This document shows positions 1-64,000 of a stretch of 64,000 nt of DNA, piece by piece; position 1 is the stretch's first letter, and every line of letters starts with the position of its first letter. Source of the DNA: Lutraria lutraria (taxonomy: Eukaryota > Mollusca > Bivalvia > Venerida > Mactridae); NCBI GenBank assembly GCA_964023205.1, contig OZ026840.1, positions 10,278,603 to 10,342,602 of the forward strand. The letters run 5' to 3'. Both the position numbers and the translations under genes were made by a program. A model generated the notes under the pieces. That model was not told where the DNA came from, ran no database searches, and was given only the letters and a program-made list of their open reading frames with translations.

Positions 1-174
1 CTCCTCAATAAATATACATTTTTCATCTATTTCCTGAAAAATTCCCTCTCGAAGTTCTACTGGAAAGCTTTTTTTGTACATTGATTTATGATTTAACTTG
101 TGTCCCGGAAATATGTACATGTGTAAATGTAATACGTATATACAGTAGCTGTTGTTATGCTTGAAGTTACCTTT

Positions 175-1131
175 TTAGCTCACCTGGCACTCAGTGCCAA
201 GGTGAGCTTTTAGGATCGAGCTATATCCGTTGTCGTCCGTCCGTCGTTAGCAATTTCTTTAAATAAAGTCTCCTCCTAAACCATGCACTTGGTCAATTTC
301 CACAAAACTTCATGGCGGGTGTGTTCCTTGCTTGAAGCTCTACCAAAGTTGTTCAAAGAATTCCATTCAATGCAGAACTCTGGTTGCCATAGCAACCAGG
401 ATTTTTTTTTGAAAATCTTCTTCTCAAAAAACAGTGGACCTAGAGCTTAGATATTTTGCGTGTAACATTGTCTATTGGACCTCTACCAAGTTTGTTCAAA
501 TTATTGTCCTAGAGTCAAAATAGGCCCCGCCACGGGGGTCACTTGATTCATATAGGCTTACATAGGAAAATTTAAAAAATCTTCTTCTCCAAAACCACTA
601 GGCCTAGAGCTTATAATATATTGTATATGTAGCATTGTCTTGTGGACCTCACCCATGTTTGCTCAAATTATGGCCCTGGGGTCAAAATTGGCCCCGCCCA
701 TGGGTTTAAGGAAAATTCAAAAAATTTTCTTGTCCAAAACAATAAGGCCTAGAGCTAAGATGTTTGGTATGTAGCATTGTCTAGCAGATCTCTACTAAGT
801 TTGTTCTAATTTTGGTCAAGGGGTCAAAAATGGCCCCACCCTGGGGTCACTGGATTTATATAGGCCCATATAGGAAAATTAAAAAATTCTTCTTGTCCAA
901 AACCACGAGGCCTACAGCTTAGATATTTTGGATGATCATAGCATTTTCTTGTGGACCTCTACCAACTTTTGTTCAAATCATTACTCCATGGTCATTATTG
1001 GCCCAGCCCCGGGAGTCAGTTGATTTCAACAACTACTTGACAGTTGGGTTAGATAACTAAGTTACAAATAACTTTCCTTGATTAAATTATCCCTTAGTGT
1101 TACAGGTGAGCGATATAGGGCCATCATGGCT
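175..1131 (+). repeat. Family C Helentron-like repeat (variant ends)
   Basis: Starts at a T-run followed by AGCTCACCTGGCAC and its local inverted copy GTGCCAAGGTGAGC. The inside is made of about 160 bp diverged monomers marked by GGACCTCTACCAAGTTTG and GGTCAAAATTGGCCC. The 3' part reads CAGGTGAGCGATATAGGGCC and the terminal hairpin is cut short at TGGC (about 1130), so CCTCTTGTT is missing. Unlike other C copies (CACCAG at the 5' end, CTGGTG at the 3' end), this one has CACCTG and CAGGTG, a matched change at both ends. No coding sequence is seen. Confidence 0.8.
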
Positions 1132-1545
1132 GTAAAGTAAATATGTGTTACTGATGGTATTTTTGTTAAAAGACGAAATTCCCCTTTTTCTGCATATCAA
1201 TGCAAAGTTCCCCTACCTGAGGGCCCTGTCTCCAGTCCCCTTAATTGTAATTAGGGTCCTGATAATCCAGTTAAAAGTAGACTGACAAAAAACAAGAATG
1301 CCAAAATACGCCCGTCAAAAGGTTTGAGATACTATTAAGTGGCAAATTATATATTTTTTTAAAAATAAGCAACATTAAATTTTGTCAAAAATGCTGATTG
1401 TCAACTGATATTAACACCAAGTTTGCTGAAGATCGGTTGATTATTGTTTTGTAACAAAAGTTTTGTGTGAATTCTGTTCCTGTGTTACTGTAAAATTAAT
1501 TGTAAAATACTATTACAAATTGATGGAATAATAATTCATACAATG

Positions 1546-2002
1546 TGTCTGAGCACAAGAACTCAAGGTGAGCTTTTGTGATCGGTCTTTGTCCCTCATG
1601 CGGCATCAACTTAGCCTTGTGAACACACTAAAGGCCACATTTTTAGTTAAATTTTCACAAAACTGGATCAGTATGTCTGTATTGACAAAATCTTGGATGA
1701 GGATGATAATTGGTCATTTGGGGTCAAAAACAAGGTCAAAGTTAATGAAAACCTTGTGAACACTCTAGAGGTCACTGTTTTGATTGATTCTTCATAAGAC
1801 CTTGTCTAAATGTTTGTCTTAATGATACGTGGGACAATTTCGAACATGGGTCATTTGGGGTCAGACACTAGGTCACCAGGTAAAATCACAGGAAAACCTT
1901 GATAACAACAGACCTCATGACACAAGTTCAAAACAATGTTTTAATCAGTAATCAATGATTGTCATGATGTGAACGATACAGGGTCATCTTGGCCCTCTTG
2001 TT
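1546..2002 (+). repeat. Family B Helentron-like repeat, short copy
   Basis: The 5' end is worn (GAGCACAAGAACTCAAGGTGAGC). It is followed by family B monomers (AAAACCTTGTGAACACTC, GGTCATTTGGGGTCA) and a 3' end with TCATCTTGGCCCTCTTGTTA. The 63-codon open frame inside (1568-1759) reads through monomer sequence and is not a gene. Confidence 0.7.
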
Positions 2003-2537
2003 ATATTTATGGAACTGATTTGGTTTATTTTCAATATATAGAACTTTACGGTCCATTAGTACATATATAAATTTACATCACAAATTTAAACATATAGGTT
2101 AATGGCAATGGTATTATTGTCTTTGATATAGTTATACATCAAACGTTATTGCAAATACAATAATAATAAACATATGTTCAATGACAACAATAATACTGAA
2201 TAAATAATGCATGAAAAATACTTTAAAAATCAAAATATATATAATCCAGTGTCTTTGCATTAAGTTATCAAATATGAAATGTATATAGACTACTTGTAAT
2301 ATTATAATTTCATAAAACATTGAGTAGAAGTTGCATAAGAGTGTATTAATTTGCATAAAATGTTTTGATTCTCAATTCAAAAGCTTTATAAGTATACATG
2401 GCAAGATTTCTTTGGATAGTTTTATTAGAAGTTGAATTTACAAAGTAAATTCAACGTACTATAGCCATCATGTACTCAATCAATTTCAACATTTGCCTAT
2501 TACACTATACTCTTAGGCGAGAAATCGGAATGCATTT
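2003..2537. other. AT-rich stretch, no gene seen
   Basis: Very AT-rich sequence. The 74-codon minus-strand frame at 2132-2356 is low-complexity and hydrophobic, with no recognisable domain. I see no RNA gene or repeat end. Confidence 0.5.
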
Positions 2538-2930
2538 CAGGGCTCGACACTAACAGTGGTCCGTTAGCCCTAGGCTACCTGTTTTCTCTAAGGACTACCT
2601 AGGTTTCCAAGCTGGGTATCCCATCAGGCTATCTTAAATTTGGGTGACATAAATTCTATAAATTTACGCAAATATGAAAAAGCTAACAAACTTTTGTTAG
2701 ATCTGATATGATGTAACCTGTATAACTTTGTTCAATACATTTGTGAAAATCTGACGTTAATAATGTGTTTTTCATTCTAGTAAAATGTACACTAAATAGG
2801 CATTGAAATGAATGAGAAACACATATTTTATGTACTAGAATGAGGACTACCAATATTTTGTAAGGACTTCCTCATTTTCTATGCTGGTAGTCCTGCTGAC
2901 TACCTCTTGAAAAAGTTATAACGAGCCCTG
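2538..2930. mobile_element. hAT-like MITE, 393 bp
   Basis: Inverted ends CAGGGCTCG (2538) and CGAGCCCTG (ends 2930) are flanked by the direct repeat CATTT (2533-2537 and 2931-2935). Termini starting CAGGG are typical of hAT transposons, which normally make 8 bp duplications, so the 5 bp repeat may be a worn remnant. The inside carries imperfect repeats of a GGACTACC motif. No transposase is encoded. Confidence 0.55.
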
Positions 2931-2935
2931 CATTT

Positions 2936-3116
2936 GACCGCATACACACTCTCTCGGACACTTCAATGGTATATATATACTAACTCGCAAACAGAGGTTT
3001 AACACTGTGCTGATGCTTGCTTACTGTTGTAACTGTATTGATTTCTATTTTAGTGTAGTCGAATCTACAGTATGTGCTATCATTTTACACGTTGGTTTAA
3101 AAAGTGCGCATGCGCG
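2936..3116. other. Short unassigned stretch
   Basis: Nothing recognisable apart from the GCGCATGCGCGC dyad next to the following element. The open frame starting at 3007 continues into the dyad array and is not credible as a gene. Confidence 0.4.
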
Positions 3117-3393
3117 CCCAGTAAAAATATCACCGGAATACCACTGGAATACCAGCGGTAAATTTATCTGGTATTCCAGCAAAAGTTTACCGCTGGTATT
3201 CCACTGGGTACCACTGGTATTCCAGTGGTAAATTTGGTGGAATACCAGAGAAATTTACCACTGGTATACCACTGAGTACCACCGGTATTCCAGTGGTAAA
3301 CTTGGTGGAATACCAGAGAAATTTACCACTGGTATACCACTGAGTACCACCGGTATTCCAGTGGTAGACTTTTGGTGGAATACCAGAGAAATG
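3117..3393. repeat. Dyad-rich tandem array (GGAATACCAGTGG), left
   Basis: Starts CCCAGTAAAAAT and continues with many copies, in both orientations, of a short unit around GGAATACCAGTGGTAAA. Units of about 70 bp repeat three times. Because the unit occurs next to its own reverse complement, the array can fold into many alternative hairpins. Open frames on both strands are a by-product of the repeat. Confidence 0.75.
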
Positions 3394-3399
3394 GTACAA

Positions 3400-3612
3400 T
3401 TACAATTTTTTAACAACATTGGTAGAGCTTCATGCATGCAAGGAACATTCATGTAAAGTTTGGTTGAAATTGGCCAACTGATTAAGAAGGAGATGTTGTT
3501 TAAAGCAACTGTTGATGCACTGACACACACATGCATATATGCACACGCACGGACGACAGACATCAAGCGATCACAATAGCTGACCATGAGCACTTTGTGC
3601 TCTGGTGAGTTG
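3400..3612 (-). repeat. Family C 5' end fragment, minus strand
   Basis: Read on the minus strand, this starts near 3612 with CTCACCAGAGCACAAAGTGC and a degenerate TGTCGTCCGTGCG linker. It runs through the family C leader (AACAACATCTCC) up to the dyad array. It matches the 5' parts of the C copies at 39343 and 50802, in the opposite direction. Confidence 0.65.
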
Positions 3613-5244
3613 AAAAATAAATTTCAAATAAAAATTGTGACATAAAAATTACTTATTTAAAACATATTTCAAATTCTACATACAGAGTATTTCATACAGT
3701 ATTGACACATTAAAATACAATATTAAATTGAAACCAGCAATTCATCAATGGTTTAAATTAGAAATTTATACAAAATTAATGTTAATTAAACAGTTCCAAC
3801 ATCCAACAATTAAAGTACTATATTCACGGTTTTTTAATATTTGCATCACACTTTCCAGAATATGTCAGTAATTGAGGATGGACACTAACACTTGCTGAAT
3901 ATTTATTTTTTTCCAAAGTTTCAATTTTTTCTAGAGCCAATGTAGCATCTTTAACAGATCAAAAAGTTATTTTGCTCATTCCTGGTTTAGTTAAAAACTA
4001 CATTCATGTTGAGAAGTCAGAGTTAGGTACACATTTGCTTCATGTGCTCATTTGATCACTTTCAGTTTCATCTAGTCTGGGAGCATTACAACAAACAATC
4101 ACAGTATCACTAGATATATATTTTAGGGTGTTTCTTTTCAGCCACTGAACCATTCAGTTCCAAAGCTATGTTGCTGCTGAAATTGACAAATGTATTCATG
4201 TGAATTTTCACCCAGTACAATTAGCACATTTATGTATATAAGATTTAATTCAATAATTGTCATCACATACCGACATATAGTAATATATTCCTAATTAAAT
4301 TACCCAAAGTTTAATTTCATCAATTGTAGTTATAATCACAAAGAATATTGACAGTCAATAAGTGTACTGGGTAATAACATACCAAGAAATGGTGATTTAA
4401 TATCAAGATACAGTACTCAATATAAAGCATGGATACTGTAGTCCAAGTCACTAGTCTATTTTGAAAACGTTTAGAAAAAACTTACTGTTCTGTAATGTTT
4501 ATAGCAGTAATTTCATTAGATCAGAGTAAAAAACAGTTTATTATCAAAAATGTTTTGAGTCAATACAGATTGCTCTAGCTGATCATCAGATGAGTCGACA
4601 CAAAATAAAATGAATGTCACATGTTTTCGCGATTTCAAAGCATTTCAATAAGTTGGCATATTTACATTGTGTGGAAAAAAATGTACATTCTGTGCATTTA
4701 TATCAAGAAAATACTAATAATAGTGACATGCAAAAGTCTAAATCAAATGCTAAAAGGTATATTTAGACAGGAAAATTGACTCACTCTGCAGTTGGTTATG
4801 GCGTTGTTTTATTTCTTTTCAAATCACTCTCGGAACAAAATTTTCTTTTCAATAGACGAAATCTTCATTTTTTGAAACAATAATACACTTGAATTCGACA
4901 GTGCCACTCTACAATGTCTTCACTTGGCAGAAGATCATACAAATTCTAATATTGCGCGCAACTTTCACTTTCGCCATTTTGACCTTGATTCAGCATCGTC
5001 CAGACGTTTGTGATTAGATTACGTCATCAAGATGTTCGTGATTACGTTCAGCGCACCAGCATGCACATCAAATACTCAATTAAGCTACTTAAATCGTGTT
5101 ATCATTGAACAAACATTAAAGCAAGTCATAGTCATTCACAGAATGTTTCAAGATAGGTCAGTATAAAGTAATTTGTCAGCGATGATTTCGTACTCTAGCA
5201 TTTTCGTACAAAATGTACCTGGACGAAATAAACACATGTTATCT
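3613..5244. other. No gene seen; possible minus-strand first exon near 4785-4985
   Basis: About 1.6 kb of AT-rich DNA without a convincing open frame. On the minus strand, AAAATGGCGAAAG near 4980 resembles a start context and is followed about 190 bp later by a donor-like GCAGAGTGAGTC (near 4785). The reading frame between them stops after roughly a dozen codons. It could be a non-coding first exon, but nothing else supports this. Confidence 0.3.
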
Positions 5245-5745
5245 AGAAATTAAAAAAAACTTCTTGTCATAAACTACTGTGCCTAGTGCTTACAGATAGT
5301 TTGTTGAATTGTTGGGTGAACCTCTAGACAACTAAGTTTGTTCAAATTACGACCCTGGGGTCAAAATTTGTACCACCCAGGTATAAAAAATTACTTGATT
5401 TTGCATAGGCTTATAGATCAATATATACAGGAAAATTTAAACAATCATTTTGTCAGAGAAGTTTAGATATTTGGTGTGTAGCATTGTCTAATGGACCTCT
5501 ACCAAGTTTGTTCAGATTATGGCCCTGGGGTCAAAATTGGTACCACCCAAGTATAAGAAAATACTTGATTTTGCATACTAGGCTTAATTAATAAAGGGAA
5601 TTTAAAAAACTCTATTTGACAGAAAATCTAAGATATTTGATGTGTAGCATTTTCTAATGAACCACTACCAAGTTTGTTCAAATTATGGCCCTAGGGTCAA
5701 AATTGGTCATTCCCTGGGGGTCACTTGTTGGCTACATGTTCAATT
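5245..5745 (+). repeat. Family C internal monomers, ends missing
   Basis: Three diverged family C monomers (CTCTACCAAGTTTGTTCAAA, GGCCCTGGGGTCAAAATTGG) without the 5' or 3' terminal structures. They run directly into the right-hand dyad array. Confidence 0.65.
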
Positions 5746-5749
5746 ATTA

Positions 5750-6056
5750 TTCTGCTGGAATACCATTTGCTTTATGTTGATCACTGGAAAGGAGTACACT
5801 GGTATTGTGCTGGAATACCAGTGGATTCTTGATTACCACTGGAATACCAGTGGGTTCTTGATTACCACTGGAATACCAGTGGGTTTCTGGTGGAATACCA
5901 GTGGATTACTGAATACCACTGGAACTGAGTGGTATACCAGTGGATTACTGAATACCACTGGAACTGAGTGGTATACCAGTGGAATACGAGTGGATTCTTG
6001 AATACCACTGGAATGGAGTGGTATTCCACTGGTATTCCAATGAAATTTTTACTGGG
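5750..6056. repeat. Dyad-rich tandem array (GGAATACCAGTGG), right
   Basis: Repeats of TGGAATACCAGTGGATT and TACCACTGGAACTGAGTGG, ending in ATTTTTACTGGG (6056). That end is the inverted counterpart of CCCAGTAAAAAT at 3117. The two arrays could therefore be the ends of one 2.9 kb element (3117-6056), but I find no clean target duplication. Confidence 0.6.
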
Positions 6057-6193
6057 ATGTGTCTTTTCAGCTGTTGAAAGTTTAAGTTAAGGGAATGGAT
6101 AATCATTGCATATATTTCATAGAACAATGACAAAGAAATATTACCAATAACTCCGAAAAAGCAACAACAACAAATATGATTGACACCCATATA

Positions 6194-6558
6194 TACTCAA
6201 CAAAAAAAGAAACTTTACATATTTTAGGTAAGATTTCCATTGACGCAACTTCAGTTGACTGTGTATTCACTTAAACGTCCCGTGCATTGATAAAATTAGT
6301 GGTATGATATGCAGTGGACTACAGCCGACACAGTTCATTCAAGAAATTAACAGTTAATGCAAACATTTGACATACTCATAATGCTGTTTTAAAAAATCAG
6401 TTATTCCCCTTTCCGTTTAGTAATTTTGAGTTGTTTTCCCTGGAATTCTTCAACAGGGTGGACAGTTAAATGTCACGATGTCTGTCCTTGGTTATTTCTT
6501 TAATGAGCATTGAAATATCAATACATGAATAATGTAAAGTTTCTTTTTTTGCTGAGTA
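6194..6558. mobile_element. Tc1/mariner-like MITE, 365 bp
   Basis: Inverted ends of about 25 bp: TACTCAACAAAAAAAGAAAC on the left and GTTTCTTTTTTTGCTGAGTA on the right, one mismatch apart, flanked by TA on both sides (6192-6193, 6559-6560). TA duplications and TACTCA termini fit Tc1/mariner relatives. No transposase frame. Confidence 0.75.
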
Positions 6559-6650
6559 TAGATCACCAGTAGAGTTAATTAGATAAGATTAACTGCAATG
6601 TTACGCGTACAAAGTGTATGTGTTGTAGTATTTACCTGTAAACCGTTTTT

Positions 6651-7820
6651 AGCTCACATGTCACAAAGTGACAAAGTGAGCTATTAGGATCACTCTCCGT
6701 CCGGCGTCCGGCGTCGTGCGTTGTGCGTCGTGCGTCGTCAAACTTTATGTTGTGACCACACTAGGGGCCACATTTTTGGCTCAATTTTAGCAAAACTGGG
6801 TCAGAACGTTAATATCAACAAAATCTCGGACGAGTTCGATATGGGGCCATTTGGGGTCAAAAACTAGGTCACCAGGGCCAAATAAGGGAAAACCTTGTGA
6901 ACACTTTAGAAATCACTGTTTTGAATTTATCTTCATGAAACTTTGTCAGAATGTTTATTTTAATAATATGTAGGTCAAGTTTGAAAATGGGTAATTTCTG
7001 TAGTAAAATTAGGTCACTCGGGCAAATTGCTGGAAAACCTTGTGAACACTCTAGAAGTCACTGTTTTGATTGGATGATCATGAAACCTTGTCAGAATGTT
7101 TGTCTTCATAATATCTTGGACGAGTTCGAACATGGGTCATCTTGGGTCAAAAACTAGGTCGCTAGGTCAAATCTTATGAAAAACCATGTTAACACTGTAG
7201 ATTTCACAGTTATTATTGGATCTTCACCAAACTTTGTCAAATCGTTTGTTTTAATGATATAACGGTCAAGTATTAATATGGGTCATCTGGGGTCAATAAC
7301 TAGGTCACCAGGTCAAATCTTAGGAAAACTTTGTTAACACTGTAGATGTCACAGTTTTAATTGGATCTTCACCAAACCTTGTCAAAATGTTTGCCTCAAT
7401 GATATGTGGGTGAAGGATGAACATGGGTCAGCCGGGTTCAAAAACTGGGTCACAAGGTCAAATCTTAGGTAAAAATCTTGTAAAAGCTCTAAATGTCATG
7501 GTTTTGATTGGATCTTGGCCAAACTTTGTCAGATAGTTTGTCTTAATAATATTAAGGACAAGTTCAAATATGGGTCACCTAGGGTAAAAAACCAGGTCAC
7601 AAGGTCAAATCTTAGGAAAACCTTATTAACACTGTAGATGTCAAATTTTGATCATATCTTCACCAAACCTAGTCAGACTGTTTGTCTTAATGATATGTAA
7701 GACAAATTCGAACATAGGTCGTCTGGGGTCAAAAACTAGGTCACCGGTTCAAAACAATGTTTTAATGAGTGAACAGTGATTGTCATGTGAGCGATATAGG
7801 GCCATCTTGGCCCTCTTGTT
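6651..7820 (+). repeat. Family B Helentron-like repeat, full length
   Basis: Full copy. The T-run is followed by AGCTCACATGTCACAAAGTG and GACAAAGTGAGCTATTAGG, then a GTCCGGCG-rich linker. About six monomers of about 145 bp follow (GGTCACCAGGTCAAATCTTA, AACACTGTAGATGTCAC). The 3' end is TCATGTGAGCGATATAGGGC, the hairpin GGGCCATCTTGGCCC and TCTTGTT. The 5' AGCTCACATG pairs exactly with the 3' CATGTGAGC and only imperfectly with its local partner. The 68-codon frame at 6951-7157 recurs in other copies but lies across monomers and is not a gene. Confidence 0.85.
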
Positions 7821-8451
7821 CTACAGTATATACAATAGGCAAATTTTGTCCTGACTATTTCTCATTGACTGCTGCCAGGAATTCAATAAAACTTCTCAGA
7901 AGTGATAAGTAGTTAGCCTAGTTGTGCATGCATTAAGCTTGTCTTGGTTGGTTAAATTTTCACTGAGTTATGGCCCTTTGTTGTTTTTTAGACAGTGTAT
8001 ATACAATATCTCAGTAATTACTCATAGGAATTCAATGAAACTTCACAGAAGTTATAAAAAGTAAGCCAAGTTGTGCATGCAATAACCAGGTTTCGTTTGG
8101 ATTAATTTTCACTGAGTTATGGCCCTTTGTGTTATACAATAAGTAAATTTTGTCCGTACCATTTCTCAGCAAGTACATGCAGGAATTCAGTGAAACTTCT
8201 TAGAAGTGATAAGTAGTTTGCCAAGTTGTGCATGTTCACAATAGGTTTTGTCCAAGTAAATTTTAATGAGTTATGGCCCTTTGTTATTTTTTATATAATG
8301 AATATTTAGAAACTGGTCAGGATATTTCTAAGCAACAATTTGCAGGTATTAAAAAATGAAAATGCATCATATTTCCCTCTGTAAAATGTAACAATAACTG
8401 TGTCAAGGCCGCATCTGGGGGTATTCATCACCTTTAGTGATAGTTCTAGTT
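7821..8451 (+). repeat. Family D Helitron-like repeat, 5' truncated
   Basis: Starts directly at the 3' end of the preceding family B copy, inside a D monomer (CAATAGGCAAATTTTGTCC). About three monomers of about 165 bp are followed by GCATCTGGGGGTATTC, the hairpin ATCACCTTTAGTGAT and AGTTCTAGTT. The CTAG after a hairpin is the classic Helitron-like 3' end. Confidence 0.75.
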
Positions 8452-8506
8452 ATGTTTGAGGGAATTTAAACGTCGTTCCATACGCAGATTCCGTACTGCC
8501 AATTTT

Positions 8507-9213
8507 TAGCTCACCAGAGCACGAATGTGCTCAGGGTGAGCTTTTGTGATCGCCCTGCGTCCATCGTGCGTCTAGTGGACCTCTACCAAGTTTGTTCAAA
8601 TTATGGCCCTGGGGTCAAAATTGGCCCTGCCCTGGGGTTTATTCTATTTTATATAGGAAAATTTGAAAAATCTTCTCCGAAACCACAAGGCCTAGAGCTA
8701 AGATATTTGGTACCGGTATGTAGCATTGTCTAGTGGACCTCTACCAAGTTTTTTCAAATTATTGCCCTAGGGTCAAAATTGGCTCCGCCCCGGGGGTCAC
8801 TTGATTTATATAGACTTATATAGGAAAATTTAAAAAATCTTCTCCGAAACTGCAAGGCCTAGAGCTTAGATATTTTGTATGTGGCATTGTCTAGTGGACC
8901 TCTACCAAGTTTGTTCAAATTATGTCCCCGGGGTCAAAATTAGCCCTGCCCGGTGTTTATTCTATTTTATATAGGAAAATTTAAAAAATCTTCTTCTCTG
9001 AAACCACAAGGCCTAGAGCTAAGATATTTGGTATCTAGCTTTGTCTAATGGACCTCTTTTAAATCTGTTCATATAATGGCCATGGGATAAAAAACGGCCC
9101 AGATGGGTCACTTGATCTTACTTGGACTCGTATAGAAAACTTCAACAATGTTCATCTCCAAATGACCTTTTCTCCTGGTGAGCATTTATAGGGCCATCAT
9201 GGCCCTCTTGTTT
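8507..9213 (+). repeat. Family C Helentron-like repeat
   Basis: The T-run is followed by AGCTCACCAGAGCACGAATG and GTGCTCAGGGTGAGC, then monomers of about 159 bp (GGACCTCTACCAAGTTTG). The 3' end is CTCCTGGTGAGCATTTATAG with the hairpin GGGCCATCATGGCCC and TCTTGTTT. The 5' CTCACCAG and 3' CTGGTGAG ends are complementary. Confidence 0.8.
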
Positions 9214-9750
9214 ATTGTTAGTTGATATTTTCACATGATCTGTTAAATCTGTGATTACTATACTTTCGTGACTTTATAAAAATGAGAAATTAATAATAAG
9301 TGTTATAACAACATGTTTTGGACAATCAACAAAAGAAAACGTGGCTTTTGCCTTTATTATTACGAGACGGCCTTTTATTTTAAGACTGTTGAGTGCAATG
9401 TTCAAGATATTCGTAAATAATGGAAAAGAAATTCAGTTTTATGTTCATTGGCGTAGCCAGCTACAAATGAATTTTATGCACACAAGGAAGAATGTAACCC
9501 CCGCTGTTGTTTGGTTCTAGATTTTTTATGGCCCGCTATTCGAAATTGCGGAAGAGCATAAAGTGTTTCCCCTGTCCATCCATGCGGCTGTGCGTCCGTC
9601 CGTTCAAATTTTGGTTTCCGAGAAATAACTCAAGAAATATTTCAAGGGTTGGTTTCATATTTTACATGAAGGAATATAATAATAAAATGCAAGTCAAGAT
9701 CGATTTCACTTAAAATCCAAACATTTTCTCAGTAGTTATGGTCCCTTTTT
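9214..9750. other. No gene seen
   Basis: Mixed AT-rich sequence. The 68-codon frame at 9507-9713 has no recognisable domain and follows a repeat-like GTCCGTCCGTTC stretch, so it looks like worn repeat leader rather than a gene. Confidence 0.4.
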
Positions 9751-10457
9751 AGCTCACCTGATTCATCAGGTGAGCTTTTAGGATCGTTGAATGTCCGGCG
9801 TCCGGCTTACGTCGTCCGTCCACAATTAGTTTGTTTACACTCTAGCATCCGCAGCTCTTAACGAATCTTGATTAAACTTGCTCACAATGTATATGGCCAC
9901 AATGTCTTGGCTAAGTTCGATTATGGGTAAAATCGGACAATAACTTCTAGAGTTATGGGCCCTTGAATTACAAAATTTGCTATATTTAGCTTGTTTACAC
10001 TCTAGCGCCTTCATTTATTCACCAATCCTAATCATATTTTCAGTAAATGTGTATAACCAAAAGATTTTGGACAAGTTTGATTATGGGCAGAATCGGACCA
10101 GAACTTAAAGAGTTATGGGCCCTTGACTTAGAAAATTTGCTATATTTGTGTTTGTTTACACTCTTAGCACATTCAATTATTCATCAATCCTTATCATATT
10201 TACAATGAATGTTTATGACCTTACGGTTTTGGACAAGTTCAGTTATGGGTGGAATCGGACTAGAACTTCAAGAGTTATGGGCCCTTGGATTAGAAAATTT
10301 GCTACGTTTTAGCTTGTTTAACAGTATTATACCTTCATTGTTGGTTTTGATCTCAAAATCTACATAAAAATGGGTTGGAAACTATATTATCTGGTCATTA
10401 ATTATTGTGACTTTGTTCTCAGGTGAGCGATAAAGGGCCATCTTGGCCCTCTTGTTT
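9751..10457 (+). repeat. Family A Helentron-like repeat
   Basis: The T-run is followed by the perfect local palindrome AGCTCACCTGATTCATCAGG-TGAGC and a TCCGGCG linker. Monomers of about 160 bp follow (TTGTTTACACTCTAGC, GAGTTATGGGCCCTTGA). The 3' end is TCAGGTGAGCGATAAAGGGC, the hairpin GGGCCATCTTGGCCC and TCTTGTTT. Confidence 0.85.
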
Positions 10458-10506
10458 ACATAGCTCTCGGGGAGGCATTTGTGTCCTCCGGACACATTTC
10501 TAGTTT
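10458..10506 (+). repeat. 3' remnant of a Helitron-like repeat
   Basis: GGAGGCATTT, then the perfect hairpin GTGTCCTCCGGACAC, then ATTTCTAGTTT. The hairpin followed by CTAG-TT is the same 3' architecture as family D, but the sequence differs, so this is a further family represented only by its tail. Confidence 0.5.
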
Positions 10507-12755
10507 AAATTAGAACTTAAATGGTGAACTTTCAGTTGTATTTGCAGGGATTAGAGGCACTGTCAAATATTATTTATTTGAATGCATTTATTTCAAACAC
10601 CGTGATAACGATTGTTAGACATAATATTAGCTTTCGACTTAGATGGCATTTTTATATTGTTCACTTTTCAAATTAACGTTATCGCTGATGTTATAACTTG
10701 TTAACAATCTGATATTTTTATACTTATTTTAAGACCGTGAACATTTTTCTCTTCAAAAGAAACCTTTTTGGCATTTCTCTTTAACCGATTGTATGTGCGT
10801 TTAATAAATAGCCATAAAACATATTTTTCATGATAAAAATTGAAAAATAAAGCTAATAGATATTAAAATGCATTTGGAGTTTTCGTATTTATTAACTGTT
10901 TTCTCCAAATCTTACTGTGGAATCTTACTGGTCAAACGATAATAATTTTATCTGATGAGCATTAATATTAAACGGTACGGTTGGGTTGTCCAACATGCAT
11001 AGACGTGCGAAGTAATTTTATGTGCAAGTTTGAGTGACTCAAAAACACATTTATCATGAGCCAATGTTCACATTGTTTAAAAACATATTTTCAGTTAAAA
11101 TATATCGAATAGTTTTCTGAAAGATGAGAGCTTCATCTTTAATTTGGTATATAATTTACAAAAATCGGTTGACAAATAAAATAAAACTCTCTGTGTAACA
11201 TATGTATAGAATCAGTTGTATATTTCTTATTTACATAGCTAGGGCCGGTGAATACACTTTACTCATGTAGACTGTGTCGCGGTCTTTACACATTTAGATA
11301 AGAACAGTTAATAAAACGGTTTAAGAATTTCGTAACTTTTGTCGTGTCTTCGTAGGAAAGAATCTTACGTAAGATAAGAATATATTGATGAAACGAGGCC
11401 CTGGTCTGTAGCCTCTGTCAATGTTCACAGGGATGTGGTGAACGTTTTCTTTCTGCGTGTGTGGAGCGAAGAACCTCTCGATAATGGTCTGAACTGCCTC
11501 CAACTGCAATGAAAGTAATACTGTTGAAATATCTTACTCAGATAAGTATGCATACTTATTGAAAGTTATCATCTTTGACAAATACTGAGAAACAGACACA
11601 CGGTGTCCACGCAGACCCCAATACCGAAGAGGTAGGAATGAATTGCCACAGTTCTTAGCTATTTCATAGTTGCATCACTGACATTAGTAATGTGACGGTG
11701 CCTGGGTTTGAAACAGTCGGACGCTCTACCAACTGAGCTATATAGACCTGGCCTGACAAGACAGGAGATTCATGGTAATACTTCCAATTTGGGCAACTAT
11801 GAAACAAACATAGGCTTAAGTGATCACGTTCATTGTCTACTTAATCTACATTGAATTTGTATTATCAGAAATTTTGTGATACATAATTATTTAGTACATT
11901 CTTGGAATTTGATTTTCTGACACTACTGGTACAATGTAGCCACCTATAAACAGTTTTAAACCGGCATGAGATGGAGATATTTTCGCCACACTTAAGCAAC
12001 TTTGAACCTGTTATGAGAACTTATGTGAAACTTACTATATGGCTCACGTGCGAGTTACTATCCATGAAATGCTCGTGTTACTTATTATAAATCTGTAATG
12101 AATATTTCCATGCCATAGACTTATAAAAACGATTTTAGATGGATTTCTACGAGAATTATTGTTACAATTATGTTTAATTTTGTGAAGAAAACAGCCTGTT
12201 ACAATTAATTTTAGAACTGATTTATAATGATTCGTGTGACTTACTAAAGCTGGAAACAATGTTCTCGAAAACCATAGAACGTACAAGAACGCACTCAGTA
12301 CCGCTATTTGCAGAAAGTTAGTGCGCATATGATAGGGTAGGTCTAGTTTGGGTTCTGGAAACGTTTGTCACCTAAAATATACAAAATACTGAACTTACCG
12401 AGCCTCAGCAGCCACCGTTACTCGTTTTGATTACTATCCGCAGTCACGTGATTCCCCCCTGTGTTGATTTAAGGCAATTAAACACTTATAATATTATCTT
12501 CATTATCTTGATGATGATAATTATTGAAGTGGTTCATGCTCTGGAAATTCAACTGCTTTCAGGCCTTCAGGCCTTTGATTTGGTTGTACCTGCCTGTACA
12601 TTTCACACATAACAGATTTATAAAATTCATTTCTTGTTCTGCTTAAATGTTGATACATACATGTACTTAAGAATAGAATAGAATCTCTGGATTCAAGGTT
12701 TGGCAATAACTGAGCTTTGCTTCTGAGCTCAAATTCCAATTGTTTTGTTTATCCA
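10507..12755. other. About 2.2 kb without a recognisable gene
   Basis: AT-rich and mostly unique-looking. Open frames (minus 11321-11509 and 12044-12328, plus 12427-12612) are short, lack domains and show no splice-consistent partners. A tRNA-like segment lies near 11690-11760. TTTCAGGCCTTCAGGCCTTT at 12557-12576 also occurs, slightly changed, near 39040, so part of this is dispersed repeat. Confidence 0.4.
11690..11762 (-). repeat. Worn tRNA-like segment, probable SINE head
   Basis: On the minus strand, TAGCTCAGTTGGTAGAGCG is a good A-box region. It is followed too closely by TTTCAAACCC, a weak B box. The variable and anticodon parts are shortened, so this cannot fold as a working tRNA; it looks like a SINE head or tRNA pseudogene. 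Confidence 0.45.
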
Positions 12756-13614
12756 TAAGGCTGAAAATAAAAATATGTTTGTTTGGAGTGCTCCAACCCA
12801 GAATTTTAGCACTGGGTATATAACAATGGCCCTTTCCCATAACTAGATTACTTCCCTTAGTAAATCGACGGTGATGTCCCCTGATAAGGAATAATTCTAC
12901 TTCCGGGGACTACGCTGATATCGATGATAATGGCGGACAACTGAGAAATTCTCAGTGCGTTAAAGAAATGCGTTTTACTTACTTGCAAAACTGATAAGCT
13001 AAAAAGTTATATACGGGTCGTTGGCCAGCATGTTCATGGTAATTAACGTGAATTAATTAGATCCGTGGAAGGGTCATTTAAGCTCAATATTAGGAATGTG
13101 TATAATGAAGAAACTCAAAACATCCAAGTATGTTAGCGGTGAGAGTTGGAACTGTTAACGTTTACAAACTGTTGTTGGAGAGATGTTGAAACGTCTGTCT
13201 TATTGTACGTGATGATGTCTCAGTGGCACAGTCTCACTGGTACCTGAACTCCAAACATAATTATATACAATTATTTGCTGACAAGTTGTATACAAAACGT
13301 CAATGTTATATATTTGTTTTATCTGAATTCTTATCAAACTCATATTTTTGTGTTGGTAAATAGCTATTCATAGCCAAAGGGGTTTGTCACGAAAAAAAAA
13401 TCAAGGGAAAGAACTTTGACAATTCGAATTTTCCAACGCGTGTTATAAACTTCCATGTTATTGCAGTGCAGTACAAAATATTTAACTCATATATAGTGCA
13501 ACGTATGGGCAACTCAACAAGCTAACAGAAAATGTATACTTTTACTACCTTTAAAGATATTCTAAACTCGCTATTGAAGATTTTTCACTCGAAAAATGGT
13601 CAAATTTTACAAAA

Positions 13615-13839
13615 CGACACAAAGTGACAGGGTGAGCTTTTAGGATCAGTCTCCGTCCGGCGTCCTGTGCCGTGCGTCGTCAAACGTTTTGTTGTGAACA
13701 CACTAGGGGCCACATTTTGAGCTCAATTTTAGCAAAACTGGGTCAGAACGTTAATATTGACAAAATCTCAGACGAGTTCGATATTGGGCCATTTTGGCTG
13801 AAAAACTAGGTCACCAGAGCCAAATAAGGGAAAACCTTG
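13615..13839 (+). repeat. Family B repeat, left half of a split copy
   Basis: Worn 5' end (CACAAAGTGACAGGGTGAGC), linker GTCCGGCGTCC and the first monomers, stopping at AAAACCTTG where the long-armed transposon begins. The sequence resumes at 20207 with TTGTGAACACTTTAG, as in uninterrupted B copies. Confidence 0.8.
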
Positions 13840-14189
13840 TAGTAGAGGAAATATTAGCCAATTTGGAAGATCAACATGGCCCAAAAAAGTAACAAGGCGT
13901 GTCATATATCAAAATGTTCGGGAGGGTTTGAAGTTTTACCAAAGCCCGGCAGGCATTTGAAATTCTGGCGGCGAGCCAAGAAATCCAAGATGGCGTCCAA
14001 GATGGCTGCCATTTCAGTTATATAGAGAGAGAAAATGAAAATATCCTGTAAAATAATTTCATGAGAGGGTACACTTTAAACTATAGGCAAATAAGATAAA
14101 CATATGTTCTACTCATTTTATCATGCATTGCATGGTTTTTTGAAGGTCAAACCCAAGGTCACAGACCGGGTCAAAAGGTCAAATTCACG

Positions 14190-15645
14190 AAAAAATAACC
14201 ATATCACCACCAATTGTTTTCTATTATGCCAAGAAATGATATTATAGATAACATTTATTCATGTTATAATGAAGCATTGTTATTGTCTTATATCATAACA
14301 AAATATTATCATTCCTTTGTTACCATAGGAGCAATCAAAATGGCTTCCAAGATGGCCGCCAATTCAGAATTATATAGAGAGAAAATATAAAAATATCCTG
14401 GTAAAAAGTTACATGAGAGGGTACACATAAAACTACGAACAAATAATATCAACATCAGATGTCCTCATTTCATCATGCATTTTAGGACTTCCAGAAGGTC
14501 AACCTCAAGGTCACAGACCAGGCCAAAAGGTCAAATTCTCTAAAAAATAACCATATCACCACCAATTGTTTTCTATTATGCTAAGAAATGATATTATAGA
14601 TAACAGTTATTCATGTTATAATGAAGCATTGTTATTGTCTTATATCATAACAAAATAATATCATTCTTTGTTACCATAGGAACAATCAAAATGGCTTCCA
14701 AGATGGCCGCCAATTCAGAATTATATAGAGAGAAAATATAAAAATGTCCTGGTAAATAGTTACATGAGAGGGTACACATAAAACTACGAACAAATTATAT
14801 CAACATAAGATGTCCTCATTTCATCATGCATTTTAGGACTTCCAGAAGGTCAACCTCAAGGTCACAGATCAGGTCAAAAGGTCAAATTCACTAAAAAATA
14901 ACCATATCACCACCAATTGTTTTCTATTATGCCAAGAAATGATATTATAGATAACAATTATTCATGTTATAATGAAGCATTGTTATTGTCTTATATCATA
15001 ACAAAATATTATCATTCTTTTGTTACCATAGGAACAATCAAAACGGCTTCCAAGATGGCCGCCATTTTAGAATTATATATAGAGAAAAATAAAAATTTCC
15101 TGGTAAATAGTTACATGAGAGGATACACATACAACTATTAACAAATAATATCAACATAAGATGTTCTCATTTCATCATTCATATTAGGACTTCCAGAAGG
15201 TCAACCTCAAGGTCACAGACCAGGTCAAAAGGTCAAATTTACAACAAAAACAATAACCATATCACCAGCAGTTGTTTTCTATTATTCTAACAAATGATAT
15301 AATAGATAACATTTATTCATGTTAAAATGAAGCATTATTATTGTCTTATATCATAACAAAATATTATCATTCCTTTGTTACCATAGGAGCAATCAAAATG
15401 GTATCCAAGATGGCCGCCATTTCAGAATTATATAGAGAGAAAATATAAAAATGTCCTGGTAAATAGTTACATGAGAGGGTACACATAAAACTACAAACAA
15501 ATAATATCAACATAAGATGCCCTCATTTCATCATGCATTTTAGGACTTCCAGAAGGTCAACCTCAAGGTCAAATTAAGTTAAAGGTCATATTATCACCGC
15601 TTATTTATGATAACCAGTTACATAATGGATAAGAAATATTTATCT
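14190..15645 (+). repeat. About 350 bp tandem units, left arm
   Basis: Four units, recognised by ATAACCATATCACCACCAAT near 14200, 14550, 14905 and 15255. Each is followed by GATATTATAGATAACA, CCAAGATGGCCGCC and AAGGTCAACCTCAAGGTCAC. The 74-codon frame at 14917-15141 crosses one unit and is not a gene. Confidence 0.75.
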
Positions 15646-18619
15646 TATAATGATGGGTAAAACTGATGTTCATGAGTACACATTCAGGCATTTGATGATT
15701 GGAAGGAAGAATGGGTTTAACAAGAATGACCAATTATACATTTTATTCTAGATATCATCACTTGTTCCCAACAAATGGACCTATAAGTGGGCTGTCATCG
15801 GCCACGAGTTGGTTTGACAGAATGAAGTTTCTTGTCAATGCTGGCATCCCAAAGGTTCTGTCGGGAAGATCAGATAAGGTTAAAAATAGAAGATTTAAAA
15901 TCAGTGTATATGGCTGATTTAGAACTTGCATCAGCCCCATCATTATGTTTTTCCATGTGACCAGGGAGCCGGTAAAATACATATTTTGGGATGTACTAAG
16001 GCTAGAGATTTGCTCGAAGATACCACAGACAGGAGCACTTTTCTAGTTTACATTGGGATTGTAAGGTAGATAATAAGTCTGAGAACATGATGAAATGATT
16101 ACTGTTTGATTCTTCAGTGAGATCGAAGACAAGATCAATTGTCTTCATCCCAGCTGAAAAAAGAGGACTAGTCTGGAAGGCATGTCTAGATACTGCTGCA
16201 CCTGCAACAGTGTCACAATCTCTACAATCATCAGTATAAATTGGTTGATGTGTACAATAAATTTGTTCAAGTTCATTGTATTTGGTTTGGAAAGGGCCAC
16301 TGTCTGTTTTTCACAAGTGAGGTCGAAGCAAAACTCTGCCAATTTAAGAGTCCAGGGCGGGATATCAGGAACTATACTCTGCGAAGTATCCCATATTCAC
16401 ATGGAGATCCAGAACGAATTGAGACATACATACATACATCAAGTGGTGGAATCACAAATTTTTGTCTGCTAAGATAAACGGAAGGTTTATTTTTCGCAAC
16501 AGAGAGGCTTTTTACCGGCAGATGTTTTAAAAGCTCCAATGATTAGTCCTAAACAAAGATTATAATTATATTGAATCATGGGTTTCCAGATAATGACTTT
16601 TTAGCTGATCCATGTACAATGGTTTCGCAGTCCAGTTTGAAACAAATAAGACATCTATAATAACTCCCAAATCATGAGCGACTACTTTCAGGACCTAAAA
16701 AGCCTTCTGGCAGTTCTTTTAAGGTGATGTAGTATGGCTAATAAATGAAAACTAATAAATGGGACTGTAGAAATTTAACTGTATACATTTATCTGAAGCA
16801 AACCTTGCATGAAGCAACATTTTAGTCTCAACTTGTTCTTGGTTTGTAAATAATTATGGAAGGTAACAGACACATCTAAAAAAACTGCACAGTATCACCC
16901 AAACACCACTGCAACAAATGTCTGGTTACATTGCATCATTTCTACAGAATTCTGGACAAGATACTGCATGTAAAACATTTTGAGTTCCTTCCTAAAGTGT
17001 ACAAGTTACGCAGCGCCTGTTTCAGATATATTACTAGAACTCTCATCTTTTAAGGTAACCAAAGGCTTTTTAAACTGAATCTGATTGATCCCAATCTCAT
17101 TTCATGATTAAATCTAGCACTCAGCTCAATGAAGCTGTCGAAACGACATTTATAGATAGATCTACTTTTAAATAAAAGTTCAAAAATGTTTGGGACATAT
17201 TGCTGTATACAATAATGGATAGGACAACACCAGTGTCATACCATCACATATTATGAATCCGACCTTAAGGACAGAACTCGTTTTTGTGTCTATACAAAAT
17301 CAGCAACTTTTAACATTACATCAAACTTTGAAGAAAGAATCTCATGATCCTTTGATTTCCTTCATCGAATTGAAAAGAAGAAGTCATAAATATATGTTTT
17401 ATCAAATATGAAAACTTGTTAACCTCCCACTGTGCATGACGGGAAGAATTCAGGAAGAGCTTGAATGGCTTAGAAGTGTTCATGAGATAGTGATCCCAAA
17501 ACTGAAATTTAGGAGAGAGTTCCCAACCTTTTGTCCGAAATTTGTCCAGCAAAGGTTCAACAGATGTCTCCAACAATACACCAGGCATGTCTCAGCTTTG
17601 AGATGGTAATGAACAATTTTCAGTAAATGTTGCATTATTTCATTAAAATAAGTTTTAAATATTGTGAAAGGAGGCTGTTTGGTGTCTCATTAACTACCAA
17701 AACAAAACACAGAAATTCCTCTATCAAAATCTTTGCCAGCTGGTATTTTATTGAGATTAATTATTAATTAACAATTACGTATCTCGGATTCCGACAGCTA
17801 TTCCCTCAGACCTGCCTCACCATACCAAAAACAAATCAATGCAAACACTGCTTTTAAAAATAGACGTCCCTTTCGATAAGAAAACACTTCAAGCTCAGTC
17901 TGCCTTGCCCGCACATATAGAAGAACACTGATTCATGAATTAGTCCGTGACCCTTTCCAAAGTAGTGTACAATGTGTTGAAATTATTGGAGGCTGACATT
18001 ATTATTGTGCAGACTAATGTAGTATGTCTCAAATTATGTGAAAACCTTTCCATGGACAGCACCACTCCTTTCAAATCGGTCAACCAGAATAAATGCAGAC
18101 GGACCATATTGTGCCATCAGTTCCTCCAACTGAATGAATTAAGCAGTTTCTGGCTCAGGAACGTTGATGATGTAGGTGGAGAATTGAAGTATGTTTGTGG
18201 TCTCTCAGTGGGTTTCTGAGATCACTGCTGAAAGGTTCCCACTGCATTCTGAACAGGTACAGAATAATACAAATTAAAACTTACATAACTGCTATCTATC
18301 GTCTGTGTTTTCATGGCAACAATTCCAAAGCACGACATTCCGACATTGTTAAAACATACAGTAACACATCTGCCTTAGTAGTGTGCATGGTAATGCAATC
18401 ACTAAATGAGAAATTTCCTTGTAATTTGAAAAAGGTCTCAGGTCCTGGATTAAAAACATATGACCTTGTATATGACAGTAGGTTGGTCAATATGGTCATA
18501 CGTAAAATGTCCGGTTAAATGTATACCTTTAATTCAACTTGTATTCTCTACTGATTGTGAATAATTTTCAAAGTCGAAAACAGTTCATGAACTAAAAGCA
18601 AAATGTTAGTAATTAATTT
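15646..18619. pseudogene. Decayed core of the long-armed transposon
   Basis: The sequence between the arms holds several short frames on both strands with protein-like composition but many stops. The best is on the minus strand (17316-17588). Its residues WELSPKFQFWDHY and SSRHAQWEVN recall a motif of uncharacterised transposon-borne proteins of cnidarians and molluscs (FQFWD, then a basic stretch, then NW). That resemblance is from memory and not strong. No intact transposase is present, so the copy is presumably immobile without a helper. Confidence 0.4.
17316..17588 (-). pseudogene. Transposon-borne protein fragment, 90 codons
   Basis: Longest protein-like piece of the core. It starts LLDKFRTKGWELSPKFQFW, aromatic- and basic-rich, with no catalytic motif visible. 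It lies centrally between the inverted arms, where a transposon gene would be expected. Function is unknown and the frame is closed by stops on both sides. Confidence 0.35.
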
Positions 18620-20060
18620 TACAAAAGACGATCATCTTGGAAGCCATCTTAATGGTTTCTATAGTAACAAATGAATAGCATTTCATTATGGTGAAAGACA
18701 ACAACCATGATTAGATTTAACATGAATAATTCTTATCCATTATGTAACTGGTTATCATTTCAGAACCAAATTAGCGGTGATAAGGTGATCTTTAGCTAAA
18801 TTTGACCTTTTGGCCTAGTCAGTGACCTTGAGTTTGACCTTCTGAAAGTCCTAAAATGCATGAAGAATGAGGGCAACTTATGTTGATATTATTTGTCAAT
18901 AGTTTCATGTGTACTCTCTCATGTAACTATTTTACAGGATATTTTTATTTTTTCTCTATATAATTCTGAATTGGCGGCCATCTTGGAAGCCATTTTGATT
19001 GCTCCTATGGTAACAAAGGAATGATAATATTTTGTTTTGATATAAGACAATAATAATGCTTCATTATAACATGAATAATTGTTATCTATAATATCATTTC
19101 TTGGCATAATAGAAAACAATTGGTGGTGATATGGTTATTTTTTAGTGAATTTGACCTTTTGGCCTGGTCTGTGACCTTGAGGTTGACCTTCTGGAAGTCC
19201 TAAAATGCATGATGAAATGAGGACATCTGACGTTGATATTATTTGTTTGTAGTTTTATGTGTACCCTCTCATGTAACTTTTTACCAGGATATTTTTATAT
19301 TTTCTCTCTATATAATTCTGAAATGGCGGCCATCTTGGAAGCCATTTTGATTGCTCCTATGGTAACAAAGGAATGATATTATTTTGTTATGATATAAGAC
19401 AATAACAATGCTTCATTATAACATGAATAACTGTTATCTATAATATCATTTCTTAGCATAATAGAAAACAATTGGTGGTGATATGGTTATTTTTTAGTGA
19501 ATTTGACCTTTTGGCCTGGTCTGTGACCTTGAGGTTGACCTTCTGGAAGTCCTAAAATGCATGATGAAATGAGGACATCTGATGTTGATATTATTTGTTT
19601 GTAGTTTTATGTGTACCCTCTCATGTAACTTTTTACCAGGATATTTTTATATTTTCTCTCTATATAATTCTGAATTGGCGGCCATCTTGGAAGCCATTTT
19701 GATTGCTCCTATGGTAACAAAGGAATGATATTATTTTGTTATGATATAAGACAATAACAATGCTTCATTATAACATGAATAACTGTTATCTATAATATCA
19801 TTTCTTGGCATAATAGAAAACAATTGGTGGTGATATGGTTATTTTTTAGTAAATTTGACCTTTTGACCCGGTCTATGACCTTGGGTTTGACCTTCAGAAA
19901 ACCATACAATGCATGATGAAATCAGTACAATATATGTTCATCTTATTTGCCTATAGTTTAAAGTGTACCCTCTCATGAAATTATTTTACAGGATATTTTC
20001 ATTTTTTCTCTCTATATAACTGAAATGGCAGCCATCTTGGACGCCATCTTGGATTTCTTG
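18620..20060 (-). repeat. About 350 bp tandem units, right arm
   Basis: Reverse-complement counterpart of the left-arm units (GGCGGCCATCTTGGAAGCC near 18975, 19325 and 19675). A more diverged unit lies at the inner edge near 18620-18800. The two arms could form a stem of more than 1 kb in RNA or single-stranded DNA. Confidence 0.75.
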
Positions 20061-20206
20061 GCTCGCCGCCAGAATATCAAATGCCTGCCGGGCTTTGGTA
20101 AAACTTCAAACCCTCCCGAACATTTTGATATATGACACGCCTTGTTACTTTTTGGGTCCACGTTATTCGTTAACTAGGCCTCTTTTGAGAATTTTTTCCT
20201 CTACTA

Positions 20207-21269
20207 TTGTGAACACTTTAGTAATCACTGTTTTGATTGGATCTTCATAAAACTTTGTCAGAATGTTTATTTCGATAATATGTAGGTCAAGTGTGATAAT
20301 GGGTCATTTCCGGTCAAAAACTAGGTCACCAGGGCAAATTGCTGGAAAACCTTGTGAACACTCTAGAAGTCACTGTTTTGATTGGATGATCATGAAGCAT
20401 TGTCAGAATGTTTGTCTTTATAATATCTTGGACGAGTTCGAACATGGGTCATCTTGGGTCAAAAACTAGGTCGCTAGGTCAAATCTTATGAAAAACCATG
20501 TTAACACTGTAGATTTCACAGTTATAATTGGATCTTCACCAAACTTTGTCAAATTGTTTGTTTTAATGATATAAGTACAAATATGGGTCATCTGGGGTCA
20601 ATAACTAGGTCACCAGGTAAAATCTTAGGAAAACTTTGTTAACACTGTAGATGTCACAGTTTTAATTAGATCTTCACCAAACCTTGTCAAAATGTTTGCC
20701 TCAATGATATGTGGGCCAAGGTTGAATATGGGTCAGCCAGGGTCAAAAACTGGGTCACCAGGTCAAATCTTAGGTAAAAATCTTGTAAAAGCTCTAAATT
20801 GCATGGTTTTGATTGGATCTTGGCAAACCTTGTCTGATTGTATGTCTCAATGATATTAAGGATAAGTTGAAATATGGCTCATCTAGGGTAAAAAACTAGG
20901 TCATGAGGTCAAATCTTAGGAAAACCTTATTAATACTGTAGATGTCAATTTTTTATTGTATCTTCACCAAACCTTGTTAGAATGTTTGTCTTAATGATAT
21001 GTAAGACAAATTCGAACATAGGTCATCTGGGGTCAAAAACTAGGTCACGAGGTCAAATCTTAGGAAAACCTTGTCTATGCTGTAGTTTTCATGGTTTTGA
21101 TTGGATCTTCACCAAATTTTGTCAGAGTGTTTGTCTTATTGATATGTAGGACAAGTTCTAACATGGGTCATCTGGGGTTAAAGACTAGGTCACAGGTTCA
21201 AAACAAAGTTTTAATGAGTGAACAGTGATTGTCATGTGAGCGATATAGGGCCATCATGGCCCTCTTGTT
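20207..21269 (+). repeat. Family B repeat, right half of a split copy
   Basis: Resumes at TTGTGAACACTTTAG and contains about six monomers. It ends TCATGTGAGCGATATAGGGC, hairpin GGGCCATCATGGCCC, TCTTGTT. It is closely similar to the copies at 6651, 40655 and 56643. Confidence 0.85.
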
Positions 21270-21812
21270 ACACTTGCGAGAGACACAGTGATAATTATGT
21301 TGAATGTTACTAATTTAAAAACATTCATTTAATTACTGCATTTTGAAAGTCTACGTATAATCTATCACATTAGGTTTTATTTGCCAAGATATCACTAGTT
21401 GTCTGTGTATGTACCAATTTTCAGTTCAATCCATTTTAAATAATAATGACAATTTTCGTCTGGTTTTGTGTATCAAATCACATGCATGCAAAACATTAAT
21501 TAGTGGTTTATAACATAATGTGTGAAAAAACTTAATTATTGACTCAATACTATCAGGTTGACGAAACAGTATTGACTTTTCCTGTATGTGTTCTGCTTGG
21601 CGAATTAAGATATAGTCCTCGGAAGTAGAAATAATTTTTAGCGCATGCGCACTGTCGACACAAACGACAATCTTCCAAGGGAGACTACCTAGTTATGGGA
21701 AAGGGCCGTAGTAAAAAAAATGCCCCCTAAATTTTTTTTCTTATTTATTTACTAGGATTTTCAAGAGAAGTTAGGAGCACTCCAAACAAACTTATTTTTA
21801 TTTTCAGCCTAA

Positions 21813-22155
21813 ATGGTCTCAAATTTAGGATGTAGACCTACTGGTGACATTTATGCATGCAAGAATTCAGTTATAAATAAATTGTCAGGGGAACAATTCT
21901 TGCCATCAGATTCTGGTTTTCCTTCATTAAATTCAATTTGTTTTTGTGTCATAGGGATAATTGTCCGAAACATTTTTAATGAGGGTCAGAGCAGGGTTCT
22001 CACTAGACGTCAAAAGCTGGGGGTCAAAACTGACCCTTTTTTAAGTCAACATAATTTCCTACTAATTCAATAGCAAAATTGACCCTTTGATACAATTTCT
22101 CGAGTCAGTTCATCTTTATTTTGCAAATTTCAAGAGTCAAAATGCCATTTGAAGG
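21813..22155. other. No gene seen
   Basis: An 86-codon frame (21813-22073) has no recognisable domain. It contains GGGTCAAAACTGACCC and similar short inverted motifs, suggesting worn repeat. Confidence 0.35.
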
Positions 22156-22159
22156 GTCA

Positions 22160-22445
22160 AATGGAAGTTCTGCCTTTATATATTAATGTTTTACCTTTAT
22201 ATAGGGAAGTTCTGCCTTTATATATTAATGTTTTTTTACCTTTATATAAGGAAGTTCTGCCTTTATATATTAATGTTTTACCTTTATATAAGGAAGTTCT
22301 GCCTTAATTTATATATTAATGTTTTACCTTTATTTAAGGAAGTTATGCCTTTATATATTAATGTTTTATCTACAAATAAAGAAGTCATATCTTTATATAT
22401 TATTGTTTTGTCATTATATATTCATTTTTATATTTATATATAGAG
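22160..22445 (+). repeat. AT-rich minisatellite, about 42 bp unit
   Basis: About six to seven units of GAAGTTCTGCCTTTATATAT plus TAATGTTTTACCTTTATATA, increasingly diverged to the right. The repeated MFYLYIGKFCLYI-like open frame is only the translation of the array. Confidence 0.8.
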
Positions 22446-22458
22446 ATTTTGCCATTAT

Positions 22459-23485
22459 TGTACGGCGGCCTTTGGCCGCTGTACTCTCTGGAATGCTTAT
22501 TTTTAATTGGCAATGCAAAATCGCAACGAAGCAGATTAGTGACAGTGCCCGAAATATTCCGAAATATCCGCAATGGTCATCACGTGATATAAACAAAACA
22601 GAAATAGAGCGAGGTCACGTGTTACTCACACCAACTAGTGTTAGCTTGATGACGCAGTCGCTATTTATAGTCTAAGAATGGAGCGAGCTCGATATCTGCC
22701 CATCTGTCAATAAATGTAGCCGAAACTCTTTATATCAAAGGAATTAGGAAAAATTGTTCGATCTAAATGAACTTCGATGTATAAATTATTAGAGAAATTC
22801 GCTGTGTTTATTATCGGTGTGTTGTAATAATCATTTAATCGTGATATAAGATACGGAACACGGTATTTATACGTTTTGATGTATTTATTTTAGCAACATG
22901 TCGCAAATAAACAAAACATTATAAACATATTCACACAGACTAATTTTATAATCGCGAGCGTGGACACTGACTTGTTTACGCAATTGTCGTTAATTAAATA
23001 TCGATTTCGGAGCTCAATACAAAAAATGTCCGATCAGGTGAGAAATGATGACTTAATTGGTTCGACATAGACGGTCACTTTATGGTTCGAAATAGATGGT
23101 CACTTTACAGTTGAAAATCTATGTTTGGGACCGTTATACCAGAGTATATTATTTTTGGAGACTTTATTTAAATATTTTATATGCATTCCAGCAGATATTG
23201 CAACGTGTGATACATCGAGGTTATAGTTTCCCCTGATTTTAATTTTAGGGTGGAAACAGGGACTACATATAGTGTACCTCGTGAACTGTAGAACCATATG
23301 ACCAGATTCATGAGATTCATGAAATATCAACGGCTTGTATTTTTGATGGAGTAGATGATCACTTTAGTTTCGGGATCAGTTAAGTCAAAATAACAAATTC
23401 GTTTGATCTGAAACTTCGCACATCCTGATAAAAATGCTACATAGGCCACATTCTAGTATTGAATTGCCGGATGCGATTTTGCGCC
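22459..23485. other. Possible worn inverted-repeat element
   Basis: TTGTACGGCGGCC near 22457 followed by GCAAAATCGC, and GCGATTTTGCGCCGTACAA near 23472, are inverted to each other at roughly 1 kb distance. No target duplication is evident. A worn pogo-like MITE sits between them. Confidence 0.3.
22690..23130. mobile_element. Worn copy of the TTATATCGAA pogo-like MITE
   Basis: TTTATAATCGCGAGCGTGGA, GGTTCGACATAGACGGTCAC and AACTTCGATGTATAAATT match internal parts of the MITE at 52500-53137. The inverted ends are eroded (GCCGAAACTCTTTATATC at the left), so this is an old copy. Confidence 0.55.
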
Positions 23486-24624
23486 GTACAAACATTTAAC
23501 TTGTATAGTGGTCGCATGCTTTTATGTCAGGTGATATTGACATTATATCAAAATATTTGCTAATATAAGACAGTTAAGGCATTCCATACTTAATATTCTA
23601 CTTGTAGTTGTACTATGATCTTGTCAACCTCTGCTGTCTGACACATATTTATGATGTATACAAAGACCTATATTATACAGAGTATAGCATAGGTCTTTGA
23701 TGTATATATATACATAACAATACTTCCAAGAATGTAAACATTACCAGTCTGACAGGTTAGGGAAGGATATACAAGTTGTTAAATATTCATACTTGTAATT
23801 GTCATAAATGACTTCAATGTGCTAATATTATGCTTGCCTTAAGTGTTAATGTTGCATAGTTTTACTTCATTTCTTCTATTTTTACTTATTCGTATTGAAG
23901 GATTGTTATTGTTAACCATTAAAAATGCTGAACAGATTTAAGAGTTTACAGTGTAAATAATAAATTAGATATAAAGTGTGATTTATTGAATTTTGTTATA
24001 TGATCATTTATAAATCAAGGCCATGCAGGACATGTTTCATATTTTTCTTTTAAAACTATTCAATTGATATTTGATACCTGCTGTGCTACACATATTGTGG
24101 AATTAGTGAACAGGTATATACTTTTTAGTTTGCATGTTTTTATTTATTAAGTTTGCTGAAAGAAAATACTGGTTATTAGATTGGTGAATGTCTGTGGGAG
24201 GATGTTTTTTTTTCTATCAACCACAATTTCTTCTGTGCACAAATCTTTCCTACATTTCTCTAGGGATTACAGCCAAACATCAGGGATGACAATATTCTAG
24301 ATTAATCTGGAATTCCGGATATATCTGCCCTGAAAGAGCTATTTATAATTTATGAGCAAAATAAATGTTACTGTATAAGTGGTTAAGTTAGCGACGTGGA
24401 AATGTTAGCAAATTTCGAGAATGGACAGAATTCGCTAATATTTCATCTCGCGTAGATATCAGCCGATTGCAGAAATAATTTTACCATAACACCGGTAGAC
24501 ACCAGTAGACAATAATTCCTGAGTCGATTATGATCATTACAACATTTATTTAATGGTACAATAAGAGTTTTATTAAAAAAGAATCTTTTATTCAAGCATT
24601 GATAATTAGAAATGAATGATTTTA
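23131..24624. other. About 1.5 kb with no recognisable feature
   Basis: AT-rich. It holds a short inverted pair around CAAAGACCTATATTATACAG (23659-23700). Frames on the minus strand (23100-23330, 24443-24739) have no domain, and the second overlaps the family D leader. Confidence 0.4.
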
Positions 24625-24874
24625 TTATACCCCCAGATATGAAAGATATGGGGACTATATTGGATTCACGCTTGACGGTCAGTCGGTCGGTCCTTCCGTG
24701 CGTCTGTAGACACAATTTGTCCGGACAATTTCTCAGCAACTACTTACAGGATTTCAATGAAACTTCACAGAAGTGATCAGTAGTAAGCCTAGTTGTGCAT
24801 GCTTAAAGCAATTTTCGTTTGGATTAATTTTCACTGAGTTATAGCCCTTTGTTTTTTTATACAGTGTATATATA
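24625..24874 (+). repeat. Family D repeat, left part of a split copy
   Basis: 5' end TATACCCCCAGATATGAAAG with its local partner ATATGGGGACTATA, then TCAGTCGGTCGG and the first monomer up to ACAGTGTATATA, where the LINE begins. The copy continues at 28777 with ACAATAGGCAAATTTTG. Confidence 0.8.
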
Positions 24875-25110
24875 ACCAGTCGCTGTAATGCGCCAAGTGT
24901 AGGCTGCAACATTTGTGCTCTCTAATATTTGGATTAAAATCAACAGAATTACTGCTGTGATTACTGTGGAATTTGCTGTGAATGTTTATGGAAGTATTCT
25001 TTTTGTATACATGCACTTTTTGTGTTGAAATTGTTTGTAGATTTTGTGAAATTTTGAGTTTTGTGTAAATATTTTACTTTTTAGTACAATATTTACCTGA
25101 AAATATTAAT

Positions 25111-26280
25111 GTGTATTTGCCTCAGGCAAAAATGGTCCACTTTATACCAGGGATTATACAATACAATAGGGGTAGCCTGTATGGGATTGGGAAATTATCA
25201 CCTATAAAACCTGATCCCCATACATTGACAATATTAAAACAGTTAGAAATACTGAAGTTTAGGGGTACAAGAGGGGGTCGGTATAAACGCACATGGGACC
25301 TGAACGATGGTGTAAACTTACAAAACATTCAAACACTTCCCCAAGAAATATCTACTATAGTGCCAAATTTATCTTCTAGAACCAATCCTAAAAATGAAAA
25401 TAATTCCCAACATCATGATCTGAAGAGGATCAAATGTGAATCATTCACTGTTTGCAAAGGCCAAACTTATATAAAAGTGTGTTGTATAAATCCAAGGTCA
25501 GTCAAAAACAAAAGTCTTGCCCTTTCAGATTACGTATCATCTAATGACTATGATATTGTTGCTGTGACTGAAACATGGCTCGGGGGACCCTCCGACAAAT
25601 CTTGCATTGCTGAACTTGTTCCCAGTGGTTACAAAATCAAGCATGTCCCTCGCTATGGACGTGGAGGGGGAGTTGCAGTTGTATATAAAACTGCTCTAGA
25701 TATTCAACTTCTAACTTCCACCAATGATAAAGTTTTCACCACTTTTGAACACATGGAATGCATTGTAGCCATCAGGAACTATTCTCTACGTATGGCTGTT
25801 GTGTATAGACCACCACCAACCACTAAAAACGGTCTAAAAACTAGTTCTTTCCTGGAAAATGAGTGGCCGTCGTTTCTGGCCAAACTTGTAACAACAGAAA
25901 GTAACATCATAGTTGTTGGGGATCTGAACATCCACCTTGATAATCTTTTGAACTCAGACTCTGTAAAGTTCACTAGTATACTTGAATCTTGCGGCATGCA
26001 GCAGCACATTACTGGGGCAACTCACTGGATGTGGTAATTACAAGAGACACTGACACGTCTGTCTCACATGTAGAAATATCCGATCCTGGCCTACCTGACA
26101 ACAGTGGAAAGATGTCAGATGATCATTTTGCAGTAGTGTTTAAAGCATGCGCTGCTAAACCTGCACCTATCAGAAAAACTGTGAATTTAAGAAAGTTAAA
26201 ATCGATTGACATCAATAAATTAAAAAAAGACAGATATTTTGAAAAGTGGACTGCACACATCAGACGTGGATGAACTTGTT
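25111..26280 (+). pseudogene. LINE endonuclease region, frameshifted
   Basis: Encodes an apurinic-type endonuclease domain (exonuclease-endonuclease-phosphatase fold) that nicks target DNA to prime reverse transcription. Visible motifs are INPRSVKNK, VTETWL (catalytic Glu), GRGGGVAVVYK, VVYRPP, VVGDLNIHLD (Asp/Asn) and, after a frameshift near 26030, NSLDVVITRD and MSDDHFAV (Asp-His). The break near 26030 lies by a duplicated GGCAACTCAC-type sequence, suggesting slippage. A second frame break at about 26270-26290 separates this part from the reverse transcriptase. About 140 N-terminal residues precede the nuclease, with GTRGGRYKRTW, perhaps nucleic-acid binding. Clade call (L2/CR1) is from motif style only. 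Confidence 0.8.
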
Positions 26281-26282
26281 GA

Positions 26283-28361
26283 GTGTATACCCATGGACTT
26301 TCATCACTAATTGACGAGCATGCTCCCCTCAAATCTAAAACCATAGTTTTAAGACCCTTCTGTCCTTGGTACACTGAAGATCTACATGACGCCAAACATC
26401 TGAGACGAAAATTGGAGCGAAAATGGCGAATGACTAAATTGTCAATAGATCATGAAATATATAGGAATCAATGTTCGGCAGTCAACAAATTGTTAAAACA
26501 ATCCAAAGTAAGCTATTACACGGAGAAGGTCGAGTCCTGTGGTCGTGATCAGAAAGGGTTATTCAAGATAACTAAACATCTGATGGGTGAAGAAAAGGAA
26601 GTTGTGCTACCATCTGGTAAACCTGCTAAGATGCTTGCACAGGATTTCAGTGACTTCTTCATCAACAAAATTGAAGGAATACGTACTGAAATAGCCTCCA
26701 GTACTCAGTCTAACCAACATGACGACTGTACTGAATTCGAAACACCCTTCAAAGAAGAGCAACTATCAGAATTTTCTCCAACATCTGAGGATGAAATCCG
26801 GAATCTAATAAATAGATCACCAAGTAAATCATGTGAACTTGATCCAATACCAACAGGGCTGTTGAAGGATTGCTTAAATGAACTATTACCTATATTAACA
26901 AGAATATTCAATGCATCACTCAAAAGTGCTTATGTACCCACGGCATTTAAAAGCTCCAGAATAAGACCACTAATAAAGAAGCCAGGCATTGATCAAAATG
27001 TACTGAAAAATTACAGACCTGTGTCAAACTTACCTTTCATTTCCAAAGTTCTTGAGAAGGCAGTCGATGCTCAACTAGAAGAGCATTTAACACTGCATAA
27101 TCTCCACGAAGAACGTCAGTCAGCATACAGAAAATTCCACTCTACTGAAACTGCTCTACTTCGTGTGCAAAATGACATCCTTTGTTCTCTAGATCAGAAT
27201 AAAGCTACGGTCCTGGTAATGCTTGATTTATCAGCAGCATTTGATCACACCACTCTCCTACGCAAACTTGAAAATCATTTCGGTATAACGGGCAAGCCAT
27301 TAGAGTGGATGAAATCCTATCTGTGTGATCGCTACCATACTGTGTGTATAGATGGTGAACTTTCAAAACCAGTACTGATGAACTATAGTGTACCACAGGG
27401 TTCTGTGCTTGGTCCGAAGAACTACATCATGTACACAAAACCAGTGGGTGCAATCTGCAGAAAGCACCAACTGCAACATCATTTCTACGCTGATGACTCA
27501 CAATTGTATATGGCATTCAAACCAAAAGATTGCGTCTCACGTGATGAAACACTGCAACGAATTGAAGCTTGTCTGAAGGATATCTTGCACTGGATGAAAG
27601 CAAATTTGCTGAAATTAAATGCTGACAAAACAGAGGTAATCCTGTTTGTACCGAAACGGAATGCCAGTTCAGCCGATAATCTAACTGTGAAAGTTGGCGA
27701 CGCTGTGCCATACTGGATTCACATTTGGACATGGATAAACATGTTAACGTTGTGTTTCATGCAGATCAGACAAATAGGTCAAATCAGACAATATTTGACT
27801 GTTGATGCAACAAAATCCCTTATCAATTTGTTAGTAACATCAAGACTGGATTACTGCAATTTGTTACTGTGCGGTTCCCCAAAAATCATTCTGAACAAAC
27901 CACAAAATATTCAAAACACAGCCGCCCGCCTCATCACACAGACACCGCGTTACAATCACATCACCCCTGTGCTGAAGGATCTTCACTGGCTACCGGTACA
28001 ATACAGAGTGGAGTACAAGGTGTTGACTCATGTTTTCAAAGCACTAAATGGAAAGTCCCCTGACTACATTAGAAGTATGTTGGAAGTATATACTCCACAA
28101 AGACAGCTTAGGTCTCAATATGACTCTGTTTTTCTAGTTGTGCCGAGGATGAGGACTGTCAAGTTCGGTGATCGATGTTTCACGGCTGCGGCACCCAAGC
28201 TCTGGAATGCACTGCCAACAGCACTCAGAGACAGTAAAACACTACCGTCATTCAAGAAAGCGCTGAAAACGCACTATTTTACAAAAGCTTACAGTAAGCT
28301 ATTACTCAAGCTATTAAGGTTTTACTTCTTAAAGATAGTATTTAATTTCTTTGAAGTATAG
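26283..28361 (+). pseudogene. LINE reverse transcriptase region
   Basis: A 692-codon open frame with a linker, the reverse transcriptase and the C-terminal region of an L2/CR1-like LINE. Seen in order: YRPVSNLPFISKVLEK, FHSTETALLRV, LDLSAAFDH, SVPQGSVLGP, and the catalytic box FYADDSQLY near residue 400. The late conserved part is RLDYCNLLL, LHWLPVQYRVEYK and PKLWNALP. The usual residues between AFD and DH are lost. Two compensating shifts near 27712-27755 replace the expected LDSHLDMDKHV with an off-frame stretch. With the upstream frameshifts this copy cannot make a full protein. Confidence 0.85.
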
Positions 28362-28776
28362 GGGTCTCTTTAAAGGTAGTATCTTTATACCTTTGGAGAC
28401 GGTTTCTCGTAGCAGTGGTATCTTGAACACTAATTTAAATGTACCTTTAGTAAACATTCAGTGAGGTTGCGTAGTGAACAGTGAACACCGGCTGGTGGAG
28501 TAATGCACGTGTGGACTGGCCAAACAGCTTACGAAGCCAACCGGACTTGAAACATTTTAGAATTATTGTGTACCTTACTTGTTTGCATGAATTGATGGTG
28601 GATTTGTTGACTCATAAATTTGTCCATAGTTGTATATATTTTACCCATATCATTTTGACTAACATGTTTGTATTCATTACATATTGTTTTACCTTGTTTT
28701 AATTGTGATTGTACAGCACTTTTGAACGTGTAATTACATGAAAAAAGGGCTATATAAATATGGTATAATAAATAAT
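28362..28776 (+). other. LINE 3' untranslated region and tail
   Basis: Runs from the reverse transcriptase stop to the AT-rich end. GATTGTACAGCACTTTTG and AGGGCTATATAAATATGG resemble the 3' signature recognised by L2-like reverse transcriptases. The 93-codon minus-strand frame here is not credible. Confidence 0.6.
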
Positions 28777-29372
28777 ACAATAGGCAAATTTTGTCCAGAT
28801 TATTTCTCATTAACTACTGACAGGAATTCAATGAAACTTCACAGAAGTGATGTAGTTAGCCTAGTTGTGCATGCATTAAGCTTGTCTTGGTTGGTTAAAT
28901 TTTCACTGAGTTATGGCCCTTTGTTGATTTTTATACAGTGTATAAAATTACAATATTTCAGTAACTACTCATAGGAATTCAATGAAACTTCACAGAAGTT
29001 ATAAAAAGTAAGCCAAGTCATGCATGCAATAACCAGGTTTTTGTTTGGATTAATTTTCACTGAGTTATGGCCCATTGTTTTATACAATAGGTAAATTTTG
29101 TCCAAACCATTTCTCAGCAACTACATGCAGGAATTAGTTTGCCAAGTTGTGCATGTCCACAATAGGTACTGTCCAAGTGAATTTTCATGAGTTATGGCCC
29201 TTTGTTATTTTCTATATAATGAATATTTAGAAATTGGTCAGGATATTTCTAAGCAACAATTTGCAGGTATTAATAAAATCAAAATGCGTTATATTTCCCT
29301 TTGTAAAATGTAACAATAACTGTGTCAAGGCAGCATCTGGGGTATTCATCACCTTTAGTGATAGTTCTAGTT
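28777..29372 (+). repeat. Family D repeat, right part of a split copy
   Basis: Resumes ACAATAGGCAAATTTTG. Contains about three monomers, then GCATCTGGGGTATTCATC, hairpin ATCACCTTTAGTGAT and AGTTCTAG before TTT. Confidence 0.8.
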
Positions 29373-29585
29373 TCACATTGTTCTTGTATTGAATAACAAG
29401 TTACAATATACTGTAACTACTACAACGTAGGCTACTACTTGTACGAACATCAATAAAAGTATCAAATATGGCCAGCACTGTTTGGTTGCACTTACAAGAA
29501 GGTAAAAATGTTATAATGCATTTAAATTTTCAATTCTGCGTAATTAAACATACTTAATTTTGTTGAAAACGAACACACCAAGCTC

Positions 29586-29660
29586 ACTGGGGGCCAACAA
29601 AGTATCACGTGAGGCGGTTCGCATCGAAAACATGTGTATGGTATGCAACGACAAGTGACC
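29586..29660 (+). repeat. Inverted duplicate, left copy
   Basis: CTGGGGGCCAACAAAGTATC, then TCACGTGA, then ACATGTGTATGGTATGCAAC. The reverse complement of 34427-34497 matches at about 85-90 percent by eye, and weaker similarity extends about 70 bp further right. The left copy keeps the palindrome TCACGTGA (an E-box); the right copy has TCACGAGA. Confidence 0.7.
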
Positions 29661-29760
29661 ACTGTTTTCTCACATAACGTGGTTGAAAAGCTAAGGACGA
29701 CATTTTTCATAGTAGTGACATTGTATTTTGCTGGAATATCATATTCCAATAACGAAACAT
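29661..29760 (+). promoter_or_regulatory. Candidate non-coding first exon of GPCPD1
   Basis: The first coding exon of GPCPD1 opens with a splice acceptor one base before its ATG, so at least one upstream exon must exist. The best donor seen is ACATGGTGAGTAG at 29757-29769, about 100 bp after the E-box-bearing duplicate. This is a guess from signal strength; other upstream donors are possible and transcript data would decide. Confidence 0.2.
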
Positions 29761-30281
29761 GGTGAGTAGAAACGTATACTAGTAATAGTATTTAACTGTT
29801 GTATGTGGTTTACTTAGTATCATTTACGTGTGAATTACGCTCGCAATTTAGCGATGCTTGTAGACTGTCTTATTTCGGTAGAATTTTCATTAAAATATCT
29901 TTCGTGAGTATTATTTCTTATACTTAATGGGTATGGTGTACTAATTCAATCATTTTATCTTCATTAGAAATGTTCTGTAGGCGAAATAAGCACATTTGAA
30001 CGTTTTTTTGCATACTACGACTGTGTTAGTTTCTCACAAAGTGTGTGTACGGTGCTAAACGAAGGTCACTCTTCATGTGTACGTTGCTCATTGAAGTCGA
30101 AATCAATTTCAGAATACAGATCATGCGGTGTGTATATACTGTATACTGCCGGGCGCCATTTGCCAGCATTTTAGAAGCGACATGGCCCTGTGCAAACTCC
30201 AGCATAGAACATTTCGTACATGCAGGACGCAAATGATAGAGGTACAACTTGCATGGACTAAATATCGCCATATACCTTAAA

Positions 30282-30742
30282 ATGAAGGACCATTACATTA
30301 TCGATAATATCGATGACATGGCAACAAACACAGAAACTGGAAAAAATAATCCCAACAATTAATGCAGCAAGTGACAGACCAATAAGGAAATTTCTAAAAG
30401 TGAACACACCGACTAAGTCTGTCCATTGTTTCCTGAAACAAGCGGAATCGGGAAGTACAGAAGTTTCTCAACCAGCTGGCACTAAATTGATGGAACAATT
30501 GGACACAACTATGCTGTGCTCAGACGCATGCAGAGAACTTTGAAAAGATAGATGGCGTTACCGATGAGACAATAAAAGAGACCGTACTACAATTACAAAA
30601 GCTTCTTCCATCCGTCACATCTACTCTAAATGACCGTGGACGTCTTCAAGACTGGGTAACCTTTTTTCAAATGGTGGATATTGGCGAATTCGGTGTAAAT
30701 CACGCTTGGAATGACGAGCACAATACAACATTGCTATAGAGA
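30282..30742 (+). pseudogene. Broken coding fragment of unknown family
   Basis: About 460 bp with protein-like sequence spread over shifted frames. One starts MKDHYIIDNIDDM, a second runs 30313-30543 (IPTINAASDRPIRKF...), and a third runs to the stop at 30737-30739 (FEKIDGVTDETIKETV..., LNDRGRLQDWVTFFQM). The third has helix-like heptads with regular Leu/Ile/Val. I do not recognise the family. No introns are seen, so it may be a retrocopy or transposon gene remnant. It lies between the two inverted duplicates. Confidence 0.4.
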
Positions 30743-30949
30743 CTAGTTTGAATACTAATGAACAGGGCAATGGTGGTAGCGAATCGGAGAAATGTAATCA
30801 AACAATTTAGATAACAGCAGATTTCAAAATTGTTGAAACTCGTATATGATATAATTATGTGCCTAAATCATAATGCAGCCATTAAATGATAAGACAATAT
30901 GACAATTTTTAGCTGTTCTCTTCAGACCATCATACATACATAGATAACT
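30743..30949. other. Spacer before the DNA transposon
   Basis: AT-rich sequence, no feature seen; it ends at the GTCTA target copy. Confidence 0.4.
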
Positions 30950-31959
30950 GTCTACACACCGTGTATCCGGATAATAGGAACACTCATTTTTTATATATTT
31001 TTCAAATATTTACATGAGATACTAAAATCTGTTTATAAGTAAATATCCAGCATTGTTTGTATAATCTTTATGTAAGATGCCATTTAATTATTTGATCTTG
31101 TTGATTAGACATCGTCAGATTTGTAATAAGTTGTCATTTTCTTGAGAAATGTTGGTCTTTTGTATGTCTACAGACCTCATTTTAAATTATTTTGTACTGG
31201 CACTAACACAAAATTACGCGTAAATGTCAGCAGAACGATAGTGTATAAATGATTTGTTTTTATTTGAAAAATAGTCTTACAATTAAACACTAAAGAAAAC
31301 ATGTACAAAATGGTTTGGATCAAGTGAACGCCATCCTGAAAAACACATGGATAAAAAGAACGCACAAATGGATAGATATCAACGTGATCACAGTGACTTT
31401 CATTATTTATATTTTTATAGCAAATTACACAGTCATGTTGCATTTATTTTCTTCATCTTTTATATGACAGAACATCTATGGGATGATTGAGTCTGTTTCT
31501 AAGATTTGTGTGTTGTAATTTCTTGACTTTGTAGGACTTTTTCTTTACAGTAGATACATTTGAAGACTTTGGAAAAACCTGAAAAAAAATTAAAAGAAGT
31601 TATGCTATCATATAAAGACGTTCAACATGTTCTTTATATAACAAATATTTTCTTTCAATACTATAAGTCAATTCATAAAAATGTTCATAACACATTTATC
31701 CTGGAGGACATGCCTTGTCACATCCTATTTGTATATATGGATCCTTTCGAATATAGCACCTCGGGGTAGCTCTATTCGGTGAATGGCACTGTTTAAATTG
31801 TGGAGCTGTATACGGAAAAAGCATGTACAAAGTCGAGTACAGCGGAACGACTGGTGTGGCTGATGAGGTTATCACCTTGATATTTGAGTGCCGCTCTTGA
31901 GAGATTGTACTGTACATGGTGTTATTTAATGTGTACTTACTTACATAGTCCTCTTCGAC

Positions 31960-32198
31960 CCATGGGGGAACATTTGTTATCCACCACTCTGCGCCATCTG
32001 GGCCGGACCTGAGTCCTTGTTTTGCCTCATTCCAGGACATGAAGAGTCTTTAGTTCCTTGTCCAGCGTTCTTCTCTATGTCAGAACAGGTCTATCTAATC
32101 TTCTCTTGACCTGTGGATTCCTGTCAAAAGATTGGTAGACAATAATTTTTGGGTCTTTGTGGATGGTGTGTCCGATCCATTGCCATTCCCCATCTTGA
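31960..32198 (-). pseudogene. C-terminal fragment of an RTE/jockey-like LINE
   Basis: On the minus strand the pieces WQWIGHTIHKDP, RTLDKELKTL and MSWNEAKQ with a trailing DGAEWW match the conserved tail of many animal LINE polyproteins (a W-rich WIGH motif, a WRR..E motif and a TW..A motif). Frames are broken. The piece is separated from its reverse transcriptase part by the MITE at 32201. Confidence 0.65.
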
Positions 32199-32200
32199 TA

Positions 32201-32957
32201 CTGTATACGTCTTTAATTCTGTGGGTGCAAAATTTGGCGTTTTTAAGATGTTCATGAATTGGCGGGTTCTATATTAAATTTTGGCGGTTTCATATCCAAC
32301 CGCCAAAGTAAAACCATGTCCTGTCTTCTTAGGCGCCAAAATTAAAACACTTAAGAAACTAAGTTTCCACCATTTTCAAGGGAATTAATTAGACTATTTT
32401 ACAAAATTTCCTCCTAAATACTATCGTATCAAGTGAAATGTATAAACAACAAGAATAAGTTACATGAAAACCAAAGTGTTGGTAATTGTATTGTATTGTA
32501 TTGGTAATTACTTGGGATCGAACAGGAGTTAACACAATGACTAAAAGTGATTATTTGTTTCGATAATTCTTAAATTGACACATATTGTTATTATATCGGG
32601 TTTAATTTAGCCGACGATATAAGTTTTATATCGTGTGACAAATAAGCTGTATTGTTTGAATCATTTAGATTTTACATTATTCAATTAAGATTTACCCTAA
32701 GGCAATAAATGTATTGCATGTACTTTAACTGATGAAAGTAAACAAGTAATAATGCATGTTCAAACACACTAAACAAACAAATAGTTTAGTGAAAAAGTGT
32801 AAGTTACACCTTTTGATAACAAAAGTTACATTAATTTTCTTTGACTGTGTTCTTTATTGGCGTGGTTTTATATTGGCGCGGTCTAAATTTGGCAGTTCCG
32901 ATGCTGACCGCCAATATCGCCAAAATAAAACGGGCGCCAATATTAAGACTTTTACAG
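32201..32957. mobile_element. MITE (CTGTATAC ends), 757 bp
   Basis: Left end CTGTATACGTCTTTAAT and right end ATTAAGACTTTTACAG, flanked by TA (32199-32200, 32958-32959). The inside carries TTTGGCG / CGCCAAA motifs near both ends. It splits a LINE fragment into two. A relative lies at 45039-45648. Confidence 0.7.
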
Positions 32958-32959
32958 TA

Positions 32960-33345
32960 GTTTCTTCGATGGGGACTTGCTAAAGTTCTTATCCACATGT
33001 CATTGTTGTAATATTTTTCTGGCCAGTGGATTTGGAAGATCGATGTGCTGGTGGTGCTTCCTAGGCAGGTGAAGCTGCTGACATCTTCTATTAGGTTGTC
33101 TTGAATGGTGAAGGGTGACTGAATCGCTGCATTAATCCTTCATGGACTTGGTCTTGCCTGTTTTGATTGTCAGTCTGTAGATTGCGCAACCTGTTGAAGA
33201 CGGTCAGTTTTCTCCTGCATCTGGTGGAAGTTGTGGAACATTAGGCAGATGTCAGCATCGAAGTCCAGATCTACTTTGTGAAGGTCCACTGGAGGTCGTG
33301 TGGTACATCGATGGTTGTCTTCATTATCCAACTTCACAATCGTCT
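32960..33345 (-). pseudogene. Reverse transcriptase fragment of the same LINE
   Basis: On the minus strand, DLDFDADICLM aligns with the catalytic DFADDI box of LINE reverse transcriptases (here damaged). It is followed by QMQEKTDRLQQVA, a TIKTGKTKSM equivalent and, in another frame, LGSTTSTS. It lies upstream, in minus-strand terms, of the C-terminal piece at 31960-32198. Confidence 0.65.
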
Positions 33346-33906
33346 AAACGGTCAAAACACTCAAAATAATTGTTTTACAAACTACCTAAGTACACGACAT
33401 GCGCAAACATACAATTCAATACATTTCTTTTCGTACATAAAACTATGAAAGCAACAACTTTTTAGTTGCATAATCGTGCGTTACTGCTAATCCAATAAGT
33501 TGAGTTAAATGCGTTCACTGATTATCCATGCTACGTTAACCACGTATCCATTTCTCTCTAGGGTCATCTTTATAAAACTGAATTATAACAATATCAAAGA
33601 AAAATCAAATCAAATAAGCACCCGATTCTATATAAATTTGTCTTTTAAACACTATGTATGGTTTCTTCATTATAATGCGTATTTTTGTAAAATTTAATAG
33701 AACATCGACATACAAAGACAAAATCTGATATGGAGTATATTAAATTAGTTATCATACTGACCCTAGCATGATTTGTAATATTTAATGTGATGACCATTCA
33801 AGATTTATATTCTGACAATTGACTAGAATAGAAAATATATGCATTGATATGTGACTCTGTCTGCCATTTTTGTTGCTGCGTTGATCGCTATCCATAGGAG
33901 TTTGGG
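33346..33906. other. Transposon interior, no gene seen
   Basis: AT-rich. The 62-codon frame at 33509-33697 has no domain. Confidence 0.4.
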
Positions 33907-34426
33907 TTATCCGGATACACGGTGTGGTCTACCGCAAAATATTAATTAATATGCACTATTGACTTCAGGGTGAAACATCCACACATTCTGTTAGTAACAT
34001 ATACATCAAAAAGAGACTTCAATTGACACCATACACACTTGTCTAGTGAGACAGGCCTTTTTATATAAGCACATGAACAATCTATTCAATCTGATAAGCG
34101 GTGAGAAGATGCTAAGTTATGTTCACAGACATGATGCTAGTATCATGAGTGCTAAATACATGTATTATACAAATGGGTTTCATCGTCACAATAATAATTA
34201 TTGTGAGGAAAATTGCATTTTTACACAGAATAACAGACTAATCTGGCATAATGTGATAAATGACGACGCAATTATTGTACAGAAAACGCATTTTATATCG
34301 GCAAATACATGATTAATAAGGACAATTAACAAAGCAACCCAAAAAACTAACATTTCGTCCTCCTGCCGATCAAACCTTTCAAAATGGCATGTGGAGGTCA
34401 GAAAACCAGAGGCTGTTTACATAAAA

Positions 34427-34497
34427 TTTCGTTGCATACCATACACATGTTTCGATACAAACCGCTTCTCGTGATACTTCGCTGGCCCCCAGGGGGG
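34427..34497 (-). repeat. Inverted duplicate, right copy
   Basis: Reverse-complement partner of 29586-29660 (GTTGCATACCATACACATG ... GGCCCCCAG). The 62-codon frame at 34384-34572 crosses it and is unlikely to be a gene. Confidence 0.7.
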
Positions 34498-34930
34498 ATC
34501 TGGCACACGCCGGCTCTAAAAGTCCCGATCACAGATAGAAATGAAATATCATTAAATTCTGAAGCGCTCTGATCTTTCTCATTTTGTCTTTTCATAACCA
34601 GCTTTTAATACAGCAATTAATATGCGTTTAATTATCATGCATGGTCCCCCCACCTACCTACTTTCCTAAATCTGTAAATGCTTTGTACCACAGTCGATGG
34701 TTTCTTACAAGGGAATGCTCTGTTCCAGATGTTTATATAAGTATTTTTGAATAAGTACCGAAAATCTCACGAAAACTGAAAATAAATGCAAGCATAGACC
34801 ATGAAATTATACAGCTTTGACGGTTTGATAAATCATATACCATAGTATCAAACAGGCTTAGATGATTTTTTTTACTTTTAAACCTCTCGACTATATGATT
34901 ATATAGAAAAAGTATTCAAATCTCTTTCAG

Positions 34931-35074
34931 AATGTTGATGTCTGTGATGTATGAAGTACTGTTTAAAGTTGAGGCCAACACCGTGCCAGCAGAGGTGGTA
35001 TTAGTCACTGGAGACTGTTCGGAATTAGGAAACTGGGATCCTAACAAGGCTGTTAAATTACAGAAAGATTCAGA
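34931..35074 (+). CDS. GPCPD1: GPCPD1 coding exon 1 (CBM20 start)
   Basis: Acceptor CTCTTTCAG, ATG at 34932, donor GTAAGT at 35075. Encodes MLMSVMYEVLFKVEAN and TGDCSELGNWDPNKAVKL, the start of a CBM20 domain. Ends in phase 2. A second in-frame Met (codon 3) or third (codon 6) could also serve. Confidence 0.9.
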
Positions 35075-38000
35075 GTAAGTTTTATTCTAAGTTTCTAAAT
35101 CTTTATCTATAAAATTTTTAGGGGCCAGGTAATGATGTAGTGGTTATGGCAGTCCTCGAATTTAGCCCTGGACCTTGGACTGAGTCCACCAAAATGGCCA
35201 TCGGTCCAGTACATTTGAAAAGGTCAGTGGTCCGATGGTCCTGTAAATTTTTAGTGATATTTTATCATGCTTTCACTGGACTGAATGTCCGGTTCTATAA
35301 AATGTTCTTTTTTCAATGTGAAGACTGTTATGGTCTCTGCCTAATAATCACTAGTCCCTCACTGCTATTGGTTTGAATCCAGCTTGGTATCAACTTTTGC
35401 ATGTGAGGAGGTTGTTTATGTAGCTTAGGCTGAAAATAAAAATAAGTTTGTTTGGAGTGCTCCTACTTACTCATGAAAATCCTAGCAAATGAATAAAATT
35501 AACTTTTGGGGGGGGGGGGGGGCATTTTTTCATCAGGTGAGCTTTTAGGATCGTTGAATGTCCGGCGTTTGTCGTCCGTCCACAATTAGTTTGTTTACAC
35601 TCTAGCAACCGCAGCTCTTAACGAATCGTGATTAAACTTGCTCACAATGTATATGGCCACAATGTCTCGGCTAAGTTCGATTATGGGCAAAATCGAACAA
35701 TAACTTCTAGAGTTATGGGCCCTTGACTTAGAAAATTTGATATATTTAGCTTGTTTACACTCTAGCGCCTTCATTTATTCACCAACCCTAATAATATTTT
35801 CAGTTAATGTGTATAACCAAAAGATCTTGGACAAGTTCGATTATGGGCGGATCCGGACCAGAACTTCAAGAGTTATGGTCCCTTGACTTTGTAAATTTGC
35901 TATATTTGAGTTTGTTCACACTCTAGCACATTTATTTATTCACCAATCCTAATCATATTTTCAGTAAATGTGTATAACCAAAATATCTTGGACAAGTTAG
36001 ATTATGGGCGGAATCGGAATAGAACTTTAAGAGTTATGGGACCTTGACTTTGAAAATTTGCTATATTTGAGTTTGTTTACACTCTAGCGCCTTCATTTAT
36101 TCACTGATCCTAATCATATTTACAATGAATGTGTATGACCTTACGGTCTTGGACAAGTTCAGTTATGGGGGGAATCGGACCACAACTTCAAGAGTTATGG
36201 GCCCTTGGATTAGAAAATTTGCTACGTTTTAGCTTGTTTAACAGTATTATATCTTCATTGTTGGTTTTGATCTCAAAATCTACGTAAAAATGGGTTATAC
36301 GAGATGGAAACTATATTACCTGGTCATTAAGTATAGTGCCTTTGTTCTCAGGTGAGCAATCAAGGGCCATCTTGACCCTCTTGTTTACTATTGTTATACC
36401 TTTAAAAAAAAATCTCTACCTATACCTACCTACCCTGTGCTAAAATTCTGGGTTAGAGCACTCCAAACAAACTTATTTTTATGTTCAGCCTTATAGAAAA
36501 TGTTGTTTCTACCTGTGATTTTTTTTAATTTCAAAATTACCTGTGGCTTTCTGAATATAGCGTGATAAATCAGAAAAGGGGAAAATATGAAATAAAGACC
36601 ATTCAATTTCAATGGATTATTTTGCATTTTAAAGCCATTTCTGGTGATTTATTTTTATGAGATGAATTTACTTGTAAATTCTTCTCATATAGCGATCACG
36701 CAGGCTATGAATTTCAACACTGCACTGCTCTCAATAGTAATCTTAGGGAGCACTTCGTACTACATTTTTTCGGTCTTTTTCGTTACTCGCTATGCTAACA
36801 GAGCGATACTGCACGCAGTTCAAACACTCATCCACAGACAGTCACCAAGCAAATACCATAGAAGCTGTTACTATATCGATTTTTCTATTTTTAGCGTTTA
36901 GGATACGCACTCTATCGGACACTTCATTGGTCATTGTTGTTTTACATACTAACTCGCTAACAGAGCGTTAAGTACTGCGCAATTATTGATTTTCCAATTT
37001 TAGCTTAGTATAATCTACTATAGGTCAAGTCAAAAGTACCTGGTATCATCAATGGGATTAAGTTGGCTAACAGTATGGGTCCCTAATTATACCCCCAGAT
37101 ATGAAATATATGGGGGCTATATTGGATTCACGCTTGACGGTCGGTCGGTCGGTCGGCCGGTCGGTCGGTCAGTCGGTCGGTCGGTCCGTGCGTCTGTAGA
37201 CACAATTTGTCCGGAGAATTTCTCAGCAACTACTTACAGGATTTTAATAAAACTTCACAGATGTGATCAGTAGTAAGCCTAGTTGTGCTAGCTTAAAGCA
37301 TTTTTCGTTCGGATTAATTTTCACTGAGTTATACCCCTTTGTTGTTTTTATACAGTATATACAATAGGCAAATTTTGTCCGGACAATTTCTCAGCAATTA
37401 CTCACAGGATCTCAATGAAACTTCACAGAAGTGATCAGTAGTAAGCCTAGTTGTGCATGCTTAAAGCAATTATTGTTCGGATTAATTTTCACTGAGTTAT
37501 AGCCCTTTGTTGTTTTTATTCAGTATATACAATAGGCAAATTTTGTCCGGACAATTTCTCAGCAATTACTCACAGGATCTCAATGAAACTTCACAGAAGT
37601 GATCAGTAGTAAGCCTAGTTGTGCATGCTTAAAGCAATTTTTGTTCGGATTAATTATCACTGAGTTATACCCCTTTGTTGATTTTATACAGTATATACAA
37701 TAGGCAAATTTTGTCCGGACAATTTCTCAGCAACTACTCACAGGATCTCAATGAAACTTCACAGAAGTGATCAGTAGTAAGCCTAGTTGTGCTAGCTTAA
37801 AGCAATTTTCGATCGGATTAATTTTCACTGAGTTATAGCCCTTTGTTGTTTTTATACAGTATATACATTAAGCAGATTTTGTCCGAACAATTTCTCAGCA
37901 ACTATTCACAGGATTTCAACGAAACTTCACAGAAGTAATAAGTAGTTAGCCTAGTTGTGCATGCTTAAATCATTTTTCATTTGGATTGATTTTCACTGAG

Positions 38001-41000
38001 TTATAGCCCTTTGTTTTTTTCTACAGTATATACAATAGGCAAATTTTGTCCTGACTATTTCTCATTGACTACTGCCAGGAATTCAATAAAACTTCTCAGA
38101 AGTGATGAGTAGTTAGCTTAGTTGTGCATGCATTAAGCTTGTCTTGGTTGGTTGAATTTTTTCACTGAGTTATGGCCCTTTGTTGTTTTTATACAGTGTA
38201 TATACAATATCTCAGTAACTACTCATAGGAATTCATTGAAACTTCACAGAAGTTATAAAAAGCAAGCCAAGTTGTGCATGCAATAACCAGGTTTTGTTTG
38301 GATTAATTTTCACTGAGTTATGGCCCTTTGTTTTATACAATTAGGTAAATTTTGTCCTTACTATTTCTCAGCAACTACATGCAGGAATTCAGTGAAACTT
38401 CTTAGAAGTGATAAGTAGTTTGCCAAGTTGTGCATGTCCACAATAGGTTTTGTCCAAGTAAATTTTAATGAGTTATGGCCCTTTGTTATTTTTTATATAA
38501 TGTATATTTAGAAACTGGTCTGGATATATCTAAGCAACAATTTGCTTCTGTGACAGTTCTAGTTTAGCATTACAATGAAGTGATAAAATGACCAGGTGTC
38601 AATAGAAAAAAATCAGAAAAGACAAAAATAAGCTTACAGATTTTTTTGCAATTTTTGTTACCCTTGATTTCTTTTAATATTTATCCCACAGTTACAAAAA
38701 TTACACCATAAAAAAGGTTACTAAAGTATAAACAACTTTTATATTTACTTTAATTTGATGAGATTAATGTTTAGTATAATAAACCAGTGATGAAGTAGAC
38801 ATGTGTCAAAACAGTACCATTTCCCAACAACCTGTATGAAGACAGTGTACCAAGTTACATTATGTATATTGACTAGGGGGCTATGAAGTAAAGGGTTAAA
38901 CTGGCAATATGATCCTTGAACTTTAATATTTGATTAAATAAACATTACTAGGTCCTTGTTTCGTTCAGAATTATTGATACAGTTTTAAACTTTGTATCGA
39001 CTCAGTGATATCCGTGCATCACAAAATTCATCTCATTTCAGGCCTTCAGGTCTTTGATTAATTTGCTGTTTGTGGACTTCTTTAATTTCTTTTCAATGGG
39101 AAATATAACTTCTTTTTGGGGGAAAATATAGCATTTTTAGGGGAAAATATAAGTTTTTTCGGCCTGTATAAGGCTGTAAAATATACGAAAAAAATCACTG
39201 TCTACTCAGATGTACAATGTACAATCCTAGGGTCTTACTTCGTCTTTAAAGATGGAAAAGTTGCCAAATGACCCTGACTGTAGGTACAGAATTGACTAAA
39301 CAATGAAATTTTAGTAGCTGTGTAATATGTGAGGATTTTTTTAGCTCACCAGAGCACAAAGTGCTCATGGTGAGCTATTGTGATCGCGTGTTGTCTGATG
39401 TCCGACATCTCCTTTTTAACCAGTTAGCCAATTTCAATGAAACTTTACAGGGATGTTCATTGCATGAAGCTCTACCAAAGTTGTTAATTTTTTTTATTTA
39501 ATTTAATTTCATTAAAAACTCTGGTTGCCATGGCAACCAATAGGAAAAATAAAAAAATTCTTCTTGTCCAAAACCACATAGCCTAGAGCTTAGATATTTG
39601 GTGTGTAGCATTGTCTAGTGGACCTCTACCATGATGTTTTTCTCTCAGGGTCTTTTTTGCTGGTGAGCGATATAGGGCCATCATGGCCCTCTTGTTTATA
39701 AAGAATGAACGATAGATAATTATTGACTAAAACTTGTGTATCTAAGCACATGTATAGTCCAACAACAACCTATGAATGATCAAAGATCAGCTAAGTCCAT
39801 TCTGGAGGGTGAGTGGCAATTTTGGAACATTTCGGTGGTTTCCGTAATATATAAATAACAGTTATTTGTCTGTTCTAATTGAGATTAAGTGCGTAGCTCA
39901 ATTGGTAAAGGTGCCAACACTTTTACTTAAATGCAGTCTGATTTAGTCAAGATGTTACAGGTTTGAACCCCATGTGAACACTTTCCTTTCCACTTTTATT
40001 GGCTTTTCCACATTTTGTTATTTCAAATTTTATTTCAATATTTGGAATGAATTTCGTGTGTATTTCATTTTATTTCATGTAATCACAATTTTAATTACTC
40101 TTCGTTAGCAGTATCTGTACTGGAACCACTGTCAGATTCTTATTATTTGCTCCGTTATAACCATAGGCAGAAGTGGTCTTAACATGACATAATTGTCTGC
40201 ATTCAGAATTTGATTTTGATCGCTAATATAATTTATACCCTTCTTAACATAAATGTACCGAAAGCGCGAGCTATGCATGATTTGAAAAAAAATAATGGCA
40301 AGATTAAGGATACAAACTAACACAATTCGGTTTAATAATGTAACCAGTCCGGCACTGATTTCAGGTCTATGTAGGCCGCCTCTTACAAAAGTGGCCTACT
40401 CAATTTTAATGTAAGGTCATGTTTAGTAATGTACTTGGTCATTGCATTACTAACCCCTATCTTAAAGAATGGAACAATCCTCAACCTTCTGTTATGACTC
40501 ACTGCTCGATTTCTGTCTATACCAGCTCCAACAATGGTATGTGTATTGTTAATAAGATATAAACATTGAAAGTATATGACATGCATGATAGATATCAAAA
40601 AGTCAATCTAGCTTGATGCTTTTCAATATCATAATTACAATGTATGAGCTTTTTAGCTCACATGTCACAAAGTGACAGGGTGAGCTTTTAGGATCAGTCT
40701 TCGTCTGGCATCGTGCGTCGTCAAACTTTATGTTGTGAACACACTAGGGGCCACATTTTAGCTCAATTTTAGCAAAACTGGGTCAGAACGTTAATATCGA
40801 CAAAATCTCGGACGAGTTCTATATTGGGCCATTTGGGGTCAAAAACTAGGTCACCAGGACCAAATAAGGGAAAACCTTGTGAACACTTTAGAAATCACTG
40901 TTTTGATTGGATCTTCATGAAACTTTGTCAAAATGTTAACTTTAATAATATGTTGGTCAAGTTTGATAATGGGTCATTTCCGGTCAAAAACTAGGTCACT

Positions 41001-44000
41001 AGGGCAAATTGCTGGAAAACCTTGTGAACACTCTAGAAGTCACTGTTTTGATTGGATGATCATGAAACCTTGTCAGAATGTTTGTCTTCATAATATCTTG
41101 GACGAGTTCGAACATGGGTCATCTTGGGTCAAAAACTAGGTCGCAAGGCCAAATCTTATGAAAAACCATGTTAACACTGTAGATTTCACAGTTATAATTG
41201 GATCTTCACCAAACTTTGTCAAATCGTTTGTTTTAATGATATAACAGTCAAGTACAAATATGGGTCATCTGGGGTCAATAACTAGGTCACCAGGTCAAAT
41301 CTTAGGAAAACTTTGTTAACACTTTAGATATAACAGTTTTGATTGGATCGTCACCAAACCTTGTCAGAATGTTTGCCTCAATGATATGTGGGTCAAGGTT
41401 AAACATGGGTCTGCCGGGATCAAAATCTGGGTCACAAGGTCAAATCTTAGGTAAAAATCTTGTAAATGCTCTAAATGTCATTTAGGTTCTAATTGGATCT
41501 TGGCCAAACCTTGTCAGATTGTTCGTCTTAATGATATTAAGGACAGGTTCAAATTTGGGTCATCTAGGGTCAAAAACTAGGTCACGAGGTCAAATCTTAG
41601 GAAAACCTTATTAACACTGTAGTTGTCAAATTTTGATTGTATCTTCACCAAACCTGTAAGACAATTAGAACATAGGTCATCTGGGGTCAAAAACTAGGTC
41701 ACGAGGTCAAATCTTAGGAAAATCTTGTCTATGCTGTAGTTTTCATGGTTTTGATTGGATCTTCACCAAATTTTGTCAGAATGTTTGTCTTATTTATATG
41801 TAAGACAAGTTCTAACATGGGTCACCTGGGGTCAAAACAATATTTTAATGAGTGAACAGTGATTGTCATGTGAGCGATATAGGGCCATCTTGGCCCTCTT
41901 GTTTATAGTTTCACTTATTTTTAGCTCACCAGAGCACGAATGTCCATCGTGCGTCGTTACGATTACGTGGCGTCCATGTTTACTTAAAACAACATCTCCT
42001 CCTACACCGCTATGCCGATTGCAACCAAACTTGGCTGGAATGATCCTTGGGTGGTCCCCTTTCAAAGTTGTTCAAAAAATTAAATTTCATTAAAAATTCT
42101 GGTTGCTATGGCAACAAATAGAAAAAACTTAAAAAATCTTCTTGTCTGAAACCACAGGGCCTAGAGCTGAGATATTTGGTATGTAGCATTGTCTAATGGA
42201 GCTCTACAAAGTTTGTTCAAATTATTCCCCTAGGGTCAAAATTGGCTCCGCCCCGGGGGTAACTCGATTTTACATAGACTTATATAGGAAATTTAAAAAA
42301 TCTTCTTGTCAAAAACTACAATGCCTAGAGCTTTGATATTTGGTGTGTAGCATAGTCTAGTGGACCTCTACCAAGTTTGTTCAAATTATTGCCCTAGGGT
42401 CAAAATTGGCCCCACCCCGGGGGTCACTTGATTTATATAGACTTATATAGGTAAATTAAAAAAGTCTTCTTCTCCGAAACCGCAAGGCCTAGAGCTTAGA
42501 TATTTTGTATGTGGCATTGTCTAGTGGACCTCTACCAAGTTTGTTCAAATTATGGCCCCGGGGTCAAAATTGGCCCTGCCCTGGGGTTTATTCTATTTTA
42601 TATAGGAAAATTTAAAAAATCTTCTTCTCCGAAACCACAAGGCCTAGAGCTAAGATATTTGGCATATAGCATTGTCCATTGAACCTCTACCAAGTTTGTT
42701 CAAATTATTGCCCTAGGGTCAAAATTGGCCCTGCCCCCGGGGGTCACTTGATTTATATAGACTTAAATAGGAAAATTTAAAAAATCTTCTTCTCCGAAAC
42801 CACAAGGCCTAGAGCTTAGATATTTTGTATGTGGCATTGTCTAGTGGACCTCTACCAAGTTTGTTCAAATTATGGCCCTGGGGTCAAAATTGGCCATGCC
42901 CTGGGGTTTTTTCTATTTTATATAGGAGAATTTAAAAAATCTTCTTCTCCGAAACCACAAGGCCTAGAGCTAAGATATTTGGTATGTAGCATTGGCTAGT
43001 GGACCTCTACCAAGTTTGTTCAAATTATGGCCCCGGGGTCAAAATTAGCCCTGCCCTGGGGTTTATTCTATTTTATATAGGAAAATTTTAAAAAATCTTC
43101 TCCGAAACCTAGAGCTAAGATATTTGGTATCTAGCTTTGTCTAATGGACCTCTTTTAAATCTGTTCATATAATGGCCATGGGATAAAAAACGGCCCAGAT
43201 GGGTCACTTGATCTTACTTAGACTCGTATAGAAAACTTCAACAATGTTAATCTCCAAATGACCTTTTCTCCTGGTGAGCATTTATAGGACCATCATGGCC
43301 CTCTTGTTTGGTGGTAGTTGTCCGCGGACGAGTAGCAAATCAGAAAAAAGAACACTGTAAAGTTACCGAATGCTCAAGATCCGTCGCTGAATCTTGTATA
43401 ATATTTTTAAAGATTGGCAACTTGTCAGTCATATCTGTAAATGACCATGCTTATTTATGTTGTTTGCATCTATCAACACCACTTTTAATTACCCCAAGTT
43501 TTGATTCATTATACAGATGACAATTCTATCAAATTAATCGTGAGTTCCTCCTTTCTTCATCGTCAGTGGTATTTAATAAAGTCTGTACCATTCAGTACGG
43601 TCCAGGTCATATTTTCCGAAAATTGCTACACACTTTACTGGATAATCACATGTTTTGATAGTATTTATGGAATATGTAGTACAATGTCATGTTACATTAA
43701 GCATTATGACCAACAAAATACCGAAGACTCGTTAATTTTCAAGAATGGGTGTTACATTTATATTTTCATGAAGTATACAAATTTCGGACAACAAATTTCG
43801 GATAACAGCACTATATCGTGCAAGCAGACGTCATCTAATGGGTATTAAATGTTAACCTGCTATAAATGTGGTATCTTAACCTTGATATTTAATCATGTGG
43901 CACACATTCATGATGAAATCTCCATTTGCCAGGGCAGCAGTGTTAGTCTTATGAAAATCAGTTTCAATTTATGCTGGATTATTGCAGGTAGTTTTACCTG

Positions 44001-47000
44001 ATTATGGTTCTACGTTCATAAAAAACATCTCCCTTCACATTTAAATGCTATTGTAGCTCAAAAAGGCAAAAGGTGCAAGAGCCAAGAAATTGAAGTTACC
44101 ATCAGAAATTTCTGTGAACAGGATTTATCTCCTTTCCTACCAAACAACACAACTCACAGTAACTGAATGTCGTATATATATAGATATATATAGATATAAT
44201 TATGGCATATGTCTTTGGGTGTATACATTCAATACAAAATCTGAGCAACAAAATATCATTAAAACTGACCTAGGTAAACTATACATCAAATAAGATTATT
44301 TAAAAAATCACAGTTGTTAACTTGATAGTTAAGATTCGGACAAGTTGACTTTTGCTCCGGACAACCTAGATTTTCCAGTCTGCTTGTCTGGTGACGAGTA
44401 GAAAAATATGATATTTCCACACCCCTGGCTATTGAATAGAAATTGGATACTGAATAAGTAAATTTATGGTTGACTGTTACAAAAACTAACTAAAATTTTT
44501 AAGCTGCTATTTAGTACCATATACTTATACTGTACAAAACGCAGGACTGTATACTAATAATTGTAAGTTCTGTGCGTTACGACAGTATAGCACTGAACAT
44601 ATGTCTTTACGTATTGATAAGATACAGTGAGTAAGATTGGTCACATGACTGGCTAGTCATTGGCTAGGCAGTGGCGCGGAAAAGCACGGGGATTTAGACA
44701 GGGTGGTTAGTTCTATGTTAGACATCGTCTCGTTCAGAGCAATTTAGTTTCGCTATTCGATTTTAGTTGTATATAAATGAAATGTATGTATGTATTAGCA
44801 GCGGACGGGTACAGTTTTCCCAGAGCTTGTTACATTTACAATCTAGTATAGTGGGTGAAGTTTTATCTCTGTTTTTTTACTCTGGCCTGGTCCACCACTA
44901 TAGGTCAAGTTTCATGATGTATCATAATGGCGATACTGTTATTTACATGTACATAGTATCATTATTATGCCTTTGTTGTTGGTTGTCACGTTCTCACCTG
45001 CAAACGAAAATAAAATTGATGTCTAGCCCACCGCAATACTGTATACATTGAAATTTTAGCGCTGGTTTAATCTACAGCAGTTGATAAGTTTCAGCCAATT
45101 TAACACCCCGCCAATAACTCACACCGCAGATATATAACACCACCAATAATAGCAAAACAAATAACTTGACTTAGCTACAAATAATTAATCAGTGGTTAAA
45201 TATGCAAATATTATGCAAATAAGTTATAATACTTTTGTATATATACATAAAATGGCATATTATAATAGTCATTATCAACAAAAAAATGCTAAGTGATAAG
45301 GACAAACAAGCAAACCATTACCATTTGTTAATACTAGTAAAAGGTGCTAATCTTCGACTGTGTTTGCAATTTTTATAACAAAGGGATACTATGAACGATG
45401 TATATTACAATAAGAAAAGGGCATTGTACAAGTATTAGGAAGGTGTGAAAATGGTTAAAAACAAAGAACATCTAGATATACAGCAAATTATAGTATAGGT
45501 TACATTGATGTAATTTTAGTGGGCGACGGACAATGGATGAATTTATTTTGGCGGATTTTTAAGAAATCGCCAATTCTTGACCACAGCCAATATTTAACTT
45601 TCCAAAAAACGCCAAATTTTAGCCCCACCAATTTAAAGACGTATACAGTACATGTTTGTTATTATGTAGAGTTAAGTGAAGACTTAGATTTATTAAATAA
45701 CTATTAATTATCAGCCTTGAAACTTGTTAACTGCCTGGCATGATAATGTAGTGGCATTTCCAACATGCGGGCCAATATCTAAATCACTTCCCATCTTGGA
45801 GCCGAAAAGTGATATACAGTAAAACTTCGTTATTACGAGCAACGATATCACGAGCACTAGACTTATCTCGAGGAGATCTTGAAGTCCCGACAATTTTTGT
45901 TCTTTCTTGTATATAAATTTCCATGCTTATTACGAGCATCGTTATCTCGATATCTCGAGCACATATCACGGTCCCTTGACTAATTTTTAAGCGTTAATTA
46001 CCATGATTATCTCGAAGAGTGTCATATTGGATATCGTTCACACCTGCATGTCAACCAGCGAACGGCCGTTTTTTCTACACGTCGTATAAATTGGGCAATA
46101 AAAGAACAAATCTTAATCGAATAATTTGTTTTTCACACCTCGTTAAAATTGGACAATGCACTCGTGACTTAAATGACAATGCAAATTGATTTGTTTATTG
46201 CAAGTTTGCAGTCATTTTTAAGTATCAAATACTTATGATTTATGGTGATAATTATATATATGGAGATCTTAATTATAAGAACTTAATTTTACAAGACTCG
46301 AAAGCAGATACCAATACATATACGCAGATAAATCTATGATTCACTTACTGCTATCAATAAACAGAAAAGATGTCTAAAAACACACACAATATGAGTTTAT
46401 TATGAGCATCAGGCTTATCTCGAGCAAAAAGTCTGGTCCGATGACTCCTCGAGATAACGAGGTTTTACTGTAGATACAAAGCCCGCATTGTAAGCAATTT
46501 GATTGGCTGCTAAAGCAGGGCCAGAAAGTGGTATAGATTTTAGCTGAAATGGCGGCCATCTTGTATTTTTTGTCGATCAAAGATACTTTAGTATCTAAAA
46601 TGAAACTGATTCAGATAATAAATAGTTATTTAATAAATTTGTCAATAAATTAGTGATTTGATGTAGGCCCTGTTATTTATCCTCAGGACAGTGGTATTTG
46701 CCTTTGGCCTTGGGCCAGTGGGAAAGCCCTCAGACAAATAACAGGGCCTATATCAAATCACTATTTATTAACATACAGTCGAAACTCATTATATCGAAAT
46801 CCCGCTTATATCGAAGTAAAGATAAAGTCCTGATTTTTATCCTTCTTATTTCATATTAAAAAAACGCACGTATATCGAATTCGTGGTTCTCGATATTTTT
46901 ATATATCGAAGTAGATTTTCGGTCCGAACCAAATATTTTCAACTATAACGTGACCATCTATGTCGAACCAATTATGTCGCCAACTTACAAAAGAAATGTT

Positions 47001-50000
47001 CGCCCCTTTTCCGCAAACAAACACTTACAATTTAAAATCGATATTTAAATATTGACAGCTGTATAGACATGTTAGTGTCCATTCTCACGATTATAAAACT
47101 GATACAAACTTTTCGTTGATGAAACAAATTATTATTAATGCTGCTATAAGCTCATTTAAAACTATTTTATGCATAATTGAAATGTATATAGCAAAGTAAT
47201 TATATCGAAAGTACCCGTATAAGTATCGGTATAAATGCTGTATTCTTATAACCCGTTACAATCCCGTACACTAAATAACACGATTACGTTATTATTACGA
47301 CACACTGACTTTAGCTCTAAAATGTAAACACGGGTATCGAAATTCCTATATCGAAGTTCGTTTATATCGAAGTACTTTGGCAAGTCCCACGAACTTCGAT
47401 ATAACGAGTTTTGACTGTATAATAAAATACAGGACTGTATATTTACAACTCTAAAAAATACAGGGCTCTATTATAGCTTGTATACATGTACTTATAACTA
47501 GATATAAAATACAAGGCTATATGCTTGTAACTCCATAAAATACAGCGATGTATAATTACAGTAAAAAAATGGCAAGATTATGGCCTTTTCAAAAGTGGCT
47601 GTACAATTACACCCATGAATAATCCATTACACCCAGAAAAAAACTCGGCCGTAATTACTTTTGACATTTAGAGGCCTTAGTCTGTATAAGTTTATGATAT
47701 GGTTGTGATTGTTTATGTTTAAATCAAGATGCATGAAAATTATGATGCAAATTCAAAATGGCAGCACCCAGATGTGCAAAATGATAAACATATCTACAGC
47801 TCTGCTTATATCTCTATAAAACACAGGGCTGTATACTTGTTGCTCTATAAAACACAGGGCTGTATATGTGTTGCTCTATAAAACACAGGGCTGTATACTT
47901 GCTGCTCTATAAAACACAGGGCTGTATACTTGCTGCTCTATAAAACACAGGGCTGTATACTTGTTGCTCTATAAAACACAGGGCTGTATACTTGTTGCTC
48001 TATAAAACACAGGGCTGTATACTTGTTGCTCTATAAAACATAGGGCTGTATACTTGCTGCTCTATAAAACACAGGGCTGTATACTTGTTGCGGGCTGTAT
48101 ACTTGTTGCTCTATAAAACACAGGGCTGTATACTTGTTGCTCTATAAAACACAGGGCTGTATACTTGTTGCTCTATAAAACACAGGGCTGTATACTTGCT
48201 GCTCTATAAAACACAGGGCTGTATACTTGTTGCTCTATAAAACACAGGGCTGTATACTTGTTGCTCTATAAAACACAGGGCTGTATACTTGCTGCTCTAT
48301 AAAACACAGGGCTGTATACTTGTTGCGGGCTGTATACTTGTTGCTCTATAAAACACAGGGCTGTATACTTGTTGCTCTATAAAACACAGGGCTGTATACT
48401 TGTTGCTCTATAAAACACAGGGCTGTATACTTGCTGCTCTATAAAACACAGGGCTGTATACTTGTTGCTCTATAAAACACAGGGCTGTATACTTGTTGCT
48501 CTATAAAACACAGGGCTGTATACTTGTTGCTCTATAAAACACAGGGCTGTATATTTATATCTCTATGAAAGACAGGACTGTATGCTTATAACTCTATTAA
48601 GTATAGGACTATATTCTTGCAAGCACTCTTATACTTGTGGTTTCCTTTTTTCCTAACATATAAATGTTTATTGTGTTATGTTAATTAAAGTAAACCACTA
48701 TATATTTCTAGGAACCGATGGTCAAAGAAGATAAAGTTTACATCATTACGAGATGTCGTTAGATATCGTTATTTCATCGCTCAGGTAGTTATTTCGGACC
48801 ATGAAGATCATCTTGGGAGATGTACAATGGTGTCAGCCTGGGAGTCCCACAGAATTCCTCGTTCATTTACAATTAATGGTAAGCGTAATATAGAAAGTGA
48901 CCCCTCCTGTGTCCTTGTTTCCTTGTGGCAAATTTACAGACAATAAAATGCTATGCCTGGATTGAAATGCCTGGTAGGTTTTTTTAGCTCACCTGATTCA
49001 ATCAGGTGAGCTTTTAGGATCGATGAATGTCTGGCGTCTGTCGTTTGTCGTCCGTCCACAATTAGTTTGTTTACACTCTAGCATCCACAGCTCTTAACTA
49101 ATCTCAATCAAACATGGTAACAATGTATATGGCCACAATGTCTCGGCTAAGTTAAATTATGGGCAAAATTGGACAAAGACTTCAAGAGTTATGTGCCCTT
49201 GACTTAGAAAATTTGCTATTTTTAGCTTGTTTACACTCTAGCACGTTCATTTATTCACCAATACTAATTATATTTTCAGTAAATGTGTATAACCAAAAGA
49301 TCTTGGACAAGTTTGATTATGGGCGGAATCAGATCAGAACTTCCAAGAGTTATGGGCCCTTGATTTTGAAAATTTGCTATATTTTAGCTTGTTTACATTC
49401 TAGCACCTTCATTTATTCACCGATCCTAATAATATTTTTTTGTAAATGAGTATAACCAAAAGATCTTAAACAAGTTCGATTATGGGCAGAATCGGACCCG
49501 AACTTCAAGAGTTATGGGCCCTTGATTTTGAAAATTTGTTATATTTTAGCTTGTTTACACTCTAGCGCCTTTATTTATACACCGATCCTAATAATATTTT
49601 CAGTAAATGAGTATAACCAAAAGATCTTGGACAAGTTCGATTATGGGCGGAATCGGACCAGAAGTTCAAGAGTTATGGGCCCTTGACTTAGAAAATTTGC
49701 TATATTTTAGCTTGTTTAACAGTATTATACCTTCATTGTTGGTTTTGATCTCAAAATCTACGTAAAAATGGGTTATACGAGATATAAACTATATTACCTG
49801 GTCATTAATTATAGTGCTTTTGTTCTCAGTTGAGCGATCTAGGGCCATCTTGGCCCTCTTGTTTTCTCTCAGTGGGGAAATATATATACTTTATTACTTG
49901 GGGAACATGAGAATATACCAGACCCAAAAAAGGCATTAAAAGGGTCTAATGATAAGAGATGATACAACCAAGAAGATGCTTGTTTGTAATTGAAGAACTA

Positions 50001-53000
50001 AAGAAAAAATTGATTAAACAATATTTTTTTCTGGTGTTTAATGTCACCCCAAATACTGGGGTCATTTTACGACTTTCAGCTTTAATGGTGGCGGAAGACC
50101 TCAGGGAAACACATGGGTAGAACAGTCTGCCTTCCGTCAGCTAGCTGAACATCTTCCTTACATGTGAAATTTGGTCTTGAGTTGGATTTAAAGTCATAGC
50201 AGTGAAGGGCTAGTGATTGCTATTTAGAGACCAATACCACTTGTTCGGCCTCCATGGTCGAGTGGTCAAGGTCACTGACTTCAAATCACTGTAATCTCTC
50301 AATGATAGAGGGTCATGGGTTCGAGCCTATCTACCGACCATGTCTCTTTACGTGAGAAAGTAGGCAGTTGCTTACTGAGGATGGGAGTCTGGTACTGGTT
50401 CTTCCCAGGAATGATGCTTAGGTGAACTGTCCGCCTCATATGACTCTGACTGTTGAAAAGGGGCGTAAAACTCGATATAGACAAACCAATACCACTTGAC
50501 CAAGAGGCCCCCTAAAAAATAAAAAAGACATAAATATGTACAATAGTTCTTGTTTTTCAGGGACCAAGACCTCTCCAAACAAAGATGTTGTTGATGAGTT
50601 TGGACAATATGGTAAGAGTAAGAAAGAGTAAATCCTAACTTTACCTATATGTTTTAGTTAAAGGTGGGGTTTTCTGTGAATTGTTTAATTCAAGGTATGT
50701 TAAATGAAACTGTGTGGAACATGTTTTATTGCTTTGAATAAACAAAAGATTAAGTTATTATCAACTGTTCTTTGTTAGTTTAAAGCTATGGTCTTGTTAT
50801 TAGCTCACCAGAGCACAAAGTGCTCATGATGAGCTATTGTGATCGCGTGATGTCTGTCGTCCGTGCGTGTGTGCGTGCGTGCGTCAGTGCGTCAACAATT
50901 GCTTTAAACAACATCTGTTTCTTAACCAGTTGACCAATTTTAACGAAACTTTACATGGATGTTCCTTGCATGAAGCTCTACCAAAGTTGTTAAAAAAAAT
51001 TAAATTTCATTAAAAACTCAGGTTGCCAAGGCAACCAATAGGAAAAACTTTATAAGTCTTCTTGTCCAAAACCACATGTCCTAGAGCTTAGAATAAGATA
51101 TTTGGTGTGTAGCTTTGTCTAGTGGACCTCTACCAAGTTTGTTCAAATTATTGCCCTAGGGTCAAAATTGGCCCCGCCCCAGGGGTCACTTGATTTTACA
51201 TAGTCATATATAGGGAAAATTTAAAAATCTTGTCAGAAACTACAATGCTTAGAGCTTAGATATTTGGTGTGCAGCATTGTCTAGTGGACCTCTACCAAGT
51301 TTGTTCAAATGATTGCCTTAGGGTCAAAATTGGCCCAGCCCCAGGGGTCACTTAATTTTACATAGGCTCATGATAATTTTCTCTAAGAGTCTTTTTATCT
51401 GGTGAGCAATATAGGGCCCTCTTGTTTTTAGCTCACATGAGCACAAGTTCTTAGAATAAGCTTTTGTGATTGGTCTCCGGAGTGTGGCGTCGTGCAGTGT
51501 CAACTTTTACCTTGTGAACACACTAGTGGCCACATTTTTTGTTAGATTTTCACAAAACTGTGTCAGAATGTTTATATTGACATCTTGGACGAGTCTGATA
51601 ATGGGTCGTCTGGGTTAAAAAACTAGGTCACCAGGGAAATTGAAGGAAAACTTTTTGAATAATCTAGAAGTCACTGTATTAATTGGATCTTCATGAAACT
51701 ATGTCAGAATGTTTGTCTTCATGATACCTAGGACAATTCCGATCATGGGTCATTTTGGGTCAAAAACTAGGTCACCAGGTCAATTCCTAGGAGAACCTTC
51801 TTAATACTGTAGATATTGCGGTTTTGATTGGATGCCACAGCTTTAATTGGATCTTCACCAAACCTTGTCAGAATGTTTGTCTTAATGATATGAAGGATGG
51901 GTCTGAACATAGGTCAACTGGGGTAAAAAACTAGGTCAACATGTCAAATCTTAAAACAGAAACCTTGTTAATGCTGTAGATGTCACAGTTTTGATTGGAT
52001 CTTCACTAAACCTAGTCAGAATGTTTGTCTTAATGACGTGTGGAACAAGTTTCAACATGAGTCATCTATGGTCAGGCACAAGGTCATCAGGTCAAATCAC
52101 AGGAAAACATTGATATCAGCAGACCTCATGACACAGGCTCAAAAAAATGTTTTAATCAGTAAACAATAATTGTCATGTGAGTGATATAGGTCCTTCTTGG
52201 GCCTCTTGTTTATATTAAACCATGAATGGAGAATTCTTAGAGTTAAGAAGATTAAAATTGTTAGTATAGAAGTTAATTTCTATTTTGACATCATTTTCTG
52301 AACACCATTTTCAATTTTTAGATGGTAATAATCATGTCTGCAAAAGTTGGCTTGTTGACCAATCACAGATCAATATACGTATCCAAGGTAACCCATTTAA
52401 AATTCGAGATTCAAAATACAGAGATCAGACAATCAGTATTAAGTGTAAACCTGTTGATCATCATTATAGAGATGTAAGTATTGTAACTTATATTATCTAC
52501 AGTCAAAACTCGTTATATCGAAGTTCGTGGGACTTGCCAAAATACTTCGATATAAACGAACTTCGATATAGGAATTCCGATACCCGTGTTTACATTTTAG
52601 AGCTAAAGTCAGTGTGTCGTAATAATAACGTAATCGTGTTATTTAGTGTACGGGATTGTAACAGGTTATAAGAATACAGCATTTATACCGATACTTATAC
52701 GGGTAATTTCGATATAATTACTTTGCTATATACATTTCAAATATGCATAAGATAGTTTTAAATGAGCATATGGCAGCATTAATAATAATTTGTTTCATCA
52801 ACGAAAAGTTTGTATCAGTTTTATAATCGTGAGAATGGACACTAACAGGTTTATACAGCTGTCAATATTTAAATATCGATTTTAAATTGTGTTTGTTTGC
52901 GGAAAAGGTGCGAACATTTCTTTTGTAAGTTGGCGACATAATTGGTTCGACATAGATGGTCACTTTATAGTTCGGACCGAAAATCTACTTCAATATATAA

Positions 53001-56000
53001 AAATATTGAGAACCACGAATTCGATATACGTGCGTTTTTTTATATGAAATAAGAAGGATAAAAATCGGGACTTTATCTTGACTTCGATATAAGCGGGATT
53101 TCGATATAAGCGATTTCGATATAATGAGTTTTGACTGTATATATTAATACAATGACCAATTGTATTTTGATTTCTTGCACACCAAACTTTAGTAGAAATA
53201 GATTCATGGTACAGTACGGTTCGGGTGATTTGTCCGATTTTTGCGTTTCCCCCGCGTTCGTAATCGTCAATTTATCACCCATAGCGGCGATTTTCATCGC
53301 GGCATCGATCTTGAAAAAAACGTGAATCACCGCAATGTCGCTAATCACCGCGTTTTATGACTTATTTATCAGTCGGTGATCTTAGATAGCGATGGATCAC
53401 GGTGATTCACGAACGTCTAAACCCGACTCTCAAGTAAATAAAATGATATTTATTGTGAATCTTTCTTATACTTTCGCTTTCTGTTGACTGTTCATTTTCC
53501 GAAAACAGTCACATGGTAAGATAATTCAGGATTTAACACTTACTAATCCCGTCGGCCAAGACCGACTGAAATCCAGACATCTGATTAAATTTTGTCAAGT
53601 AGGAAAATTCTTGAAGTAAATATGTAGAAAAACCGGCGAATTGTTAAGCGAATATGTAAACTGTGTAGATATGTTTTACATATGCAGCGTTACGTACAGG
53701 GCGAGATTCATATGTCTATTTTTAGTGTTTTATATATCGAGTACCAGGGCGAGAATCATTATTTAGACCGAGTCGCAGTCTCTCATTTTACGAATGTAGC
53801 TCGGTGCTCTAATCAATAAAACCAGTCCACTGTTTACATGTAATATGATTTTGCGCAATAATATACGAAAGCTGACAGATTAATTAAAGCTCATCAACTA
53901 CTATTAAGTTCTCAACACTTGTTGATTATAATTTATGTCAACGCTAATTTTTCACACATATCAGGTAACAATTTGTTCACAAAAGCGCAATTAAATAATG
54001 TGTGAATAACAGTGTTATTTACAAGAAAAAAATTTGTAAGTTTTGAGAAAACTAAAGAGGCGACATTGCGTATCACCGCGTTGAGCGATCGTCGCCGCAA
54101 TCCACCGCGAATTATTGCCCTTCAGTGGTGACGGTCACCGTCGATCATCGTCGCTCTGAACGCGACGGCCAAAATTCAAATCGCCGCGTTGAAGTGATCT
54201 ACCTGTGGCTTAGCGCGATTTTAATTCCGCGGCGATTCGCGAAAATCAGACAAATCACCCGAACCGTACTGTATGTATGGCAAAATATTCATCATGCATA
54301 TACCTATGGGAATAACAGAGGTAAAATTAAAGGTTTTCAAGTTTTTTGTCAGAAATTAAGGTTTTTTAAGTTGGGAAAGGTAATTTTTCAAAATTACATG
54401 AATCCACTTAGAAATTGATGTGTGTGGTGGGGTACCCCTTCTCTGATTAGATCCTGACAACAAGTGTTTTGAGTAAGCTTTTGTGATCAGTCTTTGTCCA
54501 TTGTCCGGCCTCATGCTGCGTCAACTTTTGCCTTGAGAACACACTAGAGGCCACATTTTAGATTTTCACAAAACTGCGTCAGAATGTTAGTATTGACAAA
54601 ATCTTAGACAAGTTTGATGATGGATCATTTGGGGTAAAATTAAGGTCAGAAGGTCAGATTTAACGTATCAGGATTGGTTAAAATCGCTAAAATTAAATAT
54701 TACAAAGATTAAATAACATACTTTAATACCAAGGAATAAAAAAATTCTAACGAATGCTCAAAAATGGTGTTTTATTGCGATAAATACTGCACCCCTTTAT
54801 CGACTTTTCCTTATCAGCGTTAAACATCTCTAACGTAATGTGCATTGTATTGGTACGATATGATACTATTCATTCATTAATGACAAAAATTGGTTATAAA
54901 ATCTCTTACTAGACATCAAACCTATGCGTGGTTTCAGTTATTGAACCGTAAACATAAGCGATTTTGATTGGCTATCAAAATTGAAAGGGGTGCGTCAAAT
55001 TCGTTGATTTCATGAGACGATAATGATCCGACACTTTAATTGTTAATTGCTCAGCTTAAAAAAACACAGTAGGTGTCATTTTCGAATTAACATTGCCGTC
55101 TTATTTGATGACAGATTTCAAAGTGGTTTTCGGTATTTTGTAGCGGAAATGTTAACCTAGGCAACTGTGCTTCAGAATTTTGATACTTGTTTTCATTTTT
55201 TATCTATGGAGTATTACGTAATAAACAGCGGGGTTCTGGGTACGGAATTTCTTTAAAGTCAAGTATCTAACGAACGGAAGACGTTATAAAAAAACTGAGG
55301 CACGGTTCCCTGCTTTATACAATTATAGTCATTTTAAAGCTACAGAGTAGTTATTGTTGATCAAAAATTTGTAAATTACGTGCCATATTGGTTTATAGAA
55401 GACCAATCAAATGTAATATTTGTTTCAAATGACTTGCAATGCACTTTATGCAGTGGGTTTATTTTAGTATATACTTATGGTTTAGTTTTTAAATCTATAA
55501 ATTGGTGAAACTTGATTTGACCTGACATCCAAGCCAGATGATACCTTAATGAAAACTTTATGAACACTGTTTTGATTTGATTTTCATGAAACTTTGTGTT
55601 TGTCTTAATGATATCTTGGACAAATTTGATAATGGGTCATCTGGTGTCAATAACTAGGTCACCAGGTCAAGTCTTAGGAAAACCTTGTAAACACTTTAGA
55701 TTTCACAGATTTAATTGGATCTGTGCCAAACCTTGTCAATGTGGTTGTCTTAATAATATGTGGGACATGTTCAAACATGGGTCATCTAGGGTCAGTTGGT
55801 GGTTTTACCCAGGTGTGTGCAATGGGTCTTTCTTACCATTAAACATGGAAAAGTTGCCAATTCAGCTTGGTACAAAAAATATATATCATTTTAGGATCAT
55901 TTAGATGAAGAAGGTGATCTACCTCAAGCTAAGAATACAACAGTTAAAGTTTCTGTAAGTAATGTTAGTATTGTTAAAGTTTCAGTAAGTACTGTAAGGT

Positions 56001-59000
56001 AAGTAAGGTTATATCGGCCTATACCAAGAGGTTGTGAGTTCCAAGCCCGGGCAAGGCTCACACTGTCCGTGACAAATTTGACCAAAGATATTACATCCGA
56101 TATTAAATTGTCCTCCACCTCTGAATTATGTGGGGTAGCTTCGCAGTAGGATTTTTGTAATGGTTAAGGCCTAAATGAAGTCCAGGGAAGCTGGTTGGGG
56201 AACTGCTTGCCATGATGTAACTGAAATAATGTTGAAAATGGTATTATATCCAATGAAATAAACAAATAGAAATTAATGGATGATAAGGAATGTGTGTGAT
56301 CAGTTAATACTTCAAGAGCCTGAAATGGGTAGGTTATTTGATCAAGTTAAATTCATTCTATTGTCTGTTTGCAGGTTTTAGAGAGAGGCAAATCTGAGCC
56401 TCAGGTACAAGGTAATTATGGTTGTGTATTTACGCCTGATTGCTCAATGATATTTATGGTTCAGTCACTGGATCCTGAACACATAGTAAGTGATAATACT
56501 GGCTAGATAAGTCTGTTTCACCTTTTCCTATATGATCGTTTGTTATCAAATAGAAGAAAATCATTTCCTGAATAAAACAAATTTCAGGGTTCACTATTAA
56601 ATCTGTTAGGGCTGTGTGATGTAACAGTTGCTATGGGTTTTTAGCTCACATGTCACAAAGTGACAAAGTGAGCTATTAGGATCACTCTCTGTCCGGCGTC
56701 GTGCGGTGTGTGTCGTGCGTCGTCAAACTTTATGTTGTGACCACACTAGGGCCACATTTTTGGCTCAATTTTAGCAAAACTGGGTCAGAACGTTAATATC
56801 AACAAAATCTCGGACGAGTTTGATATTGGGCCATTTGGGGTCAGAAATTAGGTCACCAGGGCCAAATAAGGGAAAACCTTGTGAACACTTTAGAAATCAC
56901 TGTTTTGACTGTATCTTCATGAAACTTTGTCAGAATGTTTATTTTAATAATATGTAGGTCAAGTTTGAAAATGGGTAATTTCTGTAGTAAAATTAGGTCA
57001 CTAGGGCAAATTGCTGGAAAACCTTGTGAACACTCTAGAAGTCACTGTTTTGATTGGATGATCATGAGACCTTGTCAGAATGTTTGTCTTCATAATATCT
57101 TGGACGAGTTCGAACATGGGTCATCTTGGGTTAAAAACTAGGTCGCTAGGTCAAATCTTATGAAAAACCATGTTAACACTGTAGATTTCACAGTTATTAT
57201 TGGATCTTCACCAAACTTTGTCAAATCGTTTGTTTTAATGATATAATGGTCAAGTATAAATATGGGTCATCTGGGGTCAATAACTAGGTCACCAGGTCAA
57301 ATCTTAGGAAAACTTTGTTAACACTGTAGATGTCACAGTTTTAATTGGATCTTCACCAAACCTTGTCAAAATGTTTGCCTCAATGATATGTGGGTCAAGG
57401 ATGAACATGGGTCAGCCGGGTTCAAAAACTGGGTCACAAGGTCAAATCTTCGGTAAAAATCTTGTAAAAGCTCTAAATGTCATGGTTTTGATTGGATCTT
57501 GGCCAAACCTTGTCAGATTGTTTGTCTTAATGATATTAAGGACAAGTTCAAATATGGGTCACCTAGGGTGAAAAACCTTAGGAAAACCTTATTAACACTG
57601 TAGATGTCAAATTTTGATCGTATCTTCACCAAACCTAGTCAGACTGTTTGTCTTAATGATATGTGAGACAAATTCGAACATAGGTCATCTGGGGTCAAAA
57701 ACTAGGTCACCGGTTCAAAACAATGTTTTAATGAGTGAACAGTGATTGTCATGTGAGCGATAAAGGCCATCTTGGCCCTCTTGTTTACAACAACTAGCAT
57801 ACTTAAATAATTAAAATGTAGTGTTTATTATTCGGACTTACCAGATGTATATGTGAAATCAAGCTCCTAGTAAATTAATGATATTATTTTAGTTAAGTAT
57901 AATATAAGTTATTGTAAAACTTGTAAAAACAGTATGCAGATTCGTATAATTGTGTAAGCTAAGTATAATATAAATAATTGCAAAACTTGAAAACTGAACG
58001 CATATTCATATTATAGTTTTCACATTTTCTTCTTTCTAATAAATGAAGAGGAATGCTAACTGGTCTGTATTTAAATATCCAATTGTTAAAGATCAGATTA
58101 AAAAAAAACATGATTGAATTAGTTATATCTGTGCTATGTGATTCTGATGTCTGAAAGTAGAGTTGTTTATTTTCATCCAAAGAAAGTAGCAATAAAAAAG
58201 AACATTCCTGATTGAAAAATGTCTTGACAATTTTAGGTAGGGGATTTAAATTTTATGGTCATCAAACAAAGAAGGTAACCTAAGAGACTGGTTTGGTAAT
58301 TGAAGGACCATTTGTCTTTGTAGAGATTGGTATACCTTGGAAGAAATATCTGTGAAATTTTAAGGGAAATCTACCTGTTGGTCAAAGGAAGAATTTGTTC
58401 ATGATGACTGTCAGTTGTTTCTGTTCAGTCAAACTAGAATTAGCAGCCACCTCCAAATAAAGGCCACCTTGTGAATAACGGACATTCATGCCAAAACCGC
58501 CATTGATTATTTAGAACAAAATGACCTCTGAATAAAGGCCACATGTCAGTATAGGCCACATTTTGTCTTTCCCAAGTGTGGCTTTTGTTCCAAGGTTTGA
58601 CTGTATTTAGTTTGTAAATTTCATTCTATGTATGTTTAACAGGGTTTTCAGATGGAACTCTTTGTAGATGATAATAAGTCAGGTGATAGTACATCAGGGA
58701 ACCATCCACCTCCGCAACTACTTGGTTACGCATTTATTCTGCCGTTAGATATGCACCCTAGTGTAGGTAGTAGGTCTGTTCCACTTATTAACCTCAGACA
58801 CAAACCATTTGGACAGATCAGTTGTAAGTATCAGTTGTTGTAATATCAATCATATCATTTAACTGTAAGTCAGGAGTCAGAAGGGATACGGACATTTGCC
58901 CCCAAATGAAAAATGGTCATGTGGACATTTGCCCCCCAAATGAAAAATGGTCATGTGGACATTTGCCCCCCAATGAAAAATGGTCATGTGGACATTCCCC

Positions 59001-62000
59001 CCCCCCCCCCCCCCCCCCCCTTTGTCTACATTATGTCTACAGACCTCAATGTGTGACTTTGAACCCTGAGCGTGACACTTGTTCTCTGTGATTATTTTGT
59101 TAAATGACATTGAACAGCTACTATATAAGTGACCCCCTAAAATCCACATGATGTCCAATCTCTTAATTGTTTTATTGCCCCTAATGAAATAAATCCTGTC
59201 TGGTCCTGGTCAGCTGAGTGTCTGTAGACTTGACAGCTAGTCGACGAATAGTGTCAAAAATTTAATTGATAATTATTTTATGACTAAATTCCTCTAGTTT
59301 TTATAAGCATATAGTAATTAATTATGTAAACATAAGCTAGTCTATCAATGACCCTGTCTGTTTTATTACCACTTACTGTGGAATCAGGGGTCTTGCTAGT
59401 CCATAAGTCTCATGCCTCGCATTCCTGATTCCTTGTTTTTAAGATGTTGTATCTAAACCATTTGTACTCCATAGCAAGAAGTTACTTGCCGGAGTACAAG
59501 GTTTATACTGGCACAGAATCCTGAAGCTCTGGTCTTGTTAGATATTTTCATGTAAAAGTGTCTGAGGCATTGTTAGATAATCTGCGAAAAAACAACTAGT
59601 GGGTATTAAAAGTTGTTATTATTAACACTATAAATATTACAAATGAGTGTCTTCAAAATGCCTTGTGAATTTCATTAATACCAAGGTGCCAGATACAAGG
59701 GAAAGAAAGTCCCTTGATTTCATTTGTCTTTAATCATCTGATTGTAACTTCACTGTTTTTTAGCTCACCTGATTCATCAGGTGAGCTTTTAGGATCGTTG
59801 AATGTCCGGCGTCCGTCCACAATTAGTTTGTTAAACTCTAGCAACCGCAGCTCTTAATGAATCGTGATTAAACTTGCTCACAATGTATATGGCCACAATG
59901 TCTCGGCTAAAATCGATTATGGGCAAAATCGGACAATAACTTCTAGAGTTATGGGCCCTTGAATTACAAAATTTGCTGTATTTAGCTTGTTTACACTCTA
60001 GCGCATTCATTTATTCACAAATCCTAATCATATTTTCAGTAAATGTGTATAACCAAAAGATCTTGGACAAGTTTGATTATGGGAGGAATCGGACCAGAAG
60101 TTTAAGAGTTATGGGCCCTTGACTTAGACAATTTGCTATATTTTAGCTTGTTTACATTCTAGCGCCTTCATTTATTCACGGATCCTAATCATATTTACAA
60201 TGAATGTGTATGACCTGATGATTTTGGACAAGTTCAGTTATTGGTTGAATCGGACCACAACTTCAAGATTTATGGGCACTTGGATTAGAAAATTTGCTAC
60301 GTTTTAGCTTACAAGTTTAACAGTATTATACCTTCATTGTTGGTTTTGATCTCAAAATCTACGTAAAAATGAGTTTTACGAGATGGAAACTATATTACCT
60401 GGTCATTAATTATTGGCCTTTGTTCTCAGGTGAGCGATAAAGGGCCAATGTGGCCCTCTTGTTTACAGTTACCTACCTCATTGTGAAACCTATGTCGTGT
60501 CATAATTTTGATATGTCGGTTTCCTATAAAAACTACTGGAAGACTTCTAGAAAACCTTTAGACATTGGCCATCGTGGAATGGGTAGTAGCTTTGGTGCCA
60601 AGAAGTGAGTAAATTCTCTCCATTTTAACATAATTATACTTTTGGCCTCTACATAACAGTTCATCTTTAATATGCCCCAGCATCAAATACAGGGCACATG
60701 GTCATTGTCTTGTCCGTCCGTCTGTCCGAGGTTCAGTCAAGCTGCCTCTGGGGGCATATGTATTTATTGATCGCAGTATCTTGTTTAGCTACATTTTGTT
60801 AAATGGTTTCCTTGTTTCATCAATATGTAACTTTTTAGCTCACCTGATTCATCAGGTGAGCTTTTAGGATCGTTGAATGTCCGGCGTACGGCGTCCGTCT
60901 CCGTCCACAATTAGTTTGTTTACACTCTAGCATCCGCAGCTCTTAATGAATCGTGATTAAACTTGCTCGCAATGTGTATGGCCACAATGTCTCGGCTAAG
61001 TTCGATTATGGGCAAAATCGGACAATAACTTCTAGAGTTATGGGCCCTTGAATTACAAAAATTGCTATATGTAGCTTGTTTACACTCTAGCGCCTTTATT
61101 TATTCACCAATCCTAATCATATTTTCAGTAAATGTGTATAACCAAAAGATCTTGGACAAGTTTGATTATGGGCTGAATCGGACCACAACTTCAAGAGTTA
61201 TTGGCCCATGACTTAGAAAATTTGCTCTATTTGAGTTTGTTTACACTCTAGCACATTCATTTATTCATCAATCCTAATAATATTTTCAGCAAATGAGTAT
61301 AATCAAAAGATCTTGGACAAGTTCGATTATGGGCGGAATGGGACCACATCTTCAAGAGTTATGGGCCCTTGACTTAGAAAATTTTCTATATTTTAGCTTG
61401 TTTACACTCTAGCGCATTCATTTATTCAATGATCCTACTCATATTTACAATGAATGTTTATGACCTTACGGTATTGGACAAGTTTAGTTATGGGTGGAAT
61501 CAGACCAGAACTTCAAGAGTTATGGGCCCTTGGATTAGAAAATTTGCTACGTTTTAGCTTGTTTAACAGTATTGTACCTTCATTGTTGGTTTTGATCTCA
61601 AAATCTACATAAAAATGGGTTATACGAGTTGGAAACTATATTATCTGGTCATTAATTATTGTGACTTTGTTCTCAGGTGAGCGATAAAGGGCCATCTTGG
61701 CCCTCTTGTTTTATATGCCCGTCACAGACGGGACGTATTATGTGAAACCCCATGACGGGCGGCGGCGTCATCCAGCACATTGTCCGGACTCTAATTCAAA
61801 TAGTGTACATCAGATCTTCACCAAACTTGGTCAGAAGTTGCATCTAGATTATATCTAGGTCAAGTTCGAATATGGATTATTTAGGTTTTTTTTGTTTGTT
61901 TTTTTGAGAACAAATGAGACTAACTGTACCATTATTTATATCAGTGCATATATACATATATGTATATACCTTATAAGTTTTTTTGTTTTTGCTGACTTTG

Positions 62001-62245
62001 TTAAAAAAATACATCATTCATCCCTCAATATATGATCTCCAATGGCACACGTTTCGGGTGTATATTGCTCCAACATGCGGCGCTTTTGTTTTTATTGTAA
62101 TTGAACTTCCTAGTCAAGTATATTTGAGTACAATTTAAATGAAAGTGTATGATTCTATATTTCTTCATTATTTATTAAAATCAATTTTAGGACAGCTATT
62201 GTTCCTGAGAATACTCTACAGTCTTTTATTGAAGCAGCCAATCAT
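34931..62245 (+). CDS. GPCPD1: Glycerophosphocholine phosphodiesterase GPCPD1 (5' nine coding exons)
   Basis: Predicted cytosolic enzyme that splits glycerophosphocholine into choline and glycerol-3-phosphate, acting in phospholipid turnover. Nine exons join in frame (intron phases 2,1,1,0,0,0,1,2,0), giving 352 codons. The vertebrate protein is about 670 residues, so roughly half is here and the 3' exons lie beyond the window. Residues 1 to about 115 form a CBM20-type starch-binding domain (TGDCSELGNWDP, VVRYRYF, SAWESHRIPRSF). Residues 120-290 match the middle region. The GDPD catalytic domain begins near 315 with DIGHRGMGS (His323, Arg324) and VPENTLQSF (Glu340). Other metal ligands would be downstream. 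The ATG chosen (34932) fits the family N-terminus; an acceptor right before it implies an upstream non-coding exon. All nine donors start GT and the eight coding-exon acceptors after exon 1 end in AG. Confidence 0.93.
35075..35424. other. Start of GPCPD1 intron 1, no feature
   Basis: A 78-codon frame (35140-35376) has no domain. Repeated GGTCCAGT/GGTCCGATGG motifs suggest worn repeat. Confidence 0.4.
35428..36490. mobile_element. Harbinger-like element, second copy, with nested repeat
   Basis: Ends GGCTGAAAATAAAAATAAG (35428) and TTATTTTTATGTTCAGCC (ends 36490) with TTA on both sides (35425-35427, 36491-36493). Same terminal GTTTGTTTGGAGTGCTCC as the copy at 12759-21809. It carries a family A repeat inside and a run of 15 G (35508-35522) at the junction. 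Confidence 0.8.
35530..36385 (+). repeat. Family A repeat, 5' truncated, nested
   Basis: The left palindrome arm is lost; it begins CATCAGGTGAGCTTTTAGG. Five monomers follow, then TCAGGTGAGCAATCAAGGGC, a weakened hairpin (GGGCCATCTTGACCC) and TCTTGTTT. Confidence 0.8.
36494..37086. other. Intron sequence, no feature seen
   Basis: TAGGATACGCACTCTATCGG and CTAACTCGCTAACAGAG near 36900-36960 resemble sequence near 2938-2995 (CATACACACTCTCTCGG, CTAACTCGCAAACAGAG), so part of this is a dispersed repeat. The 85-codon frame at 36644 has no domain. Confidence 0.4.
37087..38568 (+). repeat. Family D Helitron-like repeat, longest copy
   Basis: TATACCCCCAGATATGAAAT, local partner ATATGGGGGCTATA, a TCGG run (37138-37186), then about eight monomers of about 167 bp (CAATTTCTCAGCAACTAC, ACTTCACAGAAGTGATCAG). 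The 3' end has lost the GCATCTGGGG part through a deletion after CAACAATTTGC and ends ACAGTTCTAGTTT. Confidence 0.85.
38569..39342. other. Intron sequence, no feature seen
   Basis: AT-rich. TTTCAGGCCTTCAGGTCTTT near 39038 is shared with 12557. Repeated GGGGAAAATATA occurs near 39120-39150. Confidence 0.4.
39343..39697 (+). repeat. Family C repeat, short copy
   Basis: AGCTCACCAGAGCACAAAGT and GTGCTCATGGTGAGC, a single leader plus part of a monomer, then TGCTGGTGAGCGATATAGGG, hairpin and TCTTGTTT. Both ends are intact although the middle is almost gone. Confidence 0.8.
39888..39990 (+). repeat. tRNA-like segment, probable SINE head
   Basis: GCGTAGCTCAATTGGTAAAG (A box) and ACAGGTTTGAACCCC (B box) about 65 bp apart. 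The spacing and the poor anticodon arm argue against a working tRNA. Confidence 0.5.
39991..40654. other. Intron sequence, no feature seen
   Basis: The first part may be the body of the preceding SINE. ATTTTATTTCA-type repeats occur near 40018-40080. No credible frame. Confidence 0.35.
40655..41903 (+). repeat. Family B Helentron-like repeat, full length
   Basis: AGCTCACATGTCACAAAGTG, GACAGGGTGAGC, TCGTGCGTCG linker and seven to eight monomers. The 3' end is TCATGTGAGCGATATAGGGC, hairpin, TCTTGTTT. It lies 19 bp upstream of the next element, in the same orientation. Confidence 0.85.
41923..43309 (+). repeat. Family C repeat, longest copy
   Basis: AGCTCACCAGAGCACGAATG (local partner arm deleted), leader, then about seven monomers of about 160 bp. 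The 3' end is CTCCTGGTGAGCATTTATAG, hairpin GGACCATCATGGCCC, TCTTGTTT. Confidence 0.85.
43310..45036. other. 1.7 kb of intron 1 without a recognised feature
   Basis: AT-rich unique-looking DNA. Frames up to 115 codons (43501-43848) show no domain. A TA/GA-rich run lies at 44171-44197. GACGAGTAG occurs near both 43327 and 44393, each beside a TCCG-type motif, which may mark a worn element. Confidence 0.4.
45039..45648. mobile_element. MITE (CTGTATAC ends), 610 bp
   Basis: CTGTATACATTGAAATTTTA on the left and TTTAAAGACGTATACAG on the right, with TA duplications (45037-45038, 45649-45650). The inside near the right end carries GCCAAATTTTAGCCCCACC, as in the relative at 32201. Confidence 0.7.
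45817..46470. mobile_element. Pogo/Tigger-like MITE, 654 bp
   Basis: CAGTAAAACTTCGTTATTAC ... CGAGATAACGAGGTTTTACTG with TA on both sides (45815-45816, 46471-46472). The CAGT start and TA duplication fit pogo/Tigger elements. Short TCTCGA / CGAG motifs repeat inside both ends. No transposase. Confidence 0.8.
46644..46770. mobile_element. 127 bp palindromic MITE
   Basis: AGTGATTTGATGTAGGCCC-TGTTATTT and its inverted copy AAATAACAGGGCCTATATCA-AATCACT enclose about 55 bp with TTTGGCCTTGGGCCAG. The whole unit can fold as one hairpin. Confidence 0.7.
46776..47417 (+). mobile_element. Pogo/Tigger-like MITE (TTATATCGAA family), 642 bp
   Basis: CAGTCGAAACTCATTATATC at the left and GATATAACGAGTTTTGACTG at the right, with TA on both sides (46774-46775, 47418-47419). 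Subterminal TATATCGAA motifs repeat. The same family lies at 52500-53137 in the opposite direction. Confidence 0.85.
47424..48640 (+). repeat. 31 bp minisatellite, about 24 core units plus worn edges
   Basis: Core 47812-48560: unit CTCTATAAAACACAGGGCTG plus TATACTTGTTG (or TGCTG). Two units are shortened by an identical deletion, giving TTGTTGCGGGCTG at 48085 and 48320. The two deletion points are 235 bp apart (seven full units plus one 18 bp unit), showing a higher-order duplication. Diverged units (AAAATACAGGACTGTATA) flank the core on both sides. It lies 150 bp upstream of exon 2. No spacers, so not CRISPR. Confidence 0.9.
48712..48878 (+). CDS. GPCPD1: GPCPD1 coding exon 2 (CBM20)
   Basis: Acceptor TATATTTCTAG, donor GTAAGC. 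In phase it encodes NRWSKKIKFTSLRDVVRYR, then YFIAQ and MVSAWESHRIPRSFTIN, matching the ligand-binding half of CBM20 (conserved W and YRYF). It is separated from exon 1 by 13.6 kb. Confidence 0.9.
48986..49865 (+). repeat. Family A Helentron-like repeat
   Basis: AGCTCACCTGATTCAATCAG and local partner, linker, five monomers of about 160 bp, TCAGTTGAGCGATCTAGGGC, hairpin and TCTTGTTT. It lies in GPCPD1 intron 2. Confidence 0.85.
50030..50240. repeat. SINE-like dispersed repeat body
   Basis: TGGTGTTTAATGTCACCCC, TGGTGGCGGAAGACC and GGTAGAACAGTCTGCCTTCC resemble a repeat I associate with bivalve SINEs. Identification is from memory and weak. Confidence 0.35.
50243..50495 (+). mobile_element. tRNA-headed SINE (META-SINE-like)
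   Basis: The head resembles a class II tRNA: CATGGTCGAGTGGTCAAGG (A box), a long variable arm and GGGTTCGAGCC (B box). After a central domain the 3' part reads CTGTTGAAAAGGGGCGTAAA-ACTCG. Molluscan META-SINEs end in a similar GGCGTTAAA motif (established knowledge). It lies in intron 2, 65 bp upstream of exon 3. Confidence 0.7.
50561..50611 (+). CDS. GPCPD1: GPCPD1 coding exon 3
   Basis: Small 51 bp exon between acceptor TTGTTTTTCAG and donor GTAAGA. It encodes GTKTSPNKDVVDEFGQYG, equivalent to the D-GQFG turn after CBM20 in vertebrate GPCPD1. Phase 1 on both sides, so skipping it would keep the frame. Confidence 0.85.
50802..51426 (+). repeat. Family C Helentron-like repeat
   Basis: AGCTCACCAGAGCACAAAGT with GTGCTCATGATGAGC, GTGCGTGCG linker, two monomers, TATCTGGTGAGCAATATAGG, a hairpin largely lost (GGGCCCTCTTGTT). 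It abuts the next element. Confidence 0.8.
51430..52211 (+). repeat. Family B Helentron-like repeat, abutting the previous one
   Basis: Starts three T after the family C tail (CTTGTTTTTAGCTCACATGA). Five monomers, then TCATGTGAGTGATATAGGTC, a weakened hairpin and CTCTTGTTT. A tail-to-head junction. Confidence 0.8.
52322..52473 (+). CDS. GPCPD1: GPCPD1 coding exon 4
   Basis: Acceptor TTCAATTTTTAG, donor GTAAGT. Encodes DGNNHVCKSWLVDQSQINIR and a basic stretch, matching the WL-x-Q-x-EIRLR part of the vertebrate middle region. A pogo-like MITE begins 26 bp after the exon. Confidence 0.9.
52500..53137 (-). mobile_element. Pogo/Tigger-like MITE (TTATATCGAA family), 638 bp
   Basis: CAGTCAAAACTCGTTATATC ... 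ATATAATGAGTTTTGACTG with TA on both sides (52498-52499, 53138-53139). Reverse-oriented relative of 46776-47417. The 128-codon frame starting at 52285 joins exon 4 to MITE sequence and is not a separate gene. Confidence 0.85.
53212..54271. mobile_element. Pogo-like non-autonomous element, 1060 bp, CG-rich ends
   Basis: CAGTACGGTTCGGGTGATTT and AAATCACCCGAACCGTACTG are exact inverted ends and similarity continues to about 35 bp. TA duplications lie at 53210-53211 and 54272-54273. The subterminal 150-200 bp are rich in ATCACCGCG / CGCGGTGAT-type motifs and CpG, unlike the surrounding AT-rich intron. No transposase. Confidence 0.85.
54455..54662 (+). repeat. Family B fragment, left part
   Basis: GAGTAAGCTTTTGTGATCAG, GTCCATTGTCCGGC and the first monomer to about AAGGTCAGATTTA. 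Confidence 0.6.
54663..55545. other. About 880 bp unassigned insert in a family B copy
   Basis: Unrelated to family B, AT-rich, no long frame. GACCTGACATCC near 55519 is partly complementary to GTCAGAAGGTCAG at the left junction, but I see no clear inverted ends or duplication. Confidence 0.35.
55546..55800 (+). repeat. Family B fragment, right part, 3' truncated
   Basis: GAAAACTTTATGAACACTG, GGTCACCAGGTCAAGTC and ACATGGGTCATCTAGGGTCA, ending about 95 bp before exon 5 without the terminal hairpin. The 102-codon frame at 55596-55904 runs across it and is not a gene. Confidence 0.65.
55895..55954 (+). CDS. GPCPD1: GPCPD1 coding exon 5
   Basis: 60 bp, phase 0 on both sides, acceptor ATATCATTTTAG, donor GTAAGT. 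Encodes the acidic DHLDEEGDLPQAKNTTVKVS. Weakly conserved sequence, supported by frame and splice signals. Confidence 0.75.
56000..56275 (+). mobile_element. META-SINE-like element in intron 5
   Basis: GGTTGTGAGTTCCAAGCCC resembles a B box. The 3' end TGTTGAAAATGGTATTATA-TCCAATGAAATAAACAAA has the TGTTGAAAA...AAACAAA form of molluscan SINE tails. The A box is unclear (CTATACCAAGAGG region). Confidence 0.5.
56375..56485 (+). CDS. GPCPD1: GPCPD1 coding exon 6
   Basis: Acceptor TGTCTGTTTGCAG, donor GTAAGT, phase 0. Encodes EPQVQGNYGCVFTPDCSM and MVQSLDPEHI, matching the YGLQPDRWTEY...MEPDNLE part of vertebrate GPCPD1. Confidence 0.88.
56643..57787 (+). repeat. Family B Helentron-like repeat, full length
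   Basis: AGCTCACATGTCACAAAGTG, GACAAAGTGAGCTATTAGG, seven monomers, TCATGTGAGCGATAAAGGCC, hairpin and TCTTGTTT. Very similar to the copy at 6651-7820 over its whole length, including the CGGTTCAAAACAATG deletion near the 3' end, so the two are close sister copies. Confidence 0.85.
57788..58435. other. Intron 6 sequence, no feature seen
   Basis: AT-rich. The TAAGCTAAGTATAATATAAAT area (57955) partly repeats TTAAGTATAATATAAGT (57892), a short imperfect duplication of about 65 bp. Confidence 0.4.
58436..58603. mobile_element. Short pogo-like MITE, 168 bp
   Basis: CAGTCAAACTAGAATTAGC at the left and CCAAGGTTTGACTG at the right, TA on the right and TT on the left. The inside repeats AATAAAGGCCAC twice. 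It lies 39 bp upstream of exon 7. Confidence 0.65.
58643..58823 (+). CDS. GPCPD1: GPCPD1 coding exon 7
   Basis: Acceptor GTTTAACAG, donor GTAAGT, ends in phase 1. Encodes GFQMELFVDDN, a Gly/Ser/Pro-rich loop, LLGYAFILPLD and PLINLRHKPFGQIS, matching the FDFFEED, LSSTI and LPIMSRN...IGKV parts of the family. Confidence 0.88.
58880..59020 (+). repeat. About 31 bp tandem repeat ending in a run of 24 C
   Basis: Three to four units of GAAAAATGGTCATGTGGACA plus TTTGCCCCCCAAAT, the last running into 24 C (58997-59020). The C-run seems to be an expansion of the unit's own C tract. Frames on both strands are by-products. Confidence 0.8.
59021..59761. other. Intron 7 sequence, no feature seen
   Basis: TCTTGCTAGTCCATAAG and CTTGCCGGAGTACAAGG near 59390-59505 show nothing recognisable. 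No credible frame. Confidence 0.4.
59762..60464 (+). repeat. Family A repeat whose 3' end forms the exon 8 acceptor
   Basis: AGCTCACCTGATTCATCAGG and local partner, three to four monomers, TCAGGTGAGCGATAAAGGGC, hairpin GGGCCAATGTGGCCC and TCTTGTTT. The acceptor AG follows three to four bases later (60467-60468). Confidence 0.88.
60469..60604 (+). CDS. GPCPD1: GPCPD1 coding exon 8 (GDPD domain start, HRG)
   Basis: Encodes FTYLIVKPMSC, MSVSYKNYWK and KPLDIGHRGMGSSFGAKK, with the catalytic His-Arg of GDPD enzymes. Donor GTGAGT; ends in phase 2. The acceptor TTGTTTACAG is made almost entirely from the 3' end of the family A repeat at 59762-60464. Confidence 0.92.
60670..60786 (+). repeat. Family E Helitron-like miniature copy
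   Basis: TATGCCCCAGCATCAAATAC with local partner GGGCAC, GTCCGTCCGTCTGTCC, then CTGGGGGCATATG, a weak hairpin and TATCTTGTTT. 5' TGCCCCAG pairs with 3' CTGGGGGCA. The internal monomers are absent. Confidence 0.55.
60837..61711 (+). repeat. Family A Helentron-like repeat
   Basis: AGCTCACCTGATTCATCAGG and local partner, five monomers, TCAGGTGAGCGATAAAGGGC, hairpin GGGCCATCTTGGCCC, TCTTGTT. It abuts a further element on the right. Confidence 0.87.
61712..61885 (+). repeat. Family F repeat, 5' part only
   Basis: TATGCCCGTCACAGACGGGA forms a local hairpin, followed by CCATGACGGGCGGCGGCGTC and one partial monomer (CACCAAACTTGGTCAGAAG, AGGTCAAGTTCGAATATGG) related to family B monomers. No 3' end is seen. 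Confidence 0.5.
62191..62245 (+). CDS. GPCPD1: GPCPD1 coding exon 9 (GDPD, PENT)
   Basis: Acceptor TCAATTTTAG, donor GTAAGT. Encodes TAIVPENTLQSFIEAANH with the catalytic Glu of the PENT motif. The 37 bp minisatellite begins two bases after the donor GT. Downstream exons are outside the window. Confidence 0.92.
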
Positions 62246-62247
62246 GT

Positions 62248-63390
62248 AAGTACAGAACACATCATGTAACTGTATAACACATACAAATACATTACACATA
62301 TTGTTACTATATACCACACACAAGTACATTACACATATTGTTACTATATACCACATACAAGTACATAACACATAATGTTACTATATACCACACACAAGTA
62401 CATTACACATAATGTTACTATATACCACATACAAGTACATTATACATAATGTTACTATATACCACATACAAGTACATTACACATAATGTTACTATATACC
62501 ACATACAAGTACATTACACATAATGTTACTATATACCACATACAAGTACATAACACATAATGTTACTATATACCACACACAAGTACATTACACATAATGT
62601 TACTATATACCACATACAAGTACATTATACATAATGTTACTATATACCACATACAAGTACATTACACATAATGTTACTATATACCACACACAAGTACATT
62701 ATACATAATGTTACTATATACCACACACAAGTACATTACACATAATGTTACTATATACCACACACAAGTACATTATACATAATGTTACTATATACCACAC
62801 ACAAGTACATTACACATAATGTTACTATATACCACACACAAGTACATTACACATAATGTTACTATATACCACACACAAGTACATTACACATAATGTTACT
62901 ATATACCACACACAAGTACATTATACATAATGTTACTATATACCACACACAAGTACATTATACATAATGTTACTATATACCACACACAAGTACATTATAC
63001 ATAATGTTACTATATACCACACACAAGTACATTATACATAATGTTACTATATACCACACACAAGTACATTACACATAATGTTACTATATACCACACACAA
63101 GTACATTATACATAATGTTACTATATACCACATACAAGTACATTACACATAATGTTACTATATACCACACACAAGTACATTACACATAATGTTACTTTAT
63201 ACCACACACAAGTACATTATACATAATGTTACTATATACCACATACAAGTACATTACACATAATGTTACTATATACCACACACAAGTACATTATACATAA
63301 TGTTACTATATACCACACACAAGTACATTACACATAATGTTACTGTATACCACATACAAGTACATTACACATATTGTTACTATATTAGAC
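62248..63390 (+). repeat. 37 bp minisatellite starting at a GPCPD1 splice donor
   Basis: About 30 units of AAGTACATTACACATAATG plus TTACTATATACCACACAC. The first, most diverged unit (62248-62284, AAGTACAGAACACATCATG) starts two bases after the exon 9 donor GT and is exactly 37 bp, so the donor region itself is unit one. Units vary mainly at CACAC/CATAC and ATTACAC/ATTATAC. Confidence 0.92.
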
Positions 63391-63419
63391 ATACACATAA
63401 TTACATGTAATGTTATTAC

Positions 63420-63495
63420 AGTAAAGTTCCGCTATTAAGACCACCGGGCGTTCTGACAAAAAGTGGTCTTAATAGCGAGTCGGTCAGAGTATTTC
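63420..63495 (+). mobile_element. MITE-like end, partner not seen
   Basis: CAGTAAAGTTCCGCTATTAA followed by GACCACC and, inverted, GTGGTCTTAATAGCGA. The CAGTAAA start resembles the pogo-like MITE at 45817. The other end may lie beyond 64000 or be lost. Confidence 0.4.
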
Positions 63496-64000
63496 ATAAA
63501 GCTACCAAATACATGTAGAAAAATAGTGTTTGTTGTTGTTGTTGCGTTATCTGTTACTGTGACATATATACAAATTACATACAGAATACAAATAGTAAAC
63601 AACTTAATAAATTTATTTTAAACTGAAACTATATAAAATTTGTGATGACATAAATACAAGCTGAATTCGTGATAGTTTCATTTTTATCATATTATTTATA
63701 ATCACCATTTAATATTGTCTATTTCACCATGTATCTGATCAATATATTCTGAGCATGTACATGTGTCTCATCAGCATACACTATTTCTTGGGGTACATGT
63801 CCAAAATTCACTTGAAAGTCTATGGTTTGTTTTGATGTTGACAATTTTAAAGCCTTCTTTTCTTTTACCTTTCTTCATCATTAAAATGATGTAAGCAAAT
63901 TAGTATGAAGGTACTTAATTGCTTTAGTAATTTAATCCAATCATGTAGAATACTGTCAAAATCAACATTAAACCATGTGATAACACCTGGATTTAATGTC
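63496..64000. other. End of window, intron 9, no feature seen
   Basis: AT-rich, with a short GTT run (63528-63543). No credible exon of GPCPD1 was found here. Confidence 0.4.

Follow-up and report, generated by a model that had tools for sequence, protein, structure and literature searches.

Thirteen repeats of the families A, B and C in the 64,000-nucleotide stretch analysed here (the window) begin with bases that find their complement near their own 3' end, and the two ends change together from one family to the next. The first bases (GCTCACNNG) complement a 9-bp motif directly before a 3' hairpin. Together with the D elements, these repeats are in all likelihood non-autonomous Helentrons (HINEs) with a matched end pair; the anatomy of A–D files them under this class, in agreement with the assignment in an earlier note on this DNA. 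Their inverted ends are the known subTIRs or ATIRs, and matched, co-changing ends of this kind have already been described and are not new. The earlier note had presented the covariation as possibly undescribed, which no longer stands, as compensatory changes were reported and a function was proposed in 2013 (PMC3627910, in the parts drawn on here).

The 13 elements are the A–C copies in the window that retain both ends (Table 1). Copies with a missing or decayed end were left out (1545–2002, 13615, about 20100–21269, 35525–36385 and a decayed C head on the minus strand at 3611), as were end-less body fragments near 5400–5710 and 54560–55880; TCAGGTGAG at 23034 was dropped, as it is not an element. 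The heads read AGCTCAC(C/A)(T/A)G and are preceded by T's, five of them in 12 of the 13 copies (gttatt in 50802). The right end consists of C-N-N-GTGAGC, a GGGCC hairpin and then CTCTTG before TT, with TT present in 12 of 13 (the end of 177 has decayed); both counts refer to filled sites only. Head and nearby arm fold into a 5' hairpin in 11 of 13 elements, the exceptions being 41923 and 51430, while the 3' hairpin after the 3' subTIR reaches −7.5 kcal/mol in eight of 13 and −5.5 in 56643 and is weakened or lost in 177, 41923, 50802 and 51430. Five T's lie between the end of 50802 and the next head. The bodies of the 13 elements are related to repeat arrays with units of about 142–166 bp; across A–D the central tandem repeats measure about 142–168 bp, and some A–D elements contain a GTCC-like microsatellite.

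Table 1. Positions in the window of the probable HINEs of families A–C, of D-type ends and of the E inverted pair.
Feature	Position	Strand	5' end (head)	3' subTIR (tail)	Remarks
HINE subfamily A2	177..1130	+	AGCTCACCTG	CAGGTGAGC (1103–1111)	C-type body, CT/AG ends; 3' hairpin mutated, exact end uncertain
HINE family B	6651..7818	+	AGCTCACATG	CATGTGAGC	145-bp central repeats; 3' hairpin GGGCCATCTTGGCCC; terminus CTCTTG
HINE family C	8508..9210	+	AGCTCACCAG	CTGGTGAGC	
HINE family A	9751..10454	+	AGCTCACCTGA	TCAGGTGAGC	local arm identical to tail
HINE family C	39343..39694	+			shortest of the 13
HINE family B	40655..41901	+			
HINE family C	41923..43306	+			distant match intact; local 5' arm deleted
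HINE family A	48986..49861	+		CAGTTGAGC	one mismatch in tail
HINE family C	50802..51424	+			3' hairpin damaged
HINE subfamily B2	51430..52208	+			C-like left flank, B-type body, AT/AT ends; local arm decayed
HINE family B	56643..57783	+			
HINE family A	59762..60461	+			
HINE family A	60837..61708	+			
D-type 3' subTIR	8413..8424	+		ATCTGGGGGTAT	hairpin and TTCTAG follow; own 5' end not seen
D-type 5' end	24627..24638	+	ATACCCCCAGAT		likely own tail 29335–29345, one C shorter; LINE between
D-type 5' end	37089..37100	+			own 3' end near 38549 degraded
E inverted pair	60672..60757	+	ATGCCCCAG	CTGGGGGCAT	one copy of 86 bp in the window; arms of 8 and 9 nt, one-base bulge

The complementary end pairs reported earlier for A, B and C are all present. 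Each head complements its own tail perfectly over 9 bp in 11 of 13 elements, with one defect in each of the other two (a mismatch in 48986, a G–T pair in 51430), and four copies, three of family A and one of family C, pair over 10 bp. When the 60-nt tail was shuffled, the observed complement length was equalled in 0–1 of 300 shuffles for 12 of the 13 elements and in 69 of 300 for 48986. Flanking columns 11–14 match in 19 of 52 cells, and if tails are exchanged across end types, the mean match drops from 8–9 to 6–8 of 9.

Variation among the paired bases is confined to two of the nine columns, 8 and 9, which take three states. The 'stepwise' covariation described in the earlier note therefore rests on few events. 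The co-change itself is found in 13/13 elements here and in 37/38 pairs on contig C1 (see below). Among eight distinct rows, 98.6% of cells are paired compared with 89.2% after shuffling (reached in 0/500), and the covariation score is 0.242 compared with 0.078 (again 0/500, in a control that ignores relatedness), whereas the two double-change pairs show no excess over shuffles (182/500). Exact permutation gives 4/120 with five subfamilies, 2/24 with four and 1/6 when the bodies are grouped into three clades. In a toy simulation with independent arms, run on a tree of five leaves and equal branches, full complementarity in all five subfamilies arises at 8.75e-5 with two changes per arm and at 1e-5 with three. 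The evidence for co-change of both ends is thus real, but based on few events.

The bases that set the families apart track the remote 3' end, rather than the neighbouring arm of the 5' hairpin, in B and in some C copies. Columns 8–9 both fit the distant arm in 13/13 elements (A 4/4, A2 1/1, B 3/3, B2 1/1, C 4/4), compared with 7/13 for the adjacent 5' arm (A 4/4, A2 1/1, B 0/3, B2 0/1, C 2/4). The local 5' hairpin has not been replaced; 11 of 13 elements still form it, B and C by means of a different inner stem, and its stability is similar to that of the distant duplex: energies range from −10.4 to −15.2 for the local hairpin, except −6.7 in 41923 and −3.3 in 51430, and from −11.0 to −14.0 for the distant duplex, except −8.9 in 48986. 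The earlier statement that B and C fit the distant arm better than the local one thus holds for the base match, but the local hairpin still folds. The kept hairpin and the distant match fit a switch between two alternative pairings, as Bao & Jurka proposed (PMC3627910, in the parts drawn on here).

One could suppose, on the other hand, that the local 5' hairpin alone is conserved and the distant match is its by-product, the counter-case named in the earlier note. The local arm of family A is indeed identical to its 3' subTIR, and in most copies the local fold equals the distant duplex in stability. Yet B never matches locally at both columns 8–9 while matching distantly in all three copies, and in 41923 and 51430 the distant match persists although the local arm is gone. 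With the distal fit complete and the local one present in about half of the elements, we consider this explanation very improbable.

Bodies and ends do not always travel together. The bodies fall into three groups, A, B with 51430, and C with 177; the copy at 177, listed in the earlier note from 175, does carry CACCTG and CAGGTG on a C-type body, and 51430 joins a C-like left flank and a B body to AT ends. Because these two elements mix modules, end type is not fixed by flank or body, and in both the ends remain matched despite the reassortment. We tentatively suggest that the end pair could serve as a compatibility key, such that flanks and bodies are exchanged among families and only end-matched recombinants transpose. 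This reading would give three main keys (CT, AT and CA) on reassorted bodies, with hardly any mixed copies.

The reassortment also bears on co-inheritance, in which the founders already had perfect ends and their copies are too young to have diverged, with no continuing selection. Most copies within a family do have the same ends, many of the listed variants seem to be one change away from CT, AT or CA, and the three-clade permutation reaches only 1/6. We nevertheless think co-inheritance unlikely, as flank, body and end type reassort among families with the ends still matched, and as independent changes in equal number give all five subfamilies full complementarity at 9e-5 or less in the toy simulation.

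Matched ends of the same types recur in the species' own genome (728.5 Mb in 71 contigs). A strict head pattern has 7,598 matches (3,658 forward, 3,940 reverse) and a strict tail pattern 4,791 (2,358 and 2,433), with none for either reversed-pattern control. Columns 8–9 of the 7,598 heads read AV in 59 and KN in 88, so that, with the CS class uncounted, the share of CT, AT and CA is at most about 98%. Among 100 listed heads all are CT, AT or CA, and among the first 100 listed tails 97 are CATG, CAGG or CTGG, while the others (CTTG, CCTG and CGGG) have no listed partner head.

Heads and tails were paired on contig C1 by joining 100 listed heads to 66 listed tails up to 14.37 Mb, on the same strand and 0.25–2.6 kb downstream. 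Their types agree in 37 of 38 pairs, compared with a maximum of 34 in 10,000 shuffles; since the sample is mostly AT (32 of 38, with four CT and two CA) and C tails that read GTGAGCATTTA escape the pattern, it tests CT and CA weakly. The single disagreement, a CA head and a CAGG tail separated by 2508 bp, may come from joining the wrong head and tail. In a 264-kb stretch that includes the window, a script found partners for 22 of 30 heads, and 20 of these agree. The two misses, at positions 100176 and 150801 of that stretch, are the window elements 177 and 50802: damage to their 3' hairpins led the script to a neighbour's tail in each case, and both heads match the tail that belongs to them.

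Heads of a fourth type, AG, occur in four places, and a compensated CCTG tail had been predicted for them beforehand. This prediction failed: the three readable copies all retain the ancestral CATG tail, and in the fourth no tail was seen within 1.8 kb. As the three copies have a common 3' flank (487–505 bp at 95–99%), they look like one insertion amplified inside a larger repeat, with the change arising after transposition, so the AG heads say little about separately transposed copies. AC heads in two places have no tail in 1.8 kb, and their stretches are 99% alike over 1808 bp. No compensated fourth end type was found among the AG and AC heads examined.

The D family has a subTIR of 12 bp. 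In the window, an exact D pair is seen only between different copies, and the D pair of the earlier note thus has no intact copy there, but it reappears genome-wide. The D motif has 2,797 sites (1,389 forward and 1,408 reverse, against 10 and 13 in the control), and the first 100 of these include 32 neighbouring minus-then-plus pairs under 2.6 kb compared with one plus-then-minus pair, an excess that makes the 12-bp pair a property of single copies. The D head/tail duplex has an energy of −14.1 kcal/mol and the local hairpin −8.3. For E, the short inverted pair noted earlier exists, but it is bulged, no 3' hairpin was seen with it, and one short copy does not establish a family.

The A–C elements also show local biases in orientation. 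Over the 264-kb stretch, one fixed tail pattern finds 35 plus and five minus tails: the five minus tails, with two plus tails in the same part, are confined to 199–256 kb, and the other 33 plus tails occupy 53–198 kb, where minus tails are absent. HINEs thus point almost all in the same direction over about 150 kb. T- and A-tracts of four or more outside the window elements are about equally frequent (452 and 440). On C1, neighbouring heads share their orientation in 18/21 cases under 10 kb (8/5000 shuffles), 29/38 under 30 kb (0/5000), 13/24 at 30–100 kb and 11/37 beyond 100 kb. Among neighbours from different families, orientation is shared in only 10/16 cases under 30 kb, which suggests that local duplication may explain part of the shared orientation. 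Genome-wide, head strands stand at 48:52.

The inverted ends, with their pairing potential, family specificity and hairpins, would suit a mechanism that we take from published work. As an element transposes by rolling circle, its 3' subTIR, then on the displaced single strand, may pair with the 5' end and so open the 5' hairpin. This putative pairing, together with the 3' hairpin, would signal the end of replication by marking where the Rep/helicase must stop and join, and a family would move only if its two ends were of one version. Judging from the DNA alone, we give strand pairing about an even chance of being the mechanism.

The selection for end pairing proposed in the earlier note is in keeping with the co-change, but strand pairing is not separable from a second source of it, because two sites of one Rep would covary likewise. 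Both ends would then be inverted double-stranded binding sites of that Rep, and their co-change would reflect a change in its specificity, with no pairing involved. Inverted identical motifs always look complementary, and three discrete end types with few others would fit three protein specificities. The local 5' arm, however, is a potential site too, and it ignores the family columns in B (0/3) and follows them in C in only 2/4; nor does Rep binding by itself explain a 5' hairpin kept in 11/13. We therefore regard paired Rep sites as conceivable though somewhat doubtful.

Domain searches of the window covered 122 stop-to-stop frames of at least 66 aa and found no Rep/helicase domain at E 0.01; the window also gave no hits in Rfam (at the gathering threshold) or in a tRNA scan. 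Pfam returned LINE domains and one weak C2 match, nothing else. That match, a GDE1-like C2 domain encoded by the plus strand around 58643–58824, is a likely host exon; with E 1.6e-5 and 25.7 bits it stays below the Pfam cut-off of 27, and it has no PDB match. A Pinctada imbricata protein with 46% identity to the window LINE ranks 114 among the 120 relatives listed; it is the one entry there that carries an organism name, and with the HINE anatomy it points to a mollusc as the probable host.

An autonomous Rep element with the same ends, which the earlier note had proposed to look for, did not emerge from the one Rep locus inspected (15.5 kb on contig C14): it has no A–C ends, and most of its frame is enclosed by a 14-bp inverted pair that lacks a T-run and a 3' hairpin. 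Helitron_like_N has 13 matches in the genome. Scans of viral contigs and genome contigs for relatives outside the genome were empty, bar one viral scan with 68 loci, in which GTGAGC lies within 60 bases of the head in 3/68 and GGCCCTCTTGTT in 0/68; these loci were taken for chance because the pattern is short.

Two other classes were considered for the A–C elements and rejected. Canonical Helitrons (Helitron1) have 5' TC, 3' CTRR, insertion at A/T and no inverted repeats, unlike the present elements, which start with AGCTCAC, end with CTCTTG and sit between T and T. A MITE of a cut-and-paste transposon would have its inverted copies at the very termini, next to a target duplication; here the 3' copy stops about 26 bp short of the element's 3' end.

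Among known systems, Helitron-1N1_CQu and Helitron-1N2_CQu provide a compensatory pair to compare with; from the name, we take CQu to stand for Culex. In the parts of Bao & Jurka 2013 drawn on here, ATIRs are 8–15 bp long, a 5' hairpin is formed, the 3' ATIR lies directly upstream of the 3' hairpin, compensatory base changes occur between two related elements, and end pairing is modelled to melt the 5' hairpin and set the replication end (PMC3627910). The A–C elements resemble Helitron2 with ATIRs in that their 5' hairpin uses the ATIR, and they have the 8–15-bp asymmetric TIR and the hairpins at both ends by which Helitron2 is recognised (PMC3627910). Compared with the two CQu elements, there are here three end types among thousands of copies in one genome.

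Cg_HINE of Crassostrea gigas (Vojvoda Zeljko et al. 2020) similarly has a 5' subTIR, a complementary inverted repeat, a GTCY/GTCC microsatellite, satellite-like central repeats, a 3' subTIR followed by a palindrome and an oligo-T target, and, as here, its autonomous partner has not been identified; its subTIR is normally 11–12 bp compared with 9–10 bp in A–C, and the parts of that account covered contain no covariation analysis (PMC7492417). DINE-1/Helentron elements share with A–D the subTIRs, an inverted repeat nested with the 5' subTIR, the 3' stem-loop and TT insertion (Thomas et al. 2014, PMC4067079). Helentron families are named there by their subTIR, and the A–C ends, at 9–10 bp, fall short of the family rule of at least 11 identical bp (PMC4067079). 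FoHeli1-5 of Fusarium also have subgroup-specific 5' ends and an inverted repeat upstream of the 3' end, with joined ends (a circular intermediate) evidenced in one subgroup, but unlike A–D they are autonomous, fungal and have other termini (PMC5148889). Furthermore, subTIRs are reported in 257 of 751 oyster Helitrons (PMC7992393). Matched HINE ends therefore open no new kind of system. The compensatory evidence published for the end-pairing model, in the parts of the source considered, consists of one element pair (PMC3627910), and the 7,598 heads and 4,791 tails in one genome offer that model a large natural data set.

The B-type HINE, a non-autonomous Helentron, that carries the AG head (the fourth 5' end type) appears from its sequence to be embedded in a larger repeat in the Lutraria lutraria genome, because three of its copies have a 3' flank of 487-505 bp in common at 95-99% identity.

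Features located in the window and elsewhere in the genome
Feature	Location	Strand	Details
B-type HINE with AG head	L110-L113 (contigs C6, C12, C13, C17)		
B-type left part	window ~13615-13830		
B-type right part	window 20086-21269		
LINE	window 25069-28358	+	endonuclease and reverse transcriptase, each in its own frame
Tandem array, homogeneous	window 47812-48587		31-bp unit
Tandem array, homogeneous	window 62248-63385		37-bp unit, ~31 copies

Within the window, around 13630-21269, the two B-type parts may constitute a single element interrupted by approximately 6 kb; 351- and 352-bp tandem arrays lie near both borders of the intervening stretch. The LINE is flanked by a D-type 5' end at 24627 and a D-type 3' end at 29335. 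Further along, at 58643-58824 on the forward strand, lies a probable host exon, whose borders resemble splice sites and which weakly matches the GDE1-like C2 domain.

Nearly all A-C HINEs share one orientation across the window and 100 kb on either side (C9:10178603-10442602, 264 kb), with 35 plus-strand versus 5 minus-strand tails, all five of the latter falling in the final 65 kb. On contig C1, neighbours less than 30 kb apart were co-oriented in 29 of 38 cases, but when the two neighbours belonged to different families the figure was 10 of 16. Local duplication, or the direction of transcription or of replication, may be the cause.

Searching the same genome for the Rep-related Helitron_like_N domain yielded 13 matches (L097-L109; for example, C14:12316943 and C10:15327420), two of them at the same place; surroundings were read beyond 1.5 kb at the C14 locus only. 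L097 and L100 (99.1% identity), like L102 and L104 (98.7%), look like recent copies of one another and have open frames of up to 2009 aa. These loci are candidate autonomous partners of the HINEs.
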